Positions 1 through 41,469 of a stretch of DNA of 41,469 bases are shown here, piece by piece (within the stretch, counting starts at the first letter, position 1; every line of letters starts with the position of its first letter). The stretch is from positions 1 through 41,469 of the IMG/VR virus record IMGVR_UViG_3300046376_000041. One strand, given 5' to 3'. The position numbers were made by a program, and so were the translations under genes. The notes beneath the pieces were generated by a model. The model did no database searches and had not been told where the DNA came from. It saw nothing but the letters and a program-made list of their open reading frames with translations. The stretch comes from a virus.

Positions 1-127
1 GCAGGAGGCGATCGACGACCTCGACCTGCGGCTGGCCGTGCTCAGCACCAGGCTCGACCTGCTGAGCGCCACGATCGCAGTCCTCACCGGCAACGCGAAA
101 GCCACTCGGGATGCCGACGCTGACACC
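1..127. repeat. Terminal direct repeat, left copy (circular overlap)
   Basis: Bases 1-127 are identical to 41343-41469. The repeat falls inside one reading frame that continues without interruption across the junction. A length of exactly 127 equals a common largest k-mer in short-read assembly, so this is best read as proof of a circular or circularly permuted molecule and not as a biological terminal repeat. The unique genome is then 41342 bp. Confidence 0.93.
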
Positions 128-145
128 ACACACCGACCGGATTGA
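1..145 (+). CDS. 3' part of a junction-spanning 75-aa hypothetical protein
   Basis: This is the C-terminal 47 codons of the gene that starts at 41242 and crosses the circular junction; the visible frame begins at base 2 and stops at TGA 143-145. The segment holds a leucine-rich, probably helical stretch (DDLDLRLAVLSTRLDLL) compatible with a short coiled coil, followed by a polar tail. It overlaps the start of the next gene by 35 bases. I do not recognise a family. It belongs to the string of small membrane genes at 41.0-41.2 kb. Confidence 0.7.
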   Translation, partial: QEAIDDLDLRLAVLSTRLDLLSATIAVLTGNAKATRDADADTTHRPD

Positions 146-356
146 ATGCGACGAGCTGGCGCATCTGGCGCGCGAGTTCCGCGCCACGGCTGAGCGATTG
201 CGCAGCACCTCGTATGTCTACCGCGTGACCGGACGAGCCACCGCCTCGGTCAGGTCCGGGACGCGCGCCTGGGCTTATGACGAGGCGGCACGGCGCTGCC
301 AGGAACAGTTGGCAGCCAGCACAGAGGATGCGACCCCGATGGCCGATCATGTGTAA
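111..356 (+). CDS. Hypothetical protein, 81 aa
   Basis: A small, mostly polar protein with an amphipathic central helix (DELAHLAREFRATAERLR). No family is recognised. It starts inside the end of the junction gene, the tight overlap typical of this phage, but no strong ribosome-binding site precedes ATG 111. Its stop at 354-356 lies only 13 bases before the first CRISPR-like repeat of the adjacent mini-array. The reading frame and its place in a chain of overlapping genes are the only support. Confidence 0.5.
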   Translation: MPTLTPHTDRIECDELAHLAREFRATAERLRSTSYVYRVTGRATASVRSGTRAWAYDEAARRCQEQLAASTEDATPMADHV

Positions 357-369
357 CCGGCCATCGGGA

Positions 370-519
370 CATTTCATCCCCGCTTATGCGGGGCACACGC
401 ATCGTCAACCGGTGGCAGCGTGCTCTCGCTCGGTTCATCCCCGCACGGCGGGGAATGCGCAGCATCGTCAACTGGCGGCAGCGTCCCACTCGGTCCACCC
501 CCGCATGTGCGGGGAACGC
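370..519 (-). CRISPR. CRISPR-like mini-array A (3 repeats, 2 spacers)
   Basis: Repeats at 370-398, 431-458 and 491-519 follow the pattern TTCATCCCCGC...GCGGGGAAC, the type I-E repeat read on the opposite strand. Spacers of exactly 32 nt lie at 399-430 and 459-490. Read in crRNA orientation (minus strand), the two spacers resemble each other and encode variants of LPPVDDA; the next gene begins MADLRITVDDAA. The VDDA codons match the 578-592 coding strand except at synonymous positions. The first repeat (370-398) is degenerate, as expected for the distal end of an array. No cas genes are visible in the window. Confidence 0.8.
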
Positions 520-555
520 TCCATGCGATAGCACTGATGGCGAGGTAACGCATCA

Positions 556-1041
556 ATGGCCGACCTACGCATAACGGTTGACGACGCTGCCATTGCCAGG
601 ACGGTAGGTGCCCAGGTGGTGCTGGACCCGACTGGCACTGCGGCCCAGGGCGCCAAGGGCATGTACCGGCACGAGGCGCACAACCTGACGCATCTCGCCG
701 CGGGGTATCAGGAACTCGGCCTCGACCCGCACGATCCGAATGCTGGTGGCGCGCCGGCTGCGCCTGTGCCGACCGAGCCACCGGTCAATGTCGACGTGCC
801 GTATGCATCGCAGGCCGGCGACGTTCTGAGTTGTACCATGGGCAATTGGATGGGCGAGCCGACTGCGTATGCCTACCAGTGGAAGATGGACGGTGTAGAC
901 GTTGGGACGGACAGCGAGACCTACACCGTCACGGCGGCGGACGACGGTGGCACCGCGACATGCATCGTGTCGGCGAGCAACGCCGCGGGCACGACCGCAG
1001 CGCCGCCAAGCAACGGCGTGGTGGTGACGGCGCCGGCCTGA
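556..1041 (+). CDS. Ig-like domain virion accessory protein, 161 aa
   Basis: The N-terminal third (about residues 17-62) carries a module, VVLDPTGTAAQGAKG...GYQELGLDPHDPN, that recurs in the gene at 8907. The C-terminal half (about 80-155) looks like an immunoglobulin-like beta sandwich: a cysteine in LSCTMGNW, a tryptophan in YQWK and a second cysteine in ATCIVSASNAAG, the usual Ig core pattern. Ig-like domains on phage particles usually bind carbohydrate at the host surface. The gene directly precedes terminase (TGATG overlap at 1041) and follows mini-array A, whose spacers resemble its first codons. A capsid decoration role is inferred. Confidence 0.65.
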   Translation: MADLRITVDDAAIARTVGAQVVLDPTGTAAQGAKGMYRHEAHNLTHLAAGYQELGLDPHDPNAGGAPAAPVPTEPPVNVDVPYASQAGDVLSCTMGNWMGEPTAYAYQWKMDGVDVGTDSETYTVTAADDGGTATCIVSASNAAGTTAAPPSNGVVVTAPA

Positions 1042-2459
1042 TGAGCGACGAGCGGCCCACCGCATGGCAGCCGCAGGACGGCCCCCAGTCGGCGTTCGTC
1101 AATTGTCCGGTGTTCGAAATATTCTTCGGCGGTGCCCGAGGTGGCGGCAAATCGGACGCGGTGCTGGGCGAGTGGGCGCTGCATGCCGCCGAGTATGGCA
1201 AGGACGCCATCGGCCTGATGGTGCGGCGCTCGCGGACGGAACTCGTGGAGCTGTTCGAGCGTGGCCGGGAGATTTACACCAAGATCGGCGCGCACCCGAC
1301 CTATAACCCGCTGCGTGTGGTGTTTCCGAATGGCGCGCGGTTGACGTTCGCGTATCTGGAGCGCGATGCGGACGCCGAGGTCTACCAGGGGGCGTCGTAT
1401 ACACGCGTGTATGTCGAGGAGGCTGGCAACTTTCCCTCGCCGTCGCCGATCATGAAGTTGCTGGCGACACTGCGCAGTGGTGCCGGCGTGCCGGTTGGGA
1501 TGCGCTTGACGGGCAACCCCGGCGGTCCTGGTCACCAATGGATACGCGCTCGTTACATAGACCCCGCGCCGCAGGGATGGCAGATCATCCGGGATAAGAC
1601 GACACGCCTCGACCGCATCTTCATTCCGTCGCGTGTGGCGGACAACAAATACCTCGGCGCCGACTATGTGCAGAGACTGAAGGCGTCGGGCAGTCCCGAG
1701 CTTGTGCGCGCGTGGCTGGAGGGCGATTGGAGCGTTGTCAGCGGCGCGTTTTTCCCCGAGTTCAGCCTGGACCGGCATGTCATTGCGCCGCGCACGTTGC
1801 CAGAACACTGGGCGCGGTTTCGCAGCTTCGACTGGGGTTCGGCGCGACCGTTCAGTGTCGGCTGGTGGGCGGTGTCGGATGGCACGCTGCCGGACATCCC
1901 GCGGGGGTGTCTCGTCAGATACCGCGAGTGGTATGGCATGAAGCCGGGCGAGCCGAATGTCGGGCTGCGCATGACGGCAGAGGAGGTTGCGCGCGGCATC
2001 CGGCTGCGTGAGGAGGACGACCCGACGCCACTGATCGGCGTGGCCGATCCGGCAATCTTCGCCGAGGATGGCGGTCCCAGCATCGCGCACCGGATGGTAT
2101 TGCAGGGTGTCGTTTTCCGGCCAGCGGACAACAAGCGGGTGCCGCAGCGCGGTGCAATGGGCGGCTGGGATCAGGTGCGGTCGCGGTTGATTGGCGATGC
2201 AGAGGGCGAGCCGATGTTGCTCATGTTCTCGACCTGTCGGGATCTGATCCGCACCCTGCCGGCAATGCAGCATGACGATGCACGGCCCGAAGATATTGAT
2301 ACGGAGTCGGAAGACCACGCCGTGGACGAGTGTAGATACGCCTGTATGTCGCGGCCCTTCGTGCAGGACATGAAGGAGGAGCCGGTCATCGACAGCTGGT
2401 CCCGCGCGTTTCAGCGTGCCGAGCGCGAGAGCGAACCGGAGCGGTGGAGGATTGCATGA
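1041..2459 (+). CDS. Terminase large subunit
   Basis: The packaging ATPase and nuclease that cuts concatemers and drives DNA into the prohead. The 472-residue product has a Walker A motif GGARGGGKS near residue 30, a Walker B-like strand TRVYVEEAG near 125, and an RNase H-like nuclease in the C-terminal half with acidic positions in FDWGSARP (about 265), GVADPAIFAED (about 330) and HAVDECRYA (about 435). ATG 1041 overlaps the preceding stop (TGATG) and gives a normal family length; the frame stays open upstream to 831 without a credible start. The next gene overlaps by ATGA. The small terminase subunit is not obvious; the 37189 product is a weak candidate. Confidence 0.93.
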   Translation: MSDERPTAWQPQDGPQSAFVNCPVFEIFFGGARGGGKSDAVLGEWALHAAEYGKDAIGLMVRRSRTELVELFERGREIYTKIGAHPTYNPLRVVFPNGARLTFAYLERDADAEVYQGASYTRVYVEEAGNFPSPSPIMKLLATLRSGAGVPVGMRLTGNPGGPGHQWIRARYIDPAPQGWQIIRDKTTRLDRIFIPSRVADNKYLGADYVQRLKASGSPELVRAWLEGDWSVVSGAFFPEFSLDRHVIAPRTLPEHWARFRSFDWGSARPFSVGWWAVSDGTLPDIPRGCLVRYREWYGMKPGEPNVGLRMTAEEVARGIRLREEDDPTPLIGVADPAIFAEDGGPSIAHRMVLQGVVFRPADNKRVPQRGAMGGWDQVRSRLIGDAEGEPMLLMFSTCRDLIRTLPAMQHDDARPEDIDTESEDHAVDECRYACMSRPFVQDMKEEPVIDSWSRAFQRAERESEPERWRIA

Positions 2460-2707
2460 GCAAATACGGATTGCCACCGGATGGCATGCCGGGACCGTCA
2501 CGGCCACGCGGCGGCTATGGCCTGGCGCCGGAAGGCAGCAACACCAGGGGGCGGCCTGTGCCGGCGATGGGCAGTCAGAGCAGGGGCGCGCCTCGCCCGG
2601 AGTTCGGCAGCCAGACGGCATCGCGCACCCAGGGCGGCTACGGCCTGCCGGCGCCCGGCATGGACAAGAAGTGGCCGAAGGTGCCGCAGGACTATCCCAG
2701 TGACTGA
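2456..2707 (+). CDS. Gly/Pro-rich hypothetical protein, 83 aa
   Basis: A low-complexity, basic protein containing three Gly-Tyr-Gly-Leu motifs (KYGLPPDG, GGYGLAPEG, GGYGLPAPG) separated by Pro/Arg/Ser-rich linkers, so it is probably disordered. ATG 2456 overlaps the terminase stop by four bases, implying translational coupling. Its place between terminase and portal suggests a packaging or head-assembly accessory. No family is recognised. An ATG at 2444 in the same frame would lie further inside terminase and is less likely. Confidence 0.65.
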   Translation: MSKYGLPPDGMPGPSRPRGGYGLAPEGSNTRGRPVPAMGSQSRGAPRPEFGSQTASRTQGGYGLPAPGMDKKWPKVPQDYPSD

Positions 2708-2924
2708 GCAGCCACTGTCCGGCGCTGAGTTCCAGCGCGAGGTCGCTGTCGATCCCGAGAAGTGGGCGCGGCGGCTCTACGACGCCATGGAGATGCAGGG
2801 CGAGGCACTGCGCACCGAGGCCGATCGCGTGGCGTTTCTGACGCGGTGGATACGCGATGCCATGGACGCCGCAGTGAAGGCGCGCGGCCCGGCGCTCTCC
2901 GACATCGTCGGCACCGACACCTGA
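2700..2924 (+). CDS. Hypothetical protein, 74 aa
   Basis: A small acidic helical protein starting at GTG 2700, which overlaps the previous stop by eight bases. The upstream part of the same frame lacks a credible start and runs through the 2456 gene in another frame. The sequence (EKWARRLYDAMEMQGEALR and FLTRWIRDAMDAAVKARG) suggests two amphipathic helices. Its position between terminase and portal is compatible with a packaging cofactor, but no family is recognised. Confidence 0.6.
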   Translation: MTEQPLSGAEFQREVAVDPEKWARRLYDAMEMQGEALRTEADRVAFLTRWIRDAMDAAVKARGPALSDIVGTDT

Positions 2925-2969
2925 TGTCGTTCTTCGATCTACCCATCATCTGGAGAAGGAGACTGCAAT

Positions 2970-3218
2970 ATGGCGAAGACCAGCGGAACCAACAGCAGCA
3001 AGGGCGGCCTGGTGTCGCAAAATGTGAGCAGCCCCCCGGGCCTGCCGCGGCAGGACTTCCGCGAGCGTCAGTCGATGCCGCGCATGGCGCCGCACCCGTC
3101 GTCCCGCGGCCTGGAGGCCAAGGGCTCGATGCGCAACACGGACAGCGGGATGGCCAGCAAGCAGACGCTCAGCAATCGCCGCCCCCCGGACAGCCGCGGG
3201 AGCGGGGATCAGTCCTGA
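2970..3218 (+). CDS. Hypothetical basic protein, 82 aa
   Basis: A Ser/Gly/Arg/Pro-rich, probably disordered protein beginning MAKTSGTNSSKGG. The start at 2970 is supported by the purine-rich stretch GGAGAAGGAG about ten bases upstream. A competing frame is open across 2762-3403, but only its last part (3218-3403) looks like a real protein. The stop overlaps the ATG of the following gene. No known family; probably a head-region accessory by position. Confidence 0.55.
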   Translation: MAKTSGTNSSKGGLVSQNVSSPPGLPRQDFRERQSMPRMAPHPSSRGLEAKGSMRNTDSGMASKQTLSNRRPPDSRGSGDQS

Positions 3219-3403
3219 TGGCCAAATCAACCGACGGCATCGGGCCGAAGGGCAAAGCCAAGGCAGCGCAGGTGTTCCACGAATACGGCCAGGGCGAGCT
3301 GCACAGCGGCTCCAAGAAGGGGCCTGTGGTGAAGGACCAGCGCCAGGCGGTGGCGATCGCGCTCGCTTCCGCGCGCAAGACATCGCGGGCACGCGGCAGG
3401 TGA
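3218..3403 (+). CDS. DUF6496-like small basic protein, 61 aa
   Basis: The pattern GPKGKAKAAQVFHEYGQGELHSGSKKGPVVKDQRQAVAIALASARKTSR, here given by its key parts (KVFHEY-like core, SGSKKGPVVK, QAVAIALASARK), matches a family of roughly 60-residue basic proteins common in phages and proteobacteria, usually annotated DUF6496. Function is unknown; the charge suggests nucleic acid contact. ATG 3218 overlaps the previous stop. It closes the cluster between terminase and portal and is followed by the first hairpin-micropeptide module. Confidence 0.7.
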   Translation: MAKSTDGIGPKGKAKAAQVFHEYGQGELHSGSKKGPVVKDQRQAVAIALASARKTSRARGR

Positions 3404-3434
3404 CGATGCGGCATCTTCTCCCTAAAACGAACGC

Positions 3435-3459
3435 GCCCGCCTGGGTGGGCCAGGCGGGC
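3435..3459 (+). promoter_or_regulatory. RNA hairpin with GTGGG loop, upstream of micropeptide
   Basis: A perfect 10-bp stem, GCCCGCCTGG (3435-3444) with CCAGGCGGGC (3450-3459), closes the five-base loop GTGGG. It ends 19 nt before a small ORF. A hairpin with the same loop but a completely different, fully complementary stem sits 18 nt before a similar ORF at 17698. No run of T follows, so it is not an ordinary terminator. It may regulate translation or RNA processing. Confidence 0.65.
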
Positions 3460-3478
3460 TGTTCCTGGGAGAAAGACG

Positions 3479-3556
3479 ATGTCGAAGATCGTCCGACTTC
3501 CGCTGCGGATCATTGTGATCCTTGGCTTCCAAGTCAAGATCATCGTGAAACGCTAG
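3479..3556 (+). CDS. Basic hydrophobic micropeptide, 25 aa
   Basis: A 25-residue ORF, ATG 3479 to TAG 3556, preceded by the ribosome-binding sequence GGGAGAAAG. The product (begins MSKIVRLPLRIIVIL, ends VKIIVKR) alternates Ile/Val/Leu with Lys/Arg. Its composition and hairpin context match the micropeptides at 17698-17778 and 40817-40885, which supports translation. It could be membrane-active or RNA-binding, or could act through the act of translation itself. No known family is recognised. Confidence 0.55.
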   Translation: MSKIVRLPLRIIVILGFQVKIIVKR

Positions 3557-3613
3557 CGGCTTGGTGTCCAGCCTTCGGGTTGGGCACCTTGCCGGGGACA
3601 ATAGCGATCCACC

Positions 3614-5884
3614 ATGTCCGATAGCTCGCTCGCATTGCTGTTGCCGCCCAACCGCAGTCTCGCGGGACAGCCGGGTCGCAATGTGACCACCGACGGCGGC
3701 GACACCATCCCGACCGGCACTGGCGATCGTGACGAGCCGGCGGGCGCCGTTGGCCTGTCCGGTGCCGGCAACGCCGACGAGTATCCGCGCGACATCTGGG
3801 ACCTGCATCGCCGCGCCGTGCGCTGGTTCGAGGAGGCCGAGCGGTCCTCGATGGACAGCCGCGACGCCTCGGAGCGTGACCGAGACTATGTCGACAGCCG
3901 GCAATGGACGCAGGCCGAAGTCGATGCACTGCGCGCCCGCGGGCAACCCGTCACCACGATCAACTACTGCCGCCGCAAGCTGGATCTGCTGTGCGGGCTG
4001 GAGAGGAAAGCGCGCACTGACCCGAAAGCATTTCCGCGCACGCCGACGGACGACGATAAGGCGGACGCGGCGACCCAGGTGCTGCGCTATGTCGCCGACA
4101 ACAACAACTTTCCCATCATCCGTTCGGCGGTGTTCAACAACATACTCGTCGAGGGGTTCGGCGGGTGTGAACTTGGGTTGAAACCTGACGCCCGGGGCGG
4201 CTGCGATGTCACCTACACCTATGTCGGGTGGGAGCGCATCTGGTATGACCCGCATTCCCGTTCCCCCGACTTCCTCGATGCACGTTACAAGGGCCTCGTG
4301 CTGTGGCTGGACCGCGACCAGGCCGAGGAGATGTATCCGGGCCAGGTCGATACCATCGGTGATAGTTTCGCGCAAAACTATACGAGTTCCGGCCTGACGT
4401 ATGGCGATCGGCCGGGAACCATCATCTGGGTCGACAACCAGCGCCGACGCGTCCGCGTGGTGCAGTGCTGGTGGCTGGAGCAGGGCACCTGGTGGGGTTG
4501 CACCTACACGCGCATCGGGTTCCTGTCCGAGCCGCAGAAATCCCCGTTCAAGGACGCCCACGGCGACAGCGCCTGCCCGCTGATCCTGCAGAGCGCCTAT
4601 GTGAATCGCGATAACCAGCGATATGGCATGATCCGTGACCTGATTTCGCTCCAGGACGAGATCAACAAGCGGCACTCCAAGGCGCTGCACCTGTTGAGCG
4701 TGCGCCAGGTGGTGACCGAACAGGGCGCGGTGAAGGACGAGGACCACGCGCGGCGGGAAGTCGCCAAGCCGGACGGCTTCATCGTCGTCAATCCTGGCAT
4801 GAAGTTCGAGATCGAGCAGGGCGGCGATCTGGCCACCGGGCAGTTCCAACTGTTGCAGCACGCCACGCAGGAGATGCAGCTGTCGGGGCCGAATGCGGCG
4901 ATGTCCGGCACCGATCCGCGTGAGTTGTCCGGGCGGGCGATTTTGGCGCAGCAGGCGGGCGGTGCGGTGCAGAATGAACCGCTGGCCGACAGCCTGCGCA
5001 TGTGGTCGAGGCGCGTCTATGAGATGACCTGGCAGGCGGTGCGCGAGTATTGGAGCGCCGACCGGTGGGTGCGGACCACGGACGATCTCAATGAGACGCG
5101 CTGGGTCGGCATCAACCGCCAGATCACCGTGCGCGACGAGCTGGCACGCATGCCAGAGCAGCAGCGGGCCATGGCCATGCAGCAGATGCAGATCGTGCCC
5201 GGTGATCCGCGGCTCAGCCAGGTCGTCGGGATCGAGAACGACATCACCGATCTGGATGTCGATATCACCATCCAGGAAGGCCCCGACATCCCGACCATGG
5301 CGGCGGAGAACTTTCAGACCCTGGTGCAGTTGGCGTCGATGCAGCCTGGTTTGATCCCGGGAGATGTCCTCATTGCGGCCAGCTCGCTCAGCGACAAGGA
5401 CGATCTGTTGCAGCGGATGAAGGCGCACCAGCAGCAGCAGGCCCAGCAACAGGCCCAGCAGGCGCCGTTGATGCAGGCCGGCATGCAGGCCAAGGTCGCG
5501 GAGAGCCAGTCGAAGGCCGCGGCGAACTTCGCGCTGGCCAAGGAGCGGCAGAGCAACGTCATCCGCAACGTCCACGACATGCATCAGGACTTCACCGCAC
5601 CGCCCGACACCGCGCCGGGAAGCGGCCAGATGCAGGAAGGCGATCCCAACGCCATGGGGCCGGACATGGCGCTGGCGCACCAGATGGCCGAGTTGCGCGG
5701 CAAGCACGCCACCGCGGCCGTGAACGAACAGAAGGCGCGGCAGGCGGCAGCGCAGGTCCCGCACACCGCAGCGCAGACCGCCCACGCCGGCGCCCAGGCG
5801 GCCCACACGGCGGTCGAGACGCAGCGGCTGCTGCAGACGCCCATCCCACAGCCGCAGGCGTCTACCGAAGGTACTTCGCGATGA
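3614..5884 (+). CDS. Portal protein (P22-type)
   Basis: Forms the dodecameric ring at the capsid vertex through which DNA passes and to which terminase docks. The 756-residue product resembles the P22 portal family: an N-terminal helical segment, then a conserved run including NYCRRKLDLLCGLERK, NNILVEGFGGCELG and WERIWYDPHSRSPDFLDARY (about residues 115-230). The C-terminal 150 residues are Gln/Ala-rich (around 595-620 and 680-735) and probably form the long helical barrel seen in such portals. Residues before about 55 are Gly/Pro-rich and disordered-looking. The next gene overlaps by ATGA. The ATG at 3614 lacks a strong ribosome-binding site. Confidence 0.92.
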   Translation: MSDSSLALLLPPNRSLAGQPGRNVTTDGGDTIPTGTGDRDEPAGAVGLSGAGNADEYPRDIWDLHRRAVRWFEEAERSSMDSRDASERDRDYVDSRQWTQAEVDALRARGQPVTTINYCRRKLDLLCGLERKARTDPKAFPRTPTDDDKADAATQVLRYVADNNNFPIIRSAVFNNILVEGFGGCELGLKPDARGGCDVTYTYVGWERIWYDPHSRSPDFLDARYKGLVLWLDRDQAEEMYPGQVDTIGDSFAQNYTSSGLTYGDRPGTIIWVDNQRRRVRVVQCWWLEQGTWWGCTYTRIGFLSEPQKSPFKDAHGDSACPLILQSAYVNRDNQRYGMIRDLISLQDEINKRHSKALHLLSVRQVVTEQGAVKDEDHARREVAKPDGFIVVNPGMKFEIEQGGDLATGQFQLLQHATQEMQLSGPNAAMSGTDPRELSGRAILAQQAGGAVQNEPLADSLRMWSRRVYEMTWQAVREYWSADRWVRTTDDLNETRWVGINRQITVRDELARMPEQQRAMAMQQMQIVPGDPRLSQVVGIENDITDLDVDITIQEGPDIPTMAAENFQTLVQLASMQPGLIPGDVLIAASSLSDKDDLLQRMKAHQQQQAQQQAQQAPLMQAGMQAKVAESQSKAAANFALAKERQSNVIRNVHDMHQDFTAPPDTAPGSGQMQEGDPNAMGPDMALAHQMAELRGKHATAAVNEQKARQAAAQVPHTAAQTAHAGAQAAHTAVETQRLLQTPIPQPQASTEGTSR

Positions 5885-6090
5885 GTGAATATATCACCCA
5901 CCAGAACACGTTCTCGATTCAGCGCGTCGCCTTCGATTTGCCGGAGTATGCCAGACTTGTGGCCGCTCTACGCGACGCGGTCGAGACGATTTGCGGCAAG
6001 ATACCAGAGGCGTCTCTGGACCGGGTCACGATCACGCTGGATTACGGCGTGATAAAACAGGCGCCTGGGGCGCCCCAGGGACAGCCCTGA
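5881..6090 (+). CDS. Hypothetical protein, 69 aa
   Basis: Begins at ATG 5881, overlapping the portal stop by four bases (ATGA), so translation is probably coupled. The sequence looks like a small alpha/beta fold with a central helix (LPEYARLVAALRDAVETI) and a beta strand (DRVTITLDYGVI). A position between portal and scaffold is a common place for small head accessory genes. No family is recognised. Confidence 0.6.
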   Translation: MSEYITHQNTFSIQRVAFDLPEYARLVAALRDAVETICGKIPEASLDRVTITLDYGVIKQAPGAPQGQP

Positions 6091-6155
6091 ACCAATCCCG
6101 CCGCCGGGGGGCTTGAGACAAAGCCAGACACGGGCGCACCACCGAGGACATGACT

Positions 6156-7052
6156 ATGGCGAAAGACCAGCTTGAAGCCTTCCTGACAGGGGGGAACCCG
6201 GAGGACGTTGCAGCGACGGTTGCAGCGGAGCCGCCCGGCGAACCCACGGGCGAAGTTGAGGCCGAGGCCAAAGTCGCCGAGCCCGACGGGGCAAAGCGGC
6301 CGGACACCGAGGAGGACGATCGTGAGCCGCCGGCACCGTTAGAGGGCCAGCCGGTCATTTCGCGCCGTGCCTACGAGGACGAACGCCGGAAACGGCAAGA
6401 TTGGAAGGAGCGTGCGGCGCGGGCCGAGGCCGAACGCGACCTCTACCGTCGCCAGGTGGAGGAGGCGCAGCAACGGGCAATCCCAGCGGCTGCACCGCAG
6501 CCATCACCTCAGCCACCGCCGCAGCTCCCTCCAATCGACATCGTCGCCAACCCGCAGGGCTTCGTCGAGCGGGTGCAGCAGGTGTTCCAGCACGAACGGA
6601 CGCAGCTCGAGCAGAAGATGCTCAACGATAGGCTGAACATGAGCGAGGAGCGGCTGCGCGATAAGATCGGCGACAAGGTCGATGAATACGTGAAGGACTT
6701 TCAGGCGTTCGCCCAACGCGACCCGTCGCTGTGGGGCAAGCTGTATAGTCAGGCCAATCCATACGGCTGGCTGCAGAAGGAGATCGACCGGCAGCGGCTG
6801 CATCGCGACGTCGGCGACGATCCCGAGGCGTTCAAGCAGCGCCTGCGCGCCGAGTGGGAGGCCGAGCAGGCTGCCAGTGGTGGCGGGACCAATGGTGGAG
6901 GTGGCGGCAACGGTGCTGCGCCGCCGCGCGCGATGCCTCGCATGGCGCCATCGCTGGCCAACGTGCGCAGCGTGGCCGGGCGAACGGATGTGGGATTTAG
7001 CGGGCCGCCTTCGCTCGATGACATATTGGCGCGGCCGCAGACGAAACACTAG
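6156..7052 (+). CDS. Scaffolding protein
   Basis: A 298-residue acidic, coiled-coil protein between portal and capsid genes, the standard place of the scaffold that shapes the prohead and then leaves or is degraded. Residues 20-60 are Glu/Pro-rich; residues 70-115 form a charged helix (YEDERRKRQDWKERAARAEA); a second helical region lies around 130-245; the tail is Gly-rich (GGGTNGGGGG). ATG 6156 has GAGGA at a usual distance; ATG 6150 is also possible. No protease domain is seen. Assignment rests on composition and synteny more than on a motif. Confidence 0.8.
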   Translation: MAKDQLEAFLTGGNPEDVAATVAAEPPGEPTGEVEAEAKVAEPDGAKRPDTEEDDREPPAPLEGQPVISRRAYEDERRKRQDWKERAARAEAERDLYRRQVEEAQQRAIPAAAPQPSPQPPPQLPPIDIVANPQGFVERVQQVFQHERTQLEQKMLNDRLNMSEERLRDKIGDKVDEYVKDFQAFAQRDPSLWGKLYSQANPYGWLQKEIDRQRLHRDVGDDPEAFKQRLRAEWEAEQAASGGGTNGGGGGNGAAPPRAMPRMAPSLANVRSVAGRTDVGFSGPPSLDDILARPQTKH

Positions 7053-7585
7053 CGACGGTAGTCACCGTGAAGACGACGGGCGCCATTGTCGCGAGCAGCC
7101 ACAGCATCTTCGACTGAGGCAAAGAAGCCGAAGACATGTTTTTTGCCGTCAATCCAGACCTCTGCGCACCACTTGCGACGGCGTGTGTTCCAATGCACAC
7201 CCTTGTGTCCGCTGGAGTTATCGGAACGCATGCGGTTGTTCATCTTGTTTTGGGATGATGTCGCTTCCCGCAAGTTGTCCCATCGGTTGTTCGCAGGATC
7301 ACCGTCTCGGTGGTCAATCTCGTCAGTAGGCCATGCGCCGTTCATCCAGAGGTAGGCAAGACGGTGCGCTAGATAGAGGCGCGTGTTGACCAGGATCTGA
7401 ACATAGCCCCTGGGAACAGTGGGAGTGCCAGCCTGCTTCCCGGCGTATCGCGTATTCCATGTTCGATCATATTGGCGCAGCGGTTCCCGTGGCCGCCAAA
7501 AGAACAGACCGAGCTTTGGATGGTAATCCAGCAAGGTTCGGAGTTGGTCCGCAGTCAGCGGATCGTCTAGACGTGCCTTAACCAT
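7049..7585 (-). CDS. HNH homing endonuclease
   Basis: A 178-residue protein on the opposite strand, between scaffold and capsid genes. It has an HNH core (YLAHRLAYLWMNGAWPTDEIDHRDGDPANNRWDNLREAT, key residues H in AHRLAY, DH in EIDHRDG, N in NNRWDNLR), then a C-terminal AP2/NUMOD-like DNA-binding region (SSGHKGVHWNTRRRKWCAEVWI...GFFASVEDAVAARD). Such enzymes cut an allele lacking the gene and spread by repair. The start at 7585 has AAGGGACAG just upstream; the frame is open to 7837 but that extension looks non-coding. Its stop overlaps the scaffold stop, and no split host gene is visible, so it appears free-standing. Confidence 0.9.
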   Translation of the reverse strand: MVKARLDDPLTADQLRTLLDYHPKLGLFFWRPREPLRQYDRTWNTRYAGKQAGTPTVPRGYVQILVNTRLYLAHRLAYLWMNGAWPTDEIDHRDGDPANNRWDNLREATSSQNKMNNRMRSDNSSGHKGVHWNTRRRKWCAEVWIDGKKHVFGFFASVEDAVAARDNGARRLHGDYRR

Positions 7586-7787
7586 GATCTGTCCCTTCCG
7601 ACAGTGATTGGCCAGAGGCCCAGCCAACCGCCTGCAAGCGGTTCTGGGCCTCGCATCTGATACCTCAGTCTGGACGCAGATTGAAGCCCTGCCGCCGTGG
7701 GTTATCGGGCGTGATCGGCTGCCGCCGGGCCTAACCGGGCGCGTTGAAACAAACCCCCAGTTAGCAACCCAAATAGGAGGCCGTTCC
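7586..7787. other. Capsid-gene leader with long hairpin
   Basis: This 202-base interval between the divergent HNH and capsid genes has no convincing gene. It contains a 38-base interrupted palindrome at 7615-7652: GAGGCCCAG pairs with CTGGGCCTC and, inside, AACCGC pairs with GCGGTT. No T run follows, so a Rho-independent terminator is unlikely; RNA processing or a stability element for the capsid message is possible. A strong ribosome-binding site, AGGAGG (7775-7780), lies at its right end and fixes the capsid start. Confidence 0.6.
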
Positions 7788-8894
7788 GTGGCCGATATGA
7801 ATGTAACTCCCGCCAGACCAGGTTTAACGCCACTCATATGGGACTCTGATTACTTCCTCGAGTACGTTCGTAAGAATCAATTTGCAAGATATATGGGCAC
7901 CAGTATTGGAGCTATGATACAGGTTAGGGAAGACCTCACCCGTAAGACTGGTGACACCGTAGTATTCCCATCCGTCCGCAGGCTCGTGGGAGCCGGCGTT
8001 ACTGGGAATACCATCCTCGAGGGCAATGAGGAACTGCTCAACGCCCGCTCGCTGAACCTGCAGGTCGGTGTCATCCGGCATGCGGTGGCCGTCAGCGACT
8101 GGGACGAGCAGAAGTCGGTGATCGACCTGCGCAATGCCGCGCGCGATGCGCTGCAGCTCTGGTCGCTCGAGCGGATGAGGAACGACATCATCACCTCGTT
8201 CGACGCGATGACAGCCGACGGCAGCGTTCAGATACCGTATGCCACCGCCACCGCGCCGCAACGCGACTACTGGGTGGTGAACAACACCGACCGGGTGCTG
8301 TTTGGGCACCAGCGCGCCAACAACACCGGTGTGATGGCGTCCTCGCTGCTGACGCTGGCGGTCGCCACCGATGCCATGTCGGCCTCGATCGTCAGCACCG
8401 CACGGCGTATGGCGCGGCTGGCCAGCCCACGGATACGGCCGACCTCGGTGAATGATGACGAGGAGTGGTTCGTCATGTTCATGCCCTCGTTCGTGTTCCG
8501 CGACTTCCGCAAGGACCCGACGGTTATCAGCAGCACGCAGTATGCCTGGACCCGCGGGCCGGATAACCCGCTGTTCACCTCGGGCGACATGATCTGGGAC
8601 GGCGTGATCATCCGCGAGGTGCCGGAAATGCCGGTCATTCCCGGCGCCGGTGCCGGCGGCATCAACGTCGCGGCCTCCGTGCTGTGCGGCGCGCAGGCAC
8701 TCGGCGTTGCCTGGGCACAGCGGACACGGTCAACGACCAACACTCGTGACTACAACTTCATGCACGGCGTTGGCATTCAGGAAATCCGCAGCATCGGCAA
8801 GCTGCGCTTCGGCGTCGATCCGACAACGGATACCACCAAGCCGGTCGATGCAGGAATTGTGACCGTGTTCACCCCTGCCGTTGCAGACGCATAA
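7788..8894 (+). CDS. Major capsid protein (N4-gp56 type)
   Basis: Builds the icosahedral shell. The 368-residue product has the signature of the N4-gp56 capsid family: WDSDYFLEYVRKNQFARYMG near the N terminus, ILEGNEELLN, then HAVAVSDWDEQKSVIDLRNAAR and a C-terminal region ending with VTVFTPAVADA. I chose GTG 7788 because AGGAGG lies seven bases upstream and upstream codons look non-coding, although the frame is open from 7608; ATG 7797 is the alternative. Synteny (portal, scaffold, capsid) supports the call. Confidence 0.93.
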   Translation: MADMNVTPARPGLTPLIWDSDYFLEYVRKNQFARYMGTSIGAMIQVREDLTRKTGDTVVFPSVRRLVGAGVTGNTILEGNEELLNARSLNLQVGVIRHAVAVSDWDEQKSVIDLRNAARDALQLWSLERMRNDIITSFDAMTADGSVQIPYATATAPQRDYWVVNNTDRVLFGHQRANNTGVMASSLLTLAVATDAMSASIVSTARRMARLASPRIRPTSVNDDEEWFVMFMPSFVFRDFRKDPTVISSTQYAWTRGPDNPLFTSGDMIWDGVIIREVPEMPVIPGAGAGGINVAASVLCGAQALGVAWAQRTRSTTNTRDYNFMHGVGIQEIRSIGKLRFGVDPTTDTTKPVDAGIVTVFTPAVADA

Positions 8895-8906
8895 GGAGGA
8901 CGCACT

Positions 8907-9311
8907 ATGTCTGGAACACAACCAACGCCGCCACCAGCGGCACCGCCTCCCGCACCGCCAGCCAGGGACGCCGCAGCAGGCCCACTGCCCCCGATAGGGC
9001 CGGAGTTGTTGGCAGCCGGCGATCTGCCGGTGCCAACCCCAGAGGACATCGCCGCACTGCAGGGCGCGCAGGTGGTGCTCGATCCTGCCGGCAAGGCGGC
9101 GCAGGGGGCGAAGGGTATCCACGACTACCTCGCCTACAACATCGCCCACCGCGACGAGGGCTACGTGGAACTGGGACTGGACCCGCACGATCCGAACGGC
9201 GACGTGCTGGACCCGGAGCCTCCACCGCCCGTGGAGCCGCCGCCAGGGACCAGAAGCAGTGCAGCACGGACTGCGGCTCCGCCTGCGCCCAAGCCGGCGA
9301 CTAAAGCCTGA
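8907..9311 (+). CDS. Head accessory protein sharing a module with the 556 gene, 134 aa
   Basis: The N-terminal 50 residues are Pro/Ala-rich. Residues 53-92 (VVLDPAGKAAQGAKG...GYVELGLDPHDPNG) match a module in the Ig-domain gene at 556 almost residue for residue. The C terminus is again Pro/Ala-rich. A start with AAGGAGGA just upstream follows the capsid gene. A shared module in two genes, one next to the major capsid gene, suggests a head-binding anchor for decoration proteins. The stop overlaps the next ATG. No named family is recognised. Confidence 0.6.
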   Translation: MSGTQPTPPPAAPPPAPPARDAAAGPLPPIGPELLAAGDLPVPTPEDIAALQGAQVVLDPAGKAAQGAKGIHDYLAYNIAHRDEGYVELGLDPHDPNGDVLDPEPPPPVEPPPGTRSSAARTAAPPAPKPATKA

Positions 9312-10258
9312 TGACCACCTCGGTCGGCACCATTGCGCAGCAGGCGTTGCGTCGTCTCGGCGTGCGCGTGGTGCCGCTCGATGACAGCCCGACGCTGACG
9401 GAAATGGTGCCGGTGGCAGACATCGCCACGCAGGCATTGGTCGAACTCGGCGTGTTGAACTCCAGCGAGGCGCCAGCGACCGAGACGGTGCCGCAGGCCA
9501 CGATTGCCACGGCGGCGCTGGCGGAGCTGGGCGTGATCGCCTCGGACGAGACGCCAGCGGCATCGGATCAGGCGTTGGCGCTCGATAAGGTCGCATCGGT
9601 GCATGGCTCGTTGTTCGCCCAGGGCATCGCGTCGTGGACGGTCAATACCATCCCGCGGGCGTTCACCGAGGAATACATCAAGCTCACCGCGTCAGATGCT
9701 GCATCGAGCTTCGGCAAGCAGGCTGATCCGGCGATTGTGCAGATGCTCGAGGGTCGGGTTCGTGTCGGCGCCGCGGTGATGAATGCCGACATGCCGTTCA
9801 TGCTCGGCAAGGTAGCCAGCGTGCATGCGGCGTTGGATGCCCAAGGGCTGGTGTGGTGGGACGGCACCGCCGTGCCGCGTGCGTTCGCCACGGAATATAC
9901 CAAGCTGACGGTGGCGATGGCCGCGGCGAGCCTCGGCAAGCCGGTGGACCCGTCGATCATCCCGGCGCTGGAGGCGCGGGTGCGCAAGGGCGCCATGGTG
10001 CTGTCGAGCGATGCCAAGGCGCAGGAGGCGGTGCAGGCGATCCACGATGACCTGGTGATGCGTGGCATCGCGGGCTGGACCAGCTTCGACATCCCGGAGC
10101 CGGTCGGCAACCAGTACGAGATCCTCGCCGCGGATCGCCTGGCGCCGCTGTTCGAGATGCGGACGGACCCGCGGGATGCCGCCGCCGCCATGGTGGCGAT
10201 CTACCGGTTCGTCTCGCTGCCATCGAGCGGCATTCCCGTGCAGGCCGTGTATTTCTAG
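9311..10258 (+). CDS. Head-tail adaptor, gp4-like, built of triplicated modules
   Basis: A 315-residue protein in the place of the P22 gp4 tail accessory factor, which seals the portal. It is internally repetitive. Three short helical repeats fill residues 5-80 (VGTIAQQALRRLGV, VADIATQALVELGV, QATIATAALAELGV). Three longer repeats of about 70 residues follow; the first two read KVASVHGSLFAQGIASW...IPRAFTEEYIKLT and KVASVHAALDAQGLVWW...VPRAFATEYTKLT, and the third, diverged, AVQAIHDDLVMRGIAGW. The third resembles single-copy adaptors ending near VSLPSSGIPVQAVYF. The function is inferred from position and size. Confidence 0.65.
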   Translation: MTTSVGTIAQQALRRLGVRVVPLDDSPTLTEMVPVADIATQALVELGVLNSSEAPATETVPQATIATAALAELGVIASDETPAASDQALALDKVASVHGSLFAQGIASWTVNTIPRAFTEEYIKLTASDAASSFGKQADPAIVQMLEGRVRVGAAVMNADMPFMLGKVASVHAALDAQGLVWWDGTAVPRAFATEYTKLTVAMAAASLGKPVDPSIIPALEARVRKGAMVLSSDAKAQEAVQAIHDDLVMRGIAGWTSFDIPEPVGNQYEILAADRLAPLFEMRTDPRDAAAAMVAIYRFVSLPSSGIPVQAVYF

Positions 10259-10267
10259 GGGCGCGTG

Positions 10268-11749
10268 ATGGCATATCGGCTGCAGTACAGTGATTACCCC
10301 GGCGCGGCCGAGGGGCCGCCTGATCCGGCGCGCTGGGTCGGGCCGCCAGGGCCACCTGGACCAGTGGGGCCGCAGGGACCCCAAGGACAACCGCAGACCG
10401 GCGGCCCGTTCCTGCCGATTGCGGGCGGCACGGTGGGACCGCTGACGGTCCAGCCGCCTAATATGGCCGGCACGACCCCCAACGCAGCGCAGTATATCAA
10501 CTCGACGGCAGTTGGATCAGGTACGAACGGCCCGGCAACTGCCCAACTCGGGCTCAGCATCAACCACCAAAAGCAGAACTATCTGACGACGACACAGGTC
10601 GGTGAGATCGACGGGCTGTATTCCTACGTGAGACAGGGCGGTCCCAACTCGGATGCCGGCGGCATGCTGATTGATGTGGCGAGCGCGGGTAATGGGTTCA
10701 CTGCGATCCTTGAGGGTGTCTCAACGCTGCTCAACTCATCGGGGGTGACGCAACGCGCCATCCGAACACAGATCGGTGCCCACAACCCGCAATCATCAGA
10801 TTATTTCGGCCTGCTGCTACAAGCGGACAATGGCACCTCAAAAACCGGATTGCGTATCGCTGACACGCCGGGGCAAGGTCAGTGGACCAACTTCATCGAG
10901 GGATTTCTAAGTGGGAGTGCGAACTTTATTGTAACCAACGCCGGCAATGTTTTTGCTGCCGCTGGTATGGTCACCGGTCCTGGCGGCGTCATCAACGTGC
11001 AGGGGTATACCACAGCAACGAGTGCCGGTGGCGCTTGGTTGATGTGGAACAAAAATAGCGGCGACGGCGCCACATGGCTGCTCAATCAGAAAGGCGGTGG
11101 ATCTGGCGGCTTCCATGTCGGACAGCTCGATACCGCCGGTAACGTCACTGATCAATTGGTGGTGGATAGTAATGGATTGACCACGTTTTCCAACGGTCTC
11201 ACGTTCGCAACGTCGCCAGCGCCGTCCAGCAACACTGATCTCTCGCGCCACATTGCGCTGTATCCGGGACTTGTCGGGTTCAGTGTTACCAGCGGCAGGC
11301 TGAACTATGTTCTGCCGACCGGCAACGCGCACACGATGATGATCGGCACGACAGATATCGCGTCGTTCGCCGGGGCTGCAATTGCGCTGAACGCTCCTAC
11401 GACACTCCCCAGCGCAACCATAAGCTCTGCTCTTAAACTGAGCGGTGCGCTTTCCGGTATTGCCCCTGCCGTCGTGGGAGGCACGGCCTATACGGTATCA
11501 GCGACAGATTACGTCCTGCTGCTCGCTGGGTCGGGAACTCTGACGCTGACGCTACCGGCTGCGGCCAGCAACGCAGGGCGCATCTTGATACTCAAAAACG
11601 CTGTTGCGTTCGCGGTCAATTCGGCCAGCGCCAATGTGTTCCCGTTCGCCGGAGGCGCCGCCGGCACTGCCATTATGCCGGTCGGTCCTTCCAAGTTTTG
11701 CTGGCTTCAGTGCGACGGGTCTAGTTGGCAAACGATGATGGCGAATTAG
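10268..11749 (+). CDS. Tail fibre-like protein with collagen-like segment
   Basis: A 493-residue protein. Residues 25-45 form a Gly-Pro-Pro collagen-like stretch (GPPGPPGPVGPQGPQGQ), common in phage fibre shafts as a trimeric spacer. The rest is rich in Thr/Ser/Gly/Asn and looks beta-structured, with a C-terminal domain of the kind seen on fibre tips (YVLLLAGSGTLTLTLPAAA and FCWLQCDGSSWQTM). The start is ATG 10268 (GTG 10265 possible). It opens a run of host-contact genes before the gp10-like gene. Receptor specificity cannot be told. Confidence 0.7.
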   Translation: MAYRLQYSDYPGAAEGPPDPARWVGPPGPPGPVGPQGPQGQPQTGGPFLPIAGGTVGPLTVQPPNMAGTTPNAAQYINSTAVGSGTNGPATAQLGLSINHQKQNYLTTTQVGEIDGLYSYVRQGGPNSDAGGMLIDVASAGNGFTAILEGVSTLLNSSGVTQRAIRTQIGAHNPQSSDYFGLLLQADNGTSKTGLRIADTPGQGQWTNFIEGFLSGSANFIVTNAGNVFAAAGMVTGPGGVINVQGYTTATSAGGAWLMWNKNSGDGATWLLNQKGGGSGGFHVGQLDTAGNVTDQLVVDSNGLTTFSNGLTFATSPAPSSNTDLSRHIALYPGLVGFSVTSGRLNYVLPTGNAHTMMIGTTDIASFAGAAIALNAPTTLPSATISSALKLSGALSGIAPAVVGGTAYTVSATDYVLLLAGSGTLTLTLPAAASNAGRILILKNAVAFAVNSASANVFPFAGGAAGTAIMPVGPSKFCWLQCDGSSWQTMMAN

Positions 11750-11750
11750 C

Positions 11751-11993
11751 ATGAGCGCAACCGACAGCGGCATCACCATGCCGGGACAACGTGTCATGGC
11801 CCCGCAGCAGCCTCTTTCCGTCACGCTTGAGGCGCAGCAATGGAACGCCGTCATGGCATTGCTGGCCGAGGGGCCGTATCGCGTCAGTGCACCGCTCATT
11901 GCCGAGATCCAGCGGCAGTGCCTGGCCGCCGATGCTGACACGCGGCCTTCTCCGCTGCGCCAGGTTCCGGCATCACCTGAGGCCGCCGAATGA
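11751..11993 (+). CDS. Hypothetical protein, 80 aa
   Basis: A small protein directly downstream of the fibre gene (one base after its stop) and overlapping the next gene by four bases. The middle (QQWNAVMALLAEGPYRVSAPLIAEIQRQCL) looks like two helices. Small proteins of this size beside fibre genes may be assembly chaperones or fibre-attached parts, but there is no diagnostic motif. Confidence 0.6.
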   Translation: MSATDSGITMPGQRVMAPQQPLSVTLEAQQWNAVMALLAEGPYRVSAPLIAEIQRQCLAADADTRPSPLRQVPASPEAAE

Positions 11994-13108
11994 CCGTGAA
12001 CCGCCGTGATCTTCTGGCGTTTACGTCCGCCGCCGCGCTGATCGGTTCTGGCGCGCGAGCGCAGCCGATGCCGGTTGTCAGTAGCACGGTGCCGCAGGGA
12101 ATGGGCGCGGGTCCGCTGCCGGTGGGGACGCCGTGGGGGGCATCGCTCGACCTGTCGTTCATGACGCCGAGCACGCTCGATCCGCGGATTGCCTTCACCC
12201 GCGCCAGCATAGCCACGTATTTCGATGCCACCGGCACGCTGCAGACGGCCCCGGCGAATGCGCCGCGCTGGGACTACGATCCGGTGTCGCATGCGCTGCG
12301 CGGCATGCTGATCGAGGAGGCGCGCACCAATGTGCTGCTGAATAGCGCGACGCTCGTCACGCAGTCGGTCACGGTGACCGCGCAGGCATACACGCTGTCG
12401 TTCTATGGCACCGGCACGGTGACGCTGTCTGGGGCGTCTACAGGGTCACTGGTTGGCACAGGCGCATTCCCGCAGCGCGTGGCGCGGACGTTCACGCCGA
12501 CTGCCGGAACGCTCACATGCACGGTCACCGGCACTGTGCAAAACGCACAGCTTGAGGCGGGTTCCTTCGTCACATCGTATGTTCCAGTGACAGCCGCAGC
12601 GGTCACGCGCAATGCCGATGTGGCGATAATACCAACGCCGCCCTGGCTCAACGCCGCAACTGGTTCCATGCGTGTCAATTGCATCCAAGAGGCGTGGATC
12701 GGCGGTTCAAACGCCAACAATGGCCTGTTTGCGCTGGATGATGGCACAGGAAATGGCGCAAACGTCATTGACCTTTATTTGTATGCCAACGCAGCCACGT
12801 ACGTGCTGCCATCCTTTAACTTCTCTGCGGCGGGGTCTGCGACCGGCACCCTTAACGGCGCGAATGTCAACATAGGCGCCCCAGGCAACGTAAAGATAGC
12901 GTGTGCATGGACCGGCACAACGATGGCGCTGTCATTGAACGGCGCAGCGACACAAACGGCGGCAGCGACCGGAATACCGACGACGCTCAGCCGGCTGATT
13001 ATCGGCTACGGATTTTCCGGTGTCTCATTGCTGAATGGTCACATGCAGCGGCTTACATACTGGCCGCGTGTGCTGTCCAACGCCGAAATGCAGTCGGTGA
13101 CCACATAA
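11990..13108 (+). CDS. Tailspike/fibre-like protein with Tat-type N terminus
   Basis: The first 24 residues, MTVNRRDLLAFTSAAALIGSG and ARA-Q, are a textbook twin-arginine signal peptide: an RRDLLAF motif, hydrophobic core and ARA cleavage site. The rest (about 345 residues) contains FTRASIATYFDATGTLQTAPAN, RGMLIEEARTNVLLNS and a C-terminal lectin-like beta domain ending RLTYWPRVLSNAEMQ, a combination common in phage spike or carbohydrate-binding proteins (LamG/concanavalin A-like). A folded-protein export signal on a virion protein is unusual. It may be a fusion, or the protein may act in the host periplasm. Confidence 0.7.
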   Translation: MTVNRRDLLAFTSAAALIGSGARAQPMPVVSSTVPQGMGAGPLPVGTPWGASLDLSFMTPSTLDPRIAFTRASIATYFDATGTLQTAPANAPRWDYDPVSHALRGMLIEEARTNVLLNSATLVTQSVTVTAQAYTLSFYGTGTVTLSGASTGSLVGTGAFPQRVARTFTPTAGTLTCTVTGTVQNAQLEAGSFVTSYVPVTAAAVTRNADVAIIPTPPWLNAATGSMRVNCIQEAWIGGSNANNGLFALDDGTGNGANVIDLYLYANAATYVLPSFNFSAAGSATGTLNGANVNIGAPGNVKIACAWTGTTMALSLNGAATQTAAATGIPTTLSRLIIGYGFSGVSLLNGHMQRLTYWPRVLSNAEMQSVTT

Positions 13109-13125
13109 GAGCAGGAATGGCAGTG

Positions 13126-13491
13126 ATGAACAAATGGCTGATAGCAGCACTGGCGAGCCTCGCACTGTGCGCCACCGCGCAGGCACAGACCGGCGGGATA
13201 ACCGTCCTGCTGCCGCTCGACATCGCCACCGTGACGACCGGCGGGACTGCGGTGGTGGCGATTGCGGCTGGCCATCGCGTCAAAGGCGGCTGGCTGCAGA
13301 ACCCGAATGCCGCCACGGTCAATCTCTGCGTCAACGAGCTTGGCACGGCATCCGGCACTACCTCGTCCGGCAGCACGACCTGCATCGTGCCAGGGCAGAC
13401 TTATCTGCTCGCGCCGTCCGGCAATGCGGTGTCTGTCGTGTCGTCCGACAGCGCGCATCCGTTCAGCGGCTACGGCTGGATGCCACCGTAA
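13126..13491 (+). CDS. Secreted small protein with Sec signal peptide, 121 aa
   Basis: MNKWLIAALASLALCATAQAQ is a clear Sec signal peptide (positive start, hydrophobic core, AQA-Q cleavage). The mature part, about 100 residues, is a beta-rich domain with two cysteines (LCVNELGT and TCIVPGQ) that could form a disulfide in the periplasm. ATG 13126 is preferred because AGCAGGA is spaced well before it; ATG 13117 would blunt the signal. It is the second consecutive exported product in this virion region. Function unknown. Confidence 0.7.
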   Translation: MNKWLIAALASLALCATAQAQTGGITVLLPLDIATVTTGGTAVVAIAAGHRVKGGWLQNPNAATVNLCVNELGTASGTTSSGSTTCIVPGQTYLLAPSGNAVSVVSSDSAHPFSGYGWMPP

Positions 13492-13507
13492 CCGGAGGAC
13501 CAGCCGC

Positions 13508-14113
13508 ATGAGCTACCAGACGTTCGTAGTGCCCTATATGCGCACCTCGCCCATCCGCATCCCGCGCCGCGACATGACGCTCGGCCTGGTCGATAGCCTG
13601 GCGCTCACCGTGCAGGTGGTGGACCGCGACGCCCCGGACGCCGTGCCGATTGTGCTGACCGGTGGCATCGGCGGCCCGGTATTGCAGATGATCGTGTGGG
13701 CGGACAGCTGGCGCCGCACAACGTGGGATTACGGCAATGGCTACGGTTACGGCTACGGCAATGGCTGGGGCTATGGCGGCGCGCTGCCGCCGATGCAAAG
13801 CCCCTGGACTGTCCTGTGGGTTGGCACCGCCGTGATCTCCGACGCGGCGACCGGCACATTCCTGATTTCGTTCCCCACCGGCACCATGGGCGGCCTCGCA
13901 CCGCCGCCGCCGCAAACCACGTGGACCTGGCCGCCCCGCTGCAGCTACGCCCTGCAGCTCGACTGGAACGGCGGTGGCGAGACGACACTGCTCGCCGAGG
14001 GCAAGCTGCATTTGTCGCGCTCGATGGCGCGCTCCGCGCCACCCGTCGTCATGCTGACCGATCCGACGCCGCCTGTGCTCACCGACGCTATTATTCTCGA
14101 CGGGGCATCCTAA
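13508..14113 (+). CDS. Hypothetical virion protein with Gly-Tyr repeat, 201 aa
   Basis: A 201-residue protein with a central Gly/Tyr/Asn-rich loop (YGNGYGYGYGNGWGYGG, near residues 75-92) flanked by beta-strand-like segments (LALTVQVVDRD, WTVLWVGTAVIS, YALQLDWNGGGETTLLAEGKL). This order resembles small baseplate or fibre-adaptor proteins with a low-complexity loop. ATG 13508 follows GGAGGACCAGCCGC. Its stop TAA overlaps the next ATG (TAATG). No family is recognised. Confidence 0.65.
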   Translation: MSYQTFVVPYMRTSPIRIPRRDMTLGLVDSLALTVQVVDRDAPDAVPIVLTGGIGGPVLQMIVWADSWRRTTWDYGNGYGYGYGNGWGYGGALPPMQSPWTVLWVGTAVISDAATGTFLISFPTGTMGGLAPPPPQTTWTWPPRCSYALQLDWNGGGETTLLAEGKLHLSRSMARSAPPVVMLTDPTPPVLTDAIILDGAS

Positions 14114-15633
14114 TGACCACCACCATAACAACGACGACAGGGGCCGCGGTAGAAGGCGTCCGCATTGCCGACATGCCCGATCTCGGCGCCTTCACCAGCG
14201 ACAGCTCGATTGTCGGCGAGCATGCTGGTTCGGGGCGCTTTAGCGCTATTTCTCTCAGTGGTTATTTCCTGCCGCTGAGCGGCGGCAATGTCACCGGCCA
14301 GACCACGATCACACTGAATACCAGCGGTGCGCCACCCGCCGCGAATGCGCTCACCGTGACACAGAATGCCAGCGGCGTGGCGCAGACCAGCCAATACTCA
14401 GCCCTCACTGCCGTGGCCAATCGTACGAATGCCACCGTGGCAACCACGCCGGCCAATCGGCATAATTGCCCGGTTCTCGCGAACCTTGCCGCAGCGATCA
14501 AGTATATCCCACCAGGCGGTCTCGCTGCCGGCTATCAGTTGCCGGAGCAGTGGGCCTACATATCGCAGAACTACGACTGCTCGAACCAGCCGAGTTCAAT
14601 CGGTGGCGCGACCATCAACGAATACGACACGGCGGCGAACGGCGCCGACGACGTCGGGCCGCGCGCTGGCGCGGTCTACGTCTTCAGCAAGATCTGGCCG
14701 ATCGGCGGCCCTCCCGGGCCAATCAACCCGGCATACGGTCCTCCGCCATCAGTCGGTGGCTTGCCGGCCGAATTTGGTGCGGCGATTGCTTTAACGACCG
14801 ACACAGATGTCGTCATCAAGCGCGGTATCGTCACGGCAATCGCCTATAGTTCGGCGGCTGTTGATACCCGTCTGGCGAAAACGCTGGTGGGCACGATCCA
14901 GACCACGGTCGCGGCCGGCGGCACCTCGCTGCACGTCAACAACGTGGTGGCTTACCTGAGTTGGGGGCCAAACGGCTCGCCGGTTTCGTCGGGCAATCCC
15001 ATGCCCGTCGCGATTGGCGCCAACACGTACTCGGTGATCGGCGCCGCGTTCGACGCGCCGACAGGCGGCACCACCACGACGAATATGGGCGTCCTCACCC
15101 TGTCATCCGGCATCGTGGGGACTGACGGGACGGCCGGCAACAGCGTGGTGTCCTCCGCACGCACCGTATGGCTGGCCGATGGCCAACAGGTGGCATTGTC
15201 GTCATCGGGCGCTGTCTATATGAGCGGTGCAGGAGGTGGCTCGGGAGGCCAGCTCACGATCCATGCGCCCGATTATGTCGAAATCAAAGGCGGCTCGTTT
15301 CTCGTGGATGGCTCAATCAATGCGGGAAACACTATATCGGCTGCCGGCTCCGTTGTTCTCGGCAGCCCTAACTTTGCAACGAGCGCCGTCGCTTACTTTC
15401 ACCCAAGCGGAAACACCGGAGCCGATGCCACTATCCAAGCCTTCGCCGGAACCGGCGCAAACGACGGCAGCTTGTCGGTTACCGCCGGGTCGATCGTTTT
15501 GAATGTCCAGGGCAAGATCACATTCGGCACGCTGCCGCCGAATGCCCCCGACGACGCCTCTGCCGCCTCTGCCGGCGTGCCGCCCAAGGGCGTTTATCGC
15601 AACGGCAGTGTTCTCATGGTGCGGGTCGCGTAG
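14113..15633 (+). CDS. Tail fibre/spike-like protein, 506 aa
   Basis: Begins with a Thr-rich stretch and a short head-like segment (VRIADMPDLGAFTSDSSIVGEHAGSGRFSAISL) typical of phage fibre N termini, then LSGGNVTGQTTITLN, a pattern often seen in fibre shafts. The middle (residues 110-230) includes NYDCSNQPSS and GPRAGAVYVFSKIWPIGGPPGPINPAYGPPP. The C-terminal 250 residues are Gly/Ser/Thr-rich and beta-structured. It is probably a receptor-binding or spike component. The gene precedes the gp10-like gene. Confidence 0.65.
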   Translation: MTTTITTTTGAAVEGVRIADMPDLGAFTSDSSIVGEHAGSGRFSAISLSGYFLPLSGGNVTGQTTITLNTSGAPPAANALTVTQNASGVAQTSQYSALTAVANRTNATVATTPANRHNCPVLANLAAAIKYIPPGGLAAGYQLPEQWAYISQNYDCSNQPSSIGGATINEYDTAANGADDVGPRAGAVYVFSKIWPIGGPPGPINPAYGPPPSVGGLPAEFGAAIALTTDTDVVIKRGIVTAIAYSSAAVDTRLAKTLVGTIQTTVAAGGTSLHVNNVVAYLSWGPNGSPVSSGNPMPVAIGANTYSVIGAAFDAPTGGTTTTNMGVLTLSSGIVGTDGTAGNSVVSSARTVWLADGQQVALSSSGAVYMSGAGGGSGGQLTIHAPDYVEIKGGSFLVDGSINAGNTISAAGSVVLGSPNFATSAVAYFHPSGNTGADATIQAFAGTGANDGSLSVTAGSIVLNVQGKITFGTLPPNAPDDASAASAGVPPKGVYRNGSVLMVRVA

Positions 15634-15635
15634 CC

Positions 15636-17093
15636 ATGTCTGCCACCACCACCGTCCAGGCACTCCAGCAGGCGCTGACGCCCAAGACGGGTATGCAGCG
15701 CATTCCGCTGGCGATGGAGACCTACCAGCACCAGTCCGTGCCGCTATCGTCCAAGCTGCTGCTCAATATGTTCGCCGAGCAGGAGCCGTCCGATGCGCGC
15801 GTTGCCGCGGCGCTGCTGCCGACACCTGGGTTGTCCGACTGGCTGGACGTCGGTACCGGGCCGATCCACGCGATCAACGACGACGATCCCGGCGCGATCT
15901 ACGTCGTCAGCGGGACGCATTTCTATCTGGTGACCCCGGGCACCCCTTCGACGGTCACCGACCTCGGCGATATCGGCACGCCATCCGGCGGCTTCGGCCC
16001 TGACGGCCGGTTGTATTCCATTGCTGTCGGCCCTACGGCGGCTGTGGTGTGCTCGCCACCGAATGCCTTCGTCTCGGTCGGCGGCGCGCCGGTCGCGCAG
16101 ATCACCACGACATGGCCGACGTATGGCGCATCGAGCGTCACCTTCCTCGACGGCTATTACGTGTTCACCGGGCAGATGAGCCCGCAGTTCTTCTTCATCA
16201 CCACGCTGGCCGATCCGACGATGGTCGATGCGCTGGACTTCGCCGCCCTTGATGCATTCCCGAATGCCGTCACCAAGGTGATGACGCTGGGCACGGATTT
16301 ATGGTTCGCCGGCGCGTCCGGCTGGGAAATCTGGTACGATGCGGGCAACCAGGATTTTCCGTTCCGGCGCCGTCCGAACGGCATCCTGCAACGCTCGGTC
16401 GGCGCCGCGACATCGATCGCCAAGGGTGACCGGAGCCTGTGGTGGTGGTCGGCCGATGGCCGGATATACCGCACCGTCGGCTACCAGGAACAGCGCGTCA
16501 GCACGCACGGGATCGAGGCGTCGATAACGGGCGGCATCACCAGTGCCTACGTCTACAATCTGCTCGGCCATATCTGCTATGTCCTCAACCTGGGCGGCCG
16601 CACGCTGGTCTACGACGCGCTGACCGGCGTCTGGCACAGTGCTGCCAGCAGCACCGACGGGACAGGCAGCCTGCGCGGCTCGTGCTGCACGGCCAATACC
16701 GGCTTTCCGATTATCGGCGATGCCACCGCCGGGCGCCTCCTGGCAGCCGATCCCAACCTCTCGACCGATATGGGCGTTGCGGTCCAGCGCCAGGTCGTGC
16801 TGCCGCCGCTCTATGCCGGGACCAGGCGGGCATTCTGCGCGCGCCTCGAGGTGGAGATGGAGGTGGGCACCGCGCATTCGCCCGACAGCATCCTGCTCGA
16901 GTGGTCGGACGATGGCGGCATCACCTACACCGGCTCGCGCGCGATGACGGTCGGTGCCGCAGGGACCTCGACGCGGAAACGGGTCTACACGACGCGGCTC
17001 GGCAGCTTTCGCAATCGGGTGTTCCGCCTCACCTCGCACCAGGCCATGACGATCTATGCGCTGGACGCTGACATCACGGCTGGGGCGCATTGA
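15636..17093 (+). CDS. Packaged DNA stabilisation protein, P22 gp10-like
   Basis: A 485-residue protein resembling the P22 gp10 family, the tail-hub protein that closes the portal and supports tailspikes: an N-terminal IPLAMETYQHQSVPLSSKLLLNMFAEQEPSDARVAAALLPTPGL segment (key part NMFAEQEP), repeated beta-propeller-like strands (AIYVVSGTHFYLVT, LWFAGASGWEIWYD, YNLLGHICYVLNLGGRTLVYD, GVWHS), and a C-terminal beta domain ending ALDADITAGAH. Length and position match the family. The stop overlaps the next ATG (TGATG). Confidence 0.88.
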   Translation: MSATTTVQALQQALTPKTGMQRIPLAMETYQHQSVPLSSKLLLNMFAEQEPSDARVAAALLPTPGLSDWLDVGTGPIHAINDDDPGAIYVVSGTHFYLVTPGTPSTVTDLGDIGTPSGGFGPDGRLYSIAVGPTAAVVCSPPNAFVSVGGAPVAQITTTWPTYGASSVTFLDGYYVFTGQMSPQFFFITTLADPTMVDALDFAALDAFPNAVTKVMTLGTDLWFAGASGWEIWYDAGNQDFPFRRRPNGILQRSVGAATSIAKGDRSLWWWSADGRIYRTVGYQEQRVSTHGIEASITGGITSAYVYNLLGHICYVLNLGGRTLVYDALTGVWHSAASSTDGTGSLRGSCCTANTGFPIIGDATAGRLLAADPNLSTDMGVAVQRQVVLPPLYAGTRRAFCARLEVEMEVGTAHSPDSILLEWSDDGGITYTGSRAMTVGAAGTSTRKRVYTTRLGSFRNRVFRLTSHQAMTIYALDADITAGAH

Positions 17094-17635
17094 TGGTCGA
17101 TACCACGATCAGCCCTCCGGCCACGCTCGATCCGCCGTTCCGGGAGGCGCCGCAGGAACCGGGAAGCCAGCCGTTCTCGCAGCCGTGGAATGCGTACTTT
17201 ACCAACACGGCGGCGCGTGTGTCGTCGATGTCGCAGCAACTCGCGACGATCGATACCGGCGTGACGGACGGCTCGGACGCTGCCGCCGGGCAGATCGGCG
17301 AGTATCTCACCGCCAGCGCCTCGGTTCCGCTGACTGGCAGTATGTCCATTGCCAATATCGTCTCGATCGACCTGACGGCCGGCGACTGGGACGTGACCGG
17401 CAATTGTGTATTCCACGCCGGAGCTGGCACGCACAGTTTCTTCGGTTGCGGGATTGGCGGGCTCGATACCTACACCACCGCCGCTTTTCCCACGGGGGCG
17501 ATCGACATGGGGCTGAACACGGCGCTGGCGCGGCAGAACGTGACGGCGACGACGACGGTGTGGCTGGTGGCAGAGGCGGGATTTACCGGCAGCATGACGG
17601 CGGTCGGCACCATCCGCGCGCGGCGGGTTCGCTAG
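17093..17635 (+). CDS. Tail accessory protein, 180 aa
   Basis: An N-terminal Pro-rich segment (PPATLDPPFREAPQEPGSQPF) leads to a helix (WNAYFTNTAARVSSMSQQLA) and a beta-rich C-terminal domain (IVSIDLTAGDWDVTGNCVFH, ...AFPTGAIDMGLN, TVWLVAEAGFTGSMTAVGTIRARRVR). The pattern LTAGDWDVTGN occurs in many small phage tail proteins that form a trimeric beta sandwich. It directly follows the gp10-like gene and ends just before the second hairpin-micropeptide module. Confidence 0.65.
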   Translation: MVDTTISPPATLDPPFREAPQEPGSQPFSQPWNAYFTNTAARVSSMSQQLATIDTGVTDGSDAAAGQIGEYLTASASVPLTGSMSIANIVSIDLTAGDWDVTGNCVFHAGAGTHSFFGCGIGGLDTYTTAAFPTGAIDMGLNTALARQNVTATTTVWLVAEAGFTGSMTAVGTIRARRVR

Positions 17636-17656
17636 CCGTGTGCTAGATACGGAAAC

Positions 17657-17679
17657 GCCACCAGGGTGGGCCTGGTGGC
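17657..17679 (+). promoter_or_regulatory. RNA hairpin with GTGGG loop, second copy
   Basis: GCCACCAGG (17657-17665) pairs perfectly with CCTGGTGGC (17671-17679) around loop GTGGG (17666-17670). The loop and spacing match the hairpin at 3435-3459, while the stem bases differ but keep full pairing; such covariation points to a selected RNA structure. The ATG of a micropeptide ORF lies 18 nt downstream, preceded by GTGGAGGGAGAG. No T run follows. Confidence 0.65.
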
Positions 17680-17697
17680 GCAACCGTGGAGGGAGAG

Positions 17698-17778
17698 ATG
17701 GTCAGACATCTCAAGCTCCTGCCGCGAATAGTGGTGGTCCTGACGCTCGTCGTCAAGATCACCATAACCCGCAGGTAG
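17698..17778 (+). CDS. Basic hydrophobic micropeptide, 26 aa
   Basis: ATG 17698 to TAG 17778, directly behind the strong ribosome-binding site GGAGGGAGAG. The product starts MVRHLKLLPRIVVVLTL and ends KITITRR: a Val/Leu/Ile core bracketed by Lys/Arg, like the 25-residue peptide at 3479. The two share little exact sequence but the same composition, length and hairpin. It lies between tail genes and the sulfotransferase-GNAT fusion. Function unknown. Confidence 0.55.
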   Translation: MVRHLKLLPRIVVVLTLVVKITITRR

Positions 17779-17821
17779 GGTCGGGGGCCAGCTTCGGCTG
17801 GCTCCCTTCCCCGGAGGGGTG

Positions 17822-18880
17822 ATGCCGCCGTTCGTCGTATTCTCCATGCCTAGAAGCAGATCAAAGTGGCTGTCTGTGTTTCTCTCCTACGGGGAGTTCG
17901 GCTGCGGTCACGACGAGCTGCTGAACCTGCGCAGCCTGGACGATGCCAGGGCGTGGCTGAGCCAGCCATGCACCGGAACCGTGGAGACGGCGGCGGGCGC
18001 TTTCTGGCGGTTGTTGCAGCAGTATCGCCCGGATACCCGGATTGCGGTGGTGCGGCGGCCGGTCGATGAGGTGGTGGAAAGCTTCATGCGGCTACCTCTG
18101 GGGTTCGAGGCGGCGACGCTTGTTCCGCTCGTGCGGCGTGCTGATGCCAAGTTAGCGCAAATCGAACAGCGGGTGCCCAGTGTGGTGTCGGTGACGTTTG
18201 CCGAGCTGGCAACGGAGGATGGCTGCCGCCGGGTCTTCGAACATTGCCTGCCCTATGCCTTCGATGCGGCTTGGTGGGATGCGTGGTCTGACGTGAACAT
18301 CCAGACCGACATGCGGCAATGCGTGCGGAAGTTTCGCGCCTATCAGCCACAACTGGACAAGCTGGCGAAGATAGCGAAGCAGGCGACGCTTGCCGGCATG
18401 GCCACACGCAACAGCGAGATCGATGGCGTCACCTTCCAGCAGGAGCCGTTCGAGCAGTGGTATCGCGACGGCCGCGAACTGTTTGCCGAGCATCTGGTGC
18501 GGGTGGGCGAGGCGCCGGACAACCACGCATTCAAGAACCTGCCGCTATTGCGGCGGCTGGACGAGGTCGGCGCGCTGCAGATCACCACGGCGCGCAGCAA
18601 CGGGCGGATGTTCGGCTACCTGGCGACGCTGGTCGGGCCATCGCTGGAGAGCGTTGACGGGATCTGGGCGACACACACGTTCTTCTATGCCTCGCCGGCG
18701 ATTCGCGGGCTGGGCATGAAATTGCAGCGTGCGTCCATCGCGGCGTTGCGCGAGCGTGGCGTCGGCGAGGTGTTCATGCTGGCGGGACCGCGCGGCGACG
18801 GGCCGCGCATGGGTGGGCTGTATCGTCGGCTGGGGGCCGAGGACAGCGGCGAGTTTTTCCGCCTGAAACTGGAGGCTTGA
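17822..18880 (+). CDS. Sulfotransferase-like/GNAT acetyltransferase fusion
   Basis: A 352-residue protein with two parts. The N-terminal 190 residues begin FVVFSMPRSRSKWLSVFLSYG, like the 5'-PSB loop by which sulfotransferases hold PAPS, and include RIAVVRRPVDEVVESFMR, typical of the 3'-phosphate-binding loop. The C-terminal 130 residues look like a GNAT acyl-CoA transferase: ATHTFFYASPAIRGLGMKLQRASIAALRERGVGEVFM holds the RGxG-like acetyl-CoA loop and helix. ATG 17822 has GGAGG just upstream. It sits between tail and ejection genes, so it might modify virion or host-surface molecules. Substrates are unknown. Confidence 0.65.
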   Translation: MPPFVVFSMPRSRSKWLSVFLSYGEFGCGHDELLNLRSLDDARAWLSQPCTGTVETAAGAFWRLLQQYRPDTRIAVVRRPVDEVVESFMRLPLGFEAATLVPLVRRADAKLAQIEQRVPSVVSVTFAELATEDGCRRVFEHCLPYAFDAAWWDAWSDVNIQTDMRQCVRKFRAYQPQLDKLAKIAKQATLAGMATRNSEIDGVTFQQEPFEQWYRDGRELFAEHLVRVGEAPDNHAFKNLPLLRRLDEVGALQITTARSNGRMFGYLATLVGPSLESVDGIWATHTFFYASPAIRGLGMKLQRASIAALRERGVGEVFMLAGPRGDGPRMGGLYRRLGAEDSGEFFRLKLEA

Positions 18881-18881
18881 G

Positions 18882-19574
18882 ATGGGCGCAATAGGCGCAG
18901 CGGTTGCCGGCGGGGTTGCTTCTGCGGCGATCGGCACCGCCGGCAGTGCGTTGATGAAGGGTTCGGTCAGCGGCGCCAACAGTCAGGCGCAGGGCGCGCT
19001 GGGGCAACAGCTCAACCAGCTGGCGCCGTATCAGCAAGCCGGATTGCCGGCGGTTCAGGCGCAGCAGAACTTGTTGGGATTGAACGGGCAGGATGCGGCG
19101 AACGCGGCGATGGCGAACTTCCAATCGTCGCCGGGGTATGCCTACCAGGTCCAACAGGGGCTGCGCGCGGTTGATGCCGGCGCTGCCTCGAATGGCATGC
19201 TCCGAAGCGGCGCCACGATCAAGGCAGAGGAGACGCTGGGCCAGAACCTGGCCAACCAGAATTTCCAGCAATACTACCAGAACCTGTCGGGTCTTTCGAC
19301 GCTCGGCGAGAATGCGGGGGCGCAGACCGGCGTCACAGCCGGCCAGCAGGCGCAGGCCGATATCGGTGCCGGCAATGCGCAGAGCAGTATTTACGGCAAT
19401 CTGGCGACCGGCCTGGGCGCGAACGTCAACAATCTGCTTAGCAACAAGAACCTGCAGAGTTGGTTTAGTGCCAGCAATCCCCCCGCCTATAATCCAGCCG
19501 GCGGCTTGAATTATACCCCGGGCACGTCGCCAGGATATGGCAATCAAACGTTCCAATCCGGGGGCGTCTTCTAA
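18882..19574 (+). CDS. Ejection (DNA transfer) protein, small
   Basis: A 230-residue protein. Its N terminus is a Gly/Ala-rich hydrophobic segment (MGAIGAAVAGGVASAAIGTAGSAL), followed by Gln/Asn/Ala-rich helices (QAQGALGQQLNQLAPYQQAGLPAVQAQQNLL and SPGYAYQVQQGLRAVDAGAASNGMLRSG). This sequence type recurs in podovirus ejection proteins that leave the capsid with the DNA, like P22 gp7. Its ATG overlaps the next-but-one gene chain: stop TAATG leads into the transglycosylase-bearing ejection protein. Confidence 0.8.
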   Translation: MGAIGAAVAGGVASAAIGTAGSALMKGSVSGANSQAQGALGQQLNQLAPYQQAGLPAVQAQQNLLGLNGQDAANAAMANFQSSPGYAYQVQQGLRAVDAGAASNGMLRSGATIKAEETLGQNLANQNFQQYYQNLSGLSTLGENAGAQTGVTAGQQAQADIGAGNAQSSIYGNLATGLGANVNNLLSNKNLQSWFSASNPPAYNPAGGLNYTPGTSPGYGNQTFQSGGVF

Positions 19575-21940
19575 TGAGCGGCACGCAGGTATCGCCGTTT
19601 GGGAATATCCAGAACACGCTGTTCGATCCGCTGATGGCGCCGCGGCAGCAGCAGGCCGAAACCAACGTGCTGCTGAGCCAGCAACAGGCCGCGCAGAACG
19701 ACATGGACGTGGTTGGTCGCTCGGCGACCCAGCTTCTGAACATGCCGGAGGACCAGGCGGCTGCAGCGTATGGTCCGATGCGGGCCAGCCTCCAGGCACA
19801 GGGTTTCGGCAAGAACCTGCCGGCGGAATATCCAGGCCACGCTGTGGCGCAGGCGTTCGTCAACCGCGCCATGACGGTGCCGCAGCAGTATTCGTCTGGC
19901 GTCATCATGCCGCCGGGGCTCGCCGATGCGCTCGGGCGCATTACCGGCACTCAGCCGGCAGGCACGGGTACAGGTGCAGCGGCGGCTCCAGGCGGCGCAC
20001 CAGGCACGGCACTCACGCCAGCGCCGGCCGGAGCCTATGGCCAGGGCGGCCCAAACAACGCCCAGGTGCCGGCAGAATATATGCCGTTCTATCAGGAGGC
20101 CTCCCAGCGCACCGGCATCCCGGTCGACGTGCTGATTGCGCAAAGCCGGCAGGAGAGCGGCTTCAATCCGAACGCAACCGGTCGCGCGGGCGAAATCGGC
20201 ATTGGCCAGATCATGCCAGCAACGGCAAGGTCGCCAGGCTACGGCGTGGCGCCGGTCGATCCGGCAACGCTCAGAGATCCCCGCACCAACATCAACTTCC
20301 AGGCTGACTACCTGCGGGCGCACATACCGCCCGGCATGAACCCGTCCGACCCGGAGGCGATCCGGCGCGCGCTGGTGGCTTACAACGGTGGCGGCGACCG
20401 GAACTACGTCGCCAATGTCACGCGATACATCCCGCCGCCGGGAGGCGGCACTGCGACAGCGACCGCTGCGAGCCCCACAGCGCCCGCTGGAGGCGGCGGA
20501 CAGCCTGGGTCCTATCAGACGGCATCCAACGCGCCCACGCCGCCACCAGGGTCCACAGCCGCGCCAGGGGCGCCTACAGGCGGCGCGGTGCCGGTGACCA
20601 CACCAGCAAGCCCTGCCGGCGCGCCGGTTGCGCAGAACACGCTGGTGCCCCCCGCACCGCAGCGGCCACAGGTTGCCCCGGCTCCTGCGGCCGCGACCGG
20701 CGTCAACTCGCCGCAGTTCCAGCAGGCGCTCGCGCTGCAGAACCAGGCGCTGCAACTGGAGACCAGCTACCCCAACAGCCCGCAGGCCAAGGCCGCGGCG
20801 GCAGCGCTCCGACAGCGGGCGCAGGCAATTCTACAGACCGGACAATGGGTGCAGCAGCCTGACGGCTCATGGGTCAACACCATCAGTGGCGAGCCGAAAG
20901 CCGACGTGCGTCCGGATGTGAAGCAGACCATGACCGGCGACGGTATCGTGGAAACCGACGCTAAGACCGGACAGGTTATCAGAACAATCCCGGCCTCGCC
21001 GACCGCTTCGCCACGGTTCTCGCCGCCGACCGTCGATCCCGACACCGGCAAGCCAGCCATCGCCGCTGTGGGGCCAGGGGGCAGGACCACTTATTTCCCG
21101 ATTCCTGAGCGGCCGGCAGGAGGAACGTGGGAACTCCAGAAAGAGGACTACCAGAAGGACCAGCCGCAACTCACCGCCGCGGCCGAGCAGGCACAGAACG
21201 CCAGAACCTCGCAGATCCGCTGGCAGACCATGCTGGACCTGGCGAACAAGCTCACCACAGGCGCCGGAGGTGCGACGCGGACCCAACTCGCGAACCTCGC
21301 CGAGACCGCTGGATTTCCTGGCGTTGCGCAGTCGCTCATTGCCAACAGCAGTGCGGGTGATGCGTCGGCGGCACAGGAGTTCACCAAGCTCGCCACCCAG
21401 GCGGCTGGTGCCGATGCCCGCGCCGATCTTGGCTCGCGTGCCGGCCTCGGTGCCATCAGGCTGTTCCAGTCGGCCAATCCGAACCTCGACCTGCGCCCCG
21501 GTGCGAACAAGGGCATTATCGGCATGCAGTTGATCGCCGCGCAGGCGGACGCTGACTACAACAACGCCAAGCTGGGATATGGCAACCAGCAGGCCCAGAA
21601 CCTGCGTGACGGCAAGGGCTATCAGCCGCTGTCTACCTTCGATCAGCAATGGCAGACGCAGCGCAATCCGCAGGTCTACGCCGCAGCGATGGGGGCGCTC
21701 CAGGGTCAGCCGTATGAGCAGTGGACGAGGGGATTGCAGCAGCCCGAGATCGAGCGGGCGTTGGATGTGGTTTCGCGCGCCAGCCCGAATGCGACGGTGA
21801 ACGGCAAGGCTGGGCGGCTCAATATGCAGCCCGGCGGTCAGGCGCAATCCAACGCTCCAACCGTGGGCACCGTTCAGCAGGGCTATCGGTTCAAGGGCGG
21901 CGACCCGTCGAACCAGGCAAACTGGGACAGGGTGCAGTAA
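19574..21940 (+). CDS. Ejection protein with lytic transglycosylase domain
   Basis: A 788-residue protein carrying a soluble lytic transglycosylase (SLT) domain at about residues 160-285: EYMPFYQEASQRTGIPVDVLIAQSRQESGFNPNATG places the catalytic Glu in RQESGFNP, followed by GEIGIGQIMPATA and ALVAYNGGGDRNYVANV, the three SLT signatures. Long Pro/Ala/Gly-rich linkers (70-155, 285-380) connect it to helical regions. Such proteins enter the periplasm with the genome and open peptidoglycan locally. The start overlaps the previous stop (TAATG). Confidence 0.85.
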   Translation: MSGTQVSPFGNIQNTLFDPLMAPRQQQAETNVLLSQQQAAQNDMDVVGRSATQLLNMPEDQAAAAYGPMRASLQAQGFGKNLPAEYPGHAVAQAFVNRAMTVPQQYSSGVIMPPGLADALGRITGTQPAGTGTGAAAAPGGAPGTALTPAPAGAYGQGGPNNAQVPAEYMPFYQEASQRTGIPVDVLIAQSRQESGFNPNATGRAGEIGIGQIMPATARSPGYGVAPVDPATLRDPRTNINFQADYLRAHIPPGMNPSDPEAIRRALVAYNGGGDRNYVANVTRYIPPPGGGTATATAASPTAPAGGGGQPGSYQTASNAPTPPPGSTAAPGAPTGGAVPVTTPASPAGAPVAQNTLVPPAPQRPQVAPAPAAATGVNSPQFQQALALQNQALQLETSYPNSPQAKAAAAALRQRAQAILQTGQWVQQPDGSWVNTISGEPKADVRPDVKQTMTGDGIVETDAKTGQVIRTIPASPTASPRFSPPTVDPDTGKPAIAAVGPGGRTTYFPIPERPAGGTWELQKEDYQKDQPQLTAAAEQAQNARTSQIRWQTMLDLANKLTTGAGGATRTQLANLAETAGFPGVAQSLIANSSAGDASAAQEFTKLATQAAGADARADLGSRAGLGAIRLFQSANPNLDLRPGANKGIIGMQLIAAQADADYNNAKLGYGNQQAQNLRDGKGYQPLSTFDQQWQTQRNPQVYAAAMGALQGQPYEQWTRGLQQPEIERALDVVSRASPNATVNGKAGRLNMQPGGQAQSNAPTVGTVQQGYRFKGGDPSNQANWDRVQ

Positions 21941-23962
21941 ATGGCCGGCCCGTGGGAGCAATACCAGTCGGCGCCAGCGTCAGACGCGCCGCCTGCGGCT
22001 GGGCCGTGGACGCAATACGGCAGCCAAAGCGGTGGCGAGCACGGCTATGCCTACGCGCCACCGGAAACGAAGCCGCCCGCTGACGCTCCGGTCACGACGG
22101 TTGGTGACGGCAAAACTCTGGCGGACGTTATCAGCTCACCGGATGCTCAAGCGGCAGACATCCCGCAATCGCAGACACCGACACCACCCGCGCCATCTCT
22201 GACAGACCTGCGTGACAGGATCCAGCAGGGCGACATCAGCGTCCTGAAAAGACTGGCGCCTGGACCCGAAGCCCAGTTCCCAGAGCGTTTGGTGCGCGGG
22301 GCGGCGATGGTGGGCGTGCATGGGCTGGCATCCTTGGCAGAGATGCCCCTCAATGCTCTGATCGGTCTAGGGCAAGGTCCCGGTGGATTGACGCTTAATC
22401 CTAACACCGGGACGTTCGGACTGACGCCCGAAGCCGCCTCGGTCGTGCCGTTTTTTGCGACGCCATTTGGCGGCCCGCGCGTCAACCCCCTTACGCCAAC
22501 GCCCGGGGCGACGGCTGAGCCTCATGCCGCCGCGGCGCCGACGCCGTCGAATCAGCTAATGCAGCCTGGCCCGGCTTTCGTGCCGCCTGGCACGCCGGCG
22601 CCAATGTTGCCGCGTATCCTCGATCTAGTGAGAGCTGATCAGCAGGTCGCCCAGAACAAGCCGGCATTTGTTCCGCCCAGCACATCGACCTCAGTGACCG
22701 GAGAGGTGGCGCCGATCCAGCAGCCTCCCAATCCGATCGACCAGCCCGGCGTTCCGCGCGTGGCGCCTGCGGCGCAGGTTGAGCCACAGCCGCCTGGCGC
22801 AGTTGGAGCGGCACCGACACCCGCGGCTGTTGCAGCCATGTCGCCTCAGGATGTGGCGATTAACCGCAGCCAGGCGGAGAACACCAAGCTGTTGGAGCAA
22901 CAGCAACCCGGCGTGCAGGATCTGAACCAGTATGTGGATGGTTCCAACCCGACTGTCGCTCAGATCGAACAGACGGTGAATGCGGCGCGCGAGGATAAGA
23001 CGCTGCGCAATCTCAATACCGATGTGAGCCAGGAATCACGCGAGGTGGCAGACCGCAACAACACGGCGCGCCAGATCCACTATGCCGACAATGCCGGGTC
23101 GCAATTCGACGTGGCGGCAGCATCCAAGGCGCGAGATGACCAGCTAAACACTGATATGACGGCGGCGTTTCGCCGCAAGGGAGAAGCCGACGCACAGCCC
23201 ATTGTTGATGTTGGGCAAAGCATTCTGGACGGTCCTGACGGCAAGGTCGATCCGGTTGTGCGTGTCGTCAACAACGTGATGGGAAAGCTCTACGATAAGG
23301 ACGGCAACCTTGAGACTGACCCTGAAATGCTCTGGGGCGTGCGCAAACAGATTAACCTGCTGTTGTCCAAAGAAGCAGCAATCGAGAACCCGACCAATCA
23401 GGCTGCGGCACGGCAGCTAATGCAGATGCGAAACGCGGTCGATGCTGCCATTGAGCCGGCAGCTCCGGGGTTTGGCAACGCAATCGCCAACTATGCAGCA
23501 GCCTCACGCCCGATCGATGCGATGGAGTTGCTGCAGGCCAGGGAGCCGAAGCTGTACGACGCCCAGAACCGGATGCAGTATTCCAAGGTGCAACAGATGA
23601 TGCGTGAGGCCGTCGCAGCTCGCCATCCAGATGCGCCGCTGAACCCATGGCAAAGCCTCAGTGACGATCAGATGAGCAGACTATGGGCGCTGCGCGACGA
23701 TCTGCGCCGTTCGGCATCTGCCGAAGACCTAGCTCGTGCCAGTGGCTCCGATTCTGTGCCGAACATGATCGATGTGGCGAAGCAATATGCTGGCGTCGGT
23801 CTAAGTGCTGTGCCGGTTCTGGGGCCGGCGACATTCCGAATAAAGGCCGCGCTCGGACCCATCATGGATGCCCGCGCAGCACGACAGCAGCGGACACGTG
23901 GGATGCAAATGCTATATCCTGATCCCGACAAATATCAGATGCGGAATATCTTAGGCCCTTAG
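21941..23962 (+). CDS. Ejection protein, large (gp20/gp16-like)
   Basis: A 673-residue protein directly after the transglycosylase gene (TAAATG). It begins MAGPWEQYQSAPASDAPPA-AGPWTQYG, a repeated AGPWxQY motif typical of the N termini of podovirus internal proteins. Residues 100-180 hold a hydrophobic stretch (GLASLAEMPLNALIGLG), and after a Pro-rich linker (185-285) the last 350 residues are long helices. Placement as third of three ejection genes fits the P22 gp7-gp20-gp16 set. The exact equivalence is not decided. Confidence 0.75.
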   Translation: MAGPWEQYQSAPASDAPPAAGPWTQYGSQSGGEHGYAYAPPETKPPADAPVTTVGDGKTLADVISSPDAQAADIPQSQTPTPPAPSLTDLRDRIQQGDISVLKRLAPGPEAQFPERLVRGAAMVGVHGLASLAEMPLNALIGLGQGPGGLTLNPNTGTFGLTPEAASVVPFFATPFGGPRVNPLTPTPGATAEPHAAAAPTPSNQLMQPGPAFVPPGTPAPMLPRILDLVRADQQVAQNKPAFVPPSTSTSVTGEVAPIQQPPNPIDQPGVPRVAPAAQVEPQPPGAVGAAPTPAAVAAMSPQDVAINRSQAENTKLLEQQQPGVQDLNQYVDGSNPTVAQIEQTVNAAREDKTLRNLNTDVSQESREVADRNNTARQIHYADNAGSQFDVAAASKARDDQLNTDMTAAFRRKGEADAQPIVDVGQSILDGPDGKVDPVVRVVNNVMGKLYDKDGNLETDPEMLWGVRKQINLLLSKEAAIENPTNQAAARQLMQMRNAVDAAIEPAAPGFGNAIANYAAASRPIDAMELLQAREPKLYDAQNRMQYSKVQQMMREAVAARHPDAPLNPWQSLSDDQMSRLWALRDDLRRSASAEDLARASGSDSVPNMIDVAKQYAGVGLSAVPVLGPATFRIKAALGPIMDARAARQQRTRGMQMLYPDPDKYQMRNILGP

Positions 23963-24060
23963 AGTAGGAGCTTAATTACCAGCATGATGATCGCAGCCCA
24001 TCCCAGGATAAAACACACCCAGCCAAACGTCATCAACTGCCACGCTTCCGGCTCTTTCAT
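23959..24060 (-). CDS. Single-span membrane micropeptide, 33 aa
   Basis: A 33-residue ORF with one strong transmembrane segment (MTFGWVCFILGWAAIIMLVIKLLL) after a short polar start (MKEPEAWQL). Its stop overlaps the stop of the ejection gene on the other strand. It could be the last gene of the leftward operon at 25970-24826, now separated from it by the 24084-24793 cassette, because the sequence just before its start repeats the sequence at that operon's end. Small lysis or exclusion functions are possible. Confidence 0.55.
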   Translation of the reverse strand: MKEPEAWQLMTFGWVCFILGWAAIIMLVIKLLL

Positions 24061-24067
24061 CGGTCTA

Positions 24068-24083
24068 CACCGTTGCCAGAATC
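24068..24083. repeat. Direct repeat, left flank of HTH cassette
   Basis: CACCGTTGCCAGAATC occurs here and at 24794-24809, 726 bases apart. Similarity continues beyond the exact 16 bases (both copies are followed, after seven variable bases, by TGTGCGCCA), giving about 30 related bases. The copies bracket the rightward HTH gene at 24275, in a region otherwise transcribed leftward. Confidence 0.8.
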
Positions 24084-24274
24084 AGCGGTCTGTGCGCCAA
24101 TGCGCGTTGGAGAAATTGCAATGACCTGAAACAGCGAAGGGCGACCACAAGGGCCGCCCCACACGGATACTGAATGACCTGACAATCATCAGTATCCGAC
24201 AATCCGAGCCGAAATGCAACCCATCGGGTTGGTGGGATTCTGCGCCCTGTTGGCCGCCCCGCAAGGGGAGACCG
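24084..24274 (+). promoter_or_regulatory. Leader of HTH cassette with inverted repeat
   Basis: This 191-base stretch has no gene. It contains GGATACTGA (24165-24173) and TCAGTATCC (24189-24197), a perfect 9-base inverted repeat with a 15-base centre. It could be an operator for the adjacent HTH protein or an RNA hairpin. GGGGAGA just before ATG 24275 is the ribosome-binding site. I see no clear -35/-10 pair. Confidence 0.45.
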
Positions 24275-24775
24275 ATGCTCACAGACGAACAAGCCTTCCT
24301 CTGGCGCCAGCGGCTGCTGGAGGAGCGCGCCATGCGGAACATCACCGACACCCACGTCCGTATTGCCCAGTTCACGATGGGGGCCATCCAGGCCGGGGAC
24401 GACCAGATGAGCCACGCCGCGGTGGCGGCAGCTCTGGGATACGGTGCGCGGACTGTCCGGGACGCCTACAGGCGGTTCCGGCTGCTCGGGCTGCTGGACT
24501 GGCAGGCGCAGTCGCGAGGCTCTGGGGACCACCCTAACTGGCGCACGACCAACCGCTACTGGCTGCGGATGCCGGGTAAGACGCCCGAGCCGGTCGAGGG
24601 GTGTCGGCGTTGCCGTAAGCCTGTTGTTAAGCATCTTTCTAATCTTGCTTCCTATAGTGCGGCACAGTGTGCCTATCGTGCGGAGCCTCTGTGCGGGCCG
24701 CTGCCCGGCTTCGAGGCGCGGATGGCGGCCAAGATCGCGGAGGAAAAGCGGCTCAGGCGAGCGCGATCCCGATGA
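24275..24775 (+). CDS. Helix-turn-helix protein with Cys motif, 166 aa
   Basis: A winged-helix-like DNA-binding protein. Residues 45-75 (MSHAAVAAALGYGARTVRDAYRRFRLLGLLDW) form an HTH with a following strand, as in replication-initiator or GntR-like domains. Near residues 113-118 there is CRRCRKPV, half of a possible zinc ribbon. The C terminus is a basic helix (ARMAAKIAEEKRLRRARSR). It is transcribed against its neighbours and flanked by direct repeats, so it looks like an acquired cassette with its own control. A regulatory role is inferred. Confidence 0.65.
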   Translation: MLTDEQAFLWRQRLLEERAMRNITDTHVRIAQFTMGAIQAGDDQMSHAAVAAALGYGARTVRDAYRRFRLLGLLDWQAQSRGSGDHPNWRTTNRYWLRMPGKTPEPVEGCRRCRKPVVKHLSNLASYSAAQCAYRAEPLCGPLPGFEARMAAKIAEEKRLRRARSR

Positions 24776-24793
24776 GTATTCGCAGCATCACGC

Positions 24794-24809
24794 CACCGTT
24801 GCCAGAATC
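24794..24809. repeat. Direct repeat, right flank of HTH cassette
   Basis: Second copy of the 16-base sequence at 24068-24083. It lies between the stop of the HTH gene (24775) and the stop of the last leftward gene (24826). Removing one copy and everything between would place the 33-residue membrane peptide gene directly behind the leftward operon. That is what one expects if the cassette was inserted with a target duplication. Confidence 0.8.
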
Positions 24810-24825
24810 TGGGATGTGTGCGCCA

Positions 24826-24981
24826 TCAGCGTGGCGCCGTCAGCATTTGCTCGATGTGGCTGACCTGCGAGCCGATCTGCGTCAGGTGTCCGTCAACCTG
24901 GCTGATCTGCGACCATAGCGCGAACTGGCTCAGCAGGATGCCGACAACGGCGACGCCCATGATGCTGGTCGCTGTGGTCAT
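24826..24981 (-). CDS. Membrane-anchored small protein, 51 aa
   Basis: Starts at ATG 24981, overlapping the previous stop (ATGA). An N-terminal hydrophobic segment (SIMGVAVVGILLSQFALW) is followed by a heptad-like helix (QISQVDGHLTQIGSQVSHIEQML). This is a short signal-anchor plus coiled coil, a layout seen in small holin-like or spanin-like accessory proteins. It is the last of five coupled small genes on this strand. No named family is recognised. Confidence 0.65.
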   Translation of the reverse strand: MTTATSIMGVAVVGILLSQFALWSQISQVDGHLTQIGSQVSHIEQMLTAPR

Positions 24982-25184
24982 GGTGCGCCCCTTTTGCGCA
25001 TTTCGTCCTCAAGCTTGGTGATGCGCTGGCTGAGCGTCAGGCTGTCGTTCATCACGTAGAGCACATGCCCCTTGGTGTTGTCGGTGTCGGCGCGGACAGC
25101 TGTGAGCTTGTCCAGGATGTCGTCCAGCTTGACGTTGATCTGGGCCATCATGCCGTCCCAGTAGGCTTTCTCGTCGTCGGTCAT
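24978..25184 (-). CDS. Coiled-coil protein, 68 aa
   Basis: A soluble helical protein: NVKLDDILDKLTAVRADTDNTKG then LTLSQRITKLEDEMRKRG, with heptad spacing of Leu/Ile. Its ATG and stop both overlap neighbours (ATGA at 24978; the start abuts the stop of the 25184 gene). It probably pairs with the coiled-coil product of the gene before it. Function unknown. Confidence 0.65.
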   Translation of the reverse strand: MTDDEKAYWDGMMAQINVKLDDILDKLTAVRADTDNTKGHVLYVMNDSLTLSQRITKLEDEMRKRGAP

Positions 25185-25450
25185 CACCCGCCGCCCTCCA
25201 GCTTCCTCAGCCGCTCCTCGACGCTGCACTCGGTCTGGTCGAGGCGGGCATTCAGACGATCGAACAGCCGCTGCATCAGCGTCTCGGTTTCGACGACGCG
25301 AGCGCTGACATAGGCGCGCATCGCGGGTTGTGTGCTGCGCAGATTGCGGACCTCGTCCTCCACTGCGGTCAGCCGACCAAGCAGGCGCTCGTGCTGGTCG
25401 TTCATCAGCATTATCACGTCCCTGATCGTCGGGTCTGGCGTGTCGTTCAT
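25184..25450 (-). CDS. Coiled-coil protein, 88 aa
   Basis: An 88-residue, strongly helical, charged protein (HERLLGRLTAVEDEVRNLRSTQ and LMQRLFDRLNARLDQTECSVEERLRKLEGGG). It starts by ATGA overlap with the upstream membrane-protein gene (25447). Repeated heptads suggest an oligomer; its C-terminal motif (RLxKLE) resembles that of the next product, so the two may derive from one another or interact. No enzymatic motif. Confidence 0.65.
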   Translation of the reverse strand: MNDTPDPTIRDVIMLMNDQHERLLGRLTAVEDEVRNLRSTQPAMRAYVSARVVETETLMQRLFDRLNARLDQTECSVEERLRKLEGGG

Positions 25451-25668
25451 TTCGGTGCCTGTTGGACGAGCGGCGCGTCGAGGTGGACGATGATTTGTTG
25501 CGGTGGTGCGCTGCCGATCTTGTAGCCGAGCACACCGGAAATTGCGACAGCGGCACCGACGAGGATGGCGATGTTGCGCGGCGTTTCCCAAAATCCTTGC
25601 CGCGTCTTGAGCGTGAGATCGGCCATGAGCAGTTGATCCTTCAGATCCTGGCGTTCAGCGTCGCTCAT
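25447..25668 (-). CDS. Single-span membrane protein, holin-like candidate, 73 aa
   Basis: An N-terminal charged helix (MSDAERQDLKDQLLMADLTLKTRQ) precedes one transmembrane segment (NIAILVGAAVAISGVLGYKIG) and a short tail containing IIVHLDAPLV. Size and layout fit small holins or antiholins with one span, but many unrelated phage membrane proteins look alike. It overlaps the HTH gene stop (ATGA at 25665). The order HTH, membrane, two coiled coils, membrane is a compact operon. Confidence 0.6.
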   Translation of the reverse strand: MSDAERQDLKDQLLMADLTLKTRQGFWETPRNIAILVGAAVAISGVLGYKIGSAPPQQIIVHLDAPLVQQAPK

Positions 25669-25970
25669 TTGCCGTCCCGCGGATAAATGTCGGGTCGCAA
25701 TGCGTGGCGTGAGACGCCGGTCAGCCGTTCGATGGTCAGCACGCGTTCGGCTGGCACCTGGCTCTGGAGCCAAGTCTGGATTGCCTGATACGAGACGCCC
25801 AGCCGGCGACCCAACTCACGCTGGCCGCCGACACGTTCAATGGCCTGCTGGAGTGCTGGTTCATCCCCGCGAGTGCAGGGAACGTCCGCCGACACGTTCA
25901 ATGGCTTGCTGGAGTGCCGGTTCATCCCCGGACGCGGGGAACGTGCTCGCTGATGAGGTGCCTTGCTCAT
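25665..25970 (-). CDS. YdaS/Cro-like HTH protein, N terminus rewritten by mini-array B
   Basis: Residues 39-101 (ALQQAIERVGGQRELGRRLGVSYQAIQTWL...LTIERLTGVSRHALRPDIYP) form a compact Cro/YdaS-type DNA-binding protein with HTH around RELGRRLGVSYQAIQTW. Residues 16-38 are encoded by two CRISPR-like repeats and a spacer (including VPCTRGDEP, the peptide such repeats give in this frame). The spacer also encodes ALQQAIERVGG in another frame. ATG 25970 yields 101 residues; a shorter native start may exist. It may bind the palindrome at 26001-26019 just upstream. Confidence 0.7.
   Translation of the reverse strand: MSKAPHQRARSPRPGMNRHSSKPLNVSADVPCTRGDEPALQQAIERVGGQRELGRRLGVSYQAIQTWLQSQVPAERVLTIERLTGVSRHALRPDIYPRDGK
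25857..25945 (-). CRISPR. CRISPR-like mini-array B (2 repeats, 1 spacer)
   Basis: Repeats lie at 25857-25885 (degenerate stem, GCAGGG instead of GCGGGG) and 25918-25945, separated by a 32-nt spacer at 25886-25917. The 32 bases left of the first repeat (25825-25856, inside the HTH coding sequence) match the spacer at 31 of 32 positions; the single change is synonymous (CAA/CAG, Gln). Thus each repeat is followed, in crRNA orientation, by the same 32-nt sequence, in exact 61-base register. The array is inside the reading frame of the HTH gene. Confidence 0.88.
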
Positions 25971-26000
25971 GCCTGACAACATAATGCTGTCGGGGCCTTT

Positions 26001-26019
26001 TGGCAAGGTATAATTGCCA
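26001..26019 (+). promoter_or_regulatory. Operator-like palindrome over a -10 box
   Basis: TGGCAA (26001-26006) and TTGCCA (26014-26019) form a perfect 6-base inverted repeat with a 7-base centre. The centre and right arm contain TATAAT (26009-26014), a consensus -10 for the rightward hydrolase gene at 26040. No good -35 is seen (about 25986), suggesting activation. The adjacent HTH protein, transcribed away, is the natural candidate regulator. Confidence 0.6.
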
Positions 26020-26039
26020 CCGCCAATAGGAGTATTCAC

Positions 26040-27275
26040 ATGCAAGCCAAGCGCATTGCCAACCTGATCGAATTGTTCGGCGTCAACACGTTCTCCTCGC
26101 CCGACGAGCACAACACCTGGGGCAGTTGGCCCGCCAATTATTCGCCCGAGAGCGTCATCAAGGCGCTGAAGTATATCGTCGGCGACAGCGGCTTCGCCTT
26201 GCGGCTGCGCGAGTATCACTATGCTGGACGCTGCGATATGCAGGCCGAATGGCTGCCGCAGATCGTCGCTGCATTTCCCGGCACCAGGGTCGCACTCTGC
26301 CCCGGCGCCAACGCGTCGGTCGATGACGTGCCGACCATGCTCGCGCTCGCTGCCGATCCGCGCAACGGCGTCGCCTGGATCGAGGGGCTCAATGAACCGA
26401 ACACGGATTTTGGCAGCGGCCAGGTTCCGTACGAAACCACCCAGGCGATCCAAGATGCGTGCTGGCAGGGCCGTCGCAGTGTGGACGTGGGCATCATGGG
26501 GCCGTCGATCGTGGCCGGAACGCCGCACCCCGAAGGTTGGATTCAAGGCTACTGCGAGACGCCGGAAAATCTCGCTGCACTGAACGCCGCCATGCACGAA
26601 GGCCAAGGGCACTATTATCCGCCTGGCAGCCCGGACGTGCCGAGCACCGGCTATTCGGTGAACGAGTACATCGGTGGCCTGTGGACCGCCTATGCGCAGA
26701 AAACCATCCACCTGACCGAGTTTCATCCGACGCTCTATAACTCGGAGGGCAACAAACCGGATGAGGCCGGATGGTCGGGCCAGCGTGATGCCTACTACAC
26801 CCTGACGACGCTCCTGCGCTGCGCGCAGAACGGCACCCAGGGACTTTGGTGGTACGCCTTGTTCGATTATGGCACGACGTATAAATGTGGTCTGTTCCCG
26901 CAATATGGCGACACCGACCCTCGCCCGACGGCCACTGCGTTGCGGGCGCTCTGTGCGATCTGTGCCGACCGGGGCGACCGCCACAACTTCGAGACCGGCG
27001 AGCTTCACGTGGAGATCAGCGGATTGCCGGAGACGGTGTCCGCCGAGGTCTATCAGGCGAGCGACGGACGCTTCCTGGTGCCGATCTGGCATTCGGCGGC
27101 AGAGCTTGACCGCCAGCCCGTGGTCCGGGTGCATGTGACGTTCGGCGAGACCGTGGGCGAGGTGACGCTGTACGATCCGCTGCACGGGGTGACGCCGATC
27201 TGGCGACAGACAGAGGCCGATGAAGTGCGCATCGATATGCCGCCCGGCGTGCGGGTGCTGGAGATCAGTTCGTAA
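26040..27275 (+). CDS. Glycoside hydrolase, clan GH-A-like
   Basis: A 411-residue protein with a TIM-barrel glycosidase signature. WIEGLNEPNTDF (about residues 116-127) has the Asn-Glu-Pro acid/base motif, and TIHLTEFHPTLYN (about 221-233) holds the probable nucleophile Glu, both at strand ends as in clan GH-A. The last 90 residues (GELHVEISGLPETVSAEVYQ... to VRVLEISS) form a beta-sandwich. No signal peptide is seen. It may digest capsule or exopolysaccharide, as a free depolymerase or a particle part; family membership (for example GH39-like) is not fixed. ATG 26040 follows AATAGGAGT. No separate endolysin was found. Confidence 0.8.
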   Translation: MQAKRIANLIELFGVNTFSSPDEHNTWGSWPANYSPESVIKALKYIVGDSGFALRLREYHYAGRCDMQAEWLPQIVAAFPGTRVALCPGANASVDDVPTMLALAADPRNGVAWIEGLNEPNTDFGSGQVPYETTQAIQDACWQGRRSVDVGIMGPSIVAGTPHPEGWIQGYCETPENLAALNAAMHEGQGHYYPPGSPDVPSTGYSVNEYIGGLWTAYAQKTIHLTEFHPTLYNSEGNKPDEAGWSGQRDAYYTLTTLLRCAQNGTQGLWWYALFDYGTTYKCGLFPQYGDTDPRPTATALRALCAICADRGDRHNFETGELHVEISGLPETVSAEVYQASDGRFLVPIWHSAAELDRQPVVRVHVTFGETVGEVTLYDPLHGVTPIWRQTEADEVRIDMPPGVRVLEISS

Positions 27276-27465
27276 GATCCCGCTCGATGTCGTCAGCGAT
27301 CTTCCGCAACAGTGCAGGCAGCTTCGCCGTGACCTCGAAGGTCGCCTGAACGCTGAAGCCGCTGCCCTTCGATCCGCCGATCACGATGACGATGACGCCC
27401 TCGGCATTCGCGCCCTCGCGGACCAGCGTCGTGAGATCATCATACTTTCCTTGGCCAACCGCCAT
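27265..27465 (-). CDS. Hypothetical protein, 66 aa
   Basis: A small protein convergent with the hydrolase gene, overlapping its end by 11 bases. It has a short N-terminal helix, a beta hairpin (GVIVIVIGGSKGSGFSVQATFEV) and a C-terminal helix (LPALLRKIADDIERDL). The fold looks compact and the sequence is non-repetitive. Small proteins of this type recur in phage early regions without known function. Confidence 0.6.
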   Translation of the reverse strand: MAVGQGKYDDLTTLVREGANAEGVIVIVIGGSKGSGFSVQATFEVTAKLPALLRKIADDIERDLTN

Positions 27466-27552
27466 TTGATGTTCCCATGGTAGACGAGGTGTGATGCGAC
27501 GCCAGGGCTGAGCGTGCTACGCTGCGGCTCTTAGCCTTACCCACTCAATTCA
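27466..27552. other. Short intergenic interval
   Basis: I see no gene here. It separates the 27265 gene start from the terminator. On the minus strand TTGAGT and TAGCAC could be weak promoter elements for the leftward 27465 gene, but they are not convincing. Confidence 0.3.
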
Positions 27553-27586
27553 GCCGGCACCCCCCGTCCTTGGTGCCGGCTTTTTT
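27553..27586 (+). terminator. Rho-independent terminator, rightward
   Basis: GCCGGCACC (27553-27561) pairs with GGTGCCGGC (27572-27580), a perfect 9-bp GC-rich stem with a 10-base loop, followed by TTTTTT (27581-27586). It would end transcription coming from the glycoside hydrolase gene. Mini-array C begins ten bases further right. Confidence 0.88.
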
Positions 27587-27595
27587 GTGCCCGGG

Positions 27596-27684
27596 TAGTT
27601 CATCCCCGCATATGCAGGGAACAACGCCGCGGCGTATTTCTCGCCCTCGATCGCCACGGTCCATCCCCGCCTAGCGGGGAACAG
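27596..27684 (-). CRISPR. CRISPR-like mini-array C (2 repeats, 1 spacer)
   Basis: Repeats are at 27596-27624 (degenerate, GCAGGG) and 27657-27684, with a 32-nt spacer at 27625-27656. In crRNA orientation the spacer begins TGGCGATCG and encodes VAIEGEKYAAA; the ERF gene ends VAIVGEDKIAAG. The two DNA segments align at about 24 of 32 positions with one three-base gap. The array lies 10 bases beyond the ERF stop, so it may be carried on the ERF operon transcript. Confidence 0.85.
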
Positions 27685-27694
27685 GAATACGATA

Positions 27695-28567
27695 TCAGCC
27701 CGCGGCGATCTTGTCCTCGCCGACGATCGCCACCTCGTCCGACGGCTGAGCCGGATCGGGTGCCAGTCGTGCGAAGTGCTGCGCCAGCAGTTCAGACACG
27801 CGCCTGCGAATGTCCGGCGGGGCTTTGGCGACGGCGTTCCTGACCGACACATGGCCGCCGGCCTCGGTCACCTCGTCCTGGCTGGTGCAGGCCGCCAGCA
27901 CTCGCTCCAGGTTGCCAAGCCAGATGTGGCCGTTCGGCTCGTCGAGCGGTGCCAGCCATGCTGTGTCGTAGGCAGGCACCTTCTCGGCGATGCGGGCAGC
28001 GCGCGGCATCGGGGCGGCGGCGGCGCGGCGGGTGCCTTCGCCATCGTCATCGTCATCCGCCAGCACGATGTTGAACACCATGCCCAACAAGTAGCGGCGT
28101 AGATACGTGACGGCCGAGCCGACCGACTGGACTGGCGTCGTGGCTGTGCGACCACCCTGGGAGCCTGGATTGCCCAGCGGTGCGTCCAGGTAGTTCTCCT
28201 CGAAATAGCCTGCCGCATGGGCCACGGTGCAGGTCAGACGGATGGTGCCTTCGCTGGGGGACGGCGCAGAACCATAGCGCACCGAAAAACCATGTCGGGT
28301 GTAGATCGGACGCATTTCCCGATCGATGTCCTCCAGCTTGGCGTATTTGTTCCCGAGATGCTTGTTCTGGGCGCTGCGAACAACCGGCAGCATCTCGGCT
28401 TGAGCCTCGGCCATCGCCTGATTGAAAGCGCGGCGCGACTGGTCGTGGCCGACATCGCGCTGCAGCCGCAGCAGTTCACCGAACTTTTGCACATCGAACT
28501 CGGGGTCTTTGGCAGCGCGCTCGATGAACGACATCAGAGCGCCGTTGGCAGGGGTGATCTCGTTCAT
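27695..28567 (-). CDS. erf: ERF-family single-strand annealing protein
   Basis: A recombinase that anneals complementary single strands, used for circularising or repairing phage DNA. The N-terminal 190 residues match the ERF superfamily: FAELLRLQRDV-like helix, FNQAMAEAQAEMLPVVRSAQNKHLGNKYAKLEDIDREMRPIYTRHGFSVRY, TCTVAHAAGYFEENYLDAPLG and VQSVGSAVTYLRRYLLGMVFNIV. The short acidic stretch DDDDDGEG precedes a variable C-terminal domain. ATG 28567 has AGGA at eight bases; ATG 28573 is too close. It is the last gene of the pL operon. Its final codons are echoed by the spacer of mini-array C. Confidence 0.92.
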   Translation of the reverse strand: MNEITPANGALMSFIERAAKDPEFDVQKFGELLRLQRDVGHDQSRRAFNQAMAEAQAEMLPVVRSAQNKHLGNKYAKLEDIDREMRPIYTRHGFSVRYGSAPSPSEGTIRLTCTVAHAAGYFEENYLDAPLGNPGSQGGRTATTPVQSVGSAVTYLRRYLLGMVFNIVLADDDDDGEGTRRAAAAPMPRAARIAEKVPAYDTAWLAPLDEPNGHIWLGNLERVLAACTSQDEVTEAGGHVSVRNAVAKAPPDIRRRVSELLAQHFARLAPDPAQPSDEVAIVGEDKIAAG

Positions 28568-28579
28568 GGTCATGGTCCT

Positions 28580-28885
28580 CTAGGAAGTTTTGCGGCGCAG
28601 GTTGAAGACCTCGCCATCGTCGCTGATCCCGCGCACCTCGACGCGCTTGTCGGTCACCGTGAACGTGAACTGCTCGACAATGTCGGGATACATGGCGCGA
28701 AGCTCTTTGATGTCCGTGCGCGTGGTCGCTACGTCTTTGATCTCCACGGCGTAGCTATTGCCCGTGCGTGCCTCCGGGTCGGCTATCATGATGGCTTTCA
28801 GCTCGCGCTCGCGGGACGAGAGCTGTTTGATGGTGTCCCGGACTGCGAACAACTCATCGGCGGGCGGCAGGTTGTCAGTCGGCAT
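28580..28885 (-). CDS. Hypothetical early protein, 101 aa
   Basis: A 101-residue acidic protein: an N-terminal helical hairpin (DELFAVRDTIKQLSSRERELKAIMI) and a beta-rich second half (SYAVEIKDVATTRTD, EQFTFTVTDKRVEVRGI, FNLRRKTS). The layout resembles small phage proteins encoded next to annealing proteins and nucleases. Its ATG (MPTD) is the same start codon context as the upstream gene. Function unknown. Confidence 0.65.
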   Translation of the reverse strand: MPTDNLPPADELFAVRDTIKQLSSRERELKAIMIADPEARTGNSYAVEIKDVATTRTDIKELRAMYPDIVEQFTFTVTDKRVEVRGISDDGEVFNLRRKTS

Positions 28886-28889
28886 CGTC

Positions 28890-29075
28890 TCAATCCCTCT
28901 CGGCACTGGCGCGGAACATCGTCGCCAGCAGGCGAAGCAAGGTCGCAGCGTCGTCCGGCATCTCTCCAGATTCCACCTTGCTCGCCATGTTCTCGGCTGA
29001 CTCTGCGCACACGCGGAACGTGTCTCGCGAGGCTCTTTTCATGAACGCCAGCACGCCCTTCACGTCAGTCGGCAT
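28890..29075 (-). CDS. Hypothetical early protein, 61 aa
   Basis: A helical protein with three probable helices (DVKGVLAFMKRASRDTFRVC, AESAENMASKVESG, DDAATLLRLLATMFRASAERD). The start at 29075 (MPTDVKG) overlaps the upstream gene by 11 bases and begins with the same ATGCCGACTGAC as the next gene downstream, pointing to a duplicated start region. No family is recognised. Confidence 0.6.
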   Translation of the reverse strand: MPTDVKGVLAFMKRASRDTFRVCAESAENMASKVESGEMPDDAATLLRLLATMFRASAERD

Positions 29076-29283
29076 CGTGGTCCTCATGCAGACGATGGAA
29101 ACCCAGCCGCACCTCGGGGGCGTCCAACCTCATGGGGATGTTCTCCATGAGCTTCACGCGCTCAGCGAGATCCATCAGGACCGATGCCAAGTTGGCGGCC
29201 GCACGGGGCGGGATCGGCTCGTCGCGGATGGCGAATCCAGCGCACCAGTCGGCGACGTTCTGGTATTCGGCTGCGACGGTCAT
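29065..29283 (-). CDS. Hypothetical early protein, 72 aa
   Basis: A 72-residue acidic helical protein (YQNVADWCAGFAIRDE then PRAAANLASVLMDLAERVKLMENIPM). ATG 29283 overlaps the previous stop by ATGA. Part of the tightly packed pL operon in which nearly every junction overlaps. No motif reveals function. Confidence 0.6.
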   Translation of the reverse strand: MTVAAEYQNVADWCAGFAIRDEPIPPRAAANLASVLMDLAERVKLMENIPMRLDAPEVRLGFHRLHEDHDAD

Positions 29284-29483
29284 GCGACGTCACCTTCATC
29301 ATCCGGCGGCAGCAGGTCGGGGTGCTGCAGTGGCACCACCCGGCGCGGGCGACGGCGGCCCTCGGCCTGCGCCAGCAACATTCTGATTTCCTCGACACGG
29401 GCGCGGACCATCGCCGCCTCCAGCTCGAGCGAGCGCAGACGCTCACGCAAGCGGTCGGTCATGGTGTCACTGGTGTCGCTCAT
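29280..29483 (-). CDS. Coiled-coil early protein, 67 aa
   Basis: The N-terminal 45 residues form a heptad-rich helix (MTDRLRERLRSLELEAAMVRARVEEIRMLLAQ), then a basic patch (GRRRPRRVVPL) and an acidic tail (DLLPPDDEGDVA). The overlap at 29480-29483 sets the start; an upstream extension of the frame to 29597 lies inside the neighbouring gene. It could bind DNA or a partner protein. Confidence 0.6.
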   Translation of the reverse strand: MSDTSDTMTDRLRERLRSLELEAAMVRARVEEIRMLLAQAEGRRRPRRVVPLQHPDLLPPDDEGDVA

Positions 29484-29686
29484 GGGGCAGCGCTCCATTG
29501 CGGGAAGTGGCCGGGGTATTTGCGGTCGAGGTCTTCGAGATAGTGGTGGAAGGCGGTCATCACCTCTGGCTCCAGGGCAACGACGTGATCGCCGCAAAAC
29601 TCGCGTGGCGCGCGGAGGATCACCTGCCAGCCGTCAAATGAGGCGTAGAGGCCGTCGCCCAGATAGGTCTCTGGATGCTCGCTCAT
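29480..29686 (-). CDS. Hypothetical early protein, 68 aa
   Basis: A small alpha/beta protein: a beta hairpin (YLGDGLYASFDGWQVILRAPRE) then a helix (EVMTAFHHYLEDLDRKY). The pattern YLGDGLYASFDG...ILRA recurs in small phage early proteins. Both ends overlap neighbours by four bases (ATGA). Function unknown. Confidence 0.65.
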   Translation of the reverse strand: MSEHPETYLGDGLYASFDGWQVILRAPREFCGDHVVALEPEVMTAFHHYLEDLDRKYPGHFPQWSAAP

Positions 29687-29928
29687 GGCGTTGTCCTCGG
29701 TGCTGGATAGGCGATGACTGCGCGCCCTTCGTCGGTGAGGCCGACCATCTCATCGCCGACATCGCAGTCGAAGCGTTCGGCTTCCTCGGCCGTCGCCGGG
29801 CAGACGTGGGCCAGGCCGCTGCGCAGCAGCGCCGCCTCCAGCTCGGCGCTATCGATGCCCATGCCGCTCTGGTGGAAGTCCCACATGTCGGCGAAGAACC
29901 GGGACAGCATGCGCTCAGTGTCGCTCAT
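29683..29928 (-). CDS. Hypothetical early protein, 81 aa
   Basis: Starts MSDTERMLSRFFADMWDFHQSGMGIDSAELEAALLRSGLAHVCPATAEEAERF and ends with EMVGLTDEGRAVIAYP (key parts only). One helix leads to a small wing-like segment, a shape seen in small phage regulators and chaperones. ATG 29928 overlaps the previous stop. No family is recognised. Confidence 0.6.
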   Translation of the reverse strand: MSDTERMLSRFFADMWDFHQSGMGIDSAELEAALLRSGLAHVCPATAEEAERFDCDVGDEMVGLTDEGRAVIAYPAPRTTP

Positions 29929-30335
29929 GCCGGCCTCGTGGATTGGCTGTGGGCCACGGCGGCGGCGAAGGCCCGGCGCGTGGGATCGCGGTGATAGATG
30001 CGCCAGTAGTGACACGCAGCCTGCGCCTCGCGGCGGGCGACATCCCGGTCACTGTCGGAGGCGTGGCGCCATTCCTCGATCAGCATCAGCGCGCGATGCA
30101 GCGAGGCGGAGCGGTCGTCGCGCCACACCGGGTTGGTAGCCAATCCCCGCACGCGCGGGGAACATGCAGCGAGGCGCGCGCCGTCCGCGGCCAGCGCCGG
30201 TTCATCCCCGCGCGTGCGGGGAACATCACCAATAGAGTGGCGCGCTACTATTGCCTCGGCTAGGCGTGCGCCACGCTCGGCTAGCGTCATGTCGAGCACT
30301 GGCGCGGGGCAGGCTGCATCGTATGCTGGCGTCAT
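29925..30335 (-). CDS. Hypothetical early protein with in-frame mini-array D insertion, 136 aa
   Basis: Residues 1-36 (MTPAYDAACPAPVLDMTLAERGARLAEAIVARHSIG) and 70-136 (PVWRDDRSASLHRALMLIEEWRHASDSDRDVARREAQAACHYWRIY...) look like ordinary protein. Residues 37-66 are encoded by mini-array D and include VPRTRGDEP and SPRVRG, the peptides that such repeats specify. The insertion is 90 bases, so the frame is kept. The spacer inside encodes ALAADGARLAA, a diverged copy of TLAERGARLAEA upstream. ATG 30335 overlaps the previous stop. Function unknown. Confidence 0.6.
   Translation of the reverse strand: MTPAYDAACPAPVLDMTLAERGARLAEAIVARHSIGDVPRTRGDEPALAADGARLAACSPRVRGLATNPVWRDDRSASLHRALMLIEEWRHASDSDRDVARREAQAACHYWRIYHRDPTRRAFAAAVAHSQSTRPA
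30137..30226 (-). CRISPR. CRISPR-like mini-array D (2 repeats, 1 spacer), inside a gene
   Basis: Repeats at 30137-30165 (degenerate left end, TAGCCAATCCCC) and 30198-30226 (near consensus) flank a 32-nt spacer at 30166-30197. The spacer matches 30259-30287, coding sequence of the host gene just upstream, at 21 of 29 ungapped positions, several changes being synonymous. The total of 90 bases preserves the reading frame. Confidence 0.85.
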
Positions 30336-30508
30336 CGCCGACCATTGTCCCGTCTGACCAGTGGCTCCAGCCGCTTCGTCACCAGTTCCAGTTGCTCGCG
30401 GGTTTGCTGGCCGAGGCGGCGGCGCAGTATGTTCTGCAATGTCAGGTAGATATCGTGCAGAGCGCTCATCGCCTCCGCGTAGGTCACGGGGCGTGGACGC
30501 CGTGGCAT
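30332..30508 (-). CDS. Hypothetical early protein, 58 aa
   Basis: The first gene of the pL operon. A basic start (MPRRPRPVTYAEAM) is followed by two helices (ALHDIYLTLQNILRRRLG and REQLELVTKRLEPLVRRD). The stop overlaps the next ATG (ATGA at 30332-30335). The sequence TTGGAGTACC before ATG 30508 supplies the ribosome-binding site. Positive charge suggests nucleic acid contact, but no family is recognised. Confidence 0.6.
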   Translation of the reverse strand: MPRRPRPVTYAEAMSALHDIYLTLQNILRRRLGQQTREQLELVTKRLEPLVRRDNGRR

Positions 30509-30783
30509 CGATGGTACTCCAACTGATTTTTTTGGTTTCGGTTACAGGGCTGTTGAATCCGCGGTATTCTGCGGAAAAATGGCCGATCGTTAACCCGCCA
30601 GTCATGTTAGATTGACGCTGCGAATCCGGGTTTTGCTGGACCGCAAGGGGTTCTGGACTAGGAAAAGTACCGGTAGTGACTACGCTGTGATGGGTCGCGT
30701 TGATTGATTGCGTTCCGAAAAAGACAGCGGGGAGGATTAGATGACGCACAGGCTAGTCTCCGGCAGATCATTGTCTGGACCGG
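30509..30783 (-). other. Untranslated leader of the pL transcript
   Basis: About 265 bases lie between the inferred pL start and the first early gene. No convincing gene is present on either strand. It contains TTTTTTT (30529-30535) and CCGC/GCGG arms (around 30560-30575). Such a long leader could hold an antitermination site, relevant because this phage encodes a NusG-like protein, but I see no recognisable nut site. Confidence 0.4.
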
Positions 30784-30812
30784 AAGTTAGGACTTATAGT
30801 CCTGTGCGTCAA
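30784..30812 (-). promoter_or_regulatory. Leftward early promoter pL with operator OL
   Basis: On the minus strand, TTGACG (30812-30807) and TAACTT (30789-30784) are separated by 17 bases. Between them lies the palindrome GGAC-TTATA-GTCC (30790-30802). The same geometry occurs in the rightward promoter near 31299-31326. A repressor bound here would block the early operon that ends in ERF. Confidence 0.8.
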
Positions 30813-30837
30813 GAAAAAAGGGGGGGGTCTGGCGGAA

Positions 30838-31236
30838 TTATCCCGCCGACACGCTATCGGGCCGATCGTGTATCCTGGGCCGATGACGGCTGCTCGGTGG
30901 AGAATTGTTGCTATTGTCGGGAGTTGGAGCAGCAGGTGGCCAGCTCAGGCCCGGATGTGCCGCTTTCAGCTTGGCCGCTAGTTCTGGCTCAACACCGGCG
31001 AGTGAACCCCACAGCAAATAGTCCGGGGAAATGCGCAAAACGTGACACAGCATCTTCAGAAGAGGCACTGACGGCATACGCATCCCGCGCTCGATATAAC
31101 GGATAGTACTGGTATCCACCCCCGCGTCGGCGGCTAGGCGCGTCGGGCTGCCGCTGACCATCTCACGCACCCAGCGCAAGCGTTCGCCAAAGGCAACCGC
31201 CTCCTCCTTTTGCTCTTCGACGCTCGTGCGCGGCAT
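30838..31236 (-). CDS. CI-like phage repressor (XRE HTH)
   Basis: A 132-residue regulator with an XRE-type HTH at residues 15-75: FGERLRWVREMVSGSPTRLAADAGVDTSTIRYIERGMRMPSVPLLKMLCHVLRISPDYLLWG (key core RLAADAGVDTSTIRYIERG). The C-terminal part is Pro/Ser/Asn-rich without a visible LexA-like self-cleavage domain (no Ala-Gly or Ser/Lys dyad), so induction may use another route. It is divergent from the Cro-like gene, and the 101 bases between hold two GGAC-N5-GTCC sites; a third is at OL. This is the immunity repressor by position. Confidence 0.85.
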   Translation of the reverse strand: MPRTSVEEQKEEAVAFGERLRWVREMVSGSPTRLAADAGVDTSTIRYIERGMRMPSVPLLKMLCHVLRISPDYLLWGSLAGVEPELAAKLKAAHPGLSWPPAAPTPDNSNNSPPSSRHRPRIHDRPDSVSAG

Positions 31237-31254
31237 TTTACGGCTCCATCCTAC

Positions 31255-31326
31255 TGTCCAACAAAATGGGACATTCTGTCCTAAACCGCAAGCATGACTT
31301 GACGTGTGGACCCGGTGTCCTAGAGT
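31255..31326 (+). promoter_or_regulatory. Right operator region OR with pR (and pRM candidate)
   Basis: pR: TTGACG (31299-31304), 16 bases, TAGAGT (31321-31326), with operator GGAC-CCGGT-GTCC at 31308-31320 between the boxes. A second operator GGAC-ATTCT-GTCC is at 31269-31281. On the minus strand TTGCGG, 17 bases and CATTTT bracket it, a poor but plausible promoter for the repressor gene. A wider half-site pair, TGTCC/GGACA, is at 31255-31273. Confidence 0.8.
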
Positions 31327-31337
31327 ATCCCCCAGTC

Positions 31338-31559
31338 ATGAACCGGCACGCCAGGATTGTAGAAGCGCTGGGGGGGTCCACTCGGGTGGCCAGTCTGTTG
31401 GGACTGAAGGAAAACACCGTCTCCAAGTGGAAGCGCCGGGGCATTCCGTCGCACCACTGGCACCGCGTCATAGCCCTCTCGCCTGACCTCACGCCGGAAC
31501 TGCTGGACCGTACCAAGCCCCGCTATACCCAGCGGCGCTGCTGCGAGGCCGCCGAATGA
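31338..31559 (+). CDS. Cro-like HTH regulator, 73 aa
   Basis: A small DNA-binding protein of the YdaS/carph-type: MNRHARIVEALGGSTRVASLLGLKENTVSKWKRRGIPSHHWHRVIAL, key core VASLLGLKENTVSKWKRRG, then DLTPELLDR. It is the first gene behind pR and divergent from the repressor, so it should act like Cro to commit to lytic growth. ATG 31338 is chosen because the frame upstream overlaps the promoter. The stop overlaps the next ATG (ATGA). Confidence 0.85.
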   Translation: MNRHARIVEALGGSTRVASLLGLKENTVSKWKRRGIPSHHWHRVIALSPDLTPELLDRTKPRYTQRRCCEAAE

Positions 31560-31939
31560 CCGGCGCGCGGATGCCAGGCAGCACGCTGCAGACCGGTGCG
31601 GCGTTCGGCGCGGAACTGAAGGCGCGGGTGGCCGAGCTGTGGGCGGTGCGGCCGGAACTCTCGGCGCGGCTGATCGGTGAGCGGCTGGGGCTGCGCAAGG
31701 CGCAGGTGGTCGGGATTGTCCACCGGCTCGGCCTGCCGACGCGCCCCTCGCCGATCGTGCGAAAGGTGACGCCCCCTCCCCCGCCGGAGCCTGTGGTGCG
31801 TGCGCCGCGTCCTCCGCGCCCGGTCGAGCCGACGGCGCTCAGGATGCGCCCCCTGGTGTGGTCGTTCGATTGCCCTGCCTGCGCCCGGCGGCTGTTCCGC
31901 GAGGGCTGCGCGGCCCGGCTAGAGGCGATGGCGGCATGA
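31556..31939 (+). CDS. GcrA-like regulator
   Basis: A 127-residue protein. Residues 20-63 (LKARVAELWAVRPELSARLIGERLGLRKAQVVGIVHRLGLPTR) match the N-terminal HTH of GcrA, an alphaproteobacterial sigma70 cofactor that reads adenine-methylated GANTC. The middle is Pro/Arg-rich, and the C terminus has CPACARRLFREGC, a possible zinc-binding Cys cluster not typical of cellular GcrA. Since the same operon encodes an adenine methylase, control by DNA methylation is plausible. It starts and ends with ATGA overlaps. Confidence 0.7.
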   Translation: MTGARMPGSTLQTGAAFGAELKARVAELWAVRPELSARLIGERLGLRKAQVVGIVHRLGLPTRPSPIVRKVTPPPPPEPVVRAPRPPRPVEPTALRMRPLVWSFDCPACARRLFREGCAARLEAMAA

Positions 31940-32748
31940 TGCGCGTGCTCGACCTGTTCAGCGGCATCGGCGCCTTTTCTCTGGGTTTAGAGAGAACTGG
32001 CGGGTTTCAAACGACTGCTTTTGTGGAAATCGACCCATTCTGCCGGCGGGTGCTGGCCAAACACTGGCCGGAGGTTCCGCAATATGACGACGTTCGATCC
32101 CTCACGGCTGAGCGACTGCGTGCAGATGGAATTTCCGTGGATGTTATCTGCGGCGGCTTCCCCTGCCAGGACATCAGCACCGCAGGACGCGGCGCAGGGC
32201 TTGCCGGCGAGCGATCCGGACTGTGGTCCGAGTTCGCCAGGCTCATTGGCGAGGTACGACCGCGCTACGTCATCGTGGAGAACGTCGCAGCTCTGCTTGG
32301 ACGGGGACTGGGAACGGTTCTCGGAGACCTGGCCGCGCTCCGGTACGATGCAGAATGGCACTGCATACCCGCTGCGGCCGTTGGCGCACCCCACATCAGG
32401 GACCGGGTCTGGATCGTGGCCTACGCCGCAGGCGCGGGACGAGCGGACTGGCATGGCGAACCGGGTGGGCGATTCGCGCCGGCACGGGGGCTGGAACCTG
32501 TCGGACTGGGCTGCGAAATGGCCGACGCCAACTACAGACCGTTGGTCCGGCCTCCAATCCCACGGCCGGAATGCAATCCTTGGGAAATTGAACCCCGTGT
32601 GGGTCGAGTGGTTGATGGGGCTGCCTCTCGGGTGGACCGACGTAAGCGGCTGATCGGGCTGGGCAACTCCCTCGTCCCGCAAATCCCCGAACTGATCGGG
32701 CGGGCTATTCTCGCCGTCGAGGCCTCCGCTGCGGAGCTTGCAGTATGA
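31936..32748 (+). CDS. C5-cytosine DNA methyltransferase
   Basis: A 270-residue enzyme transferring methyl from S-adenosylmethionine to cytosine C5. Motifs in order: I, DLFSGIGAFSLGLE (about 5-18); II, VEIDPFC; IV, GGFPCQDIS with catalytic Cys (about 75-83); VI, ENVAAL (about 115); VIII, HIRDRVW (about 155); X, GLGNSLVPQIPELIG near the C terminus. The target recognition part is short, so the enzyme is compact. A second frame (32021-32653) is open across it and carries recurring sequence (see findings). It probably protects phage DNA from host restriction. ATG 31936 overlaps the previous stop. Confidence 0.9.
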   Translation: MMRVLDLFSGIGAFSLGLERTGGFQTTAFVEIDPFCRRVLAKHWPEVPQYDDVRSLTAERLRADGISVDVICGGFPCQDISTAGRGAGLAGERSGLWSEFARLIGEVRPRYVIVENVAALLGRGLGTVLGDLAALRYDAEWHCIPAAAVGAPHIRDRVWIVAYAAGAGRADWHGEPGGRFAPARGLEPVGLGCEMADANYRPLVRPPIPRPECNPWEIEPRVGRVVDGAASRVDRRKRLIGLGNSLVPQIPELIGRAILAVEASAAELAV

Positions 32749-33233
32749 GCGACGCGGTGCAGACCGCCAGGCCGAAGCGTCCGCGGCTCAAGCTGGTCGC
32801 GCCGGTCGTGCCGGAGGACGAGCTGCATTGTGCCGCGGCTCAGATGCTCGACGTCGCAGTAGCGCCCCCCGCCATGTGGACCTGTTTCCCGGCGGGCAAT
32901 GTCCCGTTACCGCCGGAATATGCCGCCAAGCTAGCGCGGATGGGCTTGCACTCAGGCTGGCCGGATATTTTGATCGTATATCGCAACATATACGGCATTG
33001 AATTGAAGCGTCAGGGCGGCGTCCTGTCGCGCACCCGCACTGTGCGAACCCGCCGGGGTGGCCTGCGGGTGATCGAGGGCCAGGTCGATACGTTCCCAAA
33101 ACTGGTAAAAGCGGGCATGTGCATCGCTGTGTGTCGCTCGATCGATGAGATTCTGGCGGCTTTGCGCGACTGGTCTATCCCACTCAGGATCAGCACGGAC
33201 CTGCCGGTGCGGGTCGGTGGGGGTGTCGCGTGA
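32745..33233 (+). CDS. VRR-NUC domain nuclease-like protein
   Basis: A 162-residue protein with a PD-(D/E)XK-type VRR-NUC fold: GLHSGWPDILIVYRNIYGIELKRQGG (about 68-92) carries the PD...ELK catalytic residues, then TPKLVKAGM-like and CRSIDEILAAL helices. The N-terminal 40 residues are a basic, Pro-rich tail. Such nucleases cut branched or flapped DNA during replication and recombination. It lies in the replication operon between two methyltransferases, with four-base overlaps on both sides. Confidence 0.85.
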   Translation: MSDAVQTARPKRPRLKLVAPVVPEDELHCAAAQMLDVAVAPPAMWTCFPAGNVPLPPEYAAKLARMGLHSGWPDILIVYRNIYGIELKRQGGVLSRTRTVRTRRGGLRVIEGQVDTFPKLVKAGMCIAVCRSIDEILAALRDWSIPLRISTDLPVRVGGGVA

Positions 33234-34189
33234 AGGCGCCATTCCCGCAGTTCGGCGGTAAGCGCACGATCGCCGACTCAGTGTGGTCACGCCTCGGGGC
33301 ACCCGCGCAATATATCGAGCCATTCTGTGCCTCAGCCGCCGTGCTACTCGCCGCGCCGCGCCCTGCCTCGCTGGAGGTGGTGAACGATATCAACGGCTTT
33401 ATCGCCAACTTCTGGCGCGCGACCAAACACCAACCGGCAGCGGTGGCGGAGGCGGCGGACTATCCGGTGAGCCACATCGACCTCGGGGCCTCTCATGTCT
33501 GGCTGATGGCGCAGCGTGAGCGGATCGGTGCTTCGTTGCAGGACATCGAATGGCCCGGCGATGCAAAGGCTGCAGGCCGATGGCTGCATGGTCAGTGCTG
33601 CTGGATCGGTTCAGGATGGTGCGAATGGATCGGTAAGGTTCCCCACGCCAGCAATGCCGGGAAGGGTGTCCAGGCGATCGGGCAGGTTCCCCACGCCAGC
33701 AATGCCGGGATGGGCTATGACCACCTCCTAACCTCATGCGGGCGGACAGCATGGCGATGGTTGCACGAACTCGCCAACCGCCTGGAGCGCGTGCGCGTTG
33801 TTCACGGAGACTGGACGCGCTGCCTGAACAACCACTTTGGCGGCGCTGACACCGCGATATTCCTCGACCCGCCTTACCGCTCATTCGAGGCGGTCTATGG
33901 CAACGGCGCCCCGGTTGCCGACGCGGTTGAGGCGTGGGTGCGGGATCACGCCCGGTTGCGGATCGCGCTCTGTGGCCACGTTGGCGATTACGACCTGCCC
34001 GGCTGGGATGTGATGCAGTGGGATCGCGGGCGGCTGACATATGCCGGCGGCAAGACGACCGATCAGGAGTGCATCTGGTATTCCCCCGCGTGCTTGCCGC
34101 GCGAGCAGGCTGACCTGTTCTCATGGCCGGCCGCCGCCGATCCGCAGGACGCGCGGTTCGCCGACCTGTTCGCGGAGGACGCGGCGTGA
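33230..34189 (+). CDS. D12-class N6-adenine DNA methyltransferase
   Basis: A 319-residue Dam-like enzyme. KAPFPQFGGKRTIAD (N terminus) is motif I (FGGKR, where cellular enzymes have WPGGK); EVVNDINGF follows; DTAIFLDPPYRS (about 222) is the DPPY catalytic motif. Between these lies a lineage-specific insert at about residues 133-165 with a 16-residue tandem repeat (GKVPHASNAGKGVQAI and GQVPHASNAGMG). Start is GTG 33230, overlapping the previous stop. It probably masks restriction sites or marks DNA for the GcrA-like protein. Confidence 0.9.
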   Translation: MKAPFPQFGGKRTIADSVWSRLGAPAQYIEPFCASAAVLLAAPRPASLEVVNDINGFIANFWRATKHQPAAVAEAADYPVSHIDLGASHVWLMAQRERIGASLQDIEWPGDAKAAGRWLHGQCCWIGSGWCEWIGKVPHASNAGKGVQAIGQVPHASNAGMGYDHLLTSCGRTAWRWLHELANRLERVRVVHGDWTRCLNNHFGGADTAIFLDPPYRSFEAVYGNGAPVADAVEAWVRDHARLRIALCGHVGDYDLPGWDVMQWDRGRLTYAGGKTTDQECIWYSPACLPREQADLFSWPAAADPQDARFADLFAEDAA

Positions 34190-34356
34190 CCGAAACCCCG
34201 AGCCTCTGGTGCGCGATCTGCGAACGCGAGATTCGGGGCGGGCCGCCGCCTGGCACCGGGGGCGTGTGGCTGTGCCCGAAGTGCGCGGCCAATCCCGTGC
34301 TGGTGCAGGCGTTCGTCGAGGGCCGCGCTCGTTTGGCTGAGGAGAATGCGGCGTGA
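34186..34356 (+). CDS. Zinc-ribbon protein, 56 aa
   Basis: Two Cys pairs, CAIC (residues 9-12) and CPKC (about 31-34), form a zinc ribbon; the rest is a short helix (LVQAFVEGRARLAEEN). GTG 34186 overlaps the methylase stop (GTGA), which decides the start over the upstream ATG 34123. Probably a small DNA- or protein-binding accessory of the replication operon. Confidence 0.7.
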   Translation: MTETPSLWCAICEREIRGGPPPGTGGVWLCPKCAANPVLVQAFVEGRARLAEENAA

Positions 34357-34523
34357 ACGGCGTTGCCGACTCAGTGCGGATCGGCCAAAATGACTGCGCC
34401 CCGGGGCGGGAACCCCAGGGCGCTGTATTGGTACGCCGTCCGGCCGCGGACGACATAGGTAGACGGTGCAACCCCTATGTATCGCAGCCGGACGGCCCCG
34501 ACAAGAGGGGCGTGCCGCCGTGA
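34353..34523 (+). CDS. Hypothetical protein, 56 aa
   Basis: An ORF from GTG 34353 to TGA 34523, overlapping both neighbours by GTGA. The product (VNGVADSVRIGQNDCAPGRE..., ending GPDKRGVPP) has no regular secondary structure and may be disordered. The two perfect overlaps are the main support; it fills a stretch otherwise lacking a gene in this compact operon. Confidence 0.45.
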   Translation: MNGVADSVRIGQNDCAPGREPQGAVLVRRPAADDIGRRCNPYVSQPDGPDKRGVPP

Positions 34524-36028
34524 GCGAACAACGGGACTCCGAATACGCCGATCTGCGCGGTGAGCCGCTGCCGGACCACCTCGCTGCATTCTGGGACAGG
34601 CTGGACGAGCCACAGCGCGCTATCATCCGCGGCCAACACTGGCGCCTGCCGAATTTCAACCATCCCCTGGCGGTTTCTGCCTGCGTGACGCTGTTCCTGG
34701 CGAACAACCTGACGCTCGATGATGCGCTGCAGTTCGTCCGGTTCGATGACGGGCTGGGGTGGTTTCAGCCGCTGCATGGCGAGCTGCTGCGGCAGGAATG
34801 GCAGCGCCGGCTGGACGAAGAGGCCAAGCAACGCGTCGCCGCGGATAACGCGGGCAAAAAGGCGGCAGAATACCTGGTGGTCACCGACGAGCCCTGGGAG
34901 CCGGCCACGCTTCCCGCGCGCCCGTGGCTCGCCATGCCATACCTGATGCGGTCGGAACTCACTTTGCCGCACGGGCCGGGCGGCGGGGGCAAGTCGCAAC
35001 TCGCCATCGCCTGGTCGGTCGCGCTCGCCCTCGGCAAGCCATTCGGCCGGCTCTGGCCGAAGCAGCGTGCCCGTGTCGTGCTCACCAATTTCGAGGATAG
35101 CGCCGACGAACAGAAGCGGCGGATCACCGCTGCGCTGGAGTTTTTCGGCGTTGGCCCGGCGCAACTGAAGGGCTGGCTCTACCGGGTCTGTGTCGGGCCG
35201 AATGGTGACGCCACGATGTTCGAGATCGACGAGCGTGGCGCCGTCGTGACGACGCCATGCTTCGATGCTCTGGTGTCGGCCTGCGAGACAATCCAGCCGG
35301 ATTGTGTGTTTCTCGATCCTTTGGTGGCGATCAACGCGGTGCCGGAGGCCGACAACCAACTGATGCGCCGCATGATGGTCATCCTGCGCGCTCGGCTGGC
35401 GCACCAGTTCAATGCCGCCGTGGTCCCGCTGCACCACGACAACAAGAGCGGCGACGACAACGAAGGCTCCGACCAGACCAACGTGCGGGGCGGCGGCGAC
35501 ATCGTCAACGGCGTACGGTTCGAGCTGGCGGTGAAGAAGATGACCGTGCTGCAGGCCGAGCAGATGCAGATCGACCCGGCCCGGCGCGGCTATTACTTCC
35601 GGCTCGGTTCGCCGGCATCGAAGCTGAACTATTCCGCGCCCGAGGAAAGCGAATGGTTCGAGCGGCTGACCGCGATCATCAACGAGGAGGAGGTTGTCCG
35701 ATGCATTCCCTGGGAGCCGCCATCCGGCAAGCTCGACCAGGCGCAGATCAGCCGGCTGATCGAGGCCATCGAGAAAGGCACCAAAGTCGGGCCGTATTCC
35801 CCGCAGCTTGGTAATACCGATCGGTCCCTTGGACCCGTGCTGGTCGAGGTCGGCGTTGTGGCAGCAAGCGCTCAACGCTGGGCCTTACGGACGCTTTACC
35901 AGTCAGGCCGGGTCGTCAAGGCGAAGTGGAAACTCCCTGGGCGCGGCTCCGATGAGCGCTCCGGGCTCCGCACCGACGCCGGATTACCCTACAACTGGGA
36001 GTGGAGTGACCGTGATGATGAACCCTGA
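34520..36028 (+). CDS. RepA-like replicative helicase / AAA ATPase
   Basis: A 502-residue RecA-fold ATPase. The Walker A motif GPGGGGKS lies at about residues 152-159, Walker B-like CVFLDPLVAIN at about 260-270, followed by VVPLHHDNKSG and NVRGGGDIVNGVRF. This resembles the RSF1010 RepA-type hexameric helicases (AAA_25 family) found in many alphaproteobacterial phages and plasmids. The N-terminal 130 residues are helical (probable loading domain), and the C-terminal 110 look like a winged helix. GTG 34520 overlaps the previous stop. No DNA polymerase is encoded, so host polymerase is used. Confidence 0.85.
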   Translation: MSEQRDSEYADLRGEPLPDHLAAFWDRLDEPQRAIIRGQHWRLPNFNHPLAVSACVTLFLANNLTLDDALQFVRFDDGLGWFQPLHGELLRQEWQRRLDEEAKQRVAADNAGKKAAEYLVVTDEPWEPATLPARPWLAMPYLMRSELTLPHGPGGGGKSQLAIAWSVALALGKPFGRLWPKQRARVVLTNFEDSADEQKRRITAALEFFGVGPAQLKGWLYRVCVGPNGDATMFEIDERGAVVTTPCFDALVSACETIQPDCVFLDPLVAINAVPEADNQLMRRMMVILRARLAHQFNAAVVPLHHDNKSGDDNEGSDQTNVRGGGDIVNGVRFELAVKKMTVLQAEQMQIDPARRGYYFRLGSPASKLNYSAPEESEWFERLTAIINEEEVVRCIPWEPPSGKLDQAQISRLIEAIEKGTKVGPYSPQLGNTDRSLGPVLVEVGVVAASAQRWALRTLYQSGRVVKAKWKLPGRGSDERSGLRTDAGLPYNWEWSDRDDEP

Positions 36029-36347
36029 TGCTGCGGCGCACAACATCCTCCCAACTTTTCCAAAAACGCCCTACGGCTTGGAAGAAGTTGGGAGCCGTTC
36101 CGAGCCTCCCAACTTCTTCCGTAGGAGGGCGCCAAATGTTGTTAGGAGGCTCCCAACTTCCTCCCAAGATCGCTCCCAACTTTCCGAAAATCCTCCCAAG
36201 TTTCCCGAGGAGCCTCCGCAACCACCAGATGCACCACCCTGGTTGCAGGCGGCGTATCACGTCGCCCTCGCGGATGCTCTGCTGCGCGGCGACCAGGTCG
36301 GCGCCAATGCGCTGCGCTACCGGCTGCGCGCCCTGGAGGCCCGATGA
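36015..36347 (+). CDS. Iteron-containing hypothetical protein, 110 aa
   Basis: The gene starts in the end of the helicase gene (ATG 36015) and ends with ATGA. Its N-terminal half is Pro/Ser-rich and repetitive (PTFP, PPNFF, LPTSS, PKFP), simply because the DNA carries repeats of CTCCCAACTT. The C-terminal 40 residues (PPWLQAAYHVALADALLRGDQVGANALRYRLRALEAR) form an amphipathic helical domain. It may be a replication accessory; or the repeats may be the functional part. Confidence 0.55.
   Translation: MMNPDAAAHNILPTFPKTPYGLEEVGSRSEPPNFFRRRAPNVVRRLPTSSQDRSQLSENPPKFPEEPPQPPDAPPWLQAAYHVALADALLRGDQVGANALRYRLRALEAR
36048..36202. repeat. Iteron-like repeats, candidate replication origin
   Basis: CTCCCAACTT is found exactly at 36048-36057, 36106-36115, 36150-36159 and 36173-36182, and inverted at 36085-36094. 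Variants lie at 36161-36170 (CTCCCAAGAT) and 36193-36202 (CTCCCAAGTT). Seven copies in 155 bases, next to the helicase gene, fit iterons bound by an initiator. They lie within a reading frame, as in lambda's O gene. Spacing is irregular, so a transcription or other role is also possible. Confidence 0.7.
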
Positions 36348-36436
36348 CCCGTCGGCACGCGCCAGATCCGGGAGGACATCCCCACGGACATGGGGCGGGA
36401 CATGACCCCAGACATGTCCGGGGACATCCGCCATGA
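36344..36436 (+). CDS. Possible His/Gly-rich micropeptide, 30 aa; GGACAT cluster
   Basis: A 30-codon ORF linked by ATGA overlaps at both ends (36344, 36433). The peptide is His/Gly/Pro/Arg-rich (PGGHPHGHGAGHDPRHV). The DNA holds GGACAT at 36374, 36386, 36398 and 36422 plus ATGTCC at 36414, so the composition may reflect a protein-binding site more than a peptide. Metal binding by the histidines is possible. Confidence 0.4.
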   Translation: MTRRHAPDPGGHPHGHGAGHDPRHVRGHPP

Positions 36437-36609
36437 CCAACCCCAGCCTCTGCCATGGCCACCGCATCTTCCCGTTCGGCTACGAATGCCACTGGCTCCG
36501 CTGCCCCGTCCTCTGGGACGACGAGTTGTGCATCTTCCGCCTCCACGACGACGACCCGAACCCAGACGACGACCCCAGATGCCGCCCGCAGGACCACCAT
36601 GCCGCTTGA
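36433..36609 (+). CDS. Cys/Asp-rich small protein, 58 aa
   Basis: Begins MTNPSLCHGHRIFPFGYECHWLRCPVLWDDELC and ends with an Asp/Pro-rich tail (DDDPNPDDDPRC). Five cysteines and several histidines in the first 35 residues suggest a small metal-binding domain. It overlaps both neighbours (ATGA at the start; its end overlaps the NusG-like gene by 11 bases). Confidence 0.5.
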   Translation: MTNPSLCHGHRIFPFGYECHWLRCPVLWDDELCIFRLHDDDPNPDDDPRCRPQDHHAA

Positions 36610-37189
36610 CCTCCAACCGGGTAGCCAGTTAGATGCCCCCAGCCGCGAGACGCAGCCGCACCTCCGGTGCTACAGCATTCGCGCCCGGTGGGCCTGCGTC
36701 TACACCCACCCTCAAGCCGAGTTCTGGGCCAATGCCAACCTGAAACGCGCCGGCTATCGCACCTACCTCCCAACCTGCGCCGTCCAGCGCCGCGACCGCG
36801 TCATCCCAACCCTGCGACACACCGTCACCGTCCCATTGTTTGCCCGCTACCTGTTCCTCCGCTTCAACCACCGCGCCGAAAGCTGGTCTCCCATCCGCGC
36901 CGCTCCAGGCGTCGCCGATCTCGTCCGCTCAGGTCCAGATCTGCACTACGCCTCAGACGAGGCTGTGGACGCGCTACAAGCTGCCCAGGCTCTGTCCGCT
37001 ACCCAACCACCAGAAAACGCCCAATGGGCGCCAGGGGCCGCCGTAGCCGTCGCAGCAGGGGCGTTCGCAGGTCACCCAGCCGTCGTTCTCGCCGTCTCAC
37101 GACATTCCGCCACCGTCGCCCTCATGCTGTTCGGCGAATTGCGGAATGTCACAGTCGATGTGGATTGTCTTGTGGCTAGAGATGAGTGA
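36599..37189 (+). CDS. NusG/RfaH-like transcription factor
   Basis: A 196-residue protein. The NGN domain is clear at residues 24-115: CYSIRARWACVYTHPQAEFWANANLKRAGYRTYLPTCAVQRRDRV then VTVPLFARYLFLRFNHRAESWSPIRAAPGVADLVR. A C-terminal KOW-like segment follows (WAPGAAVAVAAGAFAGHPAVVLAVSRHSATVALMLFG...VTVDVDCL). Such proteins bind RNA polymerase and promote elongation, in RfaH's case only on specific operons. A phage copy may support late transcription or antitermination. ATG 36599 is chosen since the upstream frame lies in the Cys-rich gene. Confidence 0.85.
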   Translation: MPLDLQPGSQLDAPSRETQPHLRCYSIRARWACVYTHPQAEFWANANLKRAGYRTYLPTCAVQRRDRVIPTLRHTVTVPLFARYLFLRFNHRAESWSPIRAAPGVADLVRSGPDLHYASDEAVDALQAAQALSATQPPENAQWAPGAAVAVAAGAFAGHPAVVLAVSRHSATVALMLFGELRNVTVDVDCLVARDE

Positions 37190-37557
37190 TGCCCGCTAGA
37201 CTTAACCCGCGACAGGATGAAAGAGCCCGCTCAGCCATCCAGACAACACAGTTGTGCAGGCGATTGAACGCGTTTGCTTTAGGACAGCCAGATCCAGCCG
37301 GCGGAAATGGGCGCAATCCGCGCGAAAAGTTCGAAATGTCCGACGCACAAATCCGCGCTGCGCTCGGTCTGCTGCGCAAAACCATCCCCGATCTCGCCGT
37401 CACCACCATCGCCGGCGACGCCGCAAATCCCGTCTCGTTCGTCATCCGCGCGCCGTCGCCCGTCGAGTCCACGCAGCAATGGCTCGCGCAATACGCCCCC
37501 AAGACCATCGACGCGCAGCCCGCAGAGACGGACGACGCGCCAGTGCCGACGGAATAA
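37189..37557 (+). CDS. Hypothetical protein, possible small-terminase-like, 122 aa
   Basis: The middle region, SAIQTTQLCRRLNAFALG then EKFEMSDAQIRAALGLLRKTIPDLAVTTIAG, resembles proteins found beside terminase genes in other phages (with the pattern MSxxQxxAAxxLLxKxxPDL), some annotated as small-terminase-like. The C terminus is acidic and flexible. It ends the rightward operon; GTG 37186 or ATG 37189 is the start. No other small terminase candidate is seen, so this is the best one, but the support is weak. Confidence 0.55.
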   Translation: MPARLNPRQDERARSAIQTTQLCRRLNAFALGQPDPAGGNGRNPREKFEMSDAQIRAALGLLRKTIPDLAVTTIAGDAANPVSFVIRAPSPVESTQQWLAQYAPKTIDAQPAETDDAPVPTE

Positions 37558-37558
37558 T

Positions 37559-37771
37559 TTAGCGAAACCCCTCGATCCAGCGGCGCACAGCAGATGCATC
37601 GCCGTCCATGAGATACCGCATCCCAAGCATCATCAGGTGGGGGTTGCAGCCCAATTCCGGGTGCTTGTCCAGGTCGCTGCCCATCGAGGCCACAGCATTC
37701 GCCAGGTCACCGTCGTCGAGGTATTCCAACGCCCGGCGCTTGCACCAGGCAAGATGTTCTGTCCGTGTCAT
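37559..37771 (-). CDS. Hypothetical protein, 70 aa
   Basis: A 70-residue helical protein beginning MTRTEHLAWCKRRALEYLDDGDLANAVASMGSDLDKHP and ending YLMDGDASAVRRWIEGFR (key parts). The pattern TEHLxWCKxRALEYxDxGDLxxAxASMxSDLxKHPE is common in small phage proteins of unknown role. ATG 37771 overlaps the stop of the HTH gene (ATGA). The stop lies one base beyond the convergent rightward gene. Confidence 0.75.
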   Translation of the reverse strand: MTRTEHLAWCKRRALEYLDDGDLANAVASMGSDLDKHPELGCNPHLMMLGMRYLMDGDASAVRRWIEGFR

Positions 37772-37974
37772 CGCACTCTCCAATCATCCGGCACCGCGTG
37801 CTTCTCGTGACACGCAGCCATGCGCAACAGCCAGCGTGCGATACTCGGCGGAATGTCGGCTCTCCCGGTTGCCCAGCGCCAGACAATCACGTTGTCGCAT
37901 TCGAGGATGGCGGCCAACTGGCGTTGCGACCAGCCGATTGATCGCAGCGCCGTCTGCAGTTCGTCAGCCGTCAT
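37768..37974 (-). CDS. Small XRE-type HTH protein, 68 aa
   Basis: MTADELQTALRSIGWSQRQLAAILECDNVIVWRWATGRADIPPSIARWL is an HTH whose recognition part is RQLAAILECDNVIVWRWATG. A short helical tail follows. It is coded inside the operon driven by the promoter at 38527-38556, so it may autoregulate by binding the inverted repeats there. ATG 37974 overlaps the preceding stop. Confidence 0.8.
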   Translation of the reverse strand: MTADELQTALRSIGWSQRQLAAILECDNVIVWRWATGRADIPPSIARWLLRMAACHEKHAVPDDWRVR

Positions 37975-38168
37975 GCGCGTTTCGCCCGGATCATGCGAGC
38001 GCGCTGCGCCCGAAGCTCGTCGGCTTCCTTCACCGTCGCAGCGTGCAGCGCCTTGGTGCGCTCCAGCAGCGCGTCGATGTCTGCGCCGAGGCTGCGGATG
38101 CGACGCCCGAACGTGTCGGCGTCAATGCGGCCCATGATCTGGCGAGTAAGTGCGTCGGTCTTGGTCAC
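37971..38168 (-). CDS. Coiled-coil protein, 65 aa
   Basis: A helical protein (RIRSLGADIDALLERTKALHAATVKEADELRAQRARMIRAKRA, heptads of Leu/Ile/Ala). I place the start at GTG 38168 because CGAAACCGGAGACAGAC lies just upstream, the same sequence that precedes the 38500 start. The frame is open further up to 38237. Function unknown. Confidence 0.6.
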   Translation of the reverse strand: MTKTDALTRQIMGRIDADTFGRRIRSLGADIDALLERTKALHAATVKEADELRAQRARMIRAKRA

Positions 38169-38209
38169 TGGTCTGTCTCCGGTTTCGTTGCGGAAGATGC
38201 GGAAGGATT

Positions 38210-38500
38210 TCATCGCAATGCGTTCCGCACGATCCACGCACGCGGAATACCGCCGTCGTCATACTCAGCATTAAAGAACTCGCGCGGTGTCGCATGCTTA
38301 CCCTTCCAGCGCGGATCTGCAGCAGGGTCATCAAGCGCCACCACAACACACTCGCCGTAACCCCAGAACTCAAAGGCGGGGATCTTGCTGGCAGCTCTCT
38401 CGGCGCTGTCGGTCGCGTGTATTACGCACTCAGGTGCTGAGTGTTCATCGTGCGCCTCCAGCCGAATGATAACGTGCGTCCTGCTCGGGTGAATGTTCAT
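38210..38500 (-). CDS. Hypothetical protein, 96 aa
   Basis: First gene of the leftward operon. An alpha/beta protein: HVIIRLEAHDEHSAPECVIHATDSAERAASKIP then FEFWGYGECVVVALDD and a C-terminal segment GIPRAWIVRNALR. ATG 38500 follows CCGGAGACAGACG. The transcription start inferred from the promoter at 38527-38556 is only some 20 bases upstream. No family is recognised. Confidence 0.65.
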   Translation of the reverse strand: MNIHPSRTHVIIRLEAHDEHSAPECVIHATDSAERAASKIPAFEFWGYGECVVVALDDPAADPRWKGKHATPREFFNAEYDDGGIPRAWIVRNALR

Positions 38501-38518
38501 CGTCTGTCTCCGGTTTCG

Positions 38519-38570
38519 ATGTCCGCAATATATGTCGTCAGAACGACGACTGTCAACAGAATGCGGACAT
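38519..38570 (-). promoter_or_regulatory. Near-consensus leftward promoter within nested inverted repeats
   Basis: On the minus strand TTGACA (38556-38551) and TATATT (38532-38527) are 18 bases apart. The promoter is bracketed by ATGTCCGCA (38519-38527) and TGCGGACAT (38562-38570), perfect 9-base arms. Inside the spacer lies GTCGT-CAGA-ACGAC (38534-38547). Two operators for one or two regulators are likely. Confidence 0.82.
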
Positions 38571-38596
38571 TTCTCCATACGTCTTTCGCATGACTG

Positions 38597-38806
38597 ATGC
38601 GTGATTCGTTCATCGACGACCGTCTGCTCGACCGCATCATGCGGGAGATCTACCCCCAGATGATCGTGGCGTGTCGCGCGATGTCGCCCGAGGCGGTGCG
38701 CCAGTTCATCGCGGAGATGCAGCCGGCGATCCGGCGGGACTATCGTCTGGCGCAGATGCGGGCACTGACCGCTGACCGGCAGCAGCGCAATGCCACAGAC
38801 TGGTGA
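38597..38806 (+). CDS. Hypothetical protein, 69 aa
   Basis: Rightward, divergent from the 38500 gene. A helical protein: MRDSFIDDRLLDRIMREIYPQMIVACRAMSPEAVRQFIAEMQPAIRRDYRLAQMRALTAD in key parts. The start ATG 38597 lies 27 bases beyond the inverted repeat at 38562-38570. No strong ribosome-binding site is visible. No family is recognised. Confidence 0.55.
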   Translation: MRDSFIDDRLLDRIMREIYPQMIVACRAMSPEAVRQFIAEMQPAIRRDYRLAQMRALTADRQQRNATDW

Positions 38807-38883
38807 ACGTGAGCGATGTTCTCCGTCTGGAAATCAATCTTATCGGACGGAATGACCCAGCCGCCGACGTCTAGACCTCTCGG

Positions 38884-39030
38884 ATGATTGTCGGCTGGCC
38901 GCAGGACCGCATAAAGCCACGAACCGAACCGCCCACGATCGGCGCAAACCGGACCACCTCGCTCAACGATATCAACCGATTATTCACCAGCACGTCACAG
39001 CGCACACCCGCGCCGCAGCGTAGACGCTGA
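38884..39030 (+). CDS. Possible small protein, 48 aa
   Basis: In the 38807-39065 interval the best ORF is ATG 38884 to TGA 39030. It would give a basic, Thr/Pro/Arg-rich product (MIVGWPQDRIKPRTEPP...). A weaker 23-codon ORF (GTG 38803) overlaps the previous stop. Neither has a clear ribosome-binding site, and nothing else is recognised in this stretch. Confidence 0.3.
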   Translation: MIVGWPQDRIKPRTEPPTIGANRTTSLNDINRLFTSTSQRTPAPQRRR

Positions 39031-39065
39031 CGGTGTCTACACCTCAAACTGGAGAGACAAGTTTC

Positions 39066-39575
39066 ATGGCAACGACTTTTCCGATTCCTGAAGGCAGCGT
39101 CATCATCATCCCCGGTGGCCCCGACAATACGCTTCCCGGACAGCCGCCCGGCATCTGGCCAAGCCCAGGCCACCCAGCACATCCCATCGTGCTACCGCCG
39201 CCGCCGCCTGGGATCTGGCCGCCACCTGTCAGCATCTGGCCGCCGACTCCGCTGCCGCCGGATTATCCGATGCCGCCGGGCAGCATCTGGCCGCCTGTCG
39301 TTGGCGGCGGCCCGGTCTATCCGCCGCATCCGGATCAAGGTCTGCCCGGTTCACAGCCGCATCCTGACCAAGGTCTTCCTGGCGATCAGCCATACCCGGA
39401 TCAGGGGCTTCCAGGTGTCCCTGGGCATCCAGACCACGGCCTGCCATCGCAGAAGTTCTTGGTGGCGATCGTCGCAGTGAGTGCGGCCGGCGGCCTGGAT
39501 GTCGTTGGCTACACCGTCGTCGATCCGTCGCTGTCGGTTGGCTATCCGCTGCCGCCTCATCCTGAACCGAAGTAA
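39066..39575 (+). CDS. Proline-rich repeat protein, 169 aa
   Basis: Residues 15-85 are made of GIWPPP-type units (PPGIWPSPGH, PPGIWPPPVSIWPPTP, PGSIWPPVVGGG). Residues 90-130 hold four copies of a HPDQGLPG octapeptide. The C-terminal 40 residues form a small beta domain (KFLVAIVAVSAAGGLDVVGYTVVDP). ATG 39066 follows CTGGAGAGACAAG. The layout suggests a rod-like structural or surface protein. No signal peptide is seen. Function unknown. Confidence 0.65.
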   Translation: MATTFPIPEGSVIIIPGGPDNTLPGQPPGIWPSPGHPAHPIVLPPPPPGIWPPPVSIWPPTPLPPDYPMPPGSIWPPVVGGGPVYPPHPDQGLPGSQPHPDQGLPGDQPYPDQGLPGVPGHPDHGLPSQKFLVAIVAVSAAGGLDVVGYTVVDPSLSVGYPLPPHPEPK

Positions 39576-39585
39576 CGCCGGTCTG

Positions 39586-39807
39586 ATGTCTGAGCCGACC
39601 GGCAATGGTGGCCATACGACTGTCATCCAAGCCGGGATCAAGCTGGGGCAGTCAGTCGTGCATGGACTGGCGCCCCAGTTCCTCGCCCTCATCATCGTCA
39701 ATGTGCTGTTCCTGGCGGGTCTGTTCTGGTTCGTGGACGCCCGCGCCACGCACACCGCGTCGGTGCTCAATCAATTGCTGCAGGCGTGCCTCGCCAATCC
39801 CCGCTGA
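39586..39807 (+). CDS. Single-span membrane protein, holin-like candidate, 73 aa
   Basis: The pattern GGHTTVIQAGIKLGQSVVHGLAPQFLALIIVNVLFLAGLFWFVDARATHTASVLNQLLQAC, by key parts, has one transmembrane segment (FLALIIVNVLFLAGLFWFV) with a short periplasmic helix. Similar small proteins occur in many phages and have been proposed as holins. The last codons and the stop TGA lie inside the first repeat of mini-array E (LANPR, stop), so that insertion has set the current C terminus. Confidence 0.65.
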   Translation: MSEPTGNGGHTTVIQAGIKLGQSVVHGLAPQFLALIIVNVLFLAGLFWFVDARATHTASVLNQLLQACLANPR

Positions 39808-39880
39808 CGCAGGGAACACGCACTGGCCACGGCGGCGAGCAATGCGAGTTTCGGTTCAACCCCGCGAGTGCGGGGAACAC
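39791..39880 (-). CRISPR. CRISPR-like mini-array E (2 repeats, 1 spacer)
   Basis: Repeats at 39791-39819 (degenerate, GCAGGG and CCAATCCCC) and 39852-39880 (near consensus) flank a 32-nt spacer at 39820-39851. In crRNA orientation the spacer encodes KLALLAAVASA and matches 39959-39990, the signal peptide codons of the next gene (KAILLAAVASV), at 23 of 32 positions including a 13-base run. The gene lies on the opposite strand from the array. Confidence 0.87.
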
Positions 39881-39955
39881 GCCATCCATGTCATGGGGAG
39901 CCATCCATGTCTATTGGCCGAAGTGTCTACAACGCACACCAAAAGGAGTGACCCC

Positions 39956-40624
39956 ATGAAAGCCATTCTGCTCGCCGCCGTTGCCAGCGTTGCCCTGCTT
40001 GCCGCTCCGGCCCATGCCACCCAGATCACCGCGTTCGGCCAGACCAGCCAGGCCAACACCATCACCGCGACGGCCAACGGCACCGGCACGCAGACCACCA
40101 TCACCACCAATGGCACGGGCGCGTCTGTGCTGATCGATCAGTTGTTCGGCGTCGTCACGCCACCGGCCATTGCGGGCTTCTTCAGCCTCACCGCAACCAG
40201 CATCGACGCGGCACAGACAGCACTGGGTGCGATTATCCAGCACTACGCCGGCAGTTTCAGCCTAACCTCGGGCGCCGGTGGCACGGGCACCAACGAACTC
40301 AGCGGCACGTTCTCCGACGCGGCATTCGGCGTGAATGGCGGCACGCAGTTGTCGGTCAACGTCGCCAACCCACCCGATACCCTGTCGCTGTCGTCCAGCG
40401 TGATACCGGCGGCTGATCTGGTGGCGCCGTCGTCGTTCACGCTGAGCATGTCGAACCTCGGCGCGCTCTCGCTCGACAACGCCACGATCGCGGCGTTCAC
40501 CTCGTCGTTCTCGGGTGTCGCCAACGCCACGACCGTCGCGGCGGTGCCTGAGCCTGCATCGTTTGGGCTGCTCGCCGTCGGCATGCTGGGCATCCGCCTG
40601 TTCGCCCGGCGGCGCGTTGTCTAA
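39956..40624 (+). CDS. PEP-CTERM sorting-signal protein
   Basis: A 222-residue exported protein. Residues 1-21 (MKAILLAAVASVALLAAPAHA) are a Sec signal peptide. The mature part is Thr/Ser/Gly/Asn-rich and beta-structured. The C terminus has the tripartite PEP-CTERM signal: VPEPASFGLLAVGMLGIRLFARRRVV, that is the Pro-Glu-Pro motif, a transmembrane stretch and a basic end. In bacteria this signal is processed by an exosortase. A phage carrying it implies surface display in the host. AAAAGGAG precedes ATG 39956. Confidence 0.9.
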   Translation: MKAILLAAVASVALLAAPAHATQITAFGQTSQANTITATANGTGTQTTITTNGTGASVLIDQLFGVVTPPAIAGFFSLTATSIDAAQTALGAIIQHYAGSFSLTSGAGGTGTNELSGTFSDAAFGVNGGTQLSVNVANPPDTLSLSSSVIPAADLVAPSSFTLSMSNLGALSLDNATIAAFTSSFSGVANATTVAAVPEPASFGLLAVGMLGIRLFARRRVV

Positions 40625-41003
40625 CGACTGGAATGCCACTACATTCCCAGCAACCGGGTGCCGTTGCTAGCGACACCCGGCCGTCGCTATCAACGACTCG
40701 GCCGCCGGTTAGGCTAGCTAGGATCACTGTTTTCCGGAGGGTTCGGGCGCCCTTAACTCGCGGGCTCGGACCCAAACCGGCGGGGCTGCACCATACAACC
40801 CCGCCGGCCCAGGCGGTCAGAAGCGGAACACGATCAAGACCCGTATCCGCTTCCGGCCGACCCGGATCACGATCAGGACTTTCATCCCTTCGTTCTCCGG
40901 TGCGATCGCGCCCTGTCAGGGCGACATTGCCCAGACTCGCGGGCAATCGATCGCGCACCAGCCATAGCACGCACGACGACACCGAAACCATCCGGGCGAT
41001 GCC
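40625..41003. other. Structured intergenic region with hairpins
   Basis: Apart from the leftward micropeptide ORF at 40817, I see no gene in this 379-base stretch. It contains CCGGGTG (40654-40660) pairing with CACCCGG (40674-40680), the 9-bp stem CCGGCGGGG (40777-40785) with CCCCGCCGG (40799-40807), and CGCCCT-GTC-AGGGCG (40909-40923). None is followed by a T run on either strand. It may be a transcript boundary or hold structured RNA. Confidence 0.5.
40817..40885 (-). CDS. Basic hydrophobic micropeptide, 22 aa
   Basis: ATG 40885 to TGA 40817 on the minus strand, with GGAGAACGAAGGG upstream. The product starts MKVLIVIRVGRKRIR and ends IVFRF: alternating Ile/Val/Leu and Arg/Lys, like those at 3479 and 17698. 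A hairpin (40909-40923) lies 23 nt upstream, though with a different loop (GTC). Support is by analogy, and the opposite orientation weakens it. Confidence 0.42.
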   Translation of the reverse strand: MKVLIVIRVGRKRIRVLIVFRF

Positions 41004-41174
41004 ATGAACCTGCTGCTGCTCATCATCGTGCTGGTGCTGCTGTTCGGCGGCCTGGGCGGCGGATATTACGGATATCGCGGCGGTTACTATGGCTACGGTG
41101 GCTACGGCGGCATCGGGCTTGTGGTGCTCATCCTGGTGATCCTGGTGCTGTTCGGCGGCGGGCGGTTCTGGTGA
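41004..41174 (+). CDS. Gly/Tyr-rich membrane protein, 56 aa
   Basis: Two hydrophobic segments (LLLLIIVLVLLFGGLG and IGLVVLILVILVLFGG) flank a Gly/Tyr loop (GGYYGYRGGYYGYGGYGG). The layout resembles small DUF3309-type membrane proteins of proteobacteria. It is too short for many gene finders. GTGA overlap joins it to the next small gene. Role unknown; membrane-linked exclusion or lysis are options. Confidence 0.6.
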   Translation: MNLLLLIIVLVLLFGGLGGGYYGYRGGYYGYGGYGGIGLVVLILVILVLFGGGRFW

Positions 41175-41245
41175 CGGGCGCCTATGTGATCGTCGCACTT
41201 GATCTCGTCATGTTCGCGTGGGTTATCGGAGGGCTGTTCTGGTGA
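41171..41245 (+). CDS. Membrane micropeptide, 24 aa
   Basis: From GTG 41171 to TGA 41245, overlapping both neighbours by GTGA. The product (VTGAYVIVALDLVMFAWVIG, then GLFW) is one transmembrane segment. It ends with FW like the preceding product (GGGRFW), which may mean a duplicated end. The double overlap is the main support for translation. Confidence 0.5.
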   Translation: MTGAYVIVALDLVMFAWVIGGLFW

Positions 41246-41469
41246 GGCGCAACCAGGTGGGCTTAAAGCTGGGCACGATGCTGCCTGGCTCGACCGATAA
41301 CGGCGAGCCTGGTGTTCCGGTAACAGGCGAAGCCTTGAACGTGCAGGAGGCGATCGACGACCTCGACCTGCGGCTGGCCGTGCTCAGCACCAGGCTCGAC
41401 CTGCTGAGCGCCACGATCGCAGTCCTCACCGGCAACGCGAAAGCCACTCGGGATGCCGACGCTGACACC
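41242..41469 (+). CDS. 5' part of the junction-spanning 75-aa protein
   Basis: Starts at GTG 41242, overlapping the preceding stop by GTGA. The visible part reads VRRNQVGLKLGTMLPGSTDNGEPGVPVTGEALNVQEAIDDLDLRL in key parts; the frame continues at base 2 of the window and ends at 145. A basic start is followed by a Gly/Pro linker and a helical segment. No family is recognised. Confidence 0.7.
   Translation, partial: MRRNQVGLKLGTMLPGSTDNGEPGVPVTGEALNVQEAIDDLDLRLAVLSTRLDLLSATIAVLTGNAKATRDADADT
41343..41469. repeat. Terminal direct repeat, right copy (circular overlap)
   Basis: Identical to bases 1-127. See the left copy for interpretation. Confidence 0.93.

What the first reader, a model, noticed from the sequence alone, without database searches (positions are those of the whole stretch)
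25825..39990. Spacers are diverged copies of the neighbouring phage genes' coding strand
In crRNA orientation every spacer resembles the sense strand of an adjacent gene: B, 31/32 with 25825-25856 (one synonymous change); C, about 24/32 plus a codon-sized gap with the ERF end (VAIEGEKYAAA/VAIVGEDKIAAG); D, 21/29 with 30259-30287 (ALAADGARLA/TLAERGARLA); E, 23/32 with 39959-39990 (KLALLAAVASA/KAILLAAVASV); A, VDDA(A) codons of the 556 gene, the weakest case. Amino-acid conservation implies the spacers came from homologous genes of related phages. This fits (i) targeting of competitors at allelic loci while sparing self, or (ii) recombination between host arrays and the phage at spacer-protospacer homology, possibly by ERF.
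Basis: partly seen in the sequence, partly recalled or inferred. Interest (0 to 1): 0.95.

Follow-up and report, generated by a model that had tools for sequence, protein, structure and literature searches.

The report
Phage CRISPR mini-arrays target neighbouring alleles
A phage and its relatives carry tiny CRISPR arrays that sit right beside the gene whose version in sibling phages they match, so each array and a resistant gene version travel together, which suggests a linked poison-and-antidote (possibly homing) weapon between related viruses that borrows the host's CRISPR machinery.

Summary
The window (complete 41.3 kb phage) has 11 type I-E repeats in five mini-arrays with canonical 60-61 nt spacing. 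Spacers B, C, E (clearly) and D (marginally) resemble their own flank more than random parts of the genome; A does not, but it matches an array-less relative's allele of the same gene (27/33, PAM ATG). The rule is general: in related IMG/VR phages, mini-array spacers match homologous genes of other phages (up to 33/33) with I-E PAMs, and in 9 of 11 cases the targeted gene's homologue lies within about 0.9 kb of the array (usually <130 nt). In an unbiased set of viral contigs, 1-3-spacer arrays show the local similarity (Fisher 3e-7); longer arrays do not (0.97). Own alleles usually lack the PAM or carry seed changes; one is synonymously recoded. One array plus about 0.6 kb is 99.4% identical in two phages otherwise about 84% alike. 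Best reading: allele-linked anti-relative CRISPR mini-arrays, a new variant of known virus-borne mini-arrays, bearing on a proximity that Medvedeva et al. 2019 left unexplained. Homing is plausible but unproven, as is expression. The window's spacers C and D are not clearly self-avoiding.

The parts
370..520 (-). Mini-array A: three I-E repeats, two spacers (459-490 and 399-430 in crRNA order); sits between the gene ending near 354 and the gene starting at 556
   Evidence: L123 has an array at the same place with another spacer; L154 lacks it
556..1041 (+). Gene next to array A (virion-type protein); its start (MADLRITVDDAA) differs from the allele matched by spacer A (MSDTLPPADDAA in L154/G014)
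25857..25945 (-). Mini-array B: two repeats, spacer 25886-25917; lies between the start and the HTH part of the cro/YdaS gene, in frame
25825..25856 (-). Own copy of the spacer B target (31/32) directly abutting the last repeat, so the PAM position reads CCA (repeat end)
25665..25970 (-). YdaS/Cro-like regulator gene containing array B in frame (MSKAPHQRA[array]ALQQAIERVGG...)
   Evidence: (PF15943, 4.8e-21); array-less homologue in L008
27596..27685 (-). Mini-array C: two repeats, spacer 27625-27656, just 3' of the ERF gene
27695..28573 (-). ERF single-strand annealing protein; its C-terminal codons resemble spacer C (24/33); the G033 ERF end matches it 25/28 with a gap
30137..30227 (-). Mini-array D: two repeats, spacer 30166-30197, in frame inside the gene that starts at 30290
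30256..30288 (-). Own start-codon region resembling spacer D (23/33, PAM ATG)
39791..39881 (-). Mini-array E: two repeats, spacer 39820-39851; last repeat overlaps the 3' end of the small membrane protein gene 39586-39807
   Evidence: G008 has an array beside a homologue of that gene with another spacer
39958..39990 (+). Own start of the PEP-CTERM gene (ATG at 39956), resembling spacer E (24/33, PAM ATG, 4 seed mismatches)

Best explanation
These are type I-E CRISPR mini-arrays carried by a phage without recognised cas genes. They are inferred to be transcribed and processed by the host's Cas6e into crRNAs that lead host Cascade-Cas3 to related phages in the same cell. Each spacer matches the other allele of the gene beside the array. 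The array-bearing genome is spared because the array sits in the PAM position or because its own allele has changed PAM or seed bases. The tight physical linkage works like poison and antidote: recombination between co-infecting phages (this one has ERF) rarely separates the guide from the immune allele, and a cut genome repaired from the array-bearing one would receive both. Shown here: array anatomy, matches to relatives with PAMs, allelic position, altered own alleles, one transferred cassette. Inferred: transcription, cleavage, exclusion, homing-like repair.
For: Canonical 60-61 nt units and invariant repeat stem. 5' handle kept in the first repeat (0.33 mismatches) but decayed in the last (2.67), p=2.5e-5. 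Spacers of sibling phages match relatives 33/33 (ATG), 31/33 (ATG), 31/33 (AGG), 30/33 (AAG), 28/33 (AAG); the best relative site of all 11 matched spacers has AAG, ATG or AGG. The homologue of the targeted gene is 0-126 nt from the array in eight cases and 800 nt in one; two spacers of multi-spacer arrays are unlinked (9/11, binomial 5e-8 at p0=0.1). Mini-arrays show own-flank similarity (Fisher 3e-7, 47 spacers), longer arrays do not (0.97, 50 spacers). Own alleles: PAM lost or at least 2 seed mismatches in nearly all; relatives: PAM present, 0-2 seed mismatches. G008 keeps the peptide YDKRTTVGA of the targeted G021 allele with 7 of 9 codons changed. Same insertion point, different spacers in G001 and G008, empty in G020. 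An array plus flank, 627 nt, is 99.4% identical in G005 and G011, which average 84%; it is the longest and most alike segment shared between distinct phages.
Against: No sigma-70 promoter-like site near arrays A or E; no expression data. The window's sites C and D leave PAM and seed mostly intact in the own genome. Perfect targets for the window's own spacers were not found. Relatives' matches are maxima over many genomes, own matches are single. The host, and whether it has I-E cas genes, is unknown. Two arrays are unlinked to their targets. Only one clear cassette transfer.
Confidence: 0.7

Rival explanations
1. Self-regulation as in CreTA/CreR: degenerate mini-arrays make crRNA-like guides that, by partial complementarity (PAM and seed only), direct host Cascade to repress the phage's own neighbouring gene without cutting.
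For: Diverged repeats and a single spacer with a partial match nearby; window C (PAM AGG, seed intact, 24/33) and G043 (PAM AAG, first 9 bases matched, 27/33, 71 nt away) look like that. Many targets lie at start codons.
Against: Most own sites lack PAM or seed pairing (A, B, E, G001, G005, G006, G007, G008 twice, G010, G012), while relatives' alleles match better, up to 33/33; own sites are coding N- or C-termini rather than promoters.
Confidence: 0.12
2. Footprints of spacer-protospacer recombination: phages captured pieces of host CRISPR arrays by homologous recombination at the targeted site, so arrays end up beside their protospacers; selection on targeting is secondary or absent.
For: Precedent: recombination between phages and CRISPR loci in staphylococci (Varble et al. 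2019, cited in PMC7099407). In B and in G044 the array abuts the matching site. The same last repeat (GTGTTCCCTGCGTCAGCGGGGAT) recurs at several loci and phages.
Against: Most arrays lie 15-150 nt from the site; spacers differ at one conserved insertion point while still matching local alleles (G001/G008; window/L123). It explains origin, not the PAM loss and recoding of own alleles.
Confidence: 0.12
3. Local tandem duplication: the spacer is a copy of the flank made when the repeat duplicated.
For: B copies 45 nt including the repeat start at 61-nt spacing.
Against: Spacers match alleles of other phages better than the own flank and with PAMs; several match on the opposite strand or tens of nt away.
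Confidence: 0.03
4. RNA anti-CRISPRs (Racr): repeats act as decoys for host Cas proteins and spacers are irrelevant.
For: Phage-borne diverged repeats without recognised cas genes.
Against: Repeats are paired at canonical spacing, and spacers have PAM-flanked matches in relatives.
Confidence: 0.03

Closest known systems
Virus-borne mini-CRISPR arrays of Saccharolobus portogloboviruses SPV1/SPV2 (Medvedeva et al. 2019, PMC6858448)
   Different: Bacterial tailed phages, type I-E, five scattered arrays in one genome, strongly diverged repeats, no leader recognised, arrays inside reading frames, quantified allelic linkage, a recoded own allele, a transferred cassette.
Homing endonucleases and intronless homing / marker exclusion in phages (PMC2988022, PMC10448857, PMC11620839)
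   Same: A cutter encoded next to its target region, self immune, relatives lacking it attacked; cassette can be transferred.
   Different: Here the local part is only a guide RNA; the nuclease would be the host's Cas3. Homing itself is not shown.
CreTA / CreR guide RNAs
   Same: Degenerate repeat-spacer-repeat with a partial match next door.
   Different: Spacers match other phages' alleles better; most own sites lack PAM or seed.
Racr solitary repeat units (PMC10651486)
   Same: CRISPR repeats in phages that use or affect host Cas proteins.
   Different: Paired repeats with functional-looking spacers.

Membership tests
Virus-borne mini-CRISPR arrays in interviral conflict | Short arrays (1-2 spacers) with repeats of a known CRISPR type in a viral genome | tested here: met
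Virus-borne mini-CRISPR arrays in interviral conflict | No cas genes beside the arrays | tested here: inconclusive
   None among 30 ORFs checked against PHROGs and 7 proteins against Pfam; not every ORF was scanned
Virus-borne mini-CRISPR arrays in interviral conflict | Spacers match close relatives with a PAM | tested here: met
   Met for the phage family; for the window itself only spacer A with PAM (27/33)
Virus-borne mini-CRISPR arrays in interviral conflict | Own locus mutated so that self is not targeted | tested here: inconclusive
   Met for most arrays, including window A, B and E; window C and D keep PAM and most of the seed
Virus-borne mini-CRISPR arrays in interviral conflict | Promoter-bearing leader as in host arrays | tested here: inconclusive
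   No sigma-70 match near A and E; host unknown
Virus-borne mini-CRISPR arrays in interviral conflict | Demonstrated exclusion of the relative | not testable with these tools
   needs infection experiments
Homing elements (homing endonuclease / intronless homing) | Element lies at or near the site recognised in element-less alleles | tested here: met
Homing elements (homing endonuclease / intronless homing) | Own allele not cleavable | tested here: inconclusive
   most look so by PAM and seed, C and D not clearly
Homing elements (homing endonuclease / intronless homing) | Transfer of the element with co-conversion of flanks into element-less genomes | tested here: inconclusive
   One case: 627 nt at 99.4% around the array in G005/G011; direction and frequency unknown
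CreTA / CreR self-regulating guides | PAM plus seed match to the promoter or start of the adjacent own gene | tested here: not met
   Not met for most arrays; a PAM plus seed match in the own genome only for window C and G043
Racr (solitary repeat units) | Solitary repeat without spacer | tested here: not met
   Repeats come in pairs or triplets at 60-61 nt

The most novel reading that the evidence does not exclude
The mini-arrays are natural CRISPR homing elements (gene-drive-like): a guide-only element that borrows host Cascade-Cas3 to break the array-less allele at its own locus in co-infecting phages, so that recombination repair copies array plus recoded, resistant allele into the competitor.
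Probability: 0.3. Interest if true: 0.93.

Novelty: new variant of a known kind. Interest (0 to 1): 0.8.

Why it matters
Proximity of viral mini-arrays to their targets was reported for two archaeal viruses and left unexplained. Here it is a quantified rule in bacterial phages with type I-E repeats, absent from longer arrays, and it comes with altered own alleles and a transferred cassette. That makes a concrete idea testable: guide RNA and immune allele are kept together as poison and antidote, or spread by homing, without the phage encoding any nuclease for it. It would help explain allele swapping at intergenic sites of mosaic phages and offers a natural parallel to engineered guide-plus-recoded-rescue designs.

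Tried and rejected
Megablast of window 1-25000 against INPHARED: no match; portal tblastn only 30-42% relatives. Rfam: nothing. The first fuzzy repeat scan was too strict and missed half of the repeats; a second pattern in the same call found all eleven. Close ERF relatives L002-L019 carry no I-E array in the DNA first fetched. Cro and PEP-CTERM scans gave no better alleles for spacers B (25/33, PAM ACG) and E (19/33). The host search by repeat ATGACCCG hit many lineages (Rhodobacterales, Ectothiorhodospira, Streptomyces and others), and no host spacer matched the phages beyond 27/32: host not identified. Assembly artefact was considered and rejected: the same arrays recur in independent metagenomes (G001/G002, G009/G012). 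The codon test does not show synonymous recoding in general: only G008:7428 is a clear case, while G012 shows clustered amino-acid changes instead (3 of 12 codons in the target vs 5 of 237 elsewhere); for G008:5912 the script chose a wrong frame, corrected by hand. The first survey of unrelated phages (second set) was biased by choice and is replaced by the unbiased one.
Full report
What is there. The window is a complete phage genome: 127 nt direct terminal repeat, 41.3 kb, 64% GC, with portal, major head, Hc3, terminase, ERF, helicase and a cro/YdaS-like regulator. It carries eleven I-E-type CRISPR repeats in five scattered mini-arrays, spaced 60-61 nt, all in one orientation, so that crRNAs would be read from the minus strand. 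Repeats within an array differ from each other, but the stem CCCYGC/GCGGGG is invariant or nearly so in 20 repeats of the family.

Check of the observation. Own matches of the 33-nt spacers are B 31/33, C 24/33, D 23/33, E 24/33, at 0, 15, 28 and 76 nt from the array. Against random windows of the same genome B, C and E exceed every window, D ties the best (p=0.017), and the two A spacers do not stand out. Arrays B and D lie in frame inside the flanking genes: the cro-like gene reads MSKAPHQRA[array]ALQQAIERVGG, and its relative in L008 has no array. Spacer D reads as the start of a homologous gene (ATG as PAM).

Relatives. Scans of IMG/VR with ERF, the repeats and the 556 protein found a family of about 40 kb phages, fetched. 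Several carry mini-arrays of the same kind. Their spacers match other members: 33/33 (G012 to G001, PAM ATG), 31/33 (G008 to G021, ATG), 31/33 (L123 to L154, AGG), 30/33 (G012 to G019, AAG), 28/33 (G001 to G020, AAG). A window A spacer matches the start of the 556-gene homologue in the array-less L154 27/33 with ATG. Spacer C matches the ERF end of G033 25/28 with a gap. The best sites of all eleven matched spacers carry AAG, ATG or AGG; which PAMs are functional is taken from general knowledge of E. coli I-E.

Allelic position. The gene that holds the protospacer in the relative has its homologue next to the array in the array-bearing phage: 0-126 nt in eight cases, 800 nt in one; two spacers, both in multi-spacer arrays with identical repeats, are unlinked. 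Restricted to long genomes it is 5 of 7 (p=2e-4 at a generous null of 0.1). Independently of relatives, mini-arrays in the viral contigs found only by repeat pattern show excess similarity to their own 400-nt flanks (14 of 47 spacers at p of 0.02 or less, Fisher 3e-7), whereas arrays of four or more spacers do not (2 of 50, Fisher 0.97). Unrelated phages such as G040, G043 and G044 show it too.

Empty sites and turnover. At one locus G020 has no array, while G001 and G008 have arrays inserted after the same TAGCAC, with different spacers that both match the MKHVVSVPWTDE start of array-less alleles. The A locus has an array in the window and in L123, with different spacers that match two sides of the same locus in L154. 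Array E and one G008 array both lie beside a homologue of the same small membrane protein gene.

Self-sparing. At the aligned own sites the PAM is lost (B, G005, G006, G008:7428, G010), or the seed has two or more mismatches (A, E, G001, G007, G008:5912, G012), or the site is gone (L123); relatives keep the PAM with 0-2 seed mismatches, apart from the cro allele of G023 for spacer B. In G008 the peptide YDKRTTVGA is kept while seven of nine codons differ from the targeted allele. Exceptions are window C (PAM AGG, seed intact) and D (PAM ATG, one seed mismatch); they could be incomplete escapes or have a regulatory role. A caution: relatives' values are the best of many genomes.

Function of the arrays. 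The 5' handle is kept in the first repeat of each array and decayed in the last, where none is needed (p=2.5e-5); terminal repeats decay in cellular arrays as well, so this is supportive only. No promoter was recognised, and the host was not identified.

Mobility. G005 and G011 are different phages (84% on average over 9.3 kb), but 627 nt around a shared array are 99.4% identical, with a sharp left border about 100 nt from the array and a gradual right one. Among all pairs of distinct family members this is the longest and most similar segment. At G005's second array, G011 has an empty site. This fits transfer of array and flank as a cassette, seen once.

Interpretation. The best reading is allele-linked anti-relative targeting through host type I-E machinery; linkage keeps guide and immune allele together and may amount to homing. 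Medvedeva et al. 2019 (PMC6858448) described virus-borne mini-arrays with targets in relatives and noted that targets lie close to the arrays with unclear origin and consequences; Iranzo et al. 2020 (PMC7099407) modelled the conflict, noted similarity of spacers to own sequences, and discussed recombination with host arrays. So the kind is known; the quantified allelic rule in bacterial phages, the in-frame arrays, the recoded allele and the moving cassette are what is added. The literature library holds only open-licence papers, so earlier statements elsewhere cannot be excluded.

Noticed in passing
window 39956-40621 (+): The phage encodes a protein with a signal peptide and a C-terminal PEP-CTERM motif (PF07589); G021 appears to have one too. 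PEP-CTERM sorting signals are normally bacterial, a hint at the host.
   Followed up: no
arrays of window E, G001, G005, G006, G007, G008, G012: The same last repeat (GTGTTCCCTGCGTCAGCGGGGAT) recurs at different loci and in different phages while first repeats vary: the mini-arrays may share ancestry or a common source.
   Followed up: partly
G001:17986-18133 (L189) and G012:37737-37948 (L207): Two multi-spacer arrays with identical repeats (GTGTTCCCCGCAGGCGCGGGGATGACCCG) target unlinked sites, one 33/33: a second, more ordinary kind of viral array in the same phages.
   Followed up: partly
window 607-740 and 9063-9196: 134-nt direct repeat at 71% identity: part of gene 556 is duplicated near the major head gene.
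   Followed up: no
window 8898-8972 (-): tRNA-Thr (GGT) gene just after the major head gene.
   Followed up: no
   Followed up: no

What the first reader, a model, noticed from the sequence alone, without database searches (positions are those of the whole stretch)
39956..40624. Phage-encoded PEP-CTERM protein
Signal peptide, VPEPAS motif, transmembrane stretch and RRR end make a complete sorting signal. It implies use of a host exosortase and display of a phage protein on the cell surface, possibly to alter adhesion or block superinfection. PEP-CTERM cargo in phages is rarely noted.
Basis: partly seen in the sequence, partly recalled or inferred. Interest (0 to 1): 0.75.

Follow-up and report, generated by a model that had tools for sequence, protein, structure and literature searches.

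The report
Phage protein tagged for host's surface
A virus of bacteria carries a small beta-barrel-like protein with an address label that bacteria use to send proteins to their own surface, and dozens of otherwise unrelated phages share that protein, which suggests that phages borrow the host's sorting machine to change the surface of the cell they infect.

Summary
The window is a 41-kb IMG/VR phage record with 127-bp identical ends. It is no curiosity: 78 further IMG/VR loci encode the family (62 distinct proteins in all); all but one keep an xEP motif, membrane helix and basic tail. No relative turned up in named phages, plasmids or about 85,000 cellular genomes (pattern-limited). The gene sits beside terminase, portal or capsid genes of at least five packaging types, and its tree separates it from the window's own phage kin. 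In five members the mature domain is 92-96% identical (dN/dS 0.03-0.06) while both sorting signals differ. At least eight loci carry a second, different PEP-CTERM protein alongside. Best reading: a traded, late-expressed cargo that uses the host exosortase to place a protein on the infected cell's surface. Blocking re-adsorption or superinfection is plausible but unproven; host and exosortase could not be identified. A type I-E CRISPR mini-array just upstream resembles the first codons of relatives' copies of this gene.

The parts
39956..40624 (+). PEP-CTERM cargo gene, 222 aa
   Evidence: ORF, PF07589, conserved family of 62 distinct proteins
39956..40018 (+). signal peptide, residues 1-21 (MKAILLAAVASVALLAAPAHA)
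   Evidence: heuristic and helix 2-14 in the model
40019..40543 (+). mature beta-rich, barrel-like domain, no named family
   Evidence: structure model pLDDT 88.5; no NCBIfam or Pfam match
40544..40621 (+). PEP-CTERM sorting signal: VPEPAS, membrane helix, ARRRVV
   Evidence: PF07589, TIGR02595
39941..39948 (+). ribosome-binding site AAAAGGAG
   Evidence: sequence
39791..39880 (-). CRISPR-like type I-E mini-array (repeats 39791-39819 and 39852-39880, spacer 39820-39851) in front of the PEP gene; spacer resembles the gene's codons 2-12
   Evidence: strand inferred from repeat orientation
39033..39575 (+). proline-rich repeat protein that often accompanies the PEP gene (start may be ATG 39066)
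   Evidence: found near the gene in 31 of 79 loci
39586..39807 (+). small one-helix membrane protein, recurrent neighbour
   Evidence: 12 loci, 72% identical in L050

Best explanation
This is a phage-borne exosortase substrate. Shown: the gene is intact, belongs to a conserved phage family, sits among late structural genes, moves between unrelated phages, and keeps the tripartite sorting signal while the mature protein is under purifying selection. Inferred: late in infection the protein is exported by Sec, held in the inner membrane by its C-terminal helix, cut at the PEP motif by the host's exosortase and passed to the cell surface or matrix. There its small beta-barrel-like domain alters the infected cell's surface. 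The most likely benefit is to keep progeny and competing phages from binding doomed cells or debris, as phage T5 Llp does by other means (from memory). Confidence about 0.85 for 'phage exosortase substrate under selection', about 0.4 for this benefit.
For: 78 further viral loci, 41-58% identity; 61 of 62 distinct proteins keep xEP-helix-basic tail. No relatives found in cellular genomes, named phages or plasmids. Within 3 kb of a terL, portal or capsid gene in 47 of 78 loci, always on the same strand, with five different packaging sets. In L006 its ATG overlaps the terL stop, in L003 the portal starts 2 nt after it. Mature domain 92-96% identical between phages of 43% to 65% GC, dN/dS 0.03-0.06, while signal peptides (30-71%) and anchors (52-83%) differ. 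The window gene groups with L006/L011, which share almost nothing else with the window, and not with its own kin; AU test p = 0.015. At least eight loci carry a second, different PEP-CTERM protein next door, often overlapping. No exosortase in 31 phage records.
Against: No host is known, so host exosortase is untested. Nothing shows processing, surface display or any effect on adsorption. One lineage (L059/L060/L079) lost the signal but keeps the domain. Faster change of signal peptide and anchor can also be weak constraint rather than host tuning. The barrel-like resemblance is at background level (Z 8.9). Late expression is inferred from position only; no promoter was identified. 31 of 78 loci show no structural gene nearby with the few references used.
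Confidence: 0.6

Rival explanations
1. Lysogenic-conversion gene: expressed from prophages, its product joins the exopolysaccharide matrix and changes aggregation or biofilm of the lysogen, as bacterial PEP-CTERM proteins such as PepA do in flocs.
For: Bacterial PepA binds exopolysaccharide to cells (PMC9850573); weak full-length match to PepA; five of 34 records have an integrase; the window has a divergent helix-turn-helix pair.
Against: The gene is packed among late genes, co-directional with packaging genes; most records show no integrase; the PepA similarity disappears without the tail.
Confidence: 0.2
2. The tail is only a membrane anchor: the protein stays in the periplasmic face of the inner membrane and acts there, for example in blocking DNA entry or in lysis, without an exosortase.
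For: Signal peptide plus C-terminal helix suffices for this; no exosortase can be shown; some members have only xEP instead of PEP.
Against: The proline before the E varies in 12 distinct proteins but the E-P is kept in 61 of 62; different neighbouring proteins carry the same signal; a plain anchor would not need it.
Confidence: 0.17
3. Virion or packaging component, given its place between terL and portal.
For: Tight neighbourhood with terL and portal genes.
Against: A secreted, membrane-anchored protein is on the wrong side of the membrane for assembly; the gene is exchanged between unrelated packaging types.
Confidence: 0.04
4. Bacterial gene in a misassembled contig.
For: PEP-CTERM genes are otherwise bacterial.
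Against: 79 viral loci with phage genes around it, none found in cellular genomes.
Confidence: 0.01

Closest known systems
PEP-CTERM / exosortase (EpsH) substrates (Haft 2006, PMC1569441)
   Same: N-terminal signal peptide, PEP motif, membrane helix, basic tail, no named homology outside the tail
   Different: encoded by phages among late genes, without the sigma-54 site of proteobacterial PEP-CTERM genes; the phages carry no exosortase of their own
Flocculation protein PepA (NF033554; PMC9850573)
   Same: best-scoring named model, similar layout
   Different: far below the curated cut-off; no similarity once the tail is removed
Phage T5 Llp lytic-conversion lipoprotein (from memory)
   Same: proposed role: protein placed on the infected cell to stop re-adsorption and superinfection
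   Different: Llp is a lipoprotein that blocks FhuA; here sorting is by PEP-CTERM and no receptor is known
Viral CRISPR mini-arrays (PMC6858448, PMC11656645), for the element upstream
   Same: two or three host-type repeats without cas genes; spacers resemble adjacent genes of related phages, with mismatches in the carrier
   Different: here one array lies directly before a PEP-CTERM gene and its spacer matches the gene start, with ATG in the PAM place

Membership tests
PEP-CTERM exosortase substrate | C-terminal PEP motif, membrane helix, basic cluster | tested here: met
   PF07589 25.9 bits vs 20.7; helix 202-221; tail ARRRVV
PEP-CTERM exosortase substrate | N-terminal signal peptide, no other membrane helix between | tested here: met
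   MKAILLAAVASVALLAAPAHA by heuristic; body is nearly all beta in the models; no SignalP available
PEP-CTERM exosortase substrate | exosortase present in the same cell | not testable with these tools
   host unknown; phages carry none
PEP-CTERM exosortase substrate | cleaved and sorted by exosortase | not testable with these tools
   needs an experiment
Floc protein PepA (NF033554) | score above the curated cut-off of 80 bits | tested here: not met
   26.7 bits; mature part alone has no match
Lysogenic-conversion moron | own promoter, expressed from the prophage, outside the late operon | tested here: inconclusive
   co-directional with and close to packaging genes in 47 of 78 loci; no promoter-like site before it on its strand; expression not measured
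Superinfection-exclusion / receptor-masking protein | blocks adsorption or DNA entry of related phages | not testable with these tools
   needs an experiment
Viral CRISPR mini-array (element upstream) | two or more host-type repeats at repeat+spacer spacing, no cas genes nearby | tested here: met
   8 matches to a type I-E repeat pattern, 0.05 expected; 59-61 nt spacing; host's own repeat unknown
Viral CRISPR mini-array (element upstream) | spacer targets a related virus but not the carrier | tested here: inconclusive
   L050 spacer: 28/32 to the L041/L042 PEP start with first 19 nt perfect and ATG as PAM, 21/32 to its own; window spacer 25/32 to L031, 23/32 to its own; no exact target found for the window spacer

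The most novel reading that the evidence does not exclude
Phages of exosortase-bearing bacteria trade a module of PEP-CTERM proteins (a conserved beta-barrel-like protein, often with a second PEP-CTERM protein and a proline-rich partner) that commandeers the host exosortase late in infection to remodel the surface of the doomed cell. The mature domain is kept while the sorting signals are re-tuned to each host, and related phages aim CRISPR mini-arrays at the start of each other's copies.
Probability: 0.4. Interest if true: 0.85.

Novelty: new variant of a known kind. Interest (0 to 1): 0.68.

Why it matters
Exosortase sorting has been treated as a bacterial matter. A widespread phage family that depends on it would be a new way for phages to reach the outer surface or matrix of Gram-negative hosts. 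It also gives a testable handle: one conserved mature domain with natural variants of the sorting signal from many phages. It predicts that phage records with this gene come from exosortase-bearing hosts, which could help to assign hosts to uncultivated phages.

Tried and rejected
Named-phage and plasmid collections: no relative. Two scans of about 85,000 cellular genomes: pattern hits but no relative; the method is pattern-limited, so distant cellular relatives are not excluded. PepA membership rejected after removing the tail. Solved structures by sequence: one hit at E 0.13 only. Foldseek PDB and BFVD: nothing at E 0.001; VIA-align gives cyclase/dirigent-like barrels at Z up to 8.9, about background level. 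Host search: relatives cannot be drawn for a virus record and no cellular genome handle was obtainable. Only weak hints to Alphaproteobacteria: the integrase of kin phage L022 is 43% identical to that of Komagataeibacter phages and 39% to that of Azospirillum phage Cd; the window's methyltransferase is 52% identical to one in Shinella. Sigma-54 motif as in bacterial PEP-CTERM genes: not enriched in the window and none just before the gene. Exact target of the window's spacer in IMG/VR: none. A run with two small genes in a wrong frame was redone.

Full report
Observation. The ORF at 39956-40624 is real and exactly placed. It has a signal peptide, about 175 residues of beta-rich domain, VPEPAS, a membrane helix and ARRRVV. 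Pfam PEP-CTERM is matched above its cut-off, as is TIGR02595 in a six-frame search, though not on the whole protein. No PHROG family matches. The window is itself an IMG/VR virus record of 41,469 bases with an exact 127-bp terminal repeat. It holds terminase, portal, head and head-closure genes, an ERF annealing protein, an AAA protein, a NusG-like antiterminator and a divergent pair of helix-turn-helix genes, and no tyrosine integrase.

A phage family. A first scan of IMG/VR with the single protein found four relatives. Re-extraction with a profile gives 79 loci including the window and 62 distinct proteins. Forty-nine have PEP; the others have SEP, GEP, KEP, TEP, AEP, FEP, IEP or LEP, in each case followed by a helix and basic residues. 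One protein (identical in L059, L060, L079) ends just before the motif, with no frame-shifted remnant. The complete members start with what looks like a signal peptide, by a simple heuristic. No relative was found in named phages, plasmids, or two scans of cellular genomes. With tail and signal peptide removed, seven members match no Pfam or NCBIfam family above chance, so the weak full-length similarity to the floc protein PepA is carried by the tail and composition.

Context. Forty-seven of 78 loci have a terminase, portal or major capsid gene within 3 kb, always on the same strand, and these fall into at least five sets (window type, L001, L003/L009, L006, L007). Several links are as tight as translational coupling: in L006 the start overlaps the terL stop; in L003 the portal starts 2 nt downstream and the proline-rich gene ends 2 nt upstream. 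Baseplate_J was found in 10 of 34 records, strongly in those of L007, L008 and L037, so contractile-tailed phages are included besides podovirus-like ones. A proline-rich repeat protein (PDNSLPG/IWPP) was found within 3 kb in 31 of 79 loci, often directly adjacent. A small one-helix protein recurs nearby in about a dozen loci. At least eight distinct loci (L011, L025, L047, L052, L053, L055/L057, L067, L073) have a second PEP-CTERM protein beside the first, with different mature parts and often overlapping reading frames. That different neighbours share the sorting signal argues that sorting itself is what is selected.

Evolution. L001, L002, L003, L004 and L010 come from contigs of 43-65% GC. 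Their mature domains are 92-96% identical with dN/dS of about 0.03-0.06, whereas the signal peptides are 30-71% and the anchors 52-83% identical. This fits one function outside the cytoplasm with signals adapted to different hosts, though weak constraint on signals would look similar. The tree places the window protein with L006 and L011 (96/96), which share no other detectable gene with the window in the stretches around the gene (the rest of L006's record has a methyltransferase and one small gene in common). The window's kin by terL (73-76%), portal (59-66%) and capsid (60-73%), namely L022, L028, L029, L031, L032, L036, L039 and L050, carry a different branch. Holding the window with the branch that contains its kin is rejected at p = 0.015; the clade was chosen after seeing the tree, so the p value is a guide.

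Structure. The mature domain is predicted with good confidence (pLDDT 88.5, pTM 0.85) as an all-beta, barrel-like fold. Fold searches give no significant match; the nearest are small cyclase and dirigent barrels at Z up to 8.9, close to what unrelated models reach.

Mechanism. None of 31 records encodes an exosortase, so the host must supply it if the signal is used. Position among late genes and the lack of an integrase in most records argue for action during lytic growth. The most economical role is a change of the infected cell's surface that prevents loss of progeny to infected cells or debris and excludes rivals; a matrix role and a purely periplasmic role remain open. The literature held here does not describe PEP-CTERM phage cargo.

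The element upstream. Eight sites match a type I-E repeat pattern where 0.05 are expected, in five places, as pairs or a triple spaced 59-61 nt (the second repeat near 25926 is degenerate). The pair before the PEP gene holds a spacer whose best match in the whole record, 23/32, begins at codon 2 of the PEP gene with the ATG in the PAM position; 2 of 300 shuffles reach that score anywhere in the record, and the best shuffle at that site scores 16. It reads in frame as KLALLAAVAS, the start of a variant of the protein, and matches L031's gene start 25/32. In the kin phage L050 the same arrangement holds a spacer that matches the PEP start of L041/L042 at 28/32, the first 19 perfect, but its own gene at only 21/32. 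This is the pattern described for viral mini-arrays that target adjacent genes in related viruses (PMC6858448, PMC11656645). It suggests that the PEP gene is constant enough among these phages to serve as a target, and that the window's host has a type I-E system. An alternative, a CRISPR-derived regulator of the gene itself, is not excluded.

Verdict. Observation confirmed; interpretation partly supported. What is new is the breadth: a phage-specific, horizontally traded family of probable exosortase substrates. What is missing is a host and any experiment.

Noticed in passing
window 370-519, 25857-25945, 27596-27684, 30137-30226, 39791-39880: Five CRISPR-like type I-E mini-arrays (2-3 repeats, about 61-nt period) without cas genes seen. 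Spacers resemble neighbouring genes of relatives: best matches in the record are next door at 25825-25856 (31/32), 27701-27732 (23/32, AGG as PAM), 30256-30287 (22/32, ATG as PAM) and 39959-39990 (23/32, ATG as PAM); the two spacers at 400-490 match each other and translate like variant starts of the gene at 556.
   Followed up: partly
L050 5068-5157: Kin phage with the same mini-array before its PEP gene; its spacer matches the PEP gene start of L041/L042 at 28/32 (first 19 nt perfect, ATG in PAM place) against a shuffle maximum of 24 in 1.09 Mb.
   Followed up: yes
L025 6377-7048, L047 10644-11279, L052 10672-11445, L067 4404-5108, L055 4776-5519, L011 2663-3355, L053 7404-8162, L073 649-1380: Second PEP-CTERM proteins next to the first, with different mature domains, often with overlapping reading frames.
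   Followed up: partly
window 39033-39575 and relatives in 31 loci: Proline-rich repeat protein family (PDNSLPG, GIWPP) without obvious signal peptide and without Pfam or PHROG match; travels with the PEP gene across unrelated phages.
   Followed up: partly
window 8898-8972 (-): ARAGORN calls a tRNA-Thr (ggt) just behind the major head protein gene.
   Followed up: no
window 607-740 and 9063-9196: A 134-nt stretch repeated at 71% identity: the genes at 556 and 8907 look like paralogues.
   Followed up: no
window protein residues 102 and 109: A cysteine pair conserved in nearly all family members (possible disulphide outside the cytoplasm) is absent from the window's protein (S and G).
   Followed up: no
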